This document shows positions 1 through 64,000 of a DNA stretch of 64,000 bases, piece after piece; the stretch's first letter is position 1, and the number at the start of each line of letters is the position of its first letter. Below the pieces are notes generated by a model. It had not been told where the DNA came from. It saw nothing but the letters and a program-made list of their open reading frames with translations, and searched no databases. The stretch covers positions 61,108,126-61,172,125 of the forward strand of contig JAVIAB010000092.1 of assembly GCA_032433765.1 (NCBI GenBank). The letters run 5' to 3'. Both the position numbers and the translations under genes were made by a program. This DNA is from Megaustenia siamemsis (taxonomy: Eukaryota; Mollusca; Gastropoda; Stylommatophora; Ariophantidae).

Positions 1-136
1 ATAGACAATTGGACAGGTAGAATTTAATTGGACGCAAAGAAGCCATACAGTAAAAAATTATAAAGGGTTCTCACGAGGAAGAATGAATGAAAAGAGGTGT
101 CCCATAATGTAAAATGAAAACGAGAAAAAGAGGGAA

Positions 137-167
<31 letters not shown>

Positions 168-782
168 TATGGTATGGGTGACAAGAGGGGTAGAAGAGTA
201 GGAGAGATAATACAGATAACGCAGGGAGGAATAGGGATAGGACACAGGAAATGTAATGGAGTAATACGGATAGGACACAGGAAATGAAATGAGAGGAGAC
301 CAGTAATTAATTTGTAAATATACGTACAATTATTACTTGTTCAACACAGCTAGGTGTTGTGTCATTTTCATTTAAACTTTGCTGAAAGTTACTTATCGTG
401 TAATAAAGAATTCAGTGCACTGACGCTAGTTTTAATTCCCTCAATAGAAATATTCCGACATAAATTAATTCTTACTAAGGGGACACTATTTCATAAATGA
501 TTCTTCTACACATGTCAAGCAGATTTCATGACGCTTCTCTCAAACTTGATTCATTCTATATTCCCAAGAATTATGTACCACACACTGTTTTTGACATCTT
601 TATCTATTTGGCTTAGCTATTCTTTTTTTACTTATTCTTCTTGGTCTCTCTTTGTTCGACCTAAGCCATGTTTATTTTCTACCGCGGTCTCCATTATATT
701 CCACAGAACGATATGTCATTCTAGAAAATAATGTTTAAAAGATATGATGGGTCTATATACAAATAAAGTTAGCCCCCTACTT
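1..782. other. No gene seen downstream of the channel gene
   Basis: Beyond the short repeats at 124-290, nothing recognisable; codon-like ORFs here have no domain or splice support. Confidence 0.5.
124..168. repeat. (GA)n-rich microsatellite
   Basis: Interrupted gagaaagagagagagaaaga run. At 238-290 a 48-bp segment containing ataggacacaggaaatg is duplicated. The antisense Ser/Leu-rich ORF is a by-product. Confidence 0.85.
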
Positions 783-792
783 CTTGTACACA

Positions 793-1233
793 CCATCATC
801 ATCATTATTGAGTGCCGTCTCCGCATCGAAGTTTGGCTACCATGGAGCGCCATTCCACTCTGTCTCTTGCTTTGATTGTGCAGATTGTCATAGGCTGACT
901 TGTCCATCTTTTGATGTTACTCGTCCATGTTAGTCTTGGTCTGCCTCTGCCTCTTTTACCTTGTATTTTCCCTTCTAATATTACTTTTATTAGACTGTTG
1001 TGTCTTTAAACATGACCAAAAAATTTCATTTGTCTTGCTCTAATTGTGTTTAGTAGTTTTTTTTTTTTCATTTTTAGTTGTTTTAAAACTTCCTCGTTTG
1101 TTTTCTTTTCTTTCCATCCAATTCTACCTATTCTTCTATAAATCCACATTTCAAAGGCTTCAATTTTCTGTTCTGTTTTCTAGTCTAATATCCATGTTTC
1201 TGCACCATACAGGAATTTAAGAAGATGTAACAT
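793..1233 (-). mobile_element. RTE-D LINE 3' fragment with 10-bp TSD
   Basis: 441-bp minus-strand fragment; its 3' (ATG)n tail reads catcatcatcat at 793-804. Related to 44358-44861 (shared ...[17 protein letters not shown] C terminus, and the plus-strand text tgccgtctccgcatcgaagt). Flanked by cttgtacaca at 783-792 and 1234-1243. Confidence 0.85.
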
Positions 1234-1243
1234 CTTGTACACA

Positions 1244-2447
1244 TCACTTTTTTTTAAATTATAACTTTAGCTGAATTTGAGGGAACACCTTTGCCAGTTG
1301 CTTCAGATAATTTAAGTCAAATTTTCTAAGCTATAATCCATATATTTGTACTTTTCATTTGAGGGAACCAGAAGATATAAATTCGTTAATTTTTTACTAA
1401 AATGTTAGGATAATCATATACCATGTGACGCCACATCAGTGTGAAGTGTTCTAATCTGAATCCTTTGCCTGTATCCTTCTCATCTTGTTACCCAATGCAC
1501 AATTCTGTGAAACAGCTACTCATATTAACTGGTATCCCAACTGTTGTGTTCAGGACAGGAAATAAAACCCATTTTAGGTCACCATGTTAAAATTTACTAT
1601 AATTACTTATTTCCCAGCAAAAAACGATATGTGTTAACTCCCTGTAAACGTTGGACGTTTAAGTACTTTGTGACGAGTAGATACATGAAATAAGAACACA
1701 ATGGTTAACTTCAGCCTTCTTACAGTCAATTACAAACCACATTCTCAACATTTTAACAATAATCTCTCATGAATAAAATATGTTAAAGTTGAAATCAAAG
1801 TTGAACATTTGCATGGAGTTCCCAGTACATAAAAGTCACACGAATAGTGAAAGACCAGAGTAACAAAATCAGTCTCATTCGAGGACAGACGAACTATAAA
1901 ATCTATTAGTATCAATGTTTAACCATGGTTCTGTTTTTTTTAAGTCTTTCCGTACGTTTCGACGCACCTACACCATGTCGATTTCGGTCAAGTACGTTTT
2001 GCCGCACAGTGTGTCACTCTCAATTTGTTTAGTGTAAACTGTCATCAAATCATATTCTTTTTACATGTCTTTTATCATCTTGGTATTGGTTAAATATAAT
2101 TCCTTGTTTAATTATCGAAAAATTCATATGTAATATGTTAAGTGTTAGATAAATATAAACATTTAGATTAATATTTAAAAATTTTGAAAAATATTGTGTC
2201 TCTGAAATCACTACCACTAAATTGATAAAATCATACCGTACTGAAAAAGTGAAACAATTTATGTTTACGCTTAATAGTGAACACAATGCAATAAGAAAAT
2301 TATATCAGTGATATAATATAAGTGTGAAGACAATTATATAATTATTCATTATTCCCAATACTTCATTTGTCATATGAAATCAAATGTGCCACTAAGTCTA
2401 GATAATTAGAAAGTAGAGTGACAAAAGATGCTGCTTCCAACAGAGAG
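1244..2447. other. Region downstream of the channel stop codon; probable 3' UTR
   Basis: On the minus strand this follows TGA at 2448-2450. No AATAAA close by; ATTAAA at 2107-2112 (minus) could be a poly(A) signal about 340 bases past the stop. AT-rich, otherwise featureless. Confidence 0.4.
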
Positions 2448-2585
2448 TCAGGTGTCTGTCAATCCTGGCAAGGATGTTGTTATATCAGGCGGTGTGTAAG
2501 TAGCTGGTTGTGGTGACATGTCTTCATACATCTCCTGTAGAGTTGCTGGATTGATGTACATGACTGGGGTCAAGTCATTCGGAAT
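2448..2585 (-). CDS. Final exon: cytosolic C-terminal tail of the channel
   Basis: Acceptor tacttcaattcag|ATTCCG, then 45 codons ([20 protein letters not shown] ... [10 protein letters not shown]) and TGA at 2448-2450. Phase 0 in, matching the TM2 exon. The tail is short, Pro/Thr-rich and acidic ([17 protein letters not shown]). It has no exact PPxY motif, so the Nedd4-type control known for mammalian ENaC cannot be claimed. Confidence 0.85.
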   Translation of the reverse strand: MPNDLTPVMYINPATLQEMYEDMSPQPATYTPPDITTSLPGLTDT

Positions 2586-5500
2586 CTGAATTGAAGTAAA
2601 GAAAAATAACACTTATAATAACTATCTAATAATAATAATAATAATCATAATATAATAATAATAGCCATAAGAGGATTGTAGGAAAAAAAAATTAACACAA
2701 ACACAATGTGGGAAATATTCAAACATAAGATTCTTTTATTTCTAGTTACACTTGTATTTATATTTTGTTTCAGTTTTTTACATCAAAATGTCAGTTTCTT
2801 GTGAAAATACCTCCCAAGTATTTTAAATATAAATATAAAGGTTTTTCCCACGTCTTCATTAGCGGATGGAGAATATGGTGTTAGTGACTTTATGTCTCCA
2901 TGACCAAAACGTCAAACCATACATTGTGGGTGATGTAGTACGTCAGGACACCTTCAATTTCCAGAAAAAATATCTATGTTTAAGGTTCCGTAAGTTCTAA
3001 ATATTTCTCATTTCACAAAAAATGTCATCACATTAAGATTCGAAACCGGGCATTCTGATTAGTAGCCAGTGCATAAGTACTTAGCCACCAAGGTTTCTAT
3101 TTTAATCCAATTGCCTATTTGAACTAGGAATATTTGGCAAAAATATTACATGAGCCAGTTGACCCTCCCAACCTTCACAGCTTCAATGTCAAGTATTTGC
3201 TAATTGTCATATTCAGTCTTCTAGTGTTGATGCGTTCATCCGTGACGATGAAGACTGCGCTGTCACCACATTCCATTAGAATTGTTGATGACTGATGACG
3301 CTAGTACCATGTGTGATATAATGTGAACTTGAATGAGATACAACATTTAAACAGTTAGAAAAAAAAAACAGTTAGAACATCGAGGAAAATAAAGTTATAC
3401 TGGATTTGAGGTCATCAGTGATCGCAACTTGATGGCATCATTTATTATCTTCTCTCTTAACGTGCAGTGACAGCAGTATCACTATGGAATGATAGATTTG
3501 CAGGATGCAATACTTTCCTAAATATCAAAATTGTTACAACTTTAGTGACACCTTAGTGTGTTTTTGAACCATTCCTTATGTCCTACGTTTAGAAATCGAA
3601 GTTTTGGGCACCCCCCAATTCTTTGTCCATCTGTTAGTTGACCACAGAGTATATCTTTTGGTATGCTGCCATCTTTCATACGGTGAACGTGGCCAAGTCA
3701 GCGTAACCTACGTTGTTTGAGCTGCGTGTAGATGTTCTGCCTGTGTGAGTGAGGACATCCACCCACGCTGGTCACTTTGTCCTTCCATTTGATACCAAGA
3801 ATACTTCGCAGACATCGCATATGGATACATTTACCCTTCTCTACCTCTTTACATATGTTGTCCATGATTTGCTGCCATAGAGAATAACTCTGATGTTGCA
3901 GGCATTGTGAACTGCAGCGTTTGTTTTAATTGTCAGTTTGCTGTTTTGCCAGACACGCCTAGAAAGATGGGCGAAGGTGGTAGCAGCATTACCAATGCGG
4001 GTGTCAATTTCTGTATCTAAAGATAGTTTGTCGTTGATGATGGACCCCAGATATCTATACTGCTGCACGATTACGAGTGTGAAGTTGTCGATATAAAGAT
4101 GGAAGGTGTTGCTTCGACGTCCTGACAGAGTATATTAATTTTCTCAAAAAGTATTGTTAGACCAAAGTCTTTTTAGGCATGAGAAAAACGATGTATTTTG
4201 CTCTTTCCCTATATTTAGCTCGTTATTATAACGTATTCCAATTTTCCTTTTCTCATGATGTGATAAAAAAAAATATATTGATTCTTGCTGATGTTTGTGT
4301 GATCCCCTTTTTGTTTTGACTTTTTGAAAATGTCCTCGTTGATCGTTTTAGTTATCCGGGGAACTTTTAACAGATTTCTGGGAAGTATCATTTCTGTGGT
4401 CTCTAATCGTCTTTTCATTAATTTGTCTATTGTCCATGATTTGCTTCCATATGTCAAAATTGGTTAGATATATATCACACTGAACTATCATCTTTACTAG
4501 AGAATCAAGAAAACAAAATTTTTAAAAATACCATAGTAGTTTTTAAAACAAAGTAGTACAAAACTCACCAGTAGTTACTACGTATTATTTAGTTTTTACA
4601 GGCGTTATTGATCTTATGTAAACGTGGAAAGCGATATTGCACTTAATAACGGACATCAGGTGTGTTCATGGTGGGTGTAATTCAAAATTGAAGTTATAGT
4701 CGAGGTCTTCAGACTGCGTGGGTGGAATATTTTTTTTTTAATTACCAGACTGTTTGGGTGAACAGTCTACTGGGTTAACATTACGTCGTGGATGTAAAGA
4801 AAGATTTATTAACAGACACGTGGACGGACAGACACGGAGGCGGGTAAAAAAGGAGTGCCTAACATATAAAACACTCATTCTTCGACACAATTAGAGAAAG
4901 GAAGAACAGCGAGCAAGAGGAGAAAGAAAAGAGCAGCTAGCAATAACGAGCAGAGTCAAGCCTTAGAGTTTAACAGTGAAAGCTAGAGATAAGGGCAGAT
5001 TAGCAATAATTAGCAGACAAAAATGAGTAAGGCTACGATTAATATTAAATGAGAAGTTAATAAATAGCAGATGTAGCCAGTTCACATCAGAAATAGTGTT
5101 TTTACCTCCATAAATGTGTTCTGTGATTTACTAATTCCAGGATTATGCGAATCTGGTGGTTATCCAGATCGCTCAATAGTATGATTATATTATTACTGAC
5201 TGTACCATATTACGTAATAATATAATTTGTGACTTTAGAAATAATAGAACGTAAATAAATATGTTTTCATGTAATTGAACACCTCATGAGTTTGTTTGAC
5301 TGTTAAAAAAAAGAAGTTATTTGAATGTGTTAAAGAAAGACAAACGCCTATATGGAGTACGAACATGCACGGCACGAAAGACATTATATTATATTTAAAA
5401 ATTCAAATACGTAGATATTGAGGCAAAGTCTTCGGCTCAATGTAGTATAACAAGTCAACGAGATCATTAAAAGCTCCACATAATTTTACACTTACAGGGC

Positions 5501-8500
5501 TGATTTTTTTGCAGGAATATTTGTACCAAAGTGATCTCCCAATACCAAACAGGAAGCTGCAGATTTCTCCAAGCGTAACGGCTGACAAGCCCAACCATAG
5601 TCCTAACTGGCCACCAAAATCACTGAATAACATCATGCTCTGAAATCAAATACATTAGCAATCTATAAATAACAAGCGATTCTCAAATTGAAGAGTTTAC
5701 TTCTGTTTTAAAATTGAAGCAGTTACATCTCTTTTATATATCATTTACGAGTGTATGTTCATTTATTATTGCGATATCTGTCTTTCTTTGGGCTAAAAAT
5801 GTTCTTCAAAAAATTAAGGCGTTGACGAGTCCAGAATTATTATTTCTTCTTTGAGGTTCAAATACAAACTCTACCCCGAAAACCTATTAGTTAATACAGT
5901 GAGCACGCAACGTTTCTTATCTAGATTCACACAAATCGACCAGCACCCTCTAGAAATGGAACACAATAATTACCATATTTGAAATAGTTATTGATAGCAT
6001 AAAGATTGAAAGATGACAAACATTTACCTCGTACGACTTATCCTGGTCCATGTGCACGTAGATAAGTTCTTGAAAATAGACTTGCAGTTTGGTGAACTCA
6101 TTGTTACTGAAATGTATCAATAGTTACCTTTATCAACGAGTACTTTAGTCATTCTAACATGCACAAACACTGTACACAACAATTGATGTGTACGTTATTT
6201 ACAAAAATAGATTCGCATATTTTTACAATAATTTCGATTACATTCTGTGATTTATGTATTCATTTTTAAATTTCTGTTTATTTTTTAAGGTCAGTAATAA
6301 AAATCTACATTCATATTCCTGATGTACTGAATAGCAATAATAGATTTGATAAAGTAAGCAGTCTATTTCTCGGAAATCGCTATCAAACTCCTGTCAAAAA
6401 CAAGAGGTATATGTCGCTGTTATTATCATCGGTTCCCATGTTCTTTACAGAACGTTTCATTATATACACAGTTAATCTGAAAAAAAAATCTCTGTCTCTA
6501 GTAGGATCTCCCCATCGAAGGTTGCATTCATCACAGTCCGTCTGGAATAATCTCTGTCTCTAGTAGGATCTCCCCATCGAACGTTGCATTCACCACAGTC
6601 CGTCATGAATAATCTCTGTCTCTAGTAGGATCTCCCCATCGAAGGTTGCATTCACCACAGTCCGTCATGAATAATCTCTGTCTCTAGTAGGATCTCCCCA
6701 TCGAACGTTGCATTCACCACAGACCGTCTGGAATAATCTCTGTCTCTAGTAGGATCTCCCCATCGAACGTTGCATTCACCACAGACCGTCTGGAATAATC
6801 TCTGTCTCTAGTAGGATCTCCCCATCGAACGTTGCATTCACCACAGACCGTCTGGAATAATCTCTGTCTCTAGTAGGATCTCCCCATCGAACGTTGCATT
6901 CACCACAGTCCGTCTGAAATAATCTCTGTCTCTAGTAGGATCTCCCCATCGAACGTTGCATTCACCACAGACCGTCTGGAATAATCTCTGTCTCTAGTAG
7001 GATCTCCCCACCGAACGTTGCATTCACCACAGTCCGTCTGTAATAATCTCTGTCTCTAGTAGGATCTCCCCACCGAACGTTGCATTCACCACAGTCCGTC
7101 TGAAATAATCTCTGTCTCTAGCAAGATCTTCCACTTCTTCAGTTATCATTTTAAGATCCCTTTCATGTCTTGAAACCAACCTTTACTTGGTCTCATCATG
7201 ATGCGTTGTTCAGGAATCATACTTCCAAGTATTATTTTTTCTAACTCGCTGTTTCTTGTCTGTGTTATTATGTAGTATGTTACTGTGTATACTTTAAAGA
7301 ATCAGGAAGTAAAATCCCTGCCATACTTGGAATTATATTCATAACTTTTTTGAAATCGTTCATGAGCCTTCGCTGGCTTTCCAGAGTGGTGTGTGCAGCT
7401 GACATATCTTACTATTTGATCCACACCAACATTAGAATGCTAAAGCCTATGGCACTATATACATAAATACTAGAACCCATTTTCTAAGTTTATTGTTGCA
7501 CTCTCATCTCGACGTTACACCTGCTCAAGCACTCTTACTTTCATGAAGATTAATCTGATATTTTCAGGTATCATAAATCCCCTTTTCACGGGAAATAGTT
7601 CCTAACAATCTGTCACTGTGGAAAAAGGTTTTACTGGGCACTAAACAAAGATGAAGCAGGACAGAGGATGTTGAGCTATGAGAAATTACAAAAATATATT
7701 TAAAAAAACGGTATGGTTAATGCTTCACGTAACAAGTGGACAGCACAACCCAGAATGACGTTTCGGCGCAGTAGGCCTTCAACTGGAACAAACATACAAC
7801 ACACGTATAAATATGTATTGAAAGATGTTGAGCTAGTAGGCGTGTTCACAAAAATGGACCGCCAACATCTGAAACAAGGTGGTTCTCAAAAACATAACAC
7901 CATTGAGATCGGGTATTTAACTGCTGGATTGGGGTGGGTGAAGTGAGCCACTGCCTAATTAAAGTTGTATCACCTCGCTAAACCTATTGGTCCGATGAAG
8001 GTGCACCGGTGGACACAATAATGAATATTGAGAAACCTGTGACATGGAATACCAGGTCGGTAATTTGCAGTAATAGTGAATCTAGTGACCTGGCCTAATA
8101 GTGGATCTTTAATCTTCTTTCACGCCATTTGTAACTTTGACCGATTCGAGCACTGCTTGGCTTCATCTTCTCTGGACTAGACATTGTTGTGGACTTCTGG
8201 TCGTCAGCTGCCTCAAGACTTGCTAAGCCATGGGAAAAGGAAGACATAAACTTCTGGACTCAAGAATAAATCGACTCTGAATGAACATCAATGACACTCG
8301 AAATGCTGTTCATTAGGACATCTAATTCTGATCACCATCAAAGGTTATGTGATAACAGAATGCAGCATGTTATATACACTATTTGCATCGCTATATTTCA
8401 CAATACGATATAGAGTTAACTAATTACTAACACTTATCAGCACTAACCTGTATATGATGTCACTATACTATTTCACTGCTTAAATCACAGTGTCCTTATA

Positions 8501-11500
8501 TTTTAATCTAACTTCACTCTTGATCGTGTCTGTCTTATTCAAACATTCTATCTTTTCAAAACATGTCTGTTCTTTCTGCAAGATGAATCCCTATATAAGA
8601 CTGCTATAAAAAAAAAGTAAGTAAAGTACCCCCGTCACACCAAGTGGGAAATATGGTGTTAGTGACCCTATATTTTACAGACCTTCAGCACATGATTTTT
8701 GGGGTAATGTGGTCGGTATTACGCCCGTGCTGCTTTACTTTCCCAGAAAAAAATCAGGTACCCATTTAAGGCTGGGTGAACCCGGAAGCCGTCGGTTGGG
8801 ATCGAACCCTACCCCTTGTTCTTTGTAGTCCAGTTCACTAACCACTGAGCTATCGCGGCTCCCTTATAAAACTGCTCTGGTCATTTGATATTCTTTCCTA
8901 CTTGCCCCTTATAAGTCCGACCTGTTTCGTGCAGTTTACTTTTAGCCTTCACTAGTCCTTGAACTATAATAATCGAATAGCAAAGCAAGCCCTCATATGG
9001 GAAACAACAGGTAAAAGAAAAAGAGGAAGACCCAGGGAGACACTGAGAAGAACATTGATGAGAGAGGCAAGAGCAGCAGGAATCGGCTCCCTCAATGAGA
9101 TAGAACTGCTTGCACAGAACAGAGACAGATGGCGAGATTTGATAAAATATCTCTAAAAGAAAACTGCTAGAACAAAAATTCATATAGGAGAAGGTGTATC
9201 TTGGTCTACGCCCTATGGGCCGGTTACGGCTCGAAAGGTCAATAGATAGATAGATAGATAGTCCTTGAACGATTCGCTACTAAATATGCCGTTCCCGTTA
9301 ATGGCTTTGCTGGCTGATTAACCTTGGGTCTTAAGTCTGTTAGAAGGTTAGGGAAAGAGAGTTCAACGAGAATTACAATATAACTAAATCGACAAGTTGC
9401 ATAACATTGAAGAAAGAGCATTATTTTTATAATGAATATAATTGCTTAACCATTTACATGTTTTTTCTTTAATACTTTCTAATAGTCGCAAAGAAAATAT
9501 AAAAAAAAACATGCAAACATATAATAAACATTTCCTACGGTTCTTGGAATTATCTAATAATTTTCACTTCATTATCTTCTTCTTCTTTCCTTCCTCATTT
9601 GCCTTTCAGCGTCGAGGAGAGATATAATTTGCTGTCTTTTGCTCTTCTGTTGATCTCTGCTGCTATTTTTATGTTTCTTAGTGCTTCTAATATTCCATCG
9701 ATCCATCTTTTTCGCGGTCGACCCTTGGTTCTGGTATTCTCACACCGTTTATTGAGGGCTCATTGTGTTTTGATCTTTTTGCCGTGTCACGTGGCCAAAC
9801 CATTGTATCTGTTGTTGCCTTATAATTCTATGGCGGGGCTATTCCTAGCTTTTTTCTCAGTTCTTCATTTCTGATCTTAACTCTCAGACTGTTTCCTGTC
9901 ATTCTTCTGACACATTTCATCTCAGTAAAGGTTATTTTTTAATAATAATTTTCACGACCTATGGAAATATCTATTTAGACCACCAAACATTTTTGACGAT
10001 CCTTCCATATGCATTACTGAACTAAGAACACTCACTAAGACCCATGAAAATTCTGTATCTTCTTATCAAAGTAACTTATTAGCTTTTAAACAACAAATTC
10101 TACCTTTTTTTAAACAAAAATTACTAGCTTGATTGATATAGTGTATACTGATTATTTCAGTTTAAATGTTTCACGACAAAAGTGTCCTGGGGCTATTGTG
10201 ACAACATACAATGTTTATTAGTATTTTAGTTATAAATGCGTTATTATCATAAGTTTTATCTATATTTTAATAATCTCAGAACACGTATCGAAAAGTGCAT
10301 AATATGAGTCCTCGAGATTGGACAATTAAAAAAATAAATACTCACGTGTCGTTTTTATTTGTGTACTTTGAATTTGTTTGACTCAGTTTTTTATTTAGAT
10401 AGATCTGCAAAATGAGATGAGTTAAAACATACATTCTTAAATTATGCATTATTTATAGTGATTGAGGTCAGGGTCACGGCACAAGCAAATAAACAGCCTG
10501 GAGATCACTAGCTTAATTAACGCCTGCTCGGCTTACTGGTAAATAGTTCGTATTTATTCAACTTGCCTCCTATTATTCACAAGAGGTAACAACTACACGG
10601 GTATCGGGTAGGTTCTTTGTGATTTCATGAACTGAAACTAAACTCCATTCGGTTCCCTTCACGTCATGAACTGTCTTGCAGACACAGGTGGGATCTCTTG
10701 TATACCGCGTAATAGAATGCCTATATCGAACAAACGAAATTAATCATGAACTCCGTCTTTCTTTCTTTTCTCTTTTCACTGATACCTAAAAGGTGTCGTG
10801 GTTTATATCATTTGTCGTTCTTGAGCTGCTCGAACTGTCTGAATTAGTGATTTTCCTTTGTTGTTACATGTCTCTGTCACTGCATCTATCCATCTTCTTC
10901 TGAGTCTTTCTCTTGGTCTTTTTCCATGCATTCTAGAGAAGAATGCACTTGATGGTGATTGGTAAGTTTCATTCTGACCAGGTGGCCAAACCATTTAAGT
11001 TGTTGTTGTTCTATATTCTTGGCAGGGTTTAGTTCCTACCATTTTTCTTATGGTTTCATTTGGTATTCTTTCCCTTCTTATGTTGTTTGTCACTTTTCTC
11101 AAGCATCGCATCTCACATGTATTGATATTTCTTAAATGGGATTTAGAAAGGGTCCATGTTTGACTTTCATAGCACAAAGTTGGTATGAAAATGCTATTTA
11201 TTATTTGTTGTTTAGCCGGCATAGAAATGTTTGGATGTTTTAGCAATGGTGAAAGCTAGTATGTGACAGCATTTGCTTATTGTATTCTCATGTCAATTTC
11301 TCTGTCTAGTTTTCCATCTTCTGTTGAACATTGTACCTAAATACTTAAATTCCTCTACTTGTTTGATTTCTTTATCTTTGATCTTAATATTTAATGGGAA
11401 TCATGAACAAAGGACTGAAATAAATTCTCAAGTACGTGACTTCTGCAGGAAAAATAGCATAACTCTCGGAAACACTGCTTTAGAATGTAAACGTACAGTC

Positions 11501-13725
11501 AGTGGCTTACGGCCGTTTATTTATTTCCAAACGTTATCACTGGAGTCGAAATGCAGGCTTCAAAATCAGTACTCTGCCATTACCATATGGCGTCTTCATA
11601 TACGCGTCCTACTTAAAAGAAACGTAAAATACTCAAAGACATAAAATATTAATTTGCTAGAAATGTCCAGTAGATTCCCGAAGCTTCGCTCACTTATCAT
11701 TGTCTGCTTGCTATATTGTTATCAGAACAACTCAATTAAAATTGGAGTCTAGATTCCTAAAAACCCGTTCTACTGGAAAAGCCAAAGAAAACTGTGATAT
11801 GTTAATATTCTTGGCAGGACTATTGAAAATAAATAGGCAGGTTGTGGAAGATAAATGAGAAAGTTAAAGAATTAGTCTCGTTACCTATATAGTAATCAAA
11901 AAGGAAAGGTGGTCTCAAATTCGATATACGATTATAAAATACCCAGTTCCTCAAGTCTTCTAACTATTCTCCCTCCCTTTTCACTACTCTTCTTTAAGAA
12001 AACGTTTCTCTATTTCTCTTGTCTTCATCGCAAATTCTGGACTGTGATTGTTTATGCATCACTTATAAGCTCACAACCTATCTATTGTCATTGTCTGCCA
12101 ATTACTAATGTTTTATATCTTCTGTTGATTGCATATATTGAGCATGGGAATTCAGTAAATAAATGGTAATTACAAATATATAATAACTGTTTTGATTCTT
12201 GATGCTTCCCACGCCGTTAGACATCGTACAGGGCTTGTAGTGTTTTTCACAATCCATCTCTATTCTGGGCTAGATGTTCGATACTGTCTAAGGAGTCTAT
12301 GCCTGTCAACTTTGCTTCTCTTATAAGTGTTCGTTTTGGTGGCTCATTAAGTCTTCCTCTTTTTCTGTGTCCTGATATTTCCCATAGAAGAGCCTGTTTT
12401 GGAATTCTCTTGTTGTCTCTTCTCAGCACATGTCCGACATATGTCATTCTTTTTTCCATAATTTTAGACAAGATCTTTAGTTGCATGGCCATTTCTCTTA
12501 TTAATCTGGAATTCACTCCATAATAATAACTTTACACATTATGATACCTTTATAGGTAACATACTTTATACTTGCGGGTTTTGCTAATTAAAAATGTGAA
12601 TTTTACAACAAAATATTAGTTATCTGAACATATATATATATATCCAAGGAAACTGTAAAGATATATTTCAGTAAGATAAATGAGGACGCCTTTATTGAGA
12701 AAAGTGAGCTGCGATGGAGAGGTCTAAACATATAAAGAACGCTAAGAACAGTCAAGTTTGTAACGAGCCTGTTATACTTACTTGGTAGTTATCTGATGGC
12801 CATCTCGCTGTAGAGACGAACATTTCGTACTTGTTTTCCCTGTGTGTTGAGAACAATATAACTTGATATTGTTAACGAACACTGACACGTACAAACATTC
12901 ATGGCAATTATAGTCTTCTACATTGACAGACATCTATGTTGCATGCAGAAAAAGAGCACATATACATATCAAACTTGCAAATTTTGGTTTTCGTAAATAC
13001 CCACATAAACCGAAAATACTGTAAAAAAAAAAAAAAAGACCTATAAACGTTTTAATATAAAATATTATATTCCGATCTAATTCTTTAAGTTCACTCCCTT
13101 TATTTTCATCCACAAACTATTAATTTGTAGTCTTCTTGCCGATCTGGTTTTATATTTCTCTCTGAAATTCTTTACAACATATACAAAATATGTGACTGTG
13201 TCTTTATAAAACAGTGTCTACGCTCCCTTTTCTACATTTCTCAAACATTCATGGGTCAAGTATATTATATGACAGATGAACATGCCACCAAATGTTGGCC
13301 TCAATCATTTCAGGCAATGATTCTGTTGGCATGTCACAGCAGACAAGGAACCACAGTACATGTATAGCTCAGCTGGTGTGATGTTTTTAAAGATCGATTT
13401 ATTATTTAAGCATGGAAATAGTAACACAACCTGCTTAAATTACGTATACCTATATATATATATATATATATCTCCCGTGTGTTACCGGGGCCTCATTATG
13501 TGGGAAGTAAAGAATAGTGACACTGTGACCTTCCAGGCATGTCGTAAGAGGCGACTAAGGAGATTGATCGATGGCTCGACAAGCTGTCATTGTAAAAAGC
13601 ATTGTTATGGAAACAAATATAAATTTTAGAAGCAGTGATCTCTGCAATATGTGCCATTTTGGCACGAAGGGTTTCTGTTTTTGGGATTGTATTTCTGCCA
13701 TATGTGCCGTCTTCGGCTCGAAAGG

Positions 13726-13787
<62 letters not shown>

Positions 13788-16700
13788 ACATTAGATATGG
13801 TAATAACACCGCCTTCATAAACAGCCTCGAATATTTGAACCAATCACATTTAACTGTGTTTCTGAGACATTCAGTGAAAAATGAGAGCAAACGTTAAGTA
13901 GACATCAAAACTCAAACTAGGTGATGACCATAAAGTAATTATTCTCTATGTAGTCAATGACAACTAGAAAACAATGTAAACTTCTGTGTTCAGTCAGCTG
14001 TGAAGGAAAAGTAACAATGGTTATTCAGTGGTTCTCAAGATTCTAAAGATTGAACGTATCTCGAAACAACTACAAAAACTCTAAGGCAACCTTGCAATTC
14101 ATAACCACAGGTGCTCATATATATATATTCTTCCAGCATCCAAACTACGATAATTTCAAATGGAAAGCTCCTGCAAAATATCCCATTAGCTTCTTAAAAC
14201 ATAAGCGCTAACGTCTGTAAACGTCAATAACCACTAGATCTGTCAGACTAGTACTCCTTATTGTTGTCTGGTATTATAGAAGGTCATACTAGTGCTCCTT
14301 GTTGTCTGGTATTATGGACGGTCATAATAGTGCTCCTTGTTGTCTGGTATTATGGACGGTCATACTAGTGCTCCTTGTTGTCTGGTATTATGGACGGTCA
14401 TACTAGTGCTCCTTGTTGCCTGGTATTATGGACGGTCATACTAGTGCTCCTTGTTGTCTGGTATTATGGACGGTCATACTAGTTCTCCTTGTTGTCTGGT
14501 ATTAGGGACGGTCATACTAATTCTGCTTTTTGTCTGGTATTATAGACTCTCATACTAGTGCTCCATGTCTGGTATTAGGGACCGTCATACTAGTTCTCCT
14601 TGTCTGGTATTAGGGACGGTCATACTAGTGCTCCTTGTCTGGTTTTGGGACGGTCATACTAGTGCTCCTTGTCTGGTATTAGTGACGATCATACTAATGC
14701 TCCTTGTCTGGTATTAGGGACGGTCATACTAGTGCTCCTTGTCTGGTATTAGGGACGGTCATACTAGTGCTCCTTGTCTGGTATTACGGACGGTCATACT
14801 AGTGCTTCTTGTCTGGTATTAGGGACGGTCATACTAGTGCTCCTTGTCTGGTATTAGGGACGGTCATACTAGTGCTCCTTGTCTACTATTAGTGACGGTC
14901 ATACTAGTGCTTCTTGTCTGGTATTAGGGACGGTCATACTAGTGCTCCTTGTCTGGTATTAGGGACCGTCATACAAGTGCTCCTTGTATGGTATTAGGGA
15001 CGGTCATACTAGTGCTCCTTGTCTGGTATTAGGGGCGGTCATACTAGTGCTCCTTGTCTGGTATTAGGGACGGTCATACTAGTACTCCTTGTCTACTATT
15101 AGTGACATTCATACTAGTTCTCCTTGTTGTTAGCAATTAGGGACGGTCATACTAGTTCTCCTTGTTGTCTGCTATTAGTGACGGTCATACTAGTTCTCCT
15201 TTTTGTCTACTATTAGTGACGGTCATACTAGTTCTCCTTGTTGTCTGCTATTAGTGACGGTCATACTAGTTCTCCTTGTTGTCTGCTATTAGTGACGGTC
15301 ATACTAGTTCTCCTTGTTGTCTGCTATTAGTGACGGTCATACTAGTTCTCCTTTTTGTCTATTATTATGGACGGTTATACTAGTTCTCCTTGGTGTCTGC
15401 TATTAGTGACGGTCATACTAGTTCTCATTGTTGTCTACTATTAGGGACGGTTATACTAGTTCTCCTTGTTGTCTGCTATTAGTGACGGTCATACTAGTTC
15501 TCCTTGTTGTCTGCTATTAGGGACGGTTATATTAGTGTTCATGGTTGTCTGCTATTAGTGACGGTCATACTAGTTCTCTTTGTTGTCTGCTATTAGGGAC
15601 GGTTTTATTAGGGTTCGTTGTTGTCTGCTATTAGTGATGGTCATACTAGTTCTTCTTGTTGTCTGCTATTAGGGACGGTTATTTCAGTGTTCGTTGTTGT
15701 CTGCTATTAGGGACGGTCATACTAGTTCTCCTTGTTATCTACTATTAGTGACGGTCATACTAGTTCTTCTTGTTGTCTGCTATTAGGGACGGTTATATCA
15801 GTGTTCGTTGTTGTCTGCTATTAGTGACGGTCATACTAGTTCTCCTTGTTATCTACTATTAGTGACGGTCATACTAGTTCTCCTTGTTATCTACTATTAG
15901 TGACGGTCATACTAGTTCTTCTTGTTGTCTGCTATTAGGGACGGTTATATCAGTGTTCGTTGTTGTCTGCTATTAGTGACGGTCATACTAGTTCTCCTTG
16001 TTATCTACTATTAGTGACGGTCATACTAGTTCTCCTTGTTGTCTGCTATTAGTGACGGTCATACTAGTTCTTCTTGTTGTCTGCTATTAGGGACGGTTAT
16101 ATCAGTGTTCGTTGTTGTCTGCTATTAGTGACGGTCATACTAGTTCTCCTTTTATCTACTATTAGTGACGGTCATACTAGTTCTCCTTGTTTGTCTGCTA
16201 TTGGGGACGGTTATATCAGTGTTCGTTGTTGTCTGCTATTAGTGACGGTCATACTAGTTCTCCTTTTATCTACTATTAGTGACGGTCATACTAGTTCTCC
16301 TTGTTATCTACTATTAATGACGGTCATACTAGTTCTTCTAGTTGTCTGGTATTAGGGACGGTTATATCAGTGTTCGTTGTTGTCTGCTATTAGTGACGGT
16401 CATACTAGTTCTCCTTGTTATCTACTATTAGTGACGGTCATACTAGTTCTTCTTGTTGTCTGCTATTAGGGACGGTCATACTAGTTCTCCTTGTTGTCTG
16501 CTATTAGGGACGGTCATACTAATTATCCTTATTGTCTGCTTATAGGAACGGTCATACTAGTTCTCCTTGTTGTCTACTACTAGTGACGGTCCTACTAGTT
16601 CTCCTTGTTGTCTGCTATTAGTGACAGTCCTACTAGTTCTCCTTGTTGTCTACTACTAGTGACGGTCCTACTAGTTCTCCTTGTTGTCTCGTATTAGGGA

Positions 16701-19700
16701 CGGTCATACTAGTAGTTGTCTCCTTGTTGTCTCGTATTAGTGACGGTCATACTAGTTCTCTTTGTTGTCTTGTATTAGGGACGGTCATACTAGTTCTCTT
16801 TGTTGTCTTGTATTAGAGACGGTCATGCTAGTTCACCTTGTTGTCTCGTATTAGGGACGGTCATACTAGTTCACCTTGTTGTCTCGTATTAGGGACGGTC
16901 ATACTAGTTCTCTTTGTTGTCTTGTATTAGAGACGGTCATACTAGTTCTCTTTGTTGTCTTGTATTAGAGACGGTCATACTAGTGCTCCTTGTTCTCTGC
17001 TATTAGGGGCGATCATACCAGTGCTTATTGTTGTTGTCTGCTCTTATGGACGGTCATACTAGTGCTCCATGTTGTCTGGTATTAGAAACGGTCATACTAG
17101 TGCTCCTTGTTCTCTGCTATTAGGGGCGATCATACTAGTGCTCCTTGTTCTCTGCTATTAGGGACGGTCATACTAGTTCTCTTTGTTGTCTGGTATTAGG
17201 GACGGTCATACTAGTTCACCTTGTTGTCTCGTATTAGGGACGGTCATACTAGTGCTCCTTGTTGTCTGGTATTAGGAACGGTCATACTAGTGCTCCTTGT
17301 TCTCTGCTATTAGGGGCGATCATATTAGTGCTCCTTGTTCTTTGATATTAGGGACGGTCATGCTAGTGCTCCTTGTTCTCTGCTATTAGGGCGATCATAC
17401 CAGTGCTTATTGTTGTTGTCTGCTCTGATGGACGGTCATACTAGTGCTCCATGTTGTCTGGTATTAGAAACGGTCATACTAGTGCTCCTTGTTCTCTGCT
17501 ATTAGGGGCGATCATACTAGTGCTCCTTGTTCTCTGCTATTAGGGACGGTCATACTAGTTCTCTTTGTTGTCTGGTATTAGGGACGGTCATACTAGTTCA
17601 CCTTGTTGTCTCGTATTAGGACGGTCATACTAGTGCTCCTTGTTGTCTGGTATTAGGAACGGTCATACTAGTGCTCCTTGTTCTCTGCTATTAGGGGCGA
17701 TCATATTAGTGCTCCTTGTTCTTTGATATTAGGGACGGTCATGCTAGTGCCCCTTGTTCTCTGATAGTAGGAATAATGGTCATACAAGTGTTCTTTATAA
17801 CCTGGTACTAGAAAAGGTCGTACTCTTTGTTGTCTGGTATTGCTCTCAGTTACACGGGTACTCCTTGATGTCTGATATCTGTGACTTTCGACATGTACTC
17901 CTTGTTAGTCCATGTATATACATGGTGATTAGTGGTAGTGCTTTCATTATTACAGTTCTATTTGTTTGTGATGAAAATGTAATTTTTGAACATATCAGAA
18001 TTGAACTCACGTGCAAGGGACAGAACACAGTTTGTCACAATCCTCATATTTTTTTGGAACAAGTTCCGGTAGTTTAGTGACGCAGTCATCTGAAATTGTA
18101 CATCAGTTTCATCTTTAAGAAATATTGTTTTCTTAAATTTTTACAAGCATATGTTGTTTGTGAATTAGAACATGTACGAGTACTAATGTATGTTCTTCAC
18201 AAAATTTAGAAAAATGGAATAAACGTTCATTTTCTCTCCTATCATTTAGGTTACTTAGTACATGATTTATAAATGAAGGGTATTATTTAATAAAATAATC
18301 GTCATTTATCTTTTCTGAAAGAAAAGTCAAATGATTAAATTTGAAATTAATTCACCGATTTATGATTTATTCAATCAAATCTTAGTTAAGAACGTTTCCT
18401 CCTACATTGTAATGTGTAATAAATGAAGGGAAAGTAACACTCATAAATTGTTACATTAAAGTATATCATGTTACTTAGGGTTAATTAGCAAATTCGATCT
18501 CAGATTTGTTCAGAAAACTGAGTAGCCCACAGTTGATCACAATTTGACTGCACCGCATCACGAGCATTTCAATAGTAGACTGTTATAACAAACTGAATTA
18601 CTTTTCTATACTCTCTTTGGTTTCTATTCTTTACTGCGTTTGATTGTTCTTGCTTCACTCTATTAACAAGTCAATTAATTCATCCCATAATTTTGAATTT
18701 ATCCATATATAAGTGTATTTCTTTCATGGCTATAAGATGTGTTTTCAAATGCACTGTTGTTGCTCTTATTACACACTCGGCTCCTAGCAGTGGCCGGTGT
18801 GTTTGTTCCATTAAAAATAGCTGTTGTTTTTATTTAAATAAATCCGTATTTTAAAATTCACTAGATGGTTGTTTCCGCATGCTAGTCCTAAAAAAAAAAT
18901 CTCTTCTCAACATCTCTTTTCAAAGCAAAAAAAGCATGGCTAAAAAATAGATTCAACGAGAATGAGAGGCAAAAACAAGAGAGATGTACGAAGGCTACAT
19001 ACAAACAAATTAAAGAATTAACAGTACGAGAAACGCAAATAAAAACTGGATGTTTAAGATCAAAGAACCGAGAATTGTTGATTCAACAAGTAAGGGAACG
19101 ATGGACAGAATACATTAAAGATCTTTATGATGATGAACGAACAGAAGTAAATGTACAAGTATAATGGGGAAGGACAAGAAATACTTAAAGAGGAAGTGGA
19201 AGATGCCTTGGGCAGTATGAAAGCAGGAAAAGCTCCTGGACCAGGAAATATAATTAAAGAAGAGATTGAAGCTATGGGTGATTTTGTAATAGAAATAATA
19301 ACAACAATATTGAATCATATCTACAACAGCGGATATATACCAGAGGACCTGCTAAAATCAATATGCATAGTCCTACAAAAGAAATCGGGTGCGATTGAAT
19401 GCGAGATCATCGCACAAGAAGCTTTATGGGTTACATGGCTAATTTATTACTAAGGATCATCATGCGAAGAGTGCGAAACAAAATCTGTTCCGAAAGTAGT
19501 GGTTTTGTTGGAGGTAAAGATACGAACAATGCCATATACATCATCAGATCTTTAGTAGAAAGGGCACAGAAGTGAAAACAGATCTATACCTATGTTTCAA
19601 AGATTACACCATGGCATTTGACAAAGTAAAGAACCAAGAAGTAATCACAATTTTAGAAGGCATAAACTTTGACAGCAAAGATATAAGAATAAAAAGAACA

Positions 19701-22700
19701 TGTACTGGAAACAAACAGCGGAAATAAGAGCTGGAAATCAATTGGAAATGTTTCAACAAATAAAACAGGGTGTTAGTCAAAGTTGTGTGCTGTCACCAGA
19801 TGTATTTAATATGTATAGTGAGATTATTTTCAGATCCATAAGGGGCATGTCCGGAATAATAATCGGGGGTCAAAATATAAATAATCCGAGGTATGCTGAT
19901 GATGCAGTCTTAATCGCTAAAAATGAAAATCAGTTACAAGAAATGTTAGAAATTGTAGCGAAGAAAGCACAAATAATGGACTCAGCCTTAATTAACAATA
20001 TTAAACCAGGTTAATGAATTTAAATATCTGGGAACATTGTTAACCTCATATGGTAGATGCACAATAGAGGTGAGATGCAAAATGGCTCAAGCAAAAGCAG
20101 CTTTCCAAAAAAATGAGGAAGCTACTGTGCAATCCATTTTTGACAATAGAAAAAAGAAAAGGATTTATTAAATGTTATGTAGAGCCAGTCTTAAAACATG
20201 GATGTGAATCATGGACAATAGGACAACAGATAAGAAAATCACTGTAGGCCGTAGAAATGTGGTTTTACAGAAGAATGTTGAGAATACCATGGACAGCTAA
20301 GAAGAGTAATGAAAACGTTCTGAAAGAGGCCATAGGAAAAAGAGAGCTAATATTCAATATTAGGAAGAAACAATCATCATTTTTGGCCATGCTGTGAGAA
20401 ATAAAAAGCTGGAATATAATGTGACAATTGCTAAAATTGAAGAACGAAGAGATAGAGGGAATCAAACAGAAAAGATACCAGACAGCTTAAGAGAATGGCT
20501 TGGCAGAAGATCAACAACAGAAATGATAAATAACCGTCGAGATCGTCCGTTGTCGAGAGACATGATATCCTACGCCAGCAGGCATGGTACTTGATGATGA
20601 TGACGAGTCCTCGAAAGTATGTTGTAGTCTTCTGCCACTTGTTATGATCTTGTAGGGAAAATGTAATTAATATTCGCCTGCATCTGATTCTTTTGTGTCG
20701 ATCTGTGTACATTTTATATGGTTTCTTTACTAAATCTCGTAGTGTAAGATTTGTAATGTTTTAGATAAGTTATTTGTGCATTAGGTTTATGAATTAATGT
20801 CGACTCTCTTTGTCTATGTGTATAATTTCAAAATGAATGTGGTTTTTCAATTTGATTATCGAAGGACTTATTAAGTTACAGTGATAGGTAAAACAAATTT
20901 ATGAATTTATTTGTTTTAAATCTGTTAACACCATAACACTGTGAGTAGTAATACATATGGTGTGTGTGCTTTAAAACTATTTAAAGTAATATTAAATTTG
21001 TATATTTTGATATACTATGGCAAGTAAGCAGATGCTACTTTTTATTTGAAATTTTTAGTGGACATTCAGTTTCAATTTTGTGGGGTTTTTTTTATTTGCT
21101 TACTCATTATAGCATACTTTAAATTTGATTTTTCTAAAGCAAACATATTAGAATATTGTAAATGAATAGAGCAGCCTCTCCTGAACATTTTTATTTATGC
21201 TACTTGACCAAACAATGACAAACAGAGAAACAGCAGATTTATCGCTAAATTTCTTGACACTGTTATGTGTAAACACATTGTGCTAAAAATAGGTATCGAA
21301 AGAGTGTCGCACTTCGTTTTGGTCTGTGTCCACTAACAGTACAACAGACTCAAACACATTCATTTGTTCCTGTCATGACTAATAAAATAGTTGAAGTTGT
21401 TCGATAAGTCTACTAATTATCTGTTGCTGAGCGTTATGATCTCTGACTGGATTGTTCGCTACGTTTTTATTCACATATTCGCATGCTGAGGTCAATCTTG
21501 AAGGACATGTTTTGACGCCCTACTTGTTAATCCCCGGTAACACGCCTGGAAGTTTTTGTTAGTCAGATACAAATTACTTTGTGAGTGACAAATGATTACC
21601 AGTTTGCGCGTCTGTCATGTTGCAAACTGTTGCGTTGTCTGCAACATAGTAGAAGGGGACAGCACACGCGCAGTAGTCGATAACTATGTCCTGGTAGCAG
21701 GACTTAAGACAACCCAGCTTGCTGTAGTCTGTACCCAGGTATGTTCTGTAGTAATCGGTGATCTTGCCGGTGTTACCACATGATCCGTGAGGTGGGGGCA
21801 GTCTGGTGAAGGTGATCTGAAAAGAGTGTACACAGCGATAAAAGCGATTACATGTATCAATTGCGGTTCTAATATATATCTATTTAGATTAGCTTCACTC
21901 AAACTTCGAAAAGCTTTAATTGATCTGTTCCTTCGATATTATTACAACATTAGGCGACGCAGAGGATATGTGAGACAATATATAGCACAGATGGACTCAT
22001 CTTCCGTCTATTATTATTGTGCCCATGTATTTCAGGCTCTGCGCTTGTTTCAGTCCGGCTTATTTTTATGATTGAGCGGGGAGTTGTTTCTTTGTTACGA
22101 TCATTAATTATGTTTTCTTTACAGTTGACTCGGGCGTAATACCGACCACAATAGGCCAAAAATCATGTGCTGAAGGTCTGTAACATTTATGGTCACTAAC
22201 ACCATATTCCCTATACGTCACTTGGCATGACGGGGGCTCTTTTTTACAGTTGAGGCTGAGACCATTCACACCATAGCAACCAATATTTAAAAAAAAACTA
22301 TCTTTACGTCACATAGTACCATTGCTGGTGTATGACGGGGGGCAACGATAGAACCAGAGGGATAAAGGCCGCTTAGTCAAGCAGTCGCCACGACGTGTGA
22401 GACTCAGGATTTTTATTTTACCCCCCCCCCCGATAGAAAAAATCCTTTCTGTCTACCGCGGGCTTCGAACACCGAACGTCGGCTTTTCAGCCAGCGGAAC
22501 AGTGGTTTTAGCCGCACGGCCACGCGCACATCCTGCAACCAATATGTGTGAACACAAACTGACTGGCTGTAATGAAGGTGAAAACACAAAGTGCATGGAA
22601 GGAGAAGTGGGCATTTTAGTTGACGCTAATTTAAACTACATCAAGACATATATCATATTCTTTAAAAAATTAGGAAGATGCTACCGGTACCGTTCACAGC

Positions 22701-25700
22701 CAAAAAATCGAAATATGAGATACTAAAACATGCGATTGTGAAAAGGAATATGTACAAATAATTTAGGAAATAGTAGTCCAGATTTATGGGGCATATGTGC
22801 AGAAGAAATAGGTTAACATTTTTGTAACAACAGGAATAAAAACATGTAGAATGTAGGAAACTTAGAAACATAAAATATAATGGTTTGGTTAGGTATCCCT
22901 ATCATCTCGTCTGCAAAGTCTACTCAGCGTGGTATTGTGAAGAAGCATATTTATACATCGTTGCATACATACATATTTAAGCATTCCATGTAAATATGTT
23001 CTTTTCCGTGTACGTATGTATGAATATATACTCGTACGAGACAGGTGTCTAAATATTGTACAGAAATGAGAATTGACTAATAATGTAGAGAAGCTCGCAA
23101 GAAACAAATGTTAAATATGGGGCACTGAAATTTATTTTTTTATCATTTTGTGGGATAAACGTTAAAAGTCCAGATTTTTTTAAATTATTCAATTAAGTTG
23201 GTTAAACAGTTATCATGAAATATAGCAAAATGTTCAAGGTGGACGCTACCTGTTTAATCCCGACAGAAGTAGACCGACCAGGCATGACCGATATCCCCTC
23301 ATCTTCAGGAAACGGCATCGAACCTTTCTTGTGAACCAGAACTCTAATTCCTGCGTCAGGAGCCAAATTTGCCACGTAATTGTCTTGATCCAGGAATAGT
23401 TCTAGTCTCAGTCCTCAATAAAAAATAACTAGCAAACATTACTTCAAAAGACATTTTAAATTTCAGACAGAACTGCAATACAAATTAATTTTTGTGTGTG
23501 ACAAATAAAATGATGCTTGTGAAAACTATTGAAATTATACAACTATTCAGTGTGACTTTCAGTACAATAAAAGACAACTAGAATGTTTCAGCTTTGCGAA
23601 CAAGAAACACTAAACAAAGGACTAATGTTTCGATCGAAAGGTCTTCAACTCAAACGAAAACAAACAAAATAGAATACACATTGTACAAATTTGATTATTC
23701 TTGTAATGTTCAACACATGTACTTTCATCATACGTTATATAGGCCGTTTCATGCTTTTGGATCATAGAGGTAATAATTACTATTGCATCTGATGTTACTT
23801 CTTTCAGCGACGCTTAACATATATTTCATTTCGTACACTGACGTGCCACGGTTTCAAACAAGTATTACCTTCAACAGACAAGGAAATTACTGGAGTCTGT
23901 AGAAAGGTAGTTTTTCAGAATAATGTTGAGAATACCATGGACAGCTAAGAAGAGTAATGAAAATGTTCTGAAAGAGGTCAAGGCAAAAAGAGAGCTTATT
24001 TCCAATATTAGGATGAAACAATCTTAATTTTTTTACCATGTAATGAGAAGAGAACAACTGGAATATATTGTAACAACTGGAAAAATTGAGGGACGAAGAG
24101 ATAGAGCGAAGCAAAGAGGAAAAATGCCAGACAGCTTAAGAGGATGGCTTGGAAGAAGGTCAACAAAAGAAATGATAAATAACTGTCGAGATCGAAAGTT
24201 GTGGAGAGACATGATCACCTACGCCAGCAAGCCGGGTACTTGATGATGATGATGATGATGACTAACTTCAGGTACTCCTGTCGTACTAACATAAAATACT
24301 CGATGCATTTATTTTGATGACAGATATTTCTTATGTCAGCAACTGTAACAAGGTAAAACAATCAGGACAATAACTATAATTCCAGTGAACCTCTTACTCT
24401 TCTCACAATCATCACATTACGTCTTCAGCACTTAACGTCAGTCTTATCTTAAACCCGAGAATACTCTTCTCTTATATATTACATCTTCCATAATGACAAT
24501 ATTTGAATATTTTCTCTATTCTACAAATAAAAATCAACACAAGTCCAAATGGGTTCTCACATATGTTAATACAGTATTTCTACATATTTCGCCATCCATT
24601 ATGACACTATGTATAGTCTACTACTTTCAGTCTAAAATCTTCACTAGTCCAAGAGAGTTTATAACATCTATCATCATCATCATCATCATCATCATCATTT
24701 GCCATGACACCAAGCTATCCAGTATTTTCTCTCTTTGTCGTCCGCTAGCTCTCTTTCCTTTTATTTTGCCAGTTGTAACCAAGTATTCCAACTTTCCTCT
24801 TCTCATGATGTGCCCAAAAAATGTTGATTGATTGTTTCTTTCTGATGTTTTTACGAGCTCCATTTTTGTGTTGGCCTTTTTGAGAATTTCCTCATTGGAC
24901 TTTTTAGCTGTTCAGGGAACTTTCAACATTCTGCTGAGAAATCCCATATCTCTGTCCTCTAATCGTCTTTTCATTTGTTTGTCTACTGTCCATAATTCGC
25001 TTCCATAGGTCAGAATTGGTTCTATATAGCACCGTTAAACTCTCTTTCTCACTTCTATTGGCATAGATTTGTTGCATCTGATATTTTTCATTTTCTGAAA
25101 TGCTATTTTCGCCTGAGCTATTCTGCTTTTTATTTCTGTGGTGCATCTTCCATTTGATGTTATTATAGTGCCCAAGTATTTGAAACGTTGCACTTGTTTC
25201 AGATTTGTCTCGTTTATTTTTATGCTGCATGCTGGTGGTGATTGTTTTTTCGATATGGCCATTACTTCTGTTTTCTTACTATTCAGACCTTTCTTGTTGC
25301 TTTCTTGTACTATTATGTTTATCATTTCTTGCAGTTCATTCTCTGTCTCTGCTATTAAGACTGTCATCCGCATATCGCAAATTATTTATATTGTAACCTA
25401 TTTTTTGTGTTTTTTTAAAAAATATTTATATGTGGTCTACTACTGATCTCATAATATGTTCGCTGTCAAGTGATAACAAATCCGGCGACAGTACGCAGCC
25501 TTGTCTGACTCCTTGTTTTATATATTGGAACCGTCTTATTTGGTTGCTAATGTGTATAGCTGCTGTTTGTTGCCAGTACATGTTTTTTTTGTAATGATTC
25601 ACAGATCCTTGCCATCAATGTTTAATTTCTTCAGCATATTGATTATTTAAGCACATGCTTACTTTGTTAAATGCTTTTGTGCGGTCTATAAAGCACATAT

Positions 25701-28700
25701 ATAAAGATCTTTCTTTACTTTTAAAGTCTTCCTATCAATGTTCTTAAGACGTATATTATATTATTTGTGCCCTTTCCTTCCACAAACCCACACTACTCTC
25801 ACTTATTACTCACTTATTGCTGGTTTTATTTTGTTCTTTGCACATCTCATGATGATTCTTAGTAACATTTTCGTCGTATGGCTCATGTGTCCAGTGTTAT
25901 ATGTTATCGAGTAGTTTTGTTATGATTTGTAATCCCAGATCTCCTAATGCATTTACCTCTTCTATTGTTATATTGTCGGGACCTGGAGCGTTGCCTCTTT
26001 TCATGTGTTAAATTGCATCCTCCACTTCATCCTCATTACTGATGGACCTGTATCTTTTTTTTTATTATTTAGCTCTGGTCATTCATCATCATAGAGTTGA
26101 CTGATATATTCTGTCCATCTTTTCATTGTCTTCCCCTGTCCCATTATTATATTTTCTTTTTTTGATTTTAGACATCCTTAAACTTTGACTTCTTTTATTC
26201 CTGTTAATTCATTTAACTGTTTGTGCATAAATCTTGAGTCTTTCTTTTGTTGTTTTTTCCATTTCTTCACAGTTCTGCTTTAACCATCCTTCATTTGCTT
26301 CTCTGCATTTGTTTTTGATCTATTTGTGCAGTATTTTGTATGTCCATTCTTCTTTCTTAAGTTATCATTTTTCGTCCATTAGTTCTAGTATTTCTTCTGT
26401 CATTCATTTCTTTCTGTTGATTCTTTTAGTCACTGTTATTACTTCTTTTGATATTTGTTGAATCGATTGGTTTAGCATTTCCCACTGCTCCACGATCTCC
26501 TGTATTTTCTCAATAGCATTATATCTATTTTGGTAGCCGCGATAGCTCAGTGGTTAGGGAACTGGACTACAAAGGACAAGAGATAGTGTTCGATCCCAGT
26601 CGACGACTTCCGGGTTCACCCAGCTTTAAATGTGAACCGGATTTTTTTCTGGGAAAGTAAAGCGGCACGGGCGTAATACCGACCACATTACACCAAAAAT
26701 CATGTGTCTAAGATCTGTAACATTTATGGTCACTAACACCATTTTCCCTATATGCCACTTGGCAGGACGGGGGTACTTTACATTTTACTTATTATATCTA
26801 TTTTGTACTACCGTACTGTACTTATCACTCATCTGTCTATCTACTCTAAGCATATCCAGTTCTAGTTTCATATTTCTTGGGGATTTCTGTGCCTTCCGCA
26901 GTTTTATTCTTCTTTCCAACTACTGGTACAAGGTCACTATTGCAATCTTCTCCTGGCCTTATTTTAACAGATGTAAGCCCGTTCCTGAATCTTCTCTGCA
27001 GCAGTTAACAATTTGATTATGTACTTTTTTGTCTGTGCTTTGCCATGTCTATAGCCGCCTAGGGTGTTGTTTGAACATATAATCTATAAATTACAATAAT
27101 TATTACGTGTCCAATACAACATGTTGCTTAAATTAGAATACATATTCTAGTGTCACAGCACATAAAGTCAGTGTTAAGCTAATCCTAAGACTAGTATTCT
27201 CTCATGCTCTCGATCGTCTAACATAACACACATTTATTCTATATTTTTTTTTTACAATTCGATATCGGCACTAGTCTGAGCAGATTATAATATTGCTATT
27301 TTAAGAATACTTCTCTATAACAGTCAAGACGATCTATTCTCACAATTGACGAAATCTATCTCATCTGGTAATGATCTCAGCTACGAGCTCTGTGTTTTCA
27401 ACTCCATTGAACAGGTCATTTTGCCTCAAAGCGATCCCTTTTCCTTTATCAATATGTTCTACTTTTATTTTATTTTGCATGATCTCGTCTGATTCACATT
27501 GTGTGTCCTTGACCGACCACTTAAGTTGAGATAACTCTATTTACAATTAATCGCTAAGACATTTGTTCTCTCTCATTGGTTACACATTTCACAATCTTTC
27601 TCTTACTCTGTCTACAAGCCTATACAATCTTTCTTTCACCCTGACTACAAGCTTACACAATCTTCCTCTTACTCTGACTACAAGCTTACACAATCTTTTT
27701 CTTATCTTGACTATAAGCTTGCACAATCTTTCTATTACCCTGCGACACGCTTACACAATCTTTCTCTTACCATGATTACAAGCTTACACAATCTTTCTGT
27801 TACTCTGATTACAATATTACACAATCTTTCTCTTACCCTGACTATAAGCTAACACAATCTTTCTCTTACCCTGAATACAAGCTTACACACAATCTTTAAT
27901 CTTTACTACAAGCTTACACAATCTTTCTCTTACTCTGACAACAAGCTTACACAATCTTTCTTTTACCCTGACTACAAGCTTACACAATCTTACTGTTACT
28001 CTGATTACAATATTACACAATCTTTCTCTTACCCTGACTACAAGCTAACACAATCTTTCTCTTACCCTGACTACAAGCTTACACACAATCTTTAATCTTT
28101 ACTACACGCTTACACAATCTTTCTCTTACTCTGACTACAAGCTTACACAATCTTTCTTTTACCCTGACTACAAGCTTACACAATATTTCTCTTACCATGA
28201 TTACAAGCTTACACAATATTTCTCTTACTCTGACTACAAGCTTACACAATCTTTCTTTTACCCTGATTACAAGCTTACACAATCTTTCTCTTACCATGAT
28301 TACAAGCTTACACAATTTTTCTCTTACCCTTACTACAAGCATACACGATCTGTCTCTTACCATGATTACAATCTTACACGATCTTTCTATTAGCTTGCTA
28401 CAAGCTTGCACAATCTTTCTCTTACTCTGATTACAAGCTTACACAATCTTTAAAATTAACAGCGGCCACAGTCATCTAACCCCATCATTGCACTTAAAGA
28501 TATAGTGCACGTGGATGCAATCTGCATAATTGTATATGAAAAGTCAATAGAATGAATTGTGCATTATGTATTATAATGTCTTTGGTAAGACAACAAACAC
28601 TGATTTCCATAAATGAGGAAAATGAAATCCATTTTTTTCCCTGTGGGTATATTGCGTACTAATATGAATGGAAATGTCTTACAGAAGCAGAAGTTGTAAC

Positions 28701-31700
28701 ATTGAAGATCAGGTATGTCTTTCGAAAGTGTTAAAAACAGAAAGAAAATCCACTAGGTCTTGATGGTTGCTACGGAGTTTGTGCCCTGGGACTTCCTGTG
28801 CAATTAGAAAATATATTTAAATGATGGTGGACATTGTACGGGTACATAATTTTTTTGTGTTTTTAAAACAAAGACGTCAATGAGATAAAAAAAAGAAAGA
28901 AAAAAAAGAAAACCCCTTAGCATCAATGTCAGGTAAAAATAATCCTTCTATTTACACAGGACTACAAAAAGACTACACAGGACATTAAAAATAAAAGGAA
29001 AAAGAGATCGCGGACAACAAAGAGAGAAAATACTGGATAGCTTGGTGTCATGGCATGGAAAACAGTCAACAACAGAACTGATACGATGCACTGTGGATAG
29101 AAGATTGTGGAGGGACATGATCACCTACGCCAACCGGTAAGGCACATGATGATGATGATGATTTACTCATTTCCGTCTGCACGCAGACCGCCAAAGACGT
29201 ATGGACGAAAGGTCTTGTAGCTGTACAGTTGAACATCATAAAAGTTCCTCCAATTATTTCGGGCAGCTAACATTATCTCAGTGTGCCGAATATCTGACCC
29301 ATACTTTTATCTCTAACTACACTGTTCTCTCCCAGCTTCTAATTGGCCTATCGCTCGCCATCTCTCCTAAATCCACCGCATCACGGTCGCTGTACTTATT
29401 TTGTTCACTTCTTCTAAGTACAACCTATCAATCTTCATCGTTTGCCTGTTCATATCCTCTTAGTTGTACCGCTTTAGCATATCTTGATTGCTTATTTTAT
29501 TTTAACAAAACATTCTTCGAGTTTTCCTCGCTCAGGCAGCTTATATGAAATGACATCAGTTTAAGGGTAATTATTTTTTTCAAATCCCATGTCCGCTCAA
29601 TATTCTTCACAATATGAGAATTAAACATCTGTCAAAGATCCTTCGATAATCCAAAACAATGTACCTTAATTTCTTTATGCCCTTCCAAACACAATTTTAT
29701 TACATATAAGTGTGAAAACATGATTTAAAAAGAAGCGTATGTAATTTCTGAAGCCTGCTTGCTCCTTCCTGCAGCCGCAGGTCTAATTGTTATGAGATAA
29801 AACTTTCTGATTCCGTTAAAATATAAAATAAATCTGAAGAAGAAACAGGTAATGGGTTTGGTGTATTCATTACTTTAATATAAACTGTCAAAAACACGGA
29901 AGTGTCGTACAGAAATAAACATATTACATCAAGACATAATGATGTTTTTATTGTATTATGCAGTGAATTAAGGAAAATGAAACTTAACGCTAGAGAATTG
30001 TTCAGCATTTAGTGAACCATAGTATATGACGTTAAGTACAGTGAAGTACAGTAAAGTAGTAAAGTACCCCCGTCACGCCAAGTGGCGTATATGGAAATAT
30101 GATGTTAGTGACCCTATATTTTACAGACCTTCAGCACATGATTTTTTGGGGTAATGTGGTCGGTATTACGTCCGTGCTGCTTTACTTTCCCAGAAAAAAT
30201 CCGGTACCCATTTAAGGCTGGGTGAACTCGGGAGCCGTCGGTTGGGATCGAACCCTACCCCTTGTCCGTTCTAGTCCAATTCACTAACCACTGAGCTATC
30301 GCGGCTCCCAGTGAAGTACAGTGATAACAATAAATAGTAACAGGTGGTATGTGTATGATACATGTGTAGCATAAACAATAATGGCTTGGGTAACTGACCA
30401 TTTTCAGGGCCAGCAAATCTCGTGGTAAGAGTTGGGCTGTTATCAAATTTCGAGTTGAAGGTGTAACAGTTACCGTACTTGTGGCTATGGAAGAATGTGA
30501 AGTTTCTGCAATTAGAAGAGTATGAGAAAATATTAAATAGAAAGCTCATTAGTTTAAAGAAATGCACACAAACGTTTAAGCCTTCATACTACCATACTAC
30601 CATCCTATCCCTCATCGTATATTGCACCGCGTGCTTTCACCAGTCCTCCATAATCCCCATTTTACGCCGGATTTATTCCCTTGTTCCCCGAGTCACGTCT
30701 GGCTTTGTTTGCATGTATTCAATCCATAGTACACACTTCTCTATCTTTGGCTGGTACCCGTCTCATTCTTAACCGCTTTTTAACACCTCACGCGATCACA
30801 TCCCATTCTAATGCAACTTCTCGTCTAATCAAATGATTGGATCCCTCCTCACCCACCCCACCACAATTTCATCCACATTTGATTCACATACATCTACTCG
30901 TTGGAAGCTTTTGGATCGTGCCTCAAATTAAGTCTCTGTTTATTTTCTTAAATATATTTTATCTTACTAACTTTTACATACTATCAATTTTTATCCTCCC
31001 ATATGTAGTACATCTCACTTACTTTTATCATTTCATCTCTTACCACCCTTTGTTTATTTCTCCCTGATTTACTTGACCCATCGTATTCTAGAAGAGGTAG
31101 AGTTTATCTTTATTTCATTTTCAATTTGAGTTCTCGTTCACTGAAGAAGGCCACATGTAGGCCTAAGCTTCAATATTTTGGGGGTGTTCTATTTGTGTAA
31201 AGCTGTCACCATACCTTGTATGAGTGTATGTTACAATCCTGACTGGCTCCTGCCTTCATTCGTGCTTTTCGTAAGACCTCCCAGATTATCCCTTCTTTCC
31301 TTCCTTCCCACACTTCCTTTCTTTTTTTCTTTCTTATGGTGCAGTCATATTTATTTCTCTTAAGAAGCCGACAGGAGGAAAAATTAAAACAATAGAATGG
31401 TAGCAAAGAAGGATGTAGAAAGAGCAATGAGAACGAATATAATAAAGAGAAGCTGGTGAAAGCTAAAGGGTCCATCCAGAAAATTAAAAGTTTGCTCATA
31501 ATTCAATCTTGTTAATATATTGTTGTGTTCATAATTCAGTCTTTTTAATTTATTATTATGTTCATAATTCAGTCTTGTTAATTTATTATTATCTCCTTCA
31601 TTCAGTCTTGTTAATTTATTATTATGTTCATAATTCAGTCTTGTTAATTTATTATTATGTTCATAATTCAGTCTTGTTAATTTATTATTATGTTCATAAT

Positions 31701-34700
31701 TCAGTCTTGTTTTATTATTATGTTCATAATTCAGTCTTGTTATTTTATTATTATGTTCATAATTCAGTCTTGTTAATTTATTATGTTTATAACCACTCAC
31801 GTATAAATCATAAAAGAACACACCTATAAGCATGAATCAAGATATACCCTTAGAAAGTGATAAGAGAAATAATTACTCTGGCGAACATTGATATCCTCCA
31901 AATTTACAAGCCGAGATCATGTCAATCTTCTGATGTCCCGACTGCTCCACGAAGCTGGAGTTTAGGTTGGCCGTGATGTAGGCGTACGTCACCGCTGCTT
32001 CATATTCGTCATCCCTTTCTTCATAGTAGCTGAAATATTGTGTTAGAATTTGTTCATACTTTATGATAGATGTATGATCGTTAAGTTAACAATAAATCTC
32101 TATCTCTCTCTCTGCGATCAGGGCTCAATCAGAGTAGGATTCCAGACTCTCACATGAAGTCAGCTGTCAGGTTAAGTGTGTTGCTTGTCCCCACAGACAG
32201 AACATCACAATTAGAGTCTGCCAGATCCACTTTGATTGAACACCCGTTAAAACGTTGCACTGTGTTCTGCGCCAGTGGCCCAGTGCATCTGATTTCAGCC
32301 AGCATTTTATTCAGGTTTGCTTTCCTTAGCCTTTGATTGTCACCAATCTTCCTGCAAGGCAGCAGATGATCTTTTCTGTAGGGGGATTCTGCCCTTAGAT
32401 GGTCGGCCCTCCCAGGTTTAAGAGCACCATCTGCCCGAGTCACTAGAGGTGACTAACACAGACATGCACACACAAAGATATGAGATGTGACTAACACAGA
32501 CATGCACGCAGCGATACGAGGCATGACTATACATTGTTTCATAACTCGTGCCCAACTTTTAAAATCGATAGCTTTTTAACCGCTTGTTGTAAGTTGTTCA
32601 AAATTTGCATGTAAAGTTAAAATGATTACAGCCCAACAGGGAATTAATTTCATTAAAAAAAACATTTGGTTATTATTGTTGCTTATTTAATTTATATAAA
32701 TTTATAACGACCCATTGATGTAGTCAAAACTTAATGTTTACAGAATTTTAAGTTAAAAATAGCGAGTAAAAATCCATACACGGTGAAATTGACGCGTTTG
32801 CACGCTTTCGCCGTGGTTTTGTGACACGATTAGACACTTTTAAAAAACACGAGAAATTGTGTGTTCCATTTCCGTTCATTCATAGGTGTAGACGTGGAAC
32901 GATAACATTTATCAAAGTCTTAAAATGAAATTCTGCAGTTTACAAAACATCGCAATAAAAATGTATGACTATTTTTGCAAAGAGGCTAAACGAGGAAGAT
33001 TATTTCATTCTTTAGAAAACCCTGAGAATAGGACAAGACACATTTTGGATTTATCTAAACGGTCATTTAATCGCTGGATTCAAGCACGTGACCGTCAATG
33101 TTCAAAATATACAAAATCACAAGGAAGAGCAAAAATGTTGGATAATTTCAACAGTGAACTTATTAGAAGTGAAATTCACAAAATGTTGGGTATGAATGAA
33201 ACTGTTACAATAAGAAAATTAAAAGTATCGCTGAAAAAGAACAACAGTATTGAAATATCAAAGTCTACATTATGGAGGAATGTGAGAGCTGCAGGCTTTA
33301 CATTCAGAAAGTATTCCAATGGACGAAGCATCATCTGTGAGAAGCCACATATAGTAGTCATGAGAAGCAAGTACTTACGTGAAGTTAAAGAGGTGCGCAA
33401 GCAAGGTTATGATATTGTGTACTTGGATGAAACATGGATCAATGCTCACCACACTAACCAAAGGGAATGGCAGTCATCAGATGGAAAGATTAAGAGATTA
33501 ATACCTAGCAGCAAAGGACAGCGCTTGATAATTGCTCATGCAGGTAGTCGACAACATGGACTAATACAGAATGCAGAGCTCATTTTTCTTTCAAAATCCA
33601 TAGACAATCGGGATTATCACTCTGAGATGAATGGTCACATATTTAGACATTGGATTGAAAATTCTGTTCTCCCATCACTAGATCGACCATCTTGCCTAAT
33701 AATGGACAATGCAGCATACCACAACATTGTTGTACTTGAAGATAAAGTCCCGACGTCATCCAGTACAAAAGATGCTATTAAGATATGGCTCACAAAGGAG
33801 CACATACAATTTAATAACATGTACTTAAAACCTGAATTACTATCTCTAGTAAAGCAAAAACAAAGGACACAGATTTTTCAAATAGATAAGATTATCCAAG
33901 AGCACGGTCATATAAGTTTGAGGCTGCCACCTTACCATGCCCATTTAAATCCAATAGAACTAATCTGGGCAAAATTAAAAGGACAAGTGGCAGATGAAAA
34001 TACAACATTCAAAATATGCGATGTAAAGACTCTTGCTAATCTCGCTTTATTAAATATAGACAAAGATTATTGGGCTAAATGTGAAGACCACGTCTTAAAA
34101 CAGGAAGAGGAATATTGGAAAAATGATGGTTTGTGGAATGTTCAACCCCAAACAGTTATTAATCTTTTAGACTCGTCTGATTCAGAATGAAAGTATATAG
34201 CCCCCACAATGTTGGCCCCTATATTACCTTAAATTAGTTCAACAAACGGTCCTTTTCAGGACCACACAACTATGACAATTGGACATACAGGTATACCTTG
34301 ATATTATCGTCCGTCCTCGAACTGAGAAGACAATAATTCTCCTGGTATTTCCCCATTACGGCCACGCCTTTACCTTGTGAAAATTAATCATAGACCAGCA
34401 ACTACGGTAATTTCTATTATTTAGGGGTTCACAATTTACAATTTTGACAAACATCAAAGAAATTCTCCGCTTTAAGAAAACTGCAGCTGCAAGATATTTG
34501 TTAAATATACATTTAAAGGGTCTTTTGCATTCTAATAACATTTGGAAAATTTCAACAGTTTTTAACAAACGGTTACTGAACAATAGCGTTTTGAAGTTGG
34601 GCAAGTGATGTGAAACGAGCTATAACACTGACACATATCAAGATATATGACACATGACTAACATAAACATGCACATAAAGATATGAGATATGACTGACAT

Positions 34701-37700
34701 AGACTTGTACAAACAGCGATAAACAATAAATGATTAACAATGAACTAAATGATTAACAATAAATGATTGTATAATATAATTGATGACTCTCTTCAGGAGA
34801 TAATTGTTTATTTGTATCCACTGGCGGATAAATGATCATTTTATAATACTTCTCTGAATGACACACATGACATTGGTCCTATTAAAATATCACGAGACTG
34901 CAAATAAAGGTTGTTTATAAAGTCGCTGTGCAGCGAACATATTTTTCAAATTACCGGGAATTGTAACGTAAGTTTTTATTATTCATCTAGATACTACTGT
35001 TCTTGGCTGGCTTGTATTGGGTAAAGTGGTTGTTCACACGATGAAGATATGTCTACAGCATGTGCTCAAAATGTCCACCTCGGGCCTCTAGACATTTCTT
35101 GACTCGTCTCTTTATATTTTCGAAAACTTTCTCGATAAAGACCGGTGATATTTGTTGGGTCTGGGTGACGTTTTATGCCTTAGAAAATTAATTGTTTGAG
35201 GATTATTTAGATAAACCTTTACTTTCAGCGCACCCCACAGATAACAGTCCAGCGGAATTACGACTTGTGAATCTGGAAATTTCAGAACAATTTGTCGAAT
35301 TATTTCTTCAGTATATTTGCCACCATTTACGGAAGACAAGTTCAACCAAAAATACCATGTTTTCAATGTTTAACACCATTTCCTTTCAGCAATGAAACCG
35401 TGAATATAACAACGGCTTGTTGTGCTGCAGGCGGGATTGTGGACACAGAATAACATGACGCAAATTTCATCAATAAGTGACGTAATTTCAAAAATATTTT
35501 TTACGTCACTGCACAGCGACTTTATAAAACATCCTGAAGTACCTACTTGGACACGGAACCATTTGCTAATGCATTCCATTTGTTAAAGGAAGCATTTTGA
35601 AGTATGCTTTTCCAGTCCACCTCGTTTACGATCCTCGATTCTCCCGCGGCTTGCCGTTTCACCCTGCGAAGCTCTACATGAAAGGCAATGATGGTCATTG
35701 TGTGTTAAAATAAATGAGGAGGGCATGTTGCACGAGGAAAACGGATACAGGTAATATTATTATCTACAACTACTCAATTACAAATATAATTATATCATAG
35801 AAAATACAACATTATTGATAAAGTTATTGGATATTGTATTTGTAATCTAAACCTGTGTAGATTGAGTTAGTATAATTGTATTCTACAAAACTATACATGC
35901 AAATATTCTCCTTCTTTATCTGGGGCTTTTGGGCACCACAGACATACTTAGTCAACCATCCCCATTTCTCTCTATCTTTAGGCATTTTATTATAAATCTG
36001 CAGAGTCGAGACCTGCCCATTCTTTTATGTTATCTTCCCATCACTTTCCCTGCCGAACTTTTCTTCTCGCTCCTTTCACATTTCCTTGCAGAATGGTCTT
36101 TGCTAAGCAACACGATTGAGACACGTGGCCAAACCATATCATGCTAAGTCACATGACAAAAGTAATCTATTCAATAAACCTAAAGTGAAGAATCCAGCAT
36201 TTATTTATTTCCTTTATTGTTTACATGTAAACGTGTGAAAAAGTTCAACAAAGTAGGCATATCTTGTTAGTTTTATCTGAAGCTATGTAGAGAGCATTAT
36301 CAAGTTCATCGCGAGTTTATCTTGGGAACTATACAAGTGTGATTCTGCACTTTAAAAAAATGTTTCAACTATTCTCCTCTCTACCCAAACATCTTGAAAT
36401 ATCTTGAATGAAATTGTTGTGATAATTAACGCCTGTTAGACACACATAAATAATAAGTTGACAGTGTTAATTAACATGTGTGGATTTTAAATATTTATAT
36501 AAATCTGAAGATAATATTTGAGGGTGGATCCACAGACATACGCTCTCCAATATCACTACATTTCTGTCTTTTAGCGTGTTTGCAATTGCTAATAATAATA
36601 ATAGATCCATTTCAGTCACTTACTCTCCGAAAGTTAACTTTATAGTGTTTCTTTAATCAATGGTTTGCTACTGTGGAGAGCCAGTCCTGTAATCTGTCCT
36701 CATGGTACAGCCTTTCATTAACTCCTCAGTCCATTTCCTGGTGTTATCAATCTGCTTTCATCATCATCGTATGCTGTCTCCACATAGAATGGTTGCTATC
36801 TTGCGCGTTAACCCTGTCTCTTGCCTTAACAGTGCATGCTGTCGCTGGCTCTTCTGTCCAAATCTTGATGTTATCAGTCCACTTTAGTCTTTGCCAGCCT
36901 CTATCTCATGTAGTTTTCTATTTTATTTTGCTGCATGACTTTTGTGTAATTGTGTCTTTTTATGTGTAAGGAAAAAAAATCATTATGTGGTTAAATAGCT
37001 CTTTCTTCATTTGTAATCTACTTTTGTGCGCATGTTTACTAACATAATTCTGTTTTTTTAATATTTATTAAAGTTTATAATGTCTATATTTCATGTTTAT
37101 TTCTTTCTAACATACAAATAGTTTATGTATGAAGAGCAGAAGTGTCTCCAGTGATAGAAATACGAGCACATTATACATTTACAAATCCTAATCTACCTTC
37201 GTTATTTTCATTCTCTACTTGGTATCCAGAATTGGTTTTCAAATAATCTTTCGAGTTCCAAGACTTCTCAAAGGCCAGGTTGTCGTTGGAAAGATTCTCA
37301 TTTGAATTTTCCCTTTCCTGAAAATTATTGGCACCAAAGTCTCTATTTAATCTTGACCTTTCCTTGATAGAAAAAATCATTTAAAAAAAAACGATTATTT
37401 GTTATTGGCTGAACTAGACATTATGTAGTAGAAGAGGAAGTGTTTATTGTGCAAGTTGTTGTAATGATTAGATAATTTATTAGACTAAGATTGAAAGTTA
37501 AATACTATAAGTGTCAAATTATATAACATTTGAAATCACATAACAGATAATAGAAAGTGTGAAAAAGAAACAGAGAACAATATCGCTCAAAGACAAGCGT
37601 TCACGTAATAAAAGATTTGCTAGTTAAATTGTATGAATGTCTTTGTAAGTGAGAACTATTGTGAACTCTTATATTGATCCGATATTGTTTTACTGTTGCA

Positions 37701-40700
37701 AAGCAGAAGTCATTGAACAGACAATCCTAACAATAACGTGCAATAACAAATATAATGACGTATGCAATAGTCGTATCTATAAAGTATAGAACTAGAGCGT
37801 GCTATTTGGAGGTGAGAGGGGCCTGCTCTTCCTCGCTGTTAGTACCTTCTTCTGCAAGCCAGTACCCAATATTTTATTTTTACTAGAGCCGACTGAAAAT
37901 ATGGTTTCTTGAAACCACAATCAGGAAAGAAGTTAAATTAATTGAATTCATAGAGATATTGCATGGCAACATTAATGAAGAGAATAATGGTTACTCATGT
38001 AAAAACAAAGACAAGTAATATCTTTAGTTACACTATAAATAAAAAAAAGTAATATGGAAGCATGTTTAAATGAAAAATCAACACTAGAGAAGCAGGTGAA
38101 ACAAAAATGAAAATAAGAGAATACAAAAAGTAATTTTAAAAACGACTAAACAAAGTATAATAATAGTATATTATTTACAGAAATAAAAAGTAATGGTTTT
38201 GAAGTAAATTAAATCCACTTGGCAAAATGATGATTGATGAATCTACAATGCAGATAAAGGTCTTCAAATTTATTTGTGGGACAGAAATACTGTTTATTTT
38301 AGATTGAAGGAAAATGTTGCTTATCTAAATGACAATATAAATATTACAATTATTTCTATGATCTTGATCCTCCAAGAAACTCCACAAGAAACTTTCAGAA
38401 TCCAATTATAGTTCGTGTTTAATTAAATAGATTGTTTGGAAAAAGGGGTCATTCCAAAGAGAAATAAACTATACAACCAGACATGAGCTTAAGTTGAGCC
38501 CACCATGAATTGTTTGAATAAATGCCCTACACAATTAGTACAGCACAACATACGTAACTTAAACAAGCATGAAATCATACACAGAAATTAAAGGACTAAT
38601 TAGATCATGAGAAGATGGATATGACCTGCAATTCCAGAAGAAGAAAACAATTTCATCTGCTTCTGAGACTGCTGGCATGAGCTCCATTTTAAATGCTAAT
38701 TATTGGTCTTCAATAATTGTAAAATGTGAACCCATTTAAGAGTGAAAATAAGTTACAAGAAATGTTGGACATTATAGTGAAAGAAAGCAATAATAAAGGA
38801 CTCAGTCTTAATATCAAAATGACAGAAGTAATGGTAACAACAAAGAAAAAGACATCACCTCGGTACAAAATAAAGACATAAGGAACAATATTAAAACAGG
38901 TAAATGAATTTAAATATTTGGGAGCTTTGTTAACCTTAGACGGAAGATGTACAGCAGAGGTGAGATGCAGAATGACTCAGGCAAAAGCAGCTTTCCAAAA
39001 AATGAGGAAAATACTATGCAATCCATTTTTGAGAATAGAAACAAGAAAAAGAGTTCTTAAATGTTATGTAGAGCCAGTCTTAACACATGGATGTGAATCA
39101 TGGACAACAGGACAACAAAAAAGAAAATCACTGGAGTCTATAGAAATGTGGTTTTACAGAAGAAGAATGTTGAGAATACCATGCGCAGCTAACAAGAGTA
39201 ATGAAAATGTTCTGAAAGAGGGCAAAGCAAAAAGAGAGCTAATTTCCAATATTAGGAAGAAACAATCATCATTTTTTGGCCATGTAATGAGAAGAGAAGA
39301 ACTGGAATATATTGTAACAACTTGAAAAATTGAGGGACGAAGAGATAGAGAAAAGCAAAGAGAAAAAAAATGTGACGGCTTAAGAGAATGGCTTGGCAGA
39401 AGGTCTACAACAGAAATGATAAATAACTGTCGAGATCGAAAGTTGTGGATAGACATGATCACCTACGCCAGCAGGCCCAGTTTCTTGATTATCACAATAA
39501 TTGTGTCTTTAAAGTGTGAATGGTTAATAAATCCGTTCACTAAATGAAGTACCTTCGTGTACTGGACGTCGCTTGTGGTACCACCTTGAGGATTATCGAG
39601 GGCTTCTCTTTTTTGTCTGACGGGAGCTGCGGAGGACACAGGTGACGTAGATATAGGTAATGATGTAGCCGTGGGGTTATGAACATCAAAACCAGTACTT
39701 GTGACGAGCAAAATATGCATTTATCATAGATAATGTTGACAGTATATTAGCATGTATATTAGCTTCAGGAGATTTGCTCAGATTCATTATTCAGATTAAT
39801 TAGGAAATGACAGTTCAGATTTATGTGGCGTATGTGGAGAAGAGACGGATAGGGACACTTTATACTATCAGAATAAACAGACGGTAGAAAAGAGTGTGAT
39901 AGACAAATATAAGAGATACTGAATGGTTTAAAACGTGGCACAGGATACGATCAACGGCAAATGTGTTGCACAGCGAACTAGATCGAGGATTACGGGGGAA
40001 AATGAATTCACTTGGCAAAGGCCATGAATGAAATCTCAGATTTAAATATGGAAAATGCACCCCATGAATGAAATCTCAGATTTAAATATGGAAGATACAC
40101 CCCATGAATGAAATCTCAGATTTAAATATGGAAGATGCACGGCAAGAATAAAATCTCAGATTTAAATATGGAAGATGCACCACAGAAATATAAAACGGCT
40201 CATACCAAAGTAGCATTTTAAAAATTGACAAACATCTTGTACAACATGTCTATATCAATATAAGTGGGAAAGAAAATCCATCGGTGCTTTATATTGCCAA
40301 TTATGACGTCTGGAAGTCATGGGCAGCAGAGAACAAATGAAAATACGATTAGAGGCCACAGAGATGGAATTTCTCAAAAGATGTTGAGAGTTCACCTGAC
40401 AGCTAAAAAGAAAAAGATGGAAATTGTCAAAGAGATCAAAACAAAAAGAGAGCTACTAAAAACATCAGAAGGAAACAAATCAATTTTTTTTCGAGAACAT
40501 CATGAGAAGCAGAAAGTTATTATACTTTGTTACAGCTGGAAAAATGTAGGAAATGAAATATTGCGGACGACAAAGAGAAAAGATACTGGATAGTTTGTTA
40601 TGGTGGTACGGTAAACAACCAAAAACAATGAATTAGTACTTTGGGCTGTGCCCAGAAATTGTAGGACATAATCGTCGTCTACACCACCGGCTATTTGACA

Positions 40701-43700
40701 TGATGATATCATTTAGCAGATTACAAGTAGAAATTAAATCGTTTGTTTCCAACTAGATGACTATTATAGTTCGTTTCCAACCGTGACTAATATCTCCGTT
40801 TCTTTGATAATAAAATAAGGATTAACCTATACACTACGTTGTGACTGCGGTGTTCTTATAGTTTTTATTTCATTTTTCTCGGTAATTTCTTGACAGGAAT
40901 TGAGAAGTAGGAAAATGCTGCTAATACATCTTTTTTTTTTAATTTAAAGGTTAGTATATTTACCTACACTGGGAGCCGCGATAGCTCAGTGGTTATTGAA
41001 CTGGACTACAACGGAAAAGGGGTAGGGTTCGATCCCAATCGACGGCTTCCGGGTTCACCCAGCCTTAAATGGGTACCGGATTTTTTTTCTGGGAGAGAAA
41101 AGCGGCACGGGCGTAATACCGACCACATTACCCCAAAAATCATGTGATGAAGGTCTGTAACATTTATGGTCACTAACACCATATTCCCTAAACGCCACTT
41201 GGCGTGACGGGGGTACTTTACTTTTTTGTTACCTACACTGCTCCATCTAAAAGAGTTTAACTACTATTTCTATTCAACAAAATCGATACGGTTCCCTGAC
41301 ACAACACATACACAAACAGCCCTGTCACGCCAAGTGGCGTTTAGGGAATATGATGTTAGTGACCATACATTTCACAGACCTTCAGCACATGATTTTTGGG
41401 GTAATGTGGTCGGTATTACGCCCGTGCCGCTTTACTTTCCAAGAAAAAATAAGGTACCAATTTAAGGCTGGGTGAACCCGGAAGTCGTCGGTTGGGATCG
41501 AACCCTACCTCTTATCCTTTGTAATCCAGTTCACTAACCACTGAGCTATCGCGGCTCCCTACGGTCCCCTGACAGTTTTCATTAAACAAAATATGTTAGA
41601 TCTTTTTTATATTTTATTTTGAGATAGGTATGTCGGTAGCAGATGATATCTGTGGAGTTCAGTGTTTTAACTACGTCAGATAATATACTTATGATAGGAA
41701 CAGCGTTCGTCCCGGTCTGAGCAGCTTCTCCAACTTTACAAGTAAGGTTAGCACTTCAAAGTTAGTGTTTGACTTCCGTGTGGTCACAACGAAATGGACC
41801 CCCCCCCCCAAACTTGGAGAGTGAAATTAGCGCATTATCACATAACTACTCCACCACCCTGGAGGCGCTGTAACTCAGTGGTTAGTGAACTGAACTACAA
41901 GTGACAAGAAGCCGGGTTCGATCCTGAACGACTATTGCCAGATCCCCTAACCTTAAAAAGGTACCGGCTTTTTTAAGGGGAAGAGAGGGGAGTTGGGCGG
42001 CGGCAATGAGTAACACTGACCACATTAACCACAAAATTAATGTTGTAAGGTCTATACAAAATAAGGGAACTAACATCATATTTCCATAACACCACGTGAC
42101 ATGACAGTGCTATTTTGTTTTCTTCTCTTTTGCTCCACGCCTATATTTTTTCAGCCAATATCCTGAAATAAGAAGCCACTAATAACTTTACGATTTTCTT
42201 TTCACTTCTGCGCTGCATAGGTGGTAAAAATTTTATTTAAACGGAAATGCTTTAATTAAATAAAGCTCCCAGGATAAGTGTGTCTAACTGAAGTTCGATT
42301 TTTACTTATTACAATTACTTACTGATCAATCAATCATCATCGTGTGCCATAGGGTTGGCGTAGGCGATCATATCCTTCTACAATCTTCTATCTACAGTGC
42401 ATCGTATCAGTTCTGTTATTGACTGTTTTCCATGCCATGACACCAAGCAATCCAGTATTTTCTCTCTTTGTCGTCCGCGATATCTCTTTCCTTTTAATTT
42501 GCCAATTGTAACAAAGTATTCCAACTTTCCTCCTATGATGTGCCCAAAAAATATTGATTGGTTCTTTCTGATGTTTTTTTAGGAGTTCCCTTTTTGTGTT
42601 GGCCTCTTTGAGAATTTCTTCATTAGTCTTTTTATCTGTCCAGGGAACTTTCAACATTCTTCTGAGAAATCCCATCTCTGTGGCCACTAATCGTCTTTTA
42701 ATTTCTTTGTCTACTTTCCATTATTCTCTTCAATATGTCAAAATTTGCTGTCTATAGCACCTATGAACTCTCTTTTTCACTTCTATTGACATAGATTTGT
42801 TGCATTAGATATTTTTCATTTTCTGAAATGCTATTTTGGCCTGAGCTATTCTGCTTTTTATTTCTGTGGTGCATCTTCCATATGATTTTATTATTGTGCT
42901 CAAGCATTTAAAACGTTGCACTTGTTTCTGATTTGTCCTGTTTATTTCTATGCTGCATGATGGTGATGATTGTCTCTTTACTATGACCATTACCTTATTT
43001 TTCTTACTATTCAGACTGAGACCTTTTTTGTTGTTTTCTTTTACTCTTTTTTATATTATTTAGTGTACTTCATTCTATTTCACAAATATTTATGTTGTTA
43101 CCGTTGACTTCAATTCCTTTTTTGTCTACTATTGATCTTATAATACGCTCGCTGTAAAGTGAAAACAAATCCTGCTACAGAACACAACCTTGTCTGACTC
43201 CTTCTTTTATGTAATGGAATTGTCCTGTTTAATTGCTAATTCATATAGCTGCTGTTTGTTGCCGTACATGTTTTTTTATAATTCGTAGATCCTTGCCATC
43301 AATGTTTAATTTCTTCAGCATATTGATTATTTTCACATGTTTTATTTTGGCAAATGCATTTGTGTAGTCTATAAAGCACATATATAGATTTTTCTTTATC
43401 TTTATAGATCTTTCTATTTAATGTTCTTAAGATGTATATTGCATTATTGGTGCCCTTTCCTTCCACAAATCCACATTGCTCCTCACTTATTTCTGGTTTT
43501 ATTTTGTCCCTTACACGTTTCATGATGATTCTTAGTAATATTTTATTTATATGGCTCGTTGAGGCGAAGACGCGCCACCCAGCATCAGAGCTGGAAGTTG
43601 TCAGCGACCCACAGCTGATGGCTTGCGCTAGAATCGGTGAACCAAAACCATCCAGACCGTGCTCCAACTCTCCGCGGTGCCTCTAGTAACAGACAAACCT

Positions 43701-46700
43701 GTCTAGTCTGGCCAAGCAAGCAGGGATCGAAGAGGGATGACAACCCGGTACTCAAAAATGTCGTGCTGAAGTCGGATGTGTTGGTTCGAAAGGCGCAAAT
43801 ATAACAGTTACACTGCAAGCCACAACACAACGCAAACACGCCTACTTCACGTCCTTTTTCAGGGCGTATGACGAAGAGGAATTCTACAGTCTACGAATAC
43901 TCTAGAATACTTTAGTCATCGGGCGAACGTAAGCAAGCAAGCATATGGCTCGTGAAACTAATAGTGCGATAGTCCTCATAATCAATGGCAATAAAAAAAA
44001 ATCAAAATTTTGAGTCTTTTTGTGTGTGTGTTGTTTTTCAGTTTCTTCACATTTTTGCTTTAACCATACTTCCTTTGTTTCTCTGCATTTGTTCTGGATC
44101 TTTGCATGCACTATTTTGAATGTCCGTTCTTCTTTCTTATGTTTTCGTCTTTTGTCCATTCGTTCTAATATTTGTTCTGTCGTCCATTTCTTTTTGTTGA
44201 TTCTTTTAGTCACTGGTATTACTTCTTTTGATGCTTGTTGAATCGTTATTTGAGCATTTCTCACTCTTCCTTAATGTCCTGTATTTTCTCAATAGCATTA
44301 TATATATTTTTTTACTATCGTACGGTACTTATCACTCATCTGTCTATCGATTCTAAGAATCATCAACATTGAGTGCCGTCTCTGCATCGAAGGTTGGCTA
44401 CCATGGATTATCATATCACTATGTCTCTTGCTTTGATAGTACAGATTGTCATAGGTTGACTTGTCCATCTTTTGATGTCACTCGTCCATGTTAGTCTTGG
44501 TCTGCATCTGCATCTTTTACCTTGTATTTTCCCTTCAAATATTACTTTTAGTAGGCTGTTGTGTCTTTTAACATGCCCCAAAAATGTCATTTGTCTTGTT
44601 CTAGTTGTGTTTTTTAGTGTTCTTTTCAATTTTAGTTGTTTCAAAACTTCATCGTGTGTTTCCTTTTTCTTCCATCCAATTTTACCTATTCTTCTATAAA
44701 TCCGCATTTCAAAGACTACAATTTGCTGTTCTGTTTTCTTGTCTAATGTCCATGTTTCTGCTCCATTCAGGAATATTGAGAAGATGTAACATTTTGCTAT
44801 TCTTAGTTAGTCCCTGGTGTTATTTGTTTTGATGTTAGTATATTTTTCATGGCATTACAACTCTAAGCATATCTAGTTCTAATTTCATATTTCTTGGAGA
44901 TTTCTGTGTCTTCCGCAGATTTATTCTTATCTTTCCAACTACTGGTACATGGTCACTGTTGCAATCTGCTAATGGCATTGTATTAACAGATTTTAGCCCA
45001 TTCCTGAATCTTCCCTGTAGCAGTATAAAATCAGTTTGATTGTGTACTTTTTTGTCTCGGCTTTGCTATGTCCATAGTCGCCTATGGTGTTGTTTGAACC
45101 AGGTGTTACCTATAATCATTTCATGTTTCTTTGCCCACTCTATCAATCTATTCCCTCTGTCATTCTTCTATCCAAGGTCATGTCTCCCAGTCACATTTTG
45201 CCCTTTAGCTGTTCCTACCTTTGCATTGAAATCCCCTAATATAATAGTTATTTCTTGGGATTTACACTATTCCATGGTCATCTCTAGTTCGTTGTAAAGC
45301 ATGCCAATGTCTTCTTCTTCGCTGTTACTTGTCGATGCATAAGCTTGAATTATGTTGACATTAGTCTGCCTCTAAATTTTAATAGCAGAATTATATCTGA
45401 TACTGGCCAAAATCCTTTCACTGTTTTGCTTCTTTCTCAATCTAACATGATGCCTACTCCTCTTCTGTGTGTGGTTCCCCCAGAGTAAATTACATTTCCA
45501 CTGTCACGTTGTAATAATCCTGCTCCTGTCCATCTCATTCCACATAGTTCCAATATGTTCAATTTCATTCTCTTCATTTCTTGGCTGATGTTTTCAAGTT
45601 TGCCAACTTCGAATGCTGATCTAATGTCCCAAGTTCTCATTGCTAGTGCCCCTTTTATTTTTGATCTTGCGTACAGTAGCTTGATGACGATCGGGTGTCA
45701 CCTGTAGCACATGACGCTTCCTACCGGACGAGGTTTGCTGTGGAGTCCCCATTAAGGTCGTTAGCTGTAGGTATTGTGTTGTAACATGATTATTCTAGGC
45801 AATTTAAGAAGGTAGTTTGCCATTTCTTTCCTTCTTGCCAATGACTGTACTAGTCGGAGATCGCAGCCATTGTCTCTATACATGAGATCATCTGTCTGCC
45901 ATTGCGGAGTGGGGACCATAACCGGCACTACTTGTCGCTGCTCTCACAACACCATCCACCACCTGACCAATCAATACGTTGCCGAAAATGGAATTGGAGT
46001 TTTCTTTCATCACTTCCTCTTGTACCCTTTCGAATGTCGAGAGAAATTCAAATATCTGGTTCTCGCCCTTTAGACGGTTTCAGTCATTGCCGATTGATGT
46101 TGTAGCGTTCCTTTGATGTCTGCACATCTTACTCTGAGTATATATCTTGATCTTCTCCCTTCTCATCTTTTAGTATATGTTTTGTATGGTAAGAAATCGC
46201 AGGGAATTCTTTCTAGGCGCAAAGACTTCTTTGTTTGCTGCTTTTTTGTTTCTATATATAGCTTAAGATTGGTCCAGAGCCTAATCGTTCGCTTGTGGGT
46301 GACACAATATCTTTTATTTTTAGTTGTAAGTGATCATGTTTGGCATTTGTAGCACAATATTGGAATGAATTTCCTTTATAAAAGATGTTTCTTGATGGTA
46401 ATGGATACTGCTTTGTGTTGAAGTTTACTGAACCTGTCCCAATATTTGGTTTACCTTGCTGTATCAGATATCAATGTCTTTATTGATTTCACGTTCTTCA
46501 GAGAATGTAGTTCCCAGATATTGAAAGTTTGCTACTTGTTTTAAAACTTAGTGTTCTATTGCTATGTTTAATGTCTTCTTTGAGCTTTTTTTTAAGGAAT
46601 AGTAAACAAATAAAAATATTAAAGAAAACAATATATGTTTCTAAATTTGTATTTTTTTAACAGGTGAGATTATTCTTCAAACTTAAAAAAAAATATGAGA

Positions 46701-47888
46701 AATTTACCTGTACAGTTATCCTCATCCTCACCGGTGGGACAGTCTTTTTCGTCATCACACACCAAGATGATTTAATACAGTTGCCCGCACTGCACTGGAA
46801 GTAACCATGGAGGCATGTGAGATCTGTCATGAACATAATACAAACTGTGATAACATGCTATGAACCAATGCGGAATGGCGCTCCATGTTAGCCAACCTTC
46901 GATGCAGAGACGCCACTCAATGATGGTGATGATGAATTACTTCTTGTGACAGTTTAGACATTATCATTAAGTACTTCCTGTGATAAACTTTACAAATTAT
47001 TTCATGTAATAGTTTAGACCTAATATTAATTACTTTATTTGATAGTTTTGACTCTAAACATTATAATTAATCAATTACTTCATGTGATAGTTTAGACTTT
47101 AGACCTTAATATTAATTAGTTTATGTTTAGACCTTCTTATACCCAAACAAGCTTGTGGTCATTTAAGACGTTGCAATGTTTTCTTATACCAATCGCTGGA
47201 TTATCTTTAAAGAAATGAACATTTTTCAAAACTGATAAATATATATCTTGTCAATTATAACAATAGCAAAATAAAAAAAAGCGATATTCGAGAATATCAT
47301 GACCTTGATAGATGATTACAAATGATCGTGTATAAACGACCAACCAGCTTATAACGTTGTTTTAGTTTTGTCTAGCGGATCAGTGTGACAAATAATATGT
47401 GTCGACGACACAAAAGATATAGTCATTAAATACCATCTTCCCCACATATCACGCTGAAAACTTGACATATTTATTATTTTTGTTGCAAAATCAGTGAACA
47501 TTAGTTGTTCAATGTTAAGTACAGGCGAGATGTTTGCTCTGGACATCGTCATCATGTGCCATTCCGGTTGGCGTGAGCTATCATGTCCTTCCACAATCTT
47601 CTATCTACAGTGCATTGTATCAGTTATGTTGTTGACCGTTTTCCATGCCATGATACCAAGCTCTGGACATGCAATTCTATATTCCCTGTATCTCTGAACA
47701 TCTTCATTATGCACAAAGGACATGCGATAATGTAGTTCAACGGTTGTTTTAAAAATTATTAAAAAATATTCCTATATATTACCTCAGAGTTTTCTATATT
47801 TCTGTTCGTGTTGTAATTGTATCTTGCATCAAAAACACTTCTTTCAGCCATGCTCTTATATGTGAGTTAACAGTAAATCTAAGTATGA

Positions 47889-47934
<46 letters not shown>

Positions 47935-50900
47935 TTCATCATCATCACCATCATCATGTGCCTTACCGGTTGGCGTAGGTGATCATGTCCTTCCACAATC
48001 TTCTATCTACAGTGCATCGTATCAGTTCTGTTGTTGACTGTTTTCCATGACATGACACCAGGCTATCCAGTATTTTCTCTCTTTGTCGTCCGCGATCTCT
48101 CTTTCCTTTTATTTTGCCAGTTGTAACCAAGTATTCCAACTTTCCTCTTCTCATGATGTGCCCGAAAAATGTTGATTGCTTCTTTCTGATGTTTTTTAAG
48201 AGCTTCTTTTTTGTGTTGGCCTCTTTGAGAACTTCCTCATTGGTCTTTTTAGCTGTCCAGGGACATATATACATATATACATGTATACATTATAACATGT
48301 TTTTGAAGTATGCAGTGTTTTAGATTCACTTTAGTTAACTATATAATGTAGGCATACCAAGAGCGATGTTTTTCCTTGTCGTTGATATCACCTCAAGCTA
48401 TTCAAGTTAAGTGAACGAGGGTATGAGCTAATCATAGGCTCCACGAAATAAACACCTAAGGTTCAGGCAGTGACGTAAATACGCCGTCACAACTGTGAGA
48501 TGATCTACCACTAATTAAAAATGTAAGTAACATTTCTAAAAGCGCGCTTAGATTAACTGGAAAGACTGTTTTGAAAAGAAGAATAGAAAAACAGATAGGC
48601 GGTAGTATAGACAGATATTTAGATAGTTACATAGGCAGGCATATAGGTAGAGATGTAGGTAAGTAAGAAGATAAGTAGATATGTAGGTCCAGATATGTAG
48701 AACCAGAGACCAGGGGAAGGTAAAATCACGGATTACATTTTTTTTCTCCAACTGCCTATGGTGGGAATCAAGCACGTGACCTTTTTGTAAAGGGGCGGAC
48801 ATCTTACCTCTAGATTAAATAATCTCCCTTGATTTTTTTTATAGTAAAAAAGAGGCTGCTCTCTGTCAACAATTACATACGATAAACCATGATGCAGTTT
48901 TCATCGACCTTCAGTCTGATTTTATGCCCTACTGTCATGCATTTAGGCAAGAATTGTGCTTACTTTAGGTAAATAAAAATATGATGTTCTTGCTTGTCCT
49001 AAATTTTAGGATTTTACAAGACCCACATTTGTTGTAATCAACTCACCATTTAAAAAGGCAAATTTCACGTGCTCTCCCCACTTTATTAGAACAAGGTCGC
49101 AGTCACTGAAAAGTAACTTGTAAGACCAACGCCACTATAAGGGTTTTTTCATTTTTTTTTTTTTGGTCAATTCATTTCCGGTTTCTTGTTAAATTGGTCC
49201 AGATGGATATTTTGACAAAATATTTACTATTAATGTATATTCATTTATATGTGATAATTTGTAAGCTGTTATGAAGTGACTACTTGATTTTTAAAACCAC
49301 GAAGAGTTTAAAGTGTACATTCATCACTAGGCAAAAGGTAACTGTGTTATTGTACAGACACTTTGCAAGGAATCTAATAGGGTCGGTTATATTACGATAT
49401 AAACAAAAATCCAGAAAACAGAACACGGGCAGCTCTAAATATAGATAGAAAGACAACAATCGATGGATAGGACAGAACTTTGACTCTGTAGAGGCGATGG
49501 TCAAGCAAGGAAGAAAAAAGAAAGTTGATGATTTTGACAAAGATGTTATTAGACGCCAAATTCTGAAATTGTTTGAGTCGAATAAACTTGTTAAACTTAA
49601 ATTTCGACTGCAATTGGAATGTGGTATTGAACTCTCAAAAGTGACTCTTTGGAAGATCGTAAGAGGCGTTGGTTTCACTTTTCGAAAATCTGCTTGTGGT
49701 CATCATCATCATCATCATCATCATCAAATACCGGGCCTTCTGGCGTAGGTGATCATGTCTCTCCACAATTTATATGATCTCGGCAGCTATTTATCATTTC
49801 TGATTTTGACCTTCTGCCAAGCCATTCTCTTAAGCAGTCATGTATTTTTTCTCTTTGCTTTCCTCTATCTCTTCGTCCCTCAATTTTCCCAGTTGTTACA
49901 ATATATTCCAGTTGTTCTCTTCTCATTACATGGCCAAAAATATGTTGATTGTTTCTTCCTAATATTGGAAATTAGCTCTCTTTTTGCTTTGCCTCTTTCA
50001 GAACATTTTCATTACTCTTCTTAGCTGCCCATGGTATTCTCAACATTCTTCTGTAAAATCACATTTATACAGCCTCCAGTGATTTTCTTGTTTGTTGTCC
50101 ATGATTTACATCCATATGTTAAAACTGGCTCTACATAACCTTTAAGAACTCTTTTTCTTCTTTCGATTGTCAAAAATGTATTGCATAGTATCTTCCTCAC
50201 TTTTTGGAAAGCTGCTTTTACCTAATCAATTCTGCATCTCACCTCTTTTGTACATCTTCCGTCTGAGGTTAAGAAAGTTCCCAAATATTTAAATCCATTT
50301 ATCTGTTTTAATATTGTTCCATTTGTCTTTATTTTGTAATAAAGTGATGTCTTTTTCTTTGTTGTTGCCATTACTTCTGTCTTTTTGCTATTATGGCTGA
50401 GTCCTTTATTTATTTTTTTTTTCACTATAATGTTTAACCTATCTTGTAACTCATTTTCACTCTTAGCGATTAAGACGGTATCATCAGCATATCTTAGATT
50501 ATTTATATTGTGACCTCCAATTGTTATCCCAGGCATGCCCCTTATGGATCTTAAAATAATTTCACTATACCTTTTTAAACAAATCTGGTGACAGCACGCA
50601 ACCTTGTCTAACACCCTGTTTTATTTGTTGAAACATTCCCAATTGGTTTCCAATTCTTATGGCCGCTGTTTATTGACATTACATGCTTTTTATTATTCTT
50701 AGATCTTTGCTGCCTATGTTTATGCTTTCTAAAATTTTGATTATTTCTTGGTGCTTTACTTTGTCAAATGACTTAGTATAATCTATGAAACATAGGTATA
50801 GATCTGTTTTCACCTCTATGGCTCTTTCTACTAAAGATCTAATGATGTATATGGCATTGCTCGTTCCTTTACCTCTAACAAAACCACACTGTTCATAACT

Positions 50901-53900
50901 AATTTCTAGACTGATTTTGTTTTGTACTCTTCGCATGATGATTCTTAGTAATATCTTAATAGTAGTATATATAAGGCTTATTGTACGATGATCACCGCAT
51001 TCAATCGCACCAGATTTCTTTGGTAGGGCTACGAATATTGATTTGAGCAGGTCGTCTGGTATATATCCGCTTTTGTAGATAGCATTCAATATTTTTGTTA
51101 TTATTTCTGTCCCTAAGTCACCCATGGCTTCAATCTCTTCTTTAGTTATATTATCTGGTCCAGGAGCTTTTCCTGTTTTCATTTTGTGCAAGACGTCTTC
51201 CAATTCTTCTTTGAGAATTTCTGGTCTTTCTCCATTATCCTTAATATTTACTTCTGTTCGCTCATCACTATAAAGATCTTTAATGTATTCTGTCTATCGT
51301 TCTCATGTGCTTTCTTGTTCATTCAACAGTTCTCCTTCCTTTGATCTTAAACATCTCGCTTTTGATTGCGTTTTTCTTCCTGTTAATTCTTCATTTTTTT
51401 TGTATATAGCTTTAGCATCTCTTTTTTGTTGCATTTCAATCTCTTTGCATCTCTCTTTTAGCAATGCTTCTTTTCCTTCATTGAATTTTATTACTTTTTG
51501 TTTATTTAATCCCTTTTACTCATCTTTATTTTCTTTATTTCTTCTCTTCATGTATCCATTAGCTGCAAATTTTCATCTGTCATCCATGACAGGTGAAAAG
51601 GTATGACCTCTTTTGATGTTTGTTGCATTTATTCTTTTAACAATTCCCGCTGCTCATCAATGCTTTGTGTCTTCTCCATTGCATTGTACAGGTACTAAAT
51701 TGTGTTTTATATTTGTCTTACAACTTCTTGTCTGATTTGAGTAAATCTAAATTTAACTTGATGTTAACTGAGGCTGGTTTTGGTGCTTTCAATTTTACTC
51801 TAAGCTTTCCCACAACTGGTACAATATCACTATTGCAATCTGCCCCTGGTCTAGTTTTCACACACACCAGACTGTTTCTAAATCTATTGCCTCTCATTAT
51901 GTAATTAATTTGATTACGGGCGTTGTCTACGGGGCTTTTCCATGTCCACAGAAGTTGCTTAAACCAGGTGTTTTATATCATCATGTTGTGTGTTCTTGCC
52001 CATTCAATAAGTTTCTCTCCTCTTTCATTCCTCTCGCCTAAGCCATAATAACCAACTACTTCCTCAACTCTTTCATTCCTCTCACCTAAGCCATTTTGAC
52101 CAACTACTTCCTCAACTCTTTCATTCCTCTCGCCTAAGCCATAATGACCAACTACTTCCTCAACTCTTTCATTCCTCTCACCTAAGCCATAATGACCAAC
52201 TACTTCCTCAACTCTTTCCTTTCCTACTTTTGCATTAAAATCCCCTAGAACTATGGTGTTTTCATGTGGTTTGCTTTCACAAAATGCCTTATTTAACTCG
52301 TCGTAAAATTTATTAATTGTTTCCTCTAGACTGTCTGCTGTTGGTGCATAAACCTGTACAAGGTTTATATCTATTGGCTTTCCATTCAATTTCACTAAAA
52401 TTACTCTGTCAGATATTGGGTAAAAGCCTTTCACTGTTCTTGCTCTTTCTGCATCCAAGATGATAACTAATCCTCTTTGGTGTTCAGTATCTCCAGAATA
52501 AATTATTTTATTTTTATCAGAATATATCTCCCCTGATCCGGTGTATCTCATTTCGCAAAGACCCAGTAAATGTAAACCCATTCTTTTCATTTCTTGAATG
52601 ATGTTTTTCAATTTACCCTTCTGCATGAGAGTTCTCACATTCCAAGTACCTATCTTTAGAGAAATATAAAATTAGAACTAGATATATTTTGAGTAGATAA
52701 ACAGATGCGTGATAAGCATAGCACGATAGTACAAAATAGATAAAATGCTATTGAGAAATACAGGACATCGAGGAGCAGTGGGAAATGTTCAAACAATCGA
52801 TTCAACAAATATCAAGAGGTAATACCAGTGACCAAAAGAATCAACAAAAAGAAAAGGATGACAGAAGGAATATTACAACTAATGGATGAAAGAAGAAAAG
52901 ATAAGAAAGAAGAACGGACATACAAAATACTGCACAAAGAGATCCAGAACAAATGCAGAGAAGCAAAGGAAGGATGCTTAAAACAGAAATGTGAAGAAAT
53001 GGAAAAACAACAGCAGAAAGACTCAATTTATGTACAATCAGTTAAATGAATTAACAGGAAGAAAAGAAGTCAAAGTTTCAGGATGTGTTAAATGAAAGGA
53101 AGGAAATATAATAATGGGACAGGAGAAGACAATGGAAAGATGGACAGATAATATCAGTCAACTCTATGATGATGAAAGACCAGAGTTAAACATTTCAAAC
53201 AAAGACACAGGACTACCGATTATGCAGAGTGAAGTGGAGGACACAATTCAACACATGAAAAGAGGCAAAGCTCCAGGTCCAATATAACAATCTAAGAGAT
53301 AAATGCATTGGGAGAGCTGGGAGTACAAGTCATAACAAAACTACTCAATGACATATATAACACTGGACACATAACCGAAGATCTACTAAAATCTATCTTT
53401 GTAGCCATACCGAAGAAGTCAGGTGCCACTGATTGTGAAGACCATCGCACTATTAGTCTCATGAGCCATATGACGAAAATATTACTAAGAATCATCATGA
53501 GACGTGTAAGGAACAAAAAAAAACCAGAAATAAGTGAGGAACAATCTGGATTTGTGGAAGGAAAGGGCACCAATAATGCAATATACATCTTAAGAACATT
53601 GATAGAAAGATCTATAGAGGTAAAGAAAGATCTACATATGTGCTTTACAGATTACACAAAAGCATTTGACAAAATAATGCATGTGGAAATAATCAATATG
53701 CTGGAGGAAATAAACATTTATGGCAAGTATCTGCGAATAATAAAAAAACATGTACTGGCTACAAGCAGCAGCTATACGAATTAACAACCAGACAGGACAA
53801 TTTCAATTTATAAAACAAAGAGTCAGACAAGGCTGGGTTCTGTCGCCAGATTAGTTTTCACTTTACAGCGAACATATTATGAGATCAATAGTAGACAAAA

Positions 53901-56900
53901 AAGGAATTGAAGTCAACGGTCACAACATAAATAATTTGCGATATGCAAATGACACAGTCTTAATAGCAGAGACAGAGAATGAACTACAAGAAATGATAGA
54001 CGTAATAGTAAAAGAAAGGAACAAGAAAGGTCTCAGTCTGAATAGTAAGAAAACATAAGTAATGGTCATACGGAAGAAACAATCATTACCATCATGCAGC
54101 ATAAAAATAAACAGGACACATTTGAAACAAGTGCAACGCGTCAAATACTTGGGCACACAAAATGAAAATATCTTATGCAACAAATAGAAATGAGAAAGAG
54201 AGTTCATCGTTGCTATATAGAACAAATTCTGACCTATAGAAGCGAATCACATTCTCTCTCTGCCGATCAGGGCGCAATCAGAGTAGGATTCCAGACTCTC
54301 ACATGAAGTCAGCTGTCAGGTTAATTATGTTGATCGCCCCCACAGACAGAACATCACAATTAGAGTCTGCCAGATCCACTCTGATTGAACACCCGTTAAA
54401 ACGTTGCACTGTGTTCTGCGCCGGTGGCTCAGTGCATCCGAGTTCAGCCAGAATTTTATTCAGGTTTGCTTTCCTTAGCGTTTGATTGTGCGCAATCTTC
54501 CTGCAAGGCAGCAGATGATCTTTTCTGTTGGGGGATTCTGCCCTTAGATGGTCGGCCCTCCCAGGTTTACGAGCACCATCTGCCAGAGTCACTAGAGGTG
54601 ACTAACACAGGCATTCACACACAAAGATATGAAATCTGACTAACACTGACACACATCAAGATATATGACACATGACTAACATAAGCATGCACATAAAGAT
54701 ATGAGATATGACTGACATAGACATGCACACACAAAGATATGACACATGTCTAACATAGACATGCACACAAAGATATGAGATGTGACTAACATAGCCATGT
54801 ATACACAAGGATATAAGATGTGACATACACAGACATGCACACGCAAAGATATGAGATATAACTAACATAAACATGCACACAAAGATATGAGATATCACTA
54901 ACCCAGACATGCACGCACAAAGATATGACACATGACTAACACAGATACACACTAAGATATGAGATATGACTAAACATAGAATCGCATATAGATATGAGAC
55001 AAGATTAACACGGACACACCAAGATATGAGATATGACTAACATGACACACACCAATATATAAGCCATGGCCAGCACACACACAATCTAAGATATGAGCCA
55101 TGGCTAGCACAAAAACACATTAAGATATCAGCCATGGCTTCACGGAAAAACACCAAGATATGAACCATGTCTAGCACAGAAACAAATTAAGGTATCCATA
55201 TTTTTGGGTTTGTTGTAGTCGGCAGACTCTTCTTAAGGTGGGAATCATCGACATACGAGACGCAAGCCCCGATTAACTGTTCACAGGTTTCGGGAGATTT
55301 GAGAGTGCAGTCTGACCCGTAGAACGTTTCATTGCATGTACAGTTCCCGGTTGACTGTACACAGGTGTCTTTGAAACAGTGTACCATTATCGCTTGTGTG
55401 GTGACGACAATTGCATTCACAGAAATATTTGGGTATGATATATCATTATACTGGAACACTACGCCGCCACTGTCAAAGAAAGCCTTTAGAGTGGCATTCT
55501 TTACCCGAATCATAGTGCTAGCTCGATGATAGATTCGAATGGTGTGAGTCTTCTGGTGCGTGGCAAAGTTCAGATACCAGTAAACATAATTGGATCCACT
55601 TCTCAATTGTGTGTGTGTGTACAGTCATTGTCATAGAGATTGGTTTTTATTTTGCCATTAACTGCGGGCTCTGGTCCACATCTGACTCCTGTATAAAAAG
55701 CATTAAATGTGTCGGTCTGGTTTGTGTTCTGTTTGAGAGCCACATTCCGACCCCCGCCAATGTAGATGGAGCAGATATTTGCAACTATCGCCCCTTCAAT
55801 CCGTAACTTGTTGATCAGACCAGCCCAAGAGCAAAAGACATCAATCTCGTGCGAATTAACTACAAACCTTGATTCAATGTTACATGAGGCAGAACCAATT
55901 AGTTTTACCGTGAAACTGTCCGATGTGTAAATCATTCACATATATCCTAGACCAGGAGAACGGCAAAGATTGATTGAGAGTTGCCTCAACTGATGTAGAA
56001 TCTGTGCCCGGATTACATATGGTGTCGTTGTTATCAAACAGGAAAGTAGGTTCAGATTTTTGGGCGTATTTGTAAACGAGATCCAAGTACTGACACTGGG
56101 GTCCGAAATATTCGTGCCGACAACTGTCATTGTTTGGGCATGTCCCTGTAGTTTTGTCACAAGCTGAGTCATTATTGCAGTGACATTGTAACGTACAATT
56201 TGCCCCAAACCAACCGTCTGCACAAGTTAGGTCATTAGCTTCCAAGGTCGAGTGCGAAGCCAGCAGAATAAAGGCTTGATCTACAGCGGTGGTTAACGAG
56301 CTGTGTACAAATATTTATTTTCAAACTCGTGGTTACATTTCGAAAAATCCACCAACTCGCTGTGATAACAGATAGCGTGATGTTCAAAGTCAACATTGTT
56401 TACACAATGGCACGAACGCGAACAGCTTCCATCTTGGTGCGTCCCATGACGTCATATGAAGCGAATCATAGACAGTAGACAAACAAATGAAAAGACGATT
56501 AGAGGCCACAGAGATGAGATTTCTCAAAAGAATGTTGAAAGTTCCCTGGACAGCTAAAAAGACCAATGAGGAAGTTCTCAAAGAGGCTAACACAAAAAGG
56601 CAGCTCCTAAAAAAACATCAGAAAGGAACAATCAACATTTTTATGGCACATCATGAGAAGAGGAAAGTTGGAATACTTGGTTACAACTGGCAAAATAAAA
56701 GGAAAGAGAGATCGCGGGCGACAAAGATAGAAAATACTGAATAGCTTGGTGTTATGACATGGAAAACAGTCAACAACAAACCTGATACGATGCATTGTAG
56801 AGAGAAGATTGTGGAAGGACATGATCGTCCACGCCAACCGGTATGGCACATGATGATGATGATCTTTAGAGTCTGTTTTGTGTTTATTTTGCTTACAGTA

Positions 56901-59702
56901 GCTTGATGACGATCGGGTATTACCTGTTGCACATAATGTCCCTACCGAACGAGGGTTTTCTATTGGAAACCCATTTAACATTGTTGTCATGATTTCTATT
57001 ATTGTGGCGATTCATGATTGTACAAAGAAGTTACGACGGTGGTTTTCTGTTGCCTTCCGTCGGTTTGTTTACGGTTGGCTCCGCTAGCCTTTAACTAAAA
57101 TGTTTTCCCCACAAGGCAGTGGGGTTGTTTTACTTAGTTATTAAAGTTAGTGATCTGCTAGTGGTAGAAATATTATTTGTGGAAAACCCACACCTGATAG
57201 CTGCCCGACGCAAATACCGGAGGCAGATCCGTGAGAGACGAATGGAAGGCTACAATATAGTATATTTGGATAAAACGTGGGTCAATGCAAATCATACATA
57301 TGTGAAAGAATGGCAATCAGTTGACAGAGGAAATAAAAGAAGCATTCCCAGCAACAAAGGACAACGCGTTATATTGGTACATGCTGGCAGTAGAGAGTAT
57401 GGTCTTGTTAATGACACACAACTTATTTTTCAATCAAAGTCTACAGACAATACGAACTACCATGCTTAAATGAATGGACGAATTTTCAGAGACTGGATAG
57501 AGAACACTCTACTCCCCATTCCGGATAGACCTTCATGTCTTGTGATGGACAATGCATCCTATCATAATGCAGCAGCAGTGGAGGACAAATTTCCGAATTC
57601 GTCAAGCACGAAAGATTAAATCATTACATGGCTTAGAAAAGAAAATGTTTCCTTTCACAATACCCAGTTAAAACAAGATTTGTTGCAAATTGTTAAACAA
57701 AATAAGAAGACAAAGTTATATCAAATTTATGAAATAATTGCGAAGTATGGCCACACATTTCTTCGCCTCCTATCTTATCATTTTCACCTCTAGCCAAATG
57801 AACTTGTGTGGGCTATAGTCAAAGGGCAAGTTGCTGCGCAGAACACGACGTTTAAGATGTGTGATGTTAAAGAACTGACGTGTGATGCTCTCTAAACGAT
57901 AGACATTGAGTACTGGAGAAAATGTGACGACCATGTGATCAGAGACGGGGAACAATACTGGCAACGAGATGGATTGCAGGTTGTCCAACAGATAACAATT
58001 CTTAGAGACTTCTGATTCGGAATGAGGTGTTTATGACATGTGCACAATTTTGTTGATGGCACTCTTACTATTTTCTGACTATGTGTGTTTGATGTTCTGT
58101 TTGTTCGATATATTTTGTTCATGACACGCCTGCTATTTGGCGAATATATGTGTTTGACACTTTGGTCGAAGTTTACCCATCTCTGTGACGAAGATATAAA
58201 ATCAAATGAACAATAGTGCCCTCTCTTCAATGTGATACGAATACACCTTTGGCTTCCATTGCTAGAAAATTACCATAATTTACAGTGAAAATCTAATGTT
58301 TAGGGCACGCGGTTTTATATTTTCCTAAAATTATATAACAAAAAACGATTTGTGCAAAATTCAGATTACCGTTTGTACTTAAATGTTATAAAATCTGAAG
58401 GTCGGTGAAAAATTAAGATTTCATGAAAAAATATTACAGAAATTCATCAAACAGTTTCCGAGATAATTGATCAACTCTGTGGGCACGAATTTGTGAACGA
58501 ACTATAGCAGCGATTCTTAAGAAATTAAATTTATAATTGTATGGAGTCAATATGACAGTTTTCAGTTGTAAAGCTGCTGTGTCATCATTTATAGAAAAAC
58601 TTGGCTTTTTCCAACCCAACATTCAAAAGATGGAATTTTGTCTGCTGCATGATTGTCGTCAATAAAAAATTATGTGACTCCATATGAGATATAAAGGAGA
58701 GTAGCCATCTTAATGAACTAAAAATTGATATGGAAAAACGAATTAACGATATTTTGAATCTGAAAGTATATGGTTGAATGGTAAATTCTTTCACTGCAAA
58801 TGTTGTTGAAACTGATATAACAATATTAACAACTTTTGAATACTAAACATAATGAAGATAGTAAATTAATTTTCAATAACGATGGATAACTAAAAATTAA
58901 AAATTATATATAAAAAATTGCATGTATTATTCAAATATGTAAAATGTAATATTAAATTTACTGATAGCATTCCCTACCTCATACCTATATGAATCAGGTT
59001 TTAGTGATGTGAATCATATTGTCACCAAACATAGAATCTGTTTTAAAGTCACTGAAAGACGAGATCTACGATTATTCTTTACCAAAACAGAACCAGATAT
59101 CCAACATTTAGTTGCTCAGCATCAGGCTCAAGGATCTCATTAGATGAATGTTCAGTGAAATTGATTTTTATTTCTTCAATTGTGGAAGTTTCTTCAGTTT
59201 AGATTTTAATGGACGGTAGAGCAAATGTATCCATGAAAAAGTTGGGTGCTGGGCATAACACAGTTGAAGAGCACTGATTTAAAAAGTCTTTTGACTGAGC
59301 CACATGGACAATATCACGCAATCCTGTCTGACCCCAGTCCTACCTTGAACTTTTATGTTAATTGCCTTCAATGAACTACTCTACCTGTGATTTATCCATT
59401 TGAATTTGAATAATTTTCTCTAGTTTAATTTCGTGAAATTGTTAATAGAAACAATGTACATTAAATAATTGTTTAAAAATACTTTTTTTTCAAATTTCAA
59501 CAAAACTTAAATATTGTCTTTTTTCACGTAGTATCTGACAGATAGTGTTGTAGTTGAAATATGTTGTTTTAAGTATAAGATCACTTACTTGCACAGTTCT
59601 CCTCATCGTTTGAACAATCTGTCTCATTGTCGCAGAACCATGATAAAGGGATGCAGTTTCCCACGCTGCACTGGAAGTAGTTGCTATCAGGACACGTGTA
59701 GT
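2448..59702 (-). CDS. DEG/ENaC-family sodium channel gene with LDLRA modules (3' part; 15 exons seen)
   Basis: Split gene read on the minus strand; no single ORF shows it. Exons in transcript order: 59702-59589, 46823-46708, 39626-39553, 37362-37197, 35673-35547, 32029-31877, 30505-30399, 23413-23250, 21816-21600, 18089-18011, 12839-12782, 10404-10346, 6106-6028, 5639-5496, 2585-2448. Intron phases are 1,1,0,1,2,2,1,0,1,2,0,2,0,0 and agree at every junction. From 39.6 kb to the stop it encodes about 520 residues. Family marks: [20 protein letters not shown] with [51 protein letters not shown]. Such channels are trimeric plasma-membrane Na+ channels gated by protons, peptides or force; the ligand here is unknown. 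TM1 and the start codon are not in view. That the LDLRA exons belong to this gene is inferred from strand, order and phase. Confidence 0.9.
2830..3110 (-). mobile_element. Old diverged tRNA-derived SINE
   Basis: Minus strand head accttggtggctaagtactt and B box cccggtttcgaatcttaatg; the body keeps ggtgttagtgactttatgtc on the plus strand as in the main SINE. No TSD, clearly old. Confidence 0.55.
3595..4145 (-). mobile_element. Non-LTR retrotransposon C-terminal fragment (other family)
   Basis: Minus strand: [38 protein letters not shown], then in other frames [20 protein letters not shown] and [19 protein letters not shown]. This pattern (R-Y-L-G-S-x-I, [10 protein letters not shown], L-G-H-V) is the post-RT region of another common invertebrate LINE. 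Confidence 0.75.
4205..4470 (-). mobile_element. RTE-B LINE fragment
   Basis: Minus strand reads [40 protein letters not shown] and [18 protein letters not shown], matching the RTE-B C-terminal region. Short, decayed, no tail kept. Confidence 0.75.
4471..5495. other. Last intron, part; possible solo LTR at about 4770-5200
   Basis: tgtaaagaaagatttattaa through an A/G-rich stretch with cctaacatataaaacactca (TATA-like) to a sharp return to AT-rich DNA looks like an LTR, but I found no TG...CA boundary pair or TSD. Confidence 0.25.
5496..5639 (-). CDS. DEG/ENaC TM2 / selectivity-filter exon
   Basis: Forty-eight codons between acceptor tttgatttcag|AGCATG and donor AGCCCT|GTAAGT. Reads [20 protein letters not shown], then [14 protein letters not shown], then the basic end [28 protein letters not shown] is the signature of the second transmembrane helix; G-L-S is the G/S-x-S selectivity filter. 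The frame stays open past the donor to about 5403, but the consensus donor and in-phase final exon favour splicing here. Confidence 0.97.
6028..6106 (-). CDS. DEG/ENaC exon immediately before TM2
   Basis: Acceptor acatttcag, donor GAG|GTAAATG. One base plus 26 codons from [20 protein letters not shown] to QDKSYE. Matches the family's L-x-I-Y-F-x-x-L...Q...Y strand leading into the pore. Leaves in phase 0, giving ...[14 protein letters not shown] across the junction. Confidence 0.95.
6485..7125. repeat. 62-bp minisatellite, about 10 units
   Basis: Unit aataatctctgtctctagta ggatctccccatcgaacgtt gcattcaccacagtccgtctgg. Units differ mainly at cga-a/c-gttg and gtc-t/a-ga positions. Flanked by LINE-like sequence at 7125-7400. 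Confidence 0.97.
7126..7400 (-). mobile_element. Weak LINE remnant beside the minisatellite
   Basis: Text such as aagatctt ccacttcttcag and aagatccctttcatgtcttg resembles minus-strand LINE coding ends. No open frame remains. Confidence 0.4.
7400..8590. other. Intron, nothing recognised
   Basis: The 77-codon plus-strand ORF at 7713-7946 has no homologue I know and no splice context. Confidence 0.5.
8606..8864 (-). mobile_element. tRNA-derived SINE, full length
   Basis: Minus strand starts gggagccgcgatagctcagt (A box region) with B box gggttcgatcccaaccgacg and ends in a conserved 3' domain ...cacttggtgtgacgggggta. TSD tataagactgct (8594-8605) / tataaaactgct (8865-8876), one mismatch. About 255 bp, same family as the copies at 26.5, 30.1, 41.0, 41.3 and 62.2 kb. 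Confidence 0.92.
8965..9259 (+). mobile_element. LINE 3' end with (ATAG)n tail and 11-bp TSD
   Basis: Flanked by agtccttgaac at 8954-8964 and 9260-9270. Encodes [36 protein letters not shown] and [18 protein letters not shown], the basic RPR-type C terminus of a LINE, then a stem-like 3' UTR (gggccggttacggctcgaaag) and (ATAG)n. A related minus-strand fragment is at 12240-12530. Confidence 0.85.
9560..9930 (-). mobile_element. LINE C-terminal fragment
   Basis: Minus-strand remnant: WDEMCQKN-like, [40 protein letters not shown] and [19 protein letters not shown], with stops. The R-P-R-K-R-W-I-D-G motif is typical of LINE ends. Confidence 0.7.
10346..10404 (-). CDS. DEG/ENaC pre-TM2 exon (Lys/Asn-rich)
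   Basis: Acceptor ctcatctcattttgcag|ATCTATC and donor GACAC|GTGAGT enclose [19 protein letters not shown] plus two bases. It exactly supplies the phase 0 to 2 piece needed between WPSDNYQ and [11 protein letters not shown]. The sequence is poorly conserved in the family; the call rests on splice sites and phase. Confidence 0.85.
10800..11410 (-). mobile_element. LINE post-RT fragment
   Basis: Minus strand: [12 protein letters not shown], then [60 protein letters not shown] (one 83-residue open stretch) and finally [26 protein letters not shown] and Y-x-S-x-T-W-T are standard LINE C-terminal motifs. Frames shift twice. Confidence 0.8.
11411..12239. other. Intron, nothing recognised
   Basis: AT-rich; no motif or repeat boundary seen. 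12840-13440 and 13790-14245 are likewise empty apart from (AT)n. Confidence 0.5.
12240..12530 (-). mobile_element. LINE C-terminal fragment (same family as 8965-9259)
   Basis: Reads [60 protein letters not shown] and [20 protein letters not shown] is the usual post-RT motif. No tail seen. Confidence 0.8.
12782..12839 (-). CDS. DEG/ENaC exon with the S-x-A-x-W-P-S motif
   Basis: Nineteen codons, [19 protein letters not shown], between acceptor ctcaacacacag and donor CAA|GTAAGT. The pattern Y...S-x-A-x-W-P-S is diagnostic for the palm segment before TM2 in this family. Phase 2 in, 0 out. Too short to appear as an ORF. Confidence 0.95.
13480..13790 (+). mobile_element. LINE 3' UTR remnant ending in (AT)n
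   Basis: Contains ccaggcatgtcgtaagaggc gactaag, a motif I have seen in invertebrate LINE 3' ends, and gtgccgtcttcggctcgaaag like the 3' stem at 9225-9240, followed by a 56-base (AT)n at 13728-13783. No coding content. Confidence 0.5.
13728..13783. repeat. (AT)n microsatellite
   Basis: 56 bases of pure AT dinucleotide. Shorter (AT)n runs lie at about 12630-12643, 13449-13471 and 47891-47930. Confidence 0.95.
14250..17790. repeat. Large 34-37-bp minisatellite, about 100 units
   Basis: About 3.5 kb of units like ggtattagggacggtcatac tagtgctccttgttgtct. Variant blocks are arranged in runs: gtctggtattaggg... to about 15100, gtctgctattagtg... to about 16500, then tcgtatt/tgtatt types. Higher-order pairs and triplets recur (for example the ggttatatcagtgttcgttg variants at 15660-16380, and a roughly 460-bp block 16985-17330 repeated at 17355-17750). 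Intronic. ORFs here are by-products. Confidence 0.97.
18011..18089 (-). CDS. DEG/ENaC thumb exon (C-x-x-x-C-x-x-P-C)
   Basis: Acceptor tacaatttcag|ATGACTG, donor TGCAC|GTGAGT. Twenty-five codons: [20 protein letters not shown] then CSVPC. The spaced cysteines ending in CSVPC correspond to the conserved C-P-x-P-C-like motif just before the TARWPS stretch. Phase 1 in, 2 out, as its neighbours require. It lies about 220 bases beyond the large minisatellite. Confidence 0.94.
18890..20605 (+). mobile_element. RTE-A LINE, 5'-truncated
   Basis: Plus-strand copy with RT blocks [20 protein letters not shown], a broken middle, [40 protein letters not shown] (catalytic YADD) and the C-terminal end through RREQ-like motifs to (ATG)n at 20593-20603. 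A possible 6-bp TSD agtcct lies at 18884-18889 and 20606-20611. Frames are broken by several indels. Confidence 0.85.
20612..21599. other. Intron, nothing recognised
   Basis: Unique-looking AT-rich DNA between an RTE copy and the exon at 21600-21816. 22540-23249 and 23414-23884 are similar. Confidence 0.5.
21600..21816 (-). CDS. DEG/ENaC cysteine-rich palm/thumb exon
   Basis: Largest exon of the gene, 72 codons plus one base. Acceptor ctcttttcag|ATCACC, donor ACTG|GTAATC. Opens [17 protein letters not shown] and continues through [20 protein letters not shown] and PFYY to VCNMTDAQT. These cysteines are the conserved disulfide-forming set of the thumb. NAT and NMT are sequons. Phase 0 in, 1 out. 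The antisense ORFs over this stretch are shadows. Confidence 0.96.
22125..22245 (+). mobile_element. tRNA-derived SINE, 3' body only
   Basis: Carries cgggcgtaataccgaccaca and the ending cacttggcatgacgggggct; the tRNA head is missing. Same family as the copy at 40972. Confidence 0.8.
22420..22535 (-). mobile_element. Second-type tRNA-like SINE head
   Basis: Minus strand: cgtggccgtgcggctaaaac ... gttcggtgttcgaagcccgc, with A- and B-box-like blocks different from the main SINE. It abuts a C10 run at about 22422-22431. Ends not defined. Confidence 0.5.
23250..23413 (-). CDS. DEG/ENaC palm exon (PFP / PG-TS motifs)
   Basis: Acceptor ttttttattgag|GACTG, donor CAG|GTAGCG. Fifty-four codons: [20 protein letters not shown] then [20 protein letters not shown] and [14 protein letters not shown]. 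It matches the family pattern G-L-x-L-x-L...Y...A-G-x-R-V-x-I-H...P-F-P-x-D...P-G-x-x-T-S. Phase 1 in, 0 out. Confidence 0.96.
23885..24262 (+). mobile_element. RTE-A LINE 3' end
   Basis: Carries the C-terminal coding end ([40 protein letters not shown]) and a (GAT)n tail at 24242-24262. Same subfamily as 18890-20605. 5'-truncated; no clear TSD. Confidence 0.85.
24660..27066 (-). mobile_element. RTE-B LINE, 5'-truncated, hosting a SINE
   Basis: 3' (ATG)n tail at 24669-24699. Translated blocks: [20 protein letters not shown] and [60 protein letters not shown], plus RT and linker fragments up to 27066. Many frame breaks. A SINE is inserted at 26533-26790. It lies in the channel intron between the exons at 30.4 and 23.3 kb. 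Confidence 0.85.
26533..26790 (+). mobile_element. tRNA-derived SINE nested in RTE-B
   Basis: Plus-strand copy (ccgcgatagctcagtggtta ... gtgttcgatcccagtcgacg). Exact 15-bp TSD attatatctattttg at 26518-26532 and 26791-26805. Inserted in the RTE-B copy 24660-27066, hence younger. Confidence 0.93.
27580..28460. repeat. 33-bp minisatellite, about 26 units
   Basis: Unit actacaagcttacacaatct ttctcttaccctg. Because 33 is a multiple of three it stays open for up to 110 codons on either strand (for example the minus-strand 11-residue repeat [11 protein letters not shown]). Blocks of several units recur (27830-28000 and 28005-28140 share variants), so it grew by segmental duplication. Confidence 0.96.
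28461..30039. other. Intron, mostly unrecognised
   Basis: Apart from the RTE-B tip at 28965-29160, nothing firm. 29180-29550 may be LINE coding debris on the minus strand (...[16 protein letters not shown]), unproven. 27067-27579 is also empty. Confidence 0.4.
28965..29160 (+). mobile_element. RTE-B LINE 3' end
   Basis: Short 5'-truncated copy ending in (ATG)n at 29145-29160, with the 3' coding end ([17 protein letters not shown], then [20 protein letters not shown] in frame fragments). A possible 6-bp TSD atttac flanks it. Confidence 0.75.
30053..30309 (-). mobile_element. tRNA-derived SINE in a channel intron
   Basis: Minus-strand copy with exact 13-bp TSD agtgaagtacagt at 30040-30052 and 30310-30322. 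It ends about 77 bases from the channel exon at 30399-30505, on its downstream side. Confidence 0.93.
30399..30505 (-). CDS. DEG/ENaC finger/palm exon (YGNCYTFN)
   Basis: Acceptor cttctaattgcag, donor AATG|GTCAGT. Thirty-five codons beginning [20 protein letters not shown] and ending RFAGPEN. The tyrosine-glycine-x-cysteine-y-x-F-N motif is a hallmark of the family. It enters in phase 2 and leaves in phase 1, matching both neighbours. A tRNA-derived SINE ends about 75 bases downstream in the intron. Confidence 0.95.
30506..31494. other. Intron, nothing recognised
   Basis: No coding, repeat or TSD signal that I can support. Confidence 0.5.
31495..31790. repeat. 33-bp minisatellite, about 9 units
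   Basis: Unit ttcataattcagtcttgtta atttattattatg, with a 24-27-bp shortened unit near 31705. Open on both strands as an artefact of the 33-bp period. Confidence 0.95.
31877..32029 (-). CDS. DEG/ENaC finger-domain exon
   Basis: Acceptor tatttcag|CTACTATG, donor CCAGA|GTAATT; enters and leaves in phase 2. Fifty codons from [20 protein letters not shown] to [15 protein letters not shown]. The C-x-F-x-G-x-x-C pair is the first conserved cysteine signature after TM1 in DEG/ENaC channels. Contains the sequon NSS. Joins directly to the exon at 30.4 kb through a split Glu codon. Confidence 0.93.
32530..34622 (+). mobile_element. Intact Sailor-like Tc1/mariner-superfamily transposon
   Basis: A 2093-bp element flanked by TA dinucleotides at 32528-32529 and 34623-34624. 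The first and last roughly 75 bases are imperfect inverted repeats: both begin TA, share GTTTCA near the tip and GCCCAACTT about 20 bases in, about 70 percent alike by eye. The target is a satellite-like array whose unoccupied paralogue near 54640 reads straight through gac-TA-acactgac. It lies in the intron between the channel exons at 35.6 and 31.9 kb, antisense to the gene. Confidence 0.9.
32925..34190 (+). CDS. Transposase, Tc1/mariner-IS630 superfamily with wide D-E spacing
   Basis: Uninterrupted 421-residue ORF, the only long intact ORF in the window. Two helix-turn-helix-like stretches (about residues 10-55 and 75-130, the second around [10 protein letters not shown] and [14 protein letters not shown]) precede a DDE catalytic core: D168 in [12 protein letters not shown]261 in [10 protein letters not shown]345 in [14 protein letters not shown]. 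There are 83 residues between D261 and E345, far more than the 34-39 usual for Tc1/mariner and close to the DD82E group I recall as Sailor. All catalytic residues are present, so it may be functional. A decayed relative is at 49.4-58.0 kb. Confidence 0.93.
   Translation: MKFCSLQNIAIKMYDYFCKEAKRGRLFHSLENPENRTRHILDLSKRSFNRWIQARDRQCSKYTKSQGRAKMLDNFNSELIRSEIHKMLGMNETVTIRKLKVSLKKNNSIEISKSTLWRNVRAAGFTFRKYSNGRSIICEKPHIVVMRSKYLREVKEVRKQGYDIVYLDETWINAHHTNQREWQSSDGKIKRLIPSSKGQRLIIAHAGSRQHGLIQNAELIFLSKSIDNRDYHSEMNGHIFRHWIENSVLPSLDRPSCLIMDNAAYHNIVVLEDKVPTSSSTKDAIKIWLTKEHIQFNNMYLKPELLSLVKQKQRTQIFQIDKIIQEHGHISLRLPPYHAHLNPIELIWAKLKGQVADENTTFKICDVKTLANLALLNIDKDYWAKCEDHVLKQEEEYWKNDGLWNVQPQTVINLLDSSDSE
34908..35535 (-). 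mobile_element. Internally deleted mariner/Tc1-like element with transposase remnant
   Basis: 628 bp with terminal inverted repeats of about 30 bp, AGG-t/a-TG followed by TTTATAAAGTCGCTGTGCAG at each end. The minus strand keeps a transposase C terminus: around 35366-35112 [20 protein letters not shown], and after a frame change [20 protein letters not shown] ending FEHML-stop, typical of DDE transposases of this superfamily. The N-terminal part and catalytic aspartates are missing. Its right end is 11 bases past the splice donor of the channel exon at 35547-35673. Confidence 0.75.
35547..35673 (-). CDS. DEG/ENaC finger-domain exon with furin-type site RRVKR
   Basis: 41 codons between acceptor cctttcatgtag|AGCTTCG (phase 1) and donor GTCCAA|GTAGGT (phase 2). 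Reads [20 protein letters not shown] then [21 protein letters not shown], joining to [13 protein letters not shown] of the next exon. The dibasic RRVKR is at 35654-35668. NAS and NGS are N-glycosylation sequons. This exon was predicted from the phases its neighbours require (1 in, 2 out) and then found. A transposon end lies only 11 bases past its donor. Confidence 0.82.
35915..36150 (-). mobile_element. LINE C-terminal fragment
   Basis: Minus strand reads [12 protein letters not shown], then [13 protein letters not shown] and VCLWCPKAP with stops between. I recognise the D-N-I-K-E-W-x-G-x-x-x...C-P-K-x-P end of a widespread invertebrate LINE. Confidence 0.6.
36758..36960 (-). mobile_element. 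RTE-like LINE 3' fragment
   Basis: Starts with catcatcatcg and carries the diverged RTE-D-type end (ctgtctccacatagaatggt, ccactttagtctttgccagc). Weak coding remnant only. Confidence 0.6.
36961..38710. other. Introns around the linker exon, nothing else recognised
   Basis: AT-rich unique sequence apart from the exon at 37197-37362. 36151-36757 and 39627-40021 are also without clear features. Confidence 0.45.
37197..37362 (-). CDS. Asn/Glu-rich linker exon of the channel
   Basis: 55 codons between acceptor attttttctatcaag|GAAAGG (phase 0) and donor GAAG|GTAGAT (phase 1). Rich in Asn, Glu and Ser (for example [16 protein letters not shown]) and without cysteine, so probably a flexible extracellular segment rather than a folded domain. 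It sits between the two furin-type sites and both phases match its neighbours at 39.6 and 35.6 kb. No homology recognised; the assignment rests on splice sites, open frame and phase. Confidence 0.7.
38721..39494 (+). mobile_element. RTE-A LINE 3' copy with 10-bp TSD
   Basis: 774-bp 5'-truncated copy flanked by caataattgt at 38711-38720 and 39495-39504. Contains [60 protein letters not shown] and [20 protein letters not shown] in one 135-residue open stretch (38918-39325). It ends 48 bases short of the channel exon at 39553. Confidence 0.9.
39553..39626 (-). CDS. Linker exon with furin-type site RQKR
   Basis: Acceptor after a long pyrimidine tract ending ctccgcag, donor ACGAAG|GTACTT. Reads [20 protein letters not shown] and then QYTK. 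Begins in phase 1 (joins the LDLRA exon at 46.7 kb) and ends in phase 0. R-Q-K-R at 39607-39618 fits the furin rule R-X-K/R-R. The open frame continues upstream through the acceptor, so a longer exon is possible, but this acceptor is strong and gives the matching phase. Confidence 0.75.
40022..40185. repeat. Four tandem copies of a 39-40-bp unit
   Basis: Unit catgaatgaaatctcagatt taaatatggaagatgcacc, the third and fourth with small changes. The flank at 39815-40020 has a [20 protein letters not shown] open stretch of unknown meaning. Confidence 0.9.
40300..40620 (+). mobile_element. RTE-B LINE 3' fragment, decayed
   Basis: Reads [20 protein letters not shown] in one frame and [40 protein letters not shown] in others, recognisable as the RTE-B C terminus. 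Heavily frameshifted. Confidence 0.7.
40972..41229 (+). mobile_element. tRNA-derived SINE, full length
   Basis: Plus-strand copy, exact 11-bp TSD tacctacactg at 40961-40971 and 41230-41240. Full tRNA-like head with A and B boxes. Confidence 0.93.
41302..41559 (-). mobile_element. tRNA-derived SINE, opposite orientation to its neighbour
   Basis: Minus-strand copy, TSD tacggttccctgaca (41287-41301) / tacggtcccctgaca (41560-41574), one mismatch. With 40972-41229 it forms an inverted pair only 72 bp apart. Confidence 0.93.
41860..42112 (+). mobile_element. Diverged tRNA-derived SINE
   Basis: Head ggaggcgctgtaactcagtg gttag with B box gggttcgatcctgaacgact; the 3' part tracks the same SINE body (accacattaaccacaaaatt, aagggaactaacatcatatt) at lower identity. 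An older or sister subfamily. Confidence 0.8.
43560..43942 (+). mobile_element. 383-bp retroposon with (AAGC)n tail nested in RTE-B
   Basis: Flanked by atatggctcgt at 43549-43559 and 43943-43953, an 11-bp exact TSD. GC-richer than its surroundings, begins tgaggcgaagacgcgccacc and ends aagcaagcaagc. No tRNA-type A/B boxes or long ORF seen. Best explained as a SINE or other short retroposon of unknown origin. Confidence 0.75.
44358..44861 (-). mobile_element. RTE-D LINE 3' fragment nested in RTE-B
   Basis: Encodes [40 protein letters not shown] and [20 protein letters not shown], the C terminus of an RTE-like protein. Flanked by tctaag at 44352-44357 and 44862-44867, a short probable TSD. The uninterrupted site is visible in the RTE-B copy near 26845. 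Confidence 0.8.
45785..46600 (-). mobile_element. Degenerate LINE sequence
   Basis: Continues from the 5' end of RTE-B. 45785-46010 looks like LINE 5' region (agaaggtagtttgccatttc). 46030-46600 has decayed minus-strand LINE coding (for example [11 protein letters not shown] near a gttcccagatattgaaagtt match to the F-x-Y-L-G region). Boundaries are not clear. Confidence 0.5.
46708..46823 (-). CDS. LDL-receptor class A domain exon with a one-base deletion
   Basis: Acceptor ...catgacag|ATCTC and donor ACAG|GTAAAT in phase 1. The start reads [20 protein letters not shown]; the rest, [17 protein letters not shown], needs one extra base near 46759-46760, where a three-base C run (plus strand) appears as two. 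The exon is 116 bases where 117 are needed. All six cysteines and the calcium-binding acidic residues are otherwise intact. That suggests a sequencing or assembly slip, or a very recent mutation, rather than old decay. Its phases fit both the LDLRA exon upstream and the exon at 39.6 kb. Confidence 0.85.
46870..46938 (+). mobile_element. RTE-D LINE 3' tip
   Basis: About 70 bases, cggaatggcgctccatgtta through gatgcagagacgccactcaa and a (TGATGG)-type tail, the mirror of the RTE-D end at 793-850. Sits about 50 bases upstream of the LDLRA exon's acceptor. Confidence 0.7.
47547..47659 (-). mobile_element. 113-bp RTE-B insertion with 11-bp TSD
   Basis: Only the last 113 bases of RTE-B (plus-strand text cgtcatcatgtgccattccg to ccatgataccaa). 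Flanked exactly by gctctggacat at 47536-47546 and 47660-47670. An extreme 5' truncation that defines the 3' end of the family. Confidence 0.88.
47935..48268 (-). mobile_element. RTE-B LINE 3' fragment
   Basis: 103-residue open stretch [80 protein letters not shown], then the (ATG)n tail at 47938-47957. This is the least damaged copy of the RTE-B C terminus in the window. It abuts an (AT)n run on one side. Confidence 0.88.
48690..48835 (-). mobile_element. Possible tRNA-derived SINE head
   Basis: Minus strand ttaatctagaggtaagatgt (A box-like) and cacgtgcttgattcccacca (B box-like). Preceded on the plus strand by a taga/gtag-rich stretch (48590-48700). No TSD found. Confidence 0.5.
49047..49105 (-). 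CDS. Candidate extra exon of the minus-strand gene (19 codons)
   Basis: Acceptor ...ttacttttcag and a strong donor ATG|GTGAGTTG bound 59 bases that stay open only when read with one leading base: [19 protein letters not shown]. It ends in phase 1, which fits the LDLRA exon at 46.7 kb, but starts in phase 2, which does not follow from the LDLRA exon at 59.6 kb. Either another exon (phase 1 to 2) lies hidden in the intervening transposon nest, or this is a decoy. No domain recognised. Confidence 0.4.
49405..49700 (+). pseudogene. Sailor-like transposase, 5' fragment
   Basis: Reads [20 protein letters not shown], then a stop, then the frame [20 protein letters not shown] through [20 protein letters not shown]. 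It aligns with residues of about 27-125 of the intact transposase at 32925. The downstream histidines of the apparent ORF come from the (CAT)n tail of the inserted LINE and are not part of it. Confidence 0.85.
50222..51203 (-). pseudogene. RTE-A no. 1 reverse transcriptase domain, frame-broken
   Basis: First block 51203-50679 carries [60 protein letters not shown] and [13 protein letters not shown]. The second block 50614-50222 carries [28 protein letters not shown], the RT catalytic YADD, and [21 protein letters not shown] shift near 50640 separates them. Downstream to 49740 only scattered frames remain. Confidence 0.88.
51973..52661 (-). pseudogene. RTE-A no. 1 endonuclease domain with a fourfold internal repeat
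   Basis: Apurinic-type endonuclease portion: [50 protein letters not shown]. Directly after the catalytic G-D-F-N block comes [16 protein letters not shown] four times (48-bp units, plus-strand 52021-52212), then [14 protein letters not shown]. Related elements would be expected to have one unit. The repeat keeps frame. RT continues at 51203-50679 and 50614-50222 in shifted frames. Confidence 0.85.
52021..52212 (-). repeat. 48-bp tandem repeat inside the RTE endonuclease
   Basis: Four units, plus-strand tctttcattcctctcgccta agccataatgaccaactact tcctcaac, each encoding 16 residues of the endonuclease on the minus strand. Confidence 0.95.
54600..55190. repeat. Degenerate satellite, about 36-bp units
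   Basis: Units such as gactaacacagacatgcaca followed by aaagatatgagat, repeated roughly 16 times with drift towards ...accatggctagcaca. The same array flanks the Sailor-like transposon at 32450-32529 and 34623-34721. Confidence 0.85.
55190..56260 (-). pseudogene. Secreted EGF / discoidin-like protein fragment, two frameshifts
   Basis: Reads [20 protein letters not shown] (signal-peptide-like end), an EGF-like module [20 protein letters not shown]...[10 protein letters not shown], a discoidin-like half ([15 protein letters not shown] // [20 protein letters not shown]), a second discoidin-like start [20 protein letters not shown], then [20 protein letters not shown] and a C-terminal EGF-like [19 protein letters not shown]. 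Breaks: one base near 55930, and one CA unit too many in the (CA)6 run at 55609-55620. An in-frame stop precedes the signal-like segment. The architecture resembles molluscan EGF/F5-8C lectin-like secreted or receptor proteins; the exact family is uncertain. Confidence 0.75.
57153..58025 (+). pseudogene. Sailor-like transposase, 3' fragment with stops and a frameshift
   Basis: Continues with [31 protein letters not shown] (first catalytic Asp), [18 protein letters not shown] (second Asp) and [12 protein letters not shown] (Glu). In-frame stops occur after NYHA, after SSSTKD, just before PNEL and after CDAL. A one-base shift near 58000 separates the body from the conserved end SDSE-stop at 58025. 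Clearly inactive, and of a different subfamily from the intact copy. Confidence 0.9.
58440..59143 (+). pseudogene. hAT-type transposase (ZBED/SCAND3-like), decayed
   Basis: Plus-strand remnants: [20 protein letters not shown] and [17 protein letters not shown], then after a frame-broken gap the hAT dimerisation end [57 protein letters not shown] at 59143. The order is as in host-gene-like ZBED5/SCAND3 transposases. N-terminal BED finger and catalytic part are absent. Confidence 0.8.
59589..59702 (-). CDS. LDL-receptor class A domain exon (first exon seen)
   Basis: Complete 37-residue LDLRA module bounded by acceptor ...gtggcag and donor GTAAGTG, both in phase 1. Six cysteines are present (YTC, FQC, GNC, WFC, TDC, ENC), with the calcium-binding acidic cluster C-D-N-E-T-D-C...N-D-E-E. 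LDLRA modules are extracellular ligand-binding units folded around calcium. A phase 1-1 exon is typical of shuffled extracellular modules. It is the most upstream exon I can assign to the minus-strand gene. It may be spliced directly to the LDLRA exon at 46.7 kb (phases match) or through exons I did not find. Confidence 0.9.
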
Positions 59703-60230
59703 CTGCCACAACAGAACAAAGAACATCAATAGATTTTCTCTTTCAGGGGCAGACAATTTATGCTAAAAAAAGTTCTTAATTGGCAAGTTTTAATTTGCAG
59801 TTATCAATTAAAAATTAAAAATTAATGTGAAATTGTTGCCAAATCTTGCTAATCGTTATATAATTGAATCATCTTTTAAGCAGAAAAGTATTGTAAACAA
59901 TTTGTACTTGTTGGACGGAGAGGATTTATTCATCAGTTAAGATGTTTAAAATGTACACCACTAACAACAAAAAAGCCTCAGGTAAATGGTACAAAGTCTC
60001 TGCTGTCACGTTGGAAAGAGTCACTTGCCTTCTTTATCGCGAGTTGCATTTAATGTTGAACAAAATATCGCTAAAACATTGTAATAACCCATTAAGGATC
60101 GCTTAACGAGATATTAACACATTACTGATAAATGCATATGTGCTTGGTATGTTTTATGATGTCGCAAAGTATCAACGTTGATGACCTTGTTAGAGTGTTG
60201 TTTGAAACAACTGTTAAAGTCTCGACCTAA

Positions 60231-60562
60231 AGGTAAAGGTACAGTAAAGTACGAGACTTGAACCGGCGTCTTAGCACGCGAGTTTACACCCATATGTGCT
60301 CGGCCGCCTATCCAGAAATGTTCGGAAATTTCTGGATAGTGTCGCCTCAAGCATCGAAACTCGGATGCGAGGCAACATTTCTCACCTTCCCGGGGTAATA
60401 CTCTGGTACCCATTTCTGCCAACGGCTGGGTCGACCGTTGAGGTATTTTTTTTATCCAACCATGAGTACAATTCACACTGCTCCCAGCGGGAATCGAACA
60501 CGGGTTGTCCGAACGTCGATAGTCCAGTCGGGTGGTTTTTTAACTCGACTACCGAGGTCCCC
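60231..60562 (-). mobile_element. Third tRNA-derived SINE family, full length
   Basis: Minus strand starts ggacctcggtagtcgagtta (A box) with B box cgtgttcgattcccgctggg. TSD aaagtctcgacctaa (60216-60230) / aaatctcgacctaa (60563-60576). About 330 bp with a GC-rich body unlike the main SINE. Confidence 0.85.
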
Positions 60563-60654
60563 AAATCTCGACCTAATCGTATCCAACCCGACTCTTAATG
60601 TCTAAAATGCGCATCATTTAGATGTCAATGTGTATCTATATCATCCACTTGTCT

Positions 60655-60800
60655 TAACATCTTGTGCCATTTTGACATTGAAGGATGGCTACCAAAGAGT
60701 GCCACTTCAGTCCATCTCTTGATTTCATGATGCACGCTATCACAAGTTCTTCAGTTCATCTCTAGATGTTATTTGTCCTCTTTAGTCTTTGCCTGCCTCT
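60655..60800 (-). mobile_element. RTE-D-like LINE 3' scrap
   Basis: Text such as gaaggatggctaccaaagag and gtcctctttagtctttgcct matches the diverged RTE-D end also seen at 36758-36960. No ORF. Confidence 0.45.
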
Positions 60801-60879
60801 ACTTCCTTTTTCTAGAATGTTCTCTTCTACGATAATATTCGGTCATGTATTGTGTTTTTCTTTGCGTACAAAATACTAC

Positions 60880-62905
60880 ATTTCTTATTCTTCTTCTATC
60901 TTCCAGCTTCCTGTGGAGCATAGGTCTTCAACAAACACTTTCCAAATCGTTCTCTTTCTTGCCATTCTTTTAAGATCATTCCATGTCTTCCCCATCATCT
61001 TCATCTCTGCTTCTGTCTGTCTTCTCCAAGAATTCTTTGGTCTTCCTCTTTGTCTTTTCCCCTGGGGATATCAAAAAGGGCTTGTTGTGTAATACTCTCA
61101 GATGGATTCCGCAGTATGTGTCCTATCCAGCGACATCGTCTACTCTGTATCTTTTTATCCACTGGTTTTTGACTTGTACATTTCCATAATTGTATATTAG
61201 TGAATTTGTCCTGCCATTTCCATCCTTTTATTCTGCGTAGGCCTCCATTAATAAAAGTATGTATCTTCATGATTGGCATTTTTGTTGTTCTCCATGATTC
61301 ACAGCCATATAATAGAACTTAACATTGGAGTTGAACATTTTTATTTTTGTATTTAACCTAATTTCTTTGGACTTCCATATGTTTCCCAGTGCAACAAAAG
61401 CTCCTCTTGCTTTTGATATCCTTATTTTGGTATAATTTTTTGTTCCTCCATCTTTATTTATATTACTACCCAGATATATATAAGATTGTACGTCTAGTAG
61501 AGGTATTTCTCCTAATTTACTTGGTTATTGCCAACTGCATTAATTCTCATAATATTGGTATTATCTCTATTAATTTTCAGTCCTAGCTGTTGTGATCTTT
61601 CATCAAGTATGTTTTTGCTGCATCTATTGATGGCTGTCATAGGAGAGCTATGTCATCAGCAAAGTCTAAATCATCAAGTTGCTTGATCAGTAACCATTGG
61701 ATTCCATTTCTGTTGTTTTGAGTTATTTTCTTAATCCAATATATGGCCAGTAGAAAGAGAAATAGAGACAGAAGGCATCCCTGCCTTATCCCTGTTCTTA
61801 TTTCAAATGCTTCTATAAGATGTCCTTCATGCACCACACTACATTTCATTCCTTCATACATTGTTCTTATCAGGTTAATAAACTTTATGAGGATTATGTA
61901 ATGACTCAGTAACTTCCAAAGCATTCCTCTGTCTAAACTGTCAAATGCCTTTTCGTAATCTATGAATCCAATATAAAGTGTGGACTATAGTTCTAAACTT
62001 TATTGAACTATTATACATAGAATAGTTATTTGATCAGCACATGATCTGTTCTTCCTAAAACCTGCATGTTCATCTCTCAAATGTTTCTCTATGGCCTCTT
62101 TTAGCCTCTCCAGAATGATTCTGCTTAATATTTTTCCTGGCACTGATAGTAGTATTAGTGAACTGGACTATCACGGACAAGGGGTAGGGTTCGATCCCAA
62201 CCGACGGCTTCTGGGTACACCCAGCCTTTAATGGGTACCGGATTTTTTTTCTGGGAAAGTAAAGCAGCATGGGCGTAATACTGACCACATTACCCCAAAA
62301 ATCATGTGCTGAAGGTCTGTAAAATATAGGGTCACTAACACCATATTTCCCTATACGCCACTTGGCGTGACGGGGTACTTTACTTTTTTACTTACTGATA
62401 GTAGCATAATTCCCCTATAATTTGTGCACTCCTGTAAATTTCCTTTCTTTCGTAGTTTGATCATATAACCTTCTTTCCAGTCTTTATGTATTTCTTCCTT
62501 CTCTCAAATTTTATCTAATAGATTATGTAACATCTTGGTAGAGGTGTTAATATCTGCTTTGATGGCTTCCGAAGGAAATTCATCTGGTTCTGTGGCTTTA
62601 CCATTTTTTAATAGCTTGATAGCTTTCATTATTTCTTTTTTGCTTGGTTTTCCACAGTTAACGTGTAACTCTTCTTCTGCTGGTAGTATATCTGGAGGAT
62701 TATTTGAGCCGGGTCTGTTCAAAAGTTATTCAAAGCGCTCTTTCCATCTCTCTCTTTGTTTCCTTATATTACTAAACAGATTTCCTTTCTTATCGTTAAT
62801 AAAGGCATTGATCTGTTTGTATTTTCCACTTGATTTATTTGTGCTGTTAAGGGAATATGAAGGAACTGTACAACAGCACAAAATACTACATTTGCCTTGT
62901 ATGAA
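60880..62905 (-). mobile_element. SR2-like RTE-clade LINE, decayed, split by a SINE
   Basis: Minus strand in order: MNRPGSNNPPDILPAEEELH, CGKPSKKEIMKAIKLLKNGK, (SINE at 62153-62393), MLWKLLSHYIILIKFINLIR, EGMKCSVVHEGHLIEAFEIR, RQGCLLSLFLFLLAIYWIKK, QLDDLDFADDIALL (catalytic FADD), and the end RRCRWIGHILRNPSESITQQ. Pattern as in SR2-like elements of flatworms and molluscs. Many stops and shifts. Confidence 0.85.
62153..62393 (+). mobile_element. tRNA-derived SINE, 5'-truncated, nested in the SR2-like LINE
   Basis: Starts at tattagtgaactggactatc, within the tRNA head. Exact 11-bp TSD actgatagtag at 62142-62152 and 62394-62404. Younger than the LINE. Confidence 0.92.
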
Positions 62906-63799
62906 TCGTGTTATATAGCTAGTTCTTTATTATCATGCTATTTTAAAGCATCATTATTTGTTTCCTGCGGTCTACCAAGTTTTTCCATTTGTCTTTAAAG
63001 ACACATTTCCAGGTCTTCAACTAAATTTTCTCTATATTTGTTTAAGACCCACACTGTCTGTATAAGAATTTTGCGCATATACAAAATATGATATTCTTTC
63101 TAGTTTTAGTCTGGGTACTACATGTTTTCCTGTAAGCACGTATCTGTTACGTTGTTAAAAACGCTGCTCACTGTTCCGATTACTTTATTTACATATGCCT
63201 TGCATTTTTCGTTGCAAGTTATAAACATGTTTCAGTTAGATATATTCTAAACTCTCACTAGAATTCTTCCATCTATCTTGATATCGACATGTAGGTTTTC
63301 TCTAAATCTGTATAAATCTTTCTGTCACGGAAAAGAAAAATACTCATCCTAAATAGCAATGTTAAATTATATTTAAAATTATGATTTTGGCTTCGTGAAT
63401 TAACGTTATCTTAGCTGCAATAGAAATGTATGTATCTCAGCTACTTATATATTATCCCTATGGTCATTAATGTTCATCACTAACGCATTTTATTTTATTT
63501 TTGGGTGTAGGTTAGGGTATTCTTTGACTTCAGTTTAGGTTAGGAGACATAGGACTTTACCCTCGCGTTGATACTTTTAGGGGAGATAACTTTACGATGC
63601 TAAACTCATAAATTACCAATTACATGGAACAAGTCAATCAATAACTTAAATAAGAGTACCTGAGAACAATATTAGTTTGGGTTGCGGGTGAACAACATAA
63701 GTGTGGTGCAGAGTAGCTCATGAAAAGACTTTTCAAAGAATGAAAAAGGATTTTACAAAAACATAATTATGTAAAGAGAATTACAAATACAATTTCCAG
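62906..63799. other. Nothing recognised upstream of the gene's first seen exon
   Basis: No TM1-like segment, start codon context or LDLRA/EGF cysteine pattern found on the minus strand here or at 59703-60215. Confidence 0.45.
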
Positions 63800-63970
63800 T
63801 CTCATGTAAGGTGACCAGACGTCCAGATTTTTTCGGGACATTCCCGATTTTTTACTGTTTTTTAAACCTTTGTTCTGGATTTGTTGATATCCCGAATTTG
63901 TCTCGATTTTGGCCGATTTTATAGTTTATGTCCCGGATTTGTTAAAATAAATTAGGAACACAAACGTTGA
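63800..63970. repeat. Terminal piece of an interspersed repeat (possibly hAT-type)
   Basis: Begins gtaaggtgaccagacgtcca and then repeats cgggacattcccgattt, cccgaatttgtctcgatttt, tcccggatttgtt. The opening resembles ends of known hAT-like repeats that read GTGACCAGACGTCC; the element runs off the window. Confidence 0.4.
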
Positions 63971-64000
63971 TCAATTTTGTCAATATGGTAAACGTCTCTT

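Follow-up and report, generated by a model that had tools for sequence, protein, structure and literature searches.

Does this locus encode a DEG/ENaC channel that carries LDLRA modules in the same chain and, if it does, where do the modules lie and what might they do there? We refer to the whole 64,000-nucleotide stretch that was analysed as the window; it is animal DNA (36% GC), rich in introns and transposon pieces.

Gene model, LDLRA exons and channel identity

The window holds a minus-strand DEG/ENaC gene that runs from 59.7 kb to a TGA stop at 2450–2448, a span of about 57 kb. Using tblastn of relatives and inspection of the exon borders, we chained 14 coding exons which have GT–AG borders and agreeing phases, and which end in a stop placed where the relatives end. 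Relatives match 12 of the 14 exons (the 10.4-kb exon weakly), with a weak match for the 39.6-kb exon and the 37.3-kb exon being a guess. The features are as follows, in the order of the gene and with an intronic transposase given last.

59589..59702, minus strand: LDLRA-1 exon, phase 1-1, intact, six cysteines (Pfam PF00057, E = 1.4e-8), borders gcag/gtaagt
46708..46823, minus strand: LDLRA-2 exon of 116 nt that lacks one base, with the reading frame interrupted within the module
39553..39626, minus strand: exon with polybasic site 1 (RQKR|E), phase 1 to 0; matched weakly by Elysia P0001 in its S/T-RRKR part (tblastn E = 0.14, small search)
37197..37317, minus strand: tentative exon, polar, phase 0 to 1, chosen on open frame and phase fit, without clear homology
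35547..35673, minus strand: exon with polybasic site 2 (RVKR-Q) and the finger motif SFNKW, phase 1 to 2 (tblastn, P0012 4e-6 and others)
31877..32029, minus strand: finger exon YYEERDDEYEA...GYQCSPE, phase 2-2 (tblastn 5e-20)
30399..30505, minus strand: exon NFTFFHSHKYGNCYTFN..., phase 2 to 1
23250..23413, minus strand: exon GLRLELFLDQ...TSVGIKQ, phase 1 to 0 (tblastn 2e-24 to Bradybaena)
21600..21816, minus strand: exon ITFTRLPPPHG..., phase 0 to 1 (Pfam PF00858, 9.4e-6 on 21577-21876)
18011..18089, minus strand: exon DDCVTKLPEL...CSVPC, phase 1 to 2 (tblastn of relatives)
12782..12839, minus strand: exon ENKYEMFVSTARWPSDNYQ, phase 2 to 0 (tblastn of relatives)
10346..10404, minus strand: exon IYLNKKLSQTNSKYTNKND, phase 0 to 2; weak by itself (E = 0.17–0.44), with order and phase that suit its neighbours
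6028..6106, minus strand: exon NNEFTKLQVYFQELIYVHMDQDKSYE, phase 2 to 0 (tblastn of relatives)
5496..5639, minus strand: TM2 exon with GGQLGLWLGLS (G-X-S filter), phase 0-0 (tblastn of relatives)
2448..2585, minus strand: last coding exon PATLQEMYEDMSPQPATYTPPDI..., conserved C-terminal, stop TGA 2450-2448 (tblastn of relatives)
32892..34190, plus strand: DDE_3 transposase ORF, 432 aa (E = 4.9e-13), between the 35.5- and 32.0-kb exons and not part of the channel gene

The model extends beyond the exons of the initial annotation by the conserved finger exon at 32029–31877 and by every exon below 21.6 kb, from 18089 to the stop at 2450, and a first model in which the linker was joined directly to the 30.5-kb exon was dropped because relatives place the 32.0-kb exon between them. 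The 39.6-kb exon was included on its weak match and on a polybasic site near the expected distance. Its S/T-rich open stretch continues upstream as far as 39697, and while a start there (phase 2, S/T-rich) would be closer to the relatives, it would require an unseen exon and we therefore chose the acceptor of phase 1 at 39626. The exon model has a short S/T linker or none. No TM1 was found by tblastn of relatives in 59.6–64.0 kb (about 4.3 kb are left upstream), so the 5' end of the gene either lies beyond the window or has been lost.

Channel identity was assessed by Pfam and by comparison with known channels. The piece at 21577–21876 alone scores 25.3 bits against PF00858 (cutoff 23.6; E = 9.4e-6), and an early join of LDLRA-1 and the first four channel exons matched human ENaC beta at 2e-25 across the channel part, followed by Aplysia FaNaC (7yvb) at 3.7e-21, ASIC2 at 1.9e-18 and Malacoceros FaNaC1 at 9.9e-11. 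The G/S-X-S selectivity motif of DEG/ENaC TM2, as given in PMC8791634, is present in the 5.5-kb exon (GGQLGLWLGLS), and TM1 can be read in relatives P0001–3, P0005, P0009 and P0030. A C-terminal PPxY is absent from the window model and from all six relatives scanned. The N-terminal HG motif is conserved in ENaC; at the place that aligns to the HG of ASIC1, 15 of the 16 relatives scanned have ETSF[TS][AP] instead (T-A, T-P or S-A, as in ETSFTAL and alike), P0032 has no match to the pattern, and the window lacks this exon. Pfam and the fold place the gene among the DEG/ENaC channels; with PPxY lacking here and HG lacking in the relatives, we do not class it as a vertebrate-type ENaC subunit.

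The initial annotation had placed two LDLRA exons upstream on the same strand, the second joining the linker in phase. Both exons are present, but they are not two intact units. LDLRA-1 scores 35.2 bits against PF00057 (cutoff 24.1) and has six cysteines and the acidic residues of CDxxxDC and DE, which form the calcium cage of LDLRA modules, but compared with most relatives its acidic loop is two residues short, a form that recurs in a Bradybaena module near residue 283. In LDLRA-2, the 5' half FQCSAGNCIKSSW and the 3' half CDDEKDCPTGEDEDNC are read in different frames, and each half separately matches gastropod LDLRA modules by tblastn. Relative to LDLRA-1, one base is gone ahead of the CDDEKDC part, although the splice sites are good; the phase join to the linker consequently holds for the 3' half and fails for the 5' half. 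The missing base may reflect a real loss or an assembly error. As the LDLRA-1 exon is of phase 1-1, skipping of LDLRA-2 would preserve the frame, and LDLRA-1 joins the linker in phase once LDLRA-2 is skipped. Unless the missing base is an assembly error, LDLRA-2 is likely to be skipped or dead, leaving module 1, and a scan of the window found no full LDLRA pattern besides LDLRA-1.

It had also been claimed that no stop, start or opposite-strand gene separates the LDLRA exons from the channel exons. Among the selected ORFs scanned with Pfam we saw no intact host gene, but reverse-transcriptase fragments occur at 50.7 and 53.3 kb, with both strands represented. A frame-broken EGF-like piece lies between both LDLRA exons (55187–56314, minus strand; EGF_TEN 4e-5, under the cutoff) and looks like a nested pseudogene. 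By eye, DDE_3 lookalikes were noted near 49.4 and 57.1 kb, the latter without a Pfam match. The sequence CGCGATAGCTCAGTGGTTAG has six matches with at most three mismatches (at 8838, 26538, 30284, 40977, 41534 and 41866; 0 expected), is followed by GGTTCGATCCC in the copies that were read further (30.3 and 41.5 kb), and looks like a tRNA-derived SINE. The channel-gene introns also contain minisatellites at 14261–17771 (93.5 x 38 bp), 27590–28451 (26.3 x 33 bp) and 6487–7129 (10.4 x 62 bp).

LDLRA-bearing channels in gastropods and ambulacrarians

Predicted proteins with PF00057 and PF00858 in one chain, for which the initial annotation had proposed a search, were found in heterobranch gastropods, with at least 11 such proteins identified. 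Our three protein searches scored 310, 7993 and 2202 candidates (word-filtered among them), and all counts are lower bounds. The search with the joined exons gave at least 29 proteins, at least ten with both domains, from Elysia crispata, E. chlorotica, Plakobranchus ocellatus (two), Bulinus truncatus, Biomphalaria pfeifferi, Candidula unifasciata (two), the protein P0003 and the brittle star Amphiura. A profile search with those ten gave at least 38 proteins and added Bradybaena similaris and P0031, which has nine LDLRA stretches. Where models are complete, the heterobranch order of parts is TM1, one to nine LDLRA modules, polybasic sites in most, finger and TM2, and wherever models include TM1 the modules follow it and precede the finger, as had been anticipated. 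We note that P0003 (837 aa) and P0031 (971 aa) derive from contigs 2619 and 3191 nt long, respectively, and, given that the window gene is spread over 57 kb with large introns, these short contigs probably represent spliced RNA. No PF00057 was found in the fetched limpets, abalone, caenogastropods and bivalves, nor in Owenia and Diadema.

We constructed a maximum-likelihood tree from 337 columns of the channel part, with the insert excluded, for 55 of the 121 fetched proteins plus the window gene (LDL-receptor-only, short, redundant and distant proteins were left out, Candidula P0010 among them, and the rows hold no FaNaC or human ASIC sequences and frog ENaC β as the one vertebrate ENaC). The window gene clusters with Candidula and Bradybaena (100/97) within a heterobranch clade of 12 rows (100/99). 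The sister of this clade consists of the limpets, abalone and caenogastropods in the tree, all without LDLRA (eight rows, 95/86), and bivalves come next. From this placement the source organism is likely to be a land snail or slug of the Stylommatophora, or a near relative of that group. The gene also falls within a molluscan clade of 25 rows (99/98) which excludes frog ENaC β, a placement to be read with long branches flagged and only β sampled.

A search from the Amphiura channel returned at least 72 proteins, including at least 11 ambulacrarian proteins with both domains (Patiria, Amphiura, Anneissia, Saccoglossus and Ptychodera). SRCR, CUB plus TSP1, or HYR are also present in 8 of the 11; the chains of acorn worm P0060 and P0062 and brittle star P0056 and P0028 combine DEG/ENaC with CUB, TSP1 and LDLRA, or with HYR and LDLRA, and the start of P0028 has a kringle-like piece by eye. 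TM1 and FPxxTxCN lie ahead of LDLRA in P0058 to P0062, and TM1 is missing from 6 of the 11 models. The ambulacrarian proteins form one group (89/86), which lies in a clade of 15 rows (97/98) that also contains Owenia and Diadema.

The relatives bear directly on three other readings of the locus and its history. LDLRA exons that belong to a separate LRP-like receptor gene, lying upstream on the same strand by chance, would fit the 11 and 24 kb that separate them from the 35.6-kb exon, and the transposon debris and frame-broken EGF-like piece in between; this we rejected as very improbable because at least 11 relatives carry LDLRA in one chain ahead of the same channel part. The locus could instead be a decaying copy from which the second LDLRA, and perhaps TM1, have disappeared while a functional paralogue exists elsewhere, as the one-base deletion, the failure to find TM1 in the 4.3 kb upstream, and the two such proteins of Plakobranchus (from a same-length contig) would allow. 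However, the other model exons are open with canonical splice sites, the stop is as in relatives, and the symmetric phase 1-1 permits LDLRA-2 to be skipped, and we consider decay improbable. A finger LDLRA ancestral to snails and ambulacrarians with many subsequent losses, rather than two gains, would explain why the modules lie after TM1 and before the finger in both groups (for ambulacrarians, in P0058–P0062), and is unlikely although less so than decay. Against it, a joint snail–ambulacrarian LDLRA clade was rejected (p-AU 9.6e-62), PF00057 is absent from the fetched limpets, abalone, caenogastropods and bivalves and from Owenia and Diadema, and the fewest changes on the tree are two (counted without the partial models from Batillaria and Physella), a count which suits two gains, or one old gain plus losses, and does not separate gain from loss. 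The window gene is probably a member of the heterobranch LDLRA-bearing channels, with the splicing of LDLRA-1 to the channel suggested by the chains of its relatives and by exon phase.

Place of the insert and the polybasic sites

In a predicted structure and alignment, the heterobranch insert is located between α1 and α2 of the finger, which is likely the slot that GRIP occupies in vertebrates. The prediction is of moderate confidence (pLDDT 64.7, pTM 0.53), with residues 235–344 disordered. The GRIP domain of vertebrate ENaC α and γ has paired polybasic sites according to PMC6197857 and PMC8791634, and we looked for R-X-K/R-R sites in the inserts, comparing counts with shuffles. The rows were 10 of the 11 heterobranch LDLRA proteins (Bulinus P0007 was left out as it has no TM1-side motif), six other gastropods and four bivalves, without Batillaria and Patella. 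The ten heterobranch proteins contain 21 sites (1.26 expected), with two or more in eight of them (0.06 expected), and there are also at least two in the window model. A single site is present in each of the six other gastropods (0.48 expected in all), that of P0018 lying downstream of FNKW, and there are none in the four bivalves.

The spacing of the sites is also similar among the heterobranchs. The second site lies 27–31 aa before FNKW in the nine proteins having one (26 in the window), and the first lies 97–137 aa before FNKW (56 in P0010; 91 in the window). The tract between both sites is 65 residues in the window exon model, 72–108 in seven relatives, and 25 in one partial Candidula protein. 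LDLRA is N-terminal to the first site in all ten site-bearing heterobranch proteins; Candidula P0012 and Biomphalaria P0009 have one site each and Bulinus P0007 has none. It should be noted that paired sites and LDLRA modules do not always go together. Batillaria has two sites without LDLRA, as does annelid Owenia P0066 between TM1 and the finger, brittle star P0028 has two sites ahead of its LDLRA modules, and the two Patella proteins have none. The Owenia sequence suggests that such pairs may predate the modules.

A putative LDLRA arm beside candidate protease-release sites

We consider it probable that the window contains most of a heterobranch gene for a predicted ENaC-like subunit with an LDLRA arm near candidate protease-release sites. 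The LDLRA module or modules are likely to lie in the extracellular finger, between α1 and α2, and N-terminal of two predicted furin-type (R-X-K/R-R) sites. The following scheme is built by analogy with ENaC, starting from the observed exon order, phases and symmetry, the shared clade, the order of parts in relatives, the place of the insert and the polybasic sites. Cleavage at both sites by proteases of the furin type would liberate the intervening tract (65 residues in the window model), and release of the tract would relieve inhibition as it does in vertebrate α and γ ENaC, for which double cleavage is required according to PMC8791634. The modules would remain joined to the TM1/α1 side through a flexible, probably glycosylated arm rich in S/T, with one arm per subunit and so three per trimer. 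Each arm might bind a lipoprotein, a protease, a protease inhibitor or matrix beside the finger in a calcium-dependent way, and this partner could set the ease with which the channel is cut or opened. As the insert is likely to coincide with the place of proteolytic cleavage and activation in vertebrate ENaC, the modules would likely help to control such a switch.

Calcium binding would not be uniform, given that both CDxxxDC acids are kept in 18 of 27 pattern-matched heterobranch modules (9/27 are without one or both) and that the LDLRA-1 loop is short, and from their sequences many modules, though not all, are likely to bind calcium. The modules might instead be a passive spacer or matrix tether (for example in force sensing) unrelated to proteolytic gating, with the sites processed constitutively. 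A loosely constrained arm of this kind would suit the copy number of one to nine Pfam stretches and the modules with missing acids, and polybasic sites do exist without LDLRA. It would not account for the heterobranch site–FNKW distances, which are kept (except in P0010), or for the position of LDLRA ahead of the first site in every site-bearing protein, and we regard a passive role as rather unlikely, and an arm that acts with protease release as the better reading. A more far-reaching proposal, which we put forward tentatively and expect to be wrong in some part, is that DEG/ENaC channels in general can take up extracellular modules at the α1–α2 slot, as snails (LDLRA) and ambulacrarians (LDLRA with SRCR, CUB, TSP1 or HYR) would each have done separately, that release gating there was not a vertebrate invention, and that in snails it is linked to an LDLRA arm sensing lipoprotein or protease; these would be tethered-ligand, protease-armed sodium channels.

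Among the matches listed in the open-licence PMC literature, we found no description of an LDLRA/ENaC fusion and no paper on the ambulacrarian LDLRA plus ASC proteins; LDL and lipoprotein are not mentioned in PMC9234716 and PMC9822975, nor LDL in the review PMC10148893. The suggestion of a new channel architecture was right in kind; this is a family of LDLRA-bearing channels that was already in databases and is unremarked in that literature among the matches listed. Several of the both-domain proteins carry the database name 'amiloride-sensitive sodium channel subunit' and nothing more, a label that hides a distinct architecture in predicted proteins.

The snail channels share features with several known systems. 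LDL-receptor family proteins have the same six-cysteine modules, encoded by phase 1-1 module exons, but are without a channel domain. The FMRFamide-gated channels (Aplysia FaNaC 7yvb and Malacoceros FaNaC1) are also molluscan or annelid DEG/ENaC channels with a large finger, but are the weaker matches (3.7e-21 and 9.9e-11, compared with 2e-25 for ENaC β) and have a known peptide ligand. The EGF-bearing DEG/ENaC channel (EGAS) likewise has extracellular cysteine-rich modules, though these are EGF and not LDLRA. Ambulacrarian LDLRA plus ASC proteins have both domains in one chain, with LDLRA between TM1 and the finger where TM1 is modelled, but form their own tree group and mostly (8/11) carry SRCR, CUB plus TSP1, or HYR. 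Compared with vertebrate ENaC α and γ, the DEG/ENaC fold, the α1–α2 insert, two R-X-K/R-R-like sites and the G-X-S filter are held in common, whereas the snail channels have extra LDLRA modules and an S/T linker, lack PPxY, have T-A, T-P or S-A in relatives in place of the N-terminal HG, and have a tract of 65–108 residues (25 in the partial protein) against the 20–40 given for the ENaC stretches. As natural chimeras, the LDLRA-bearing channels could help to show what it is that the finger senses, and a molluscan clade that combines a GRIP-like insert place, paired sites and a module of ligand-binding type provides an outgroup for testing whether cleavage gating has more than one origin.
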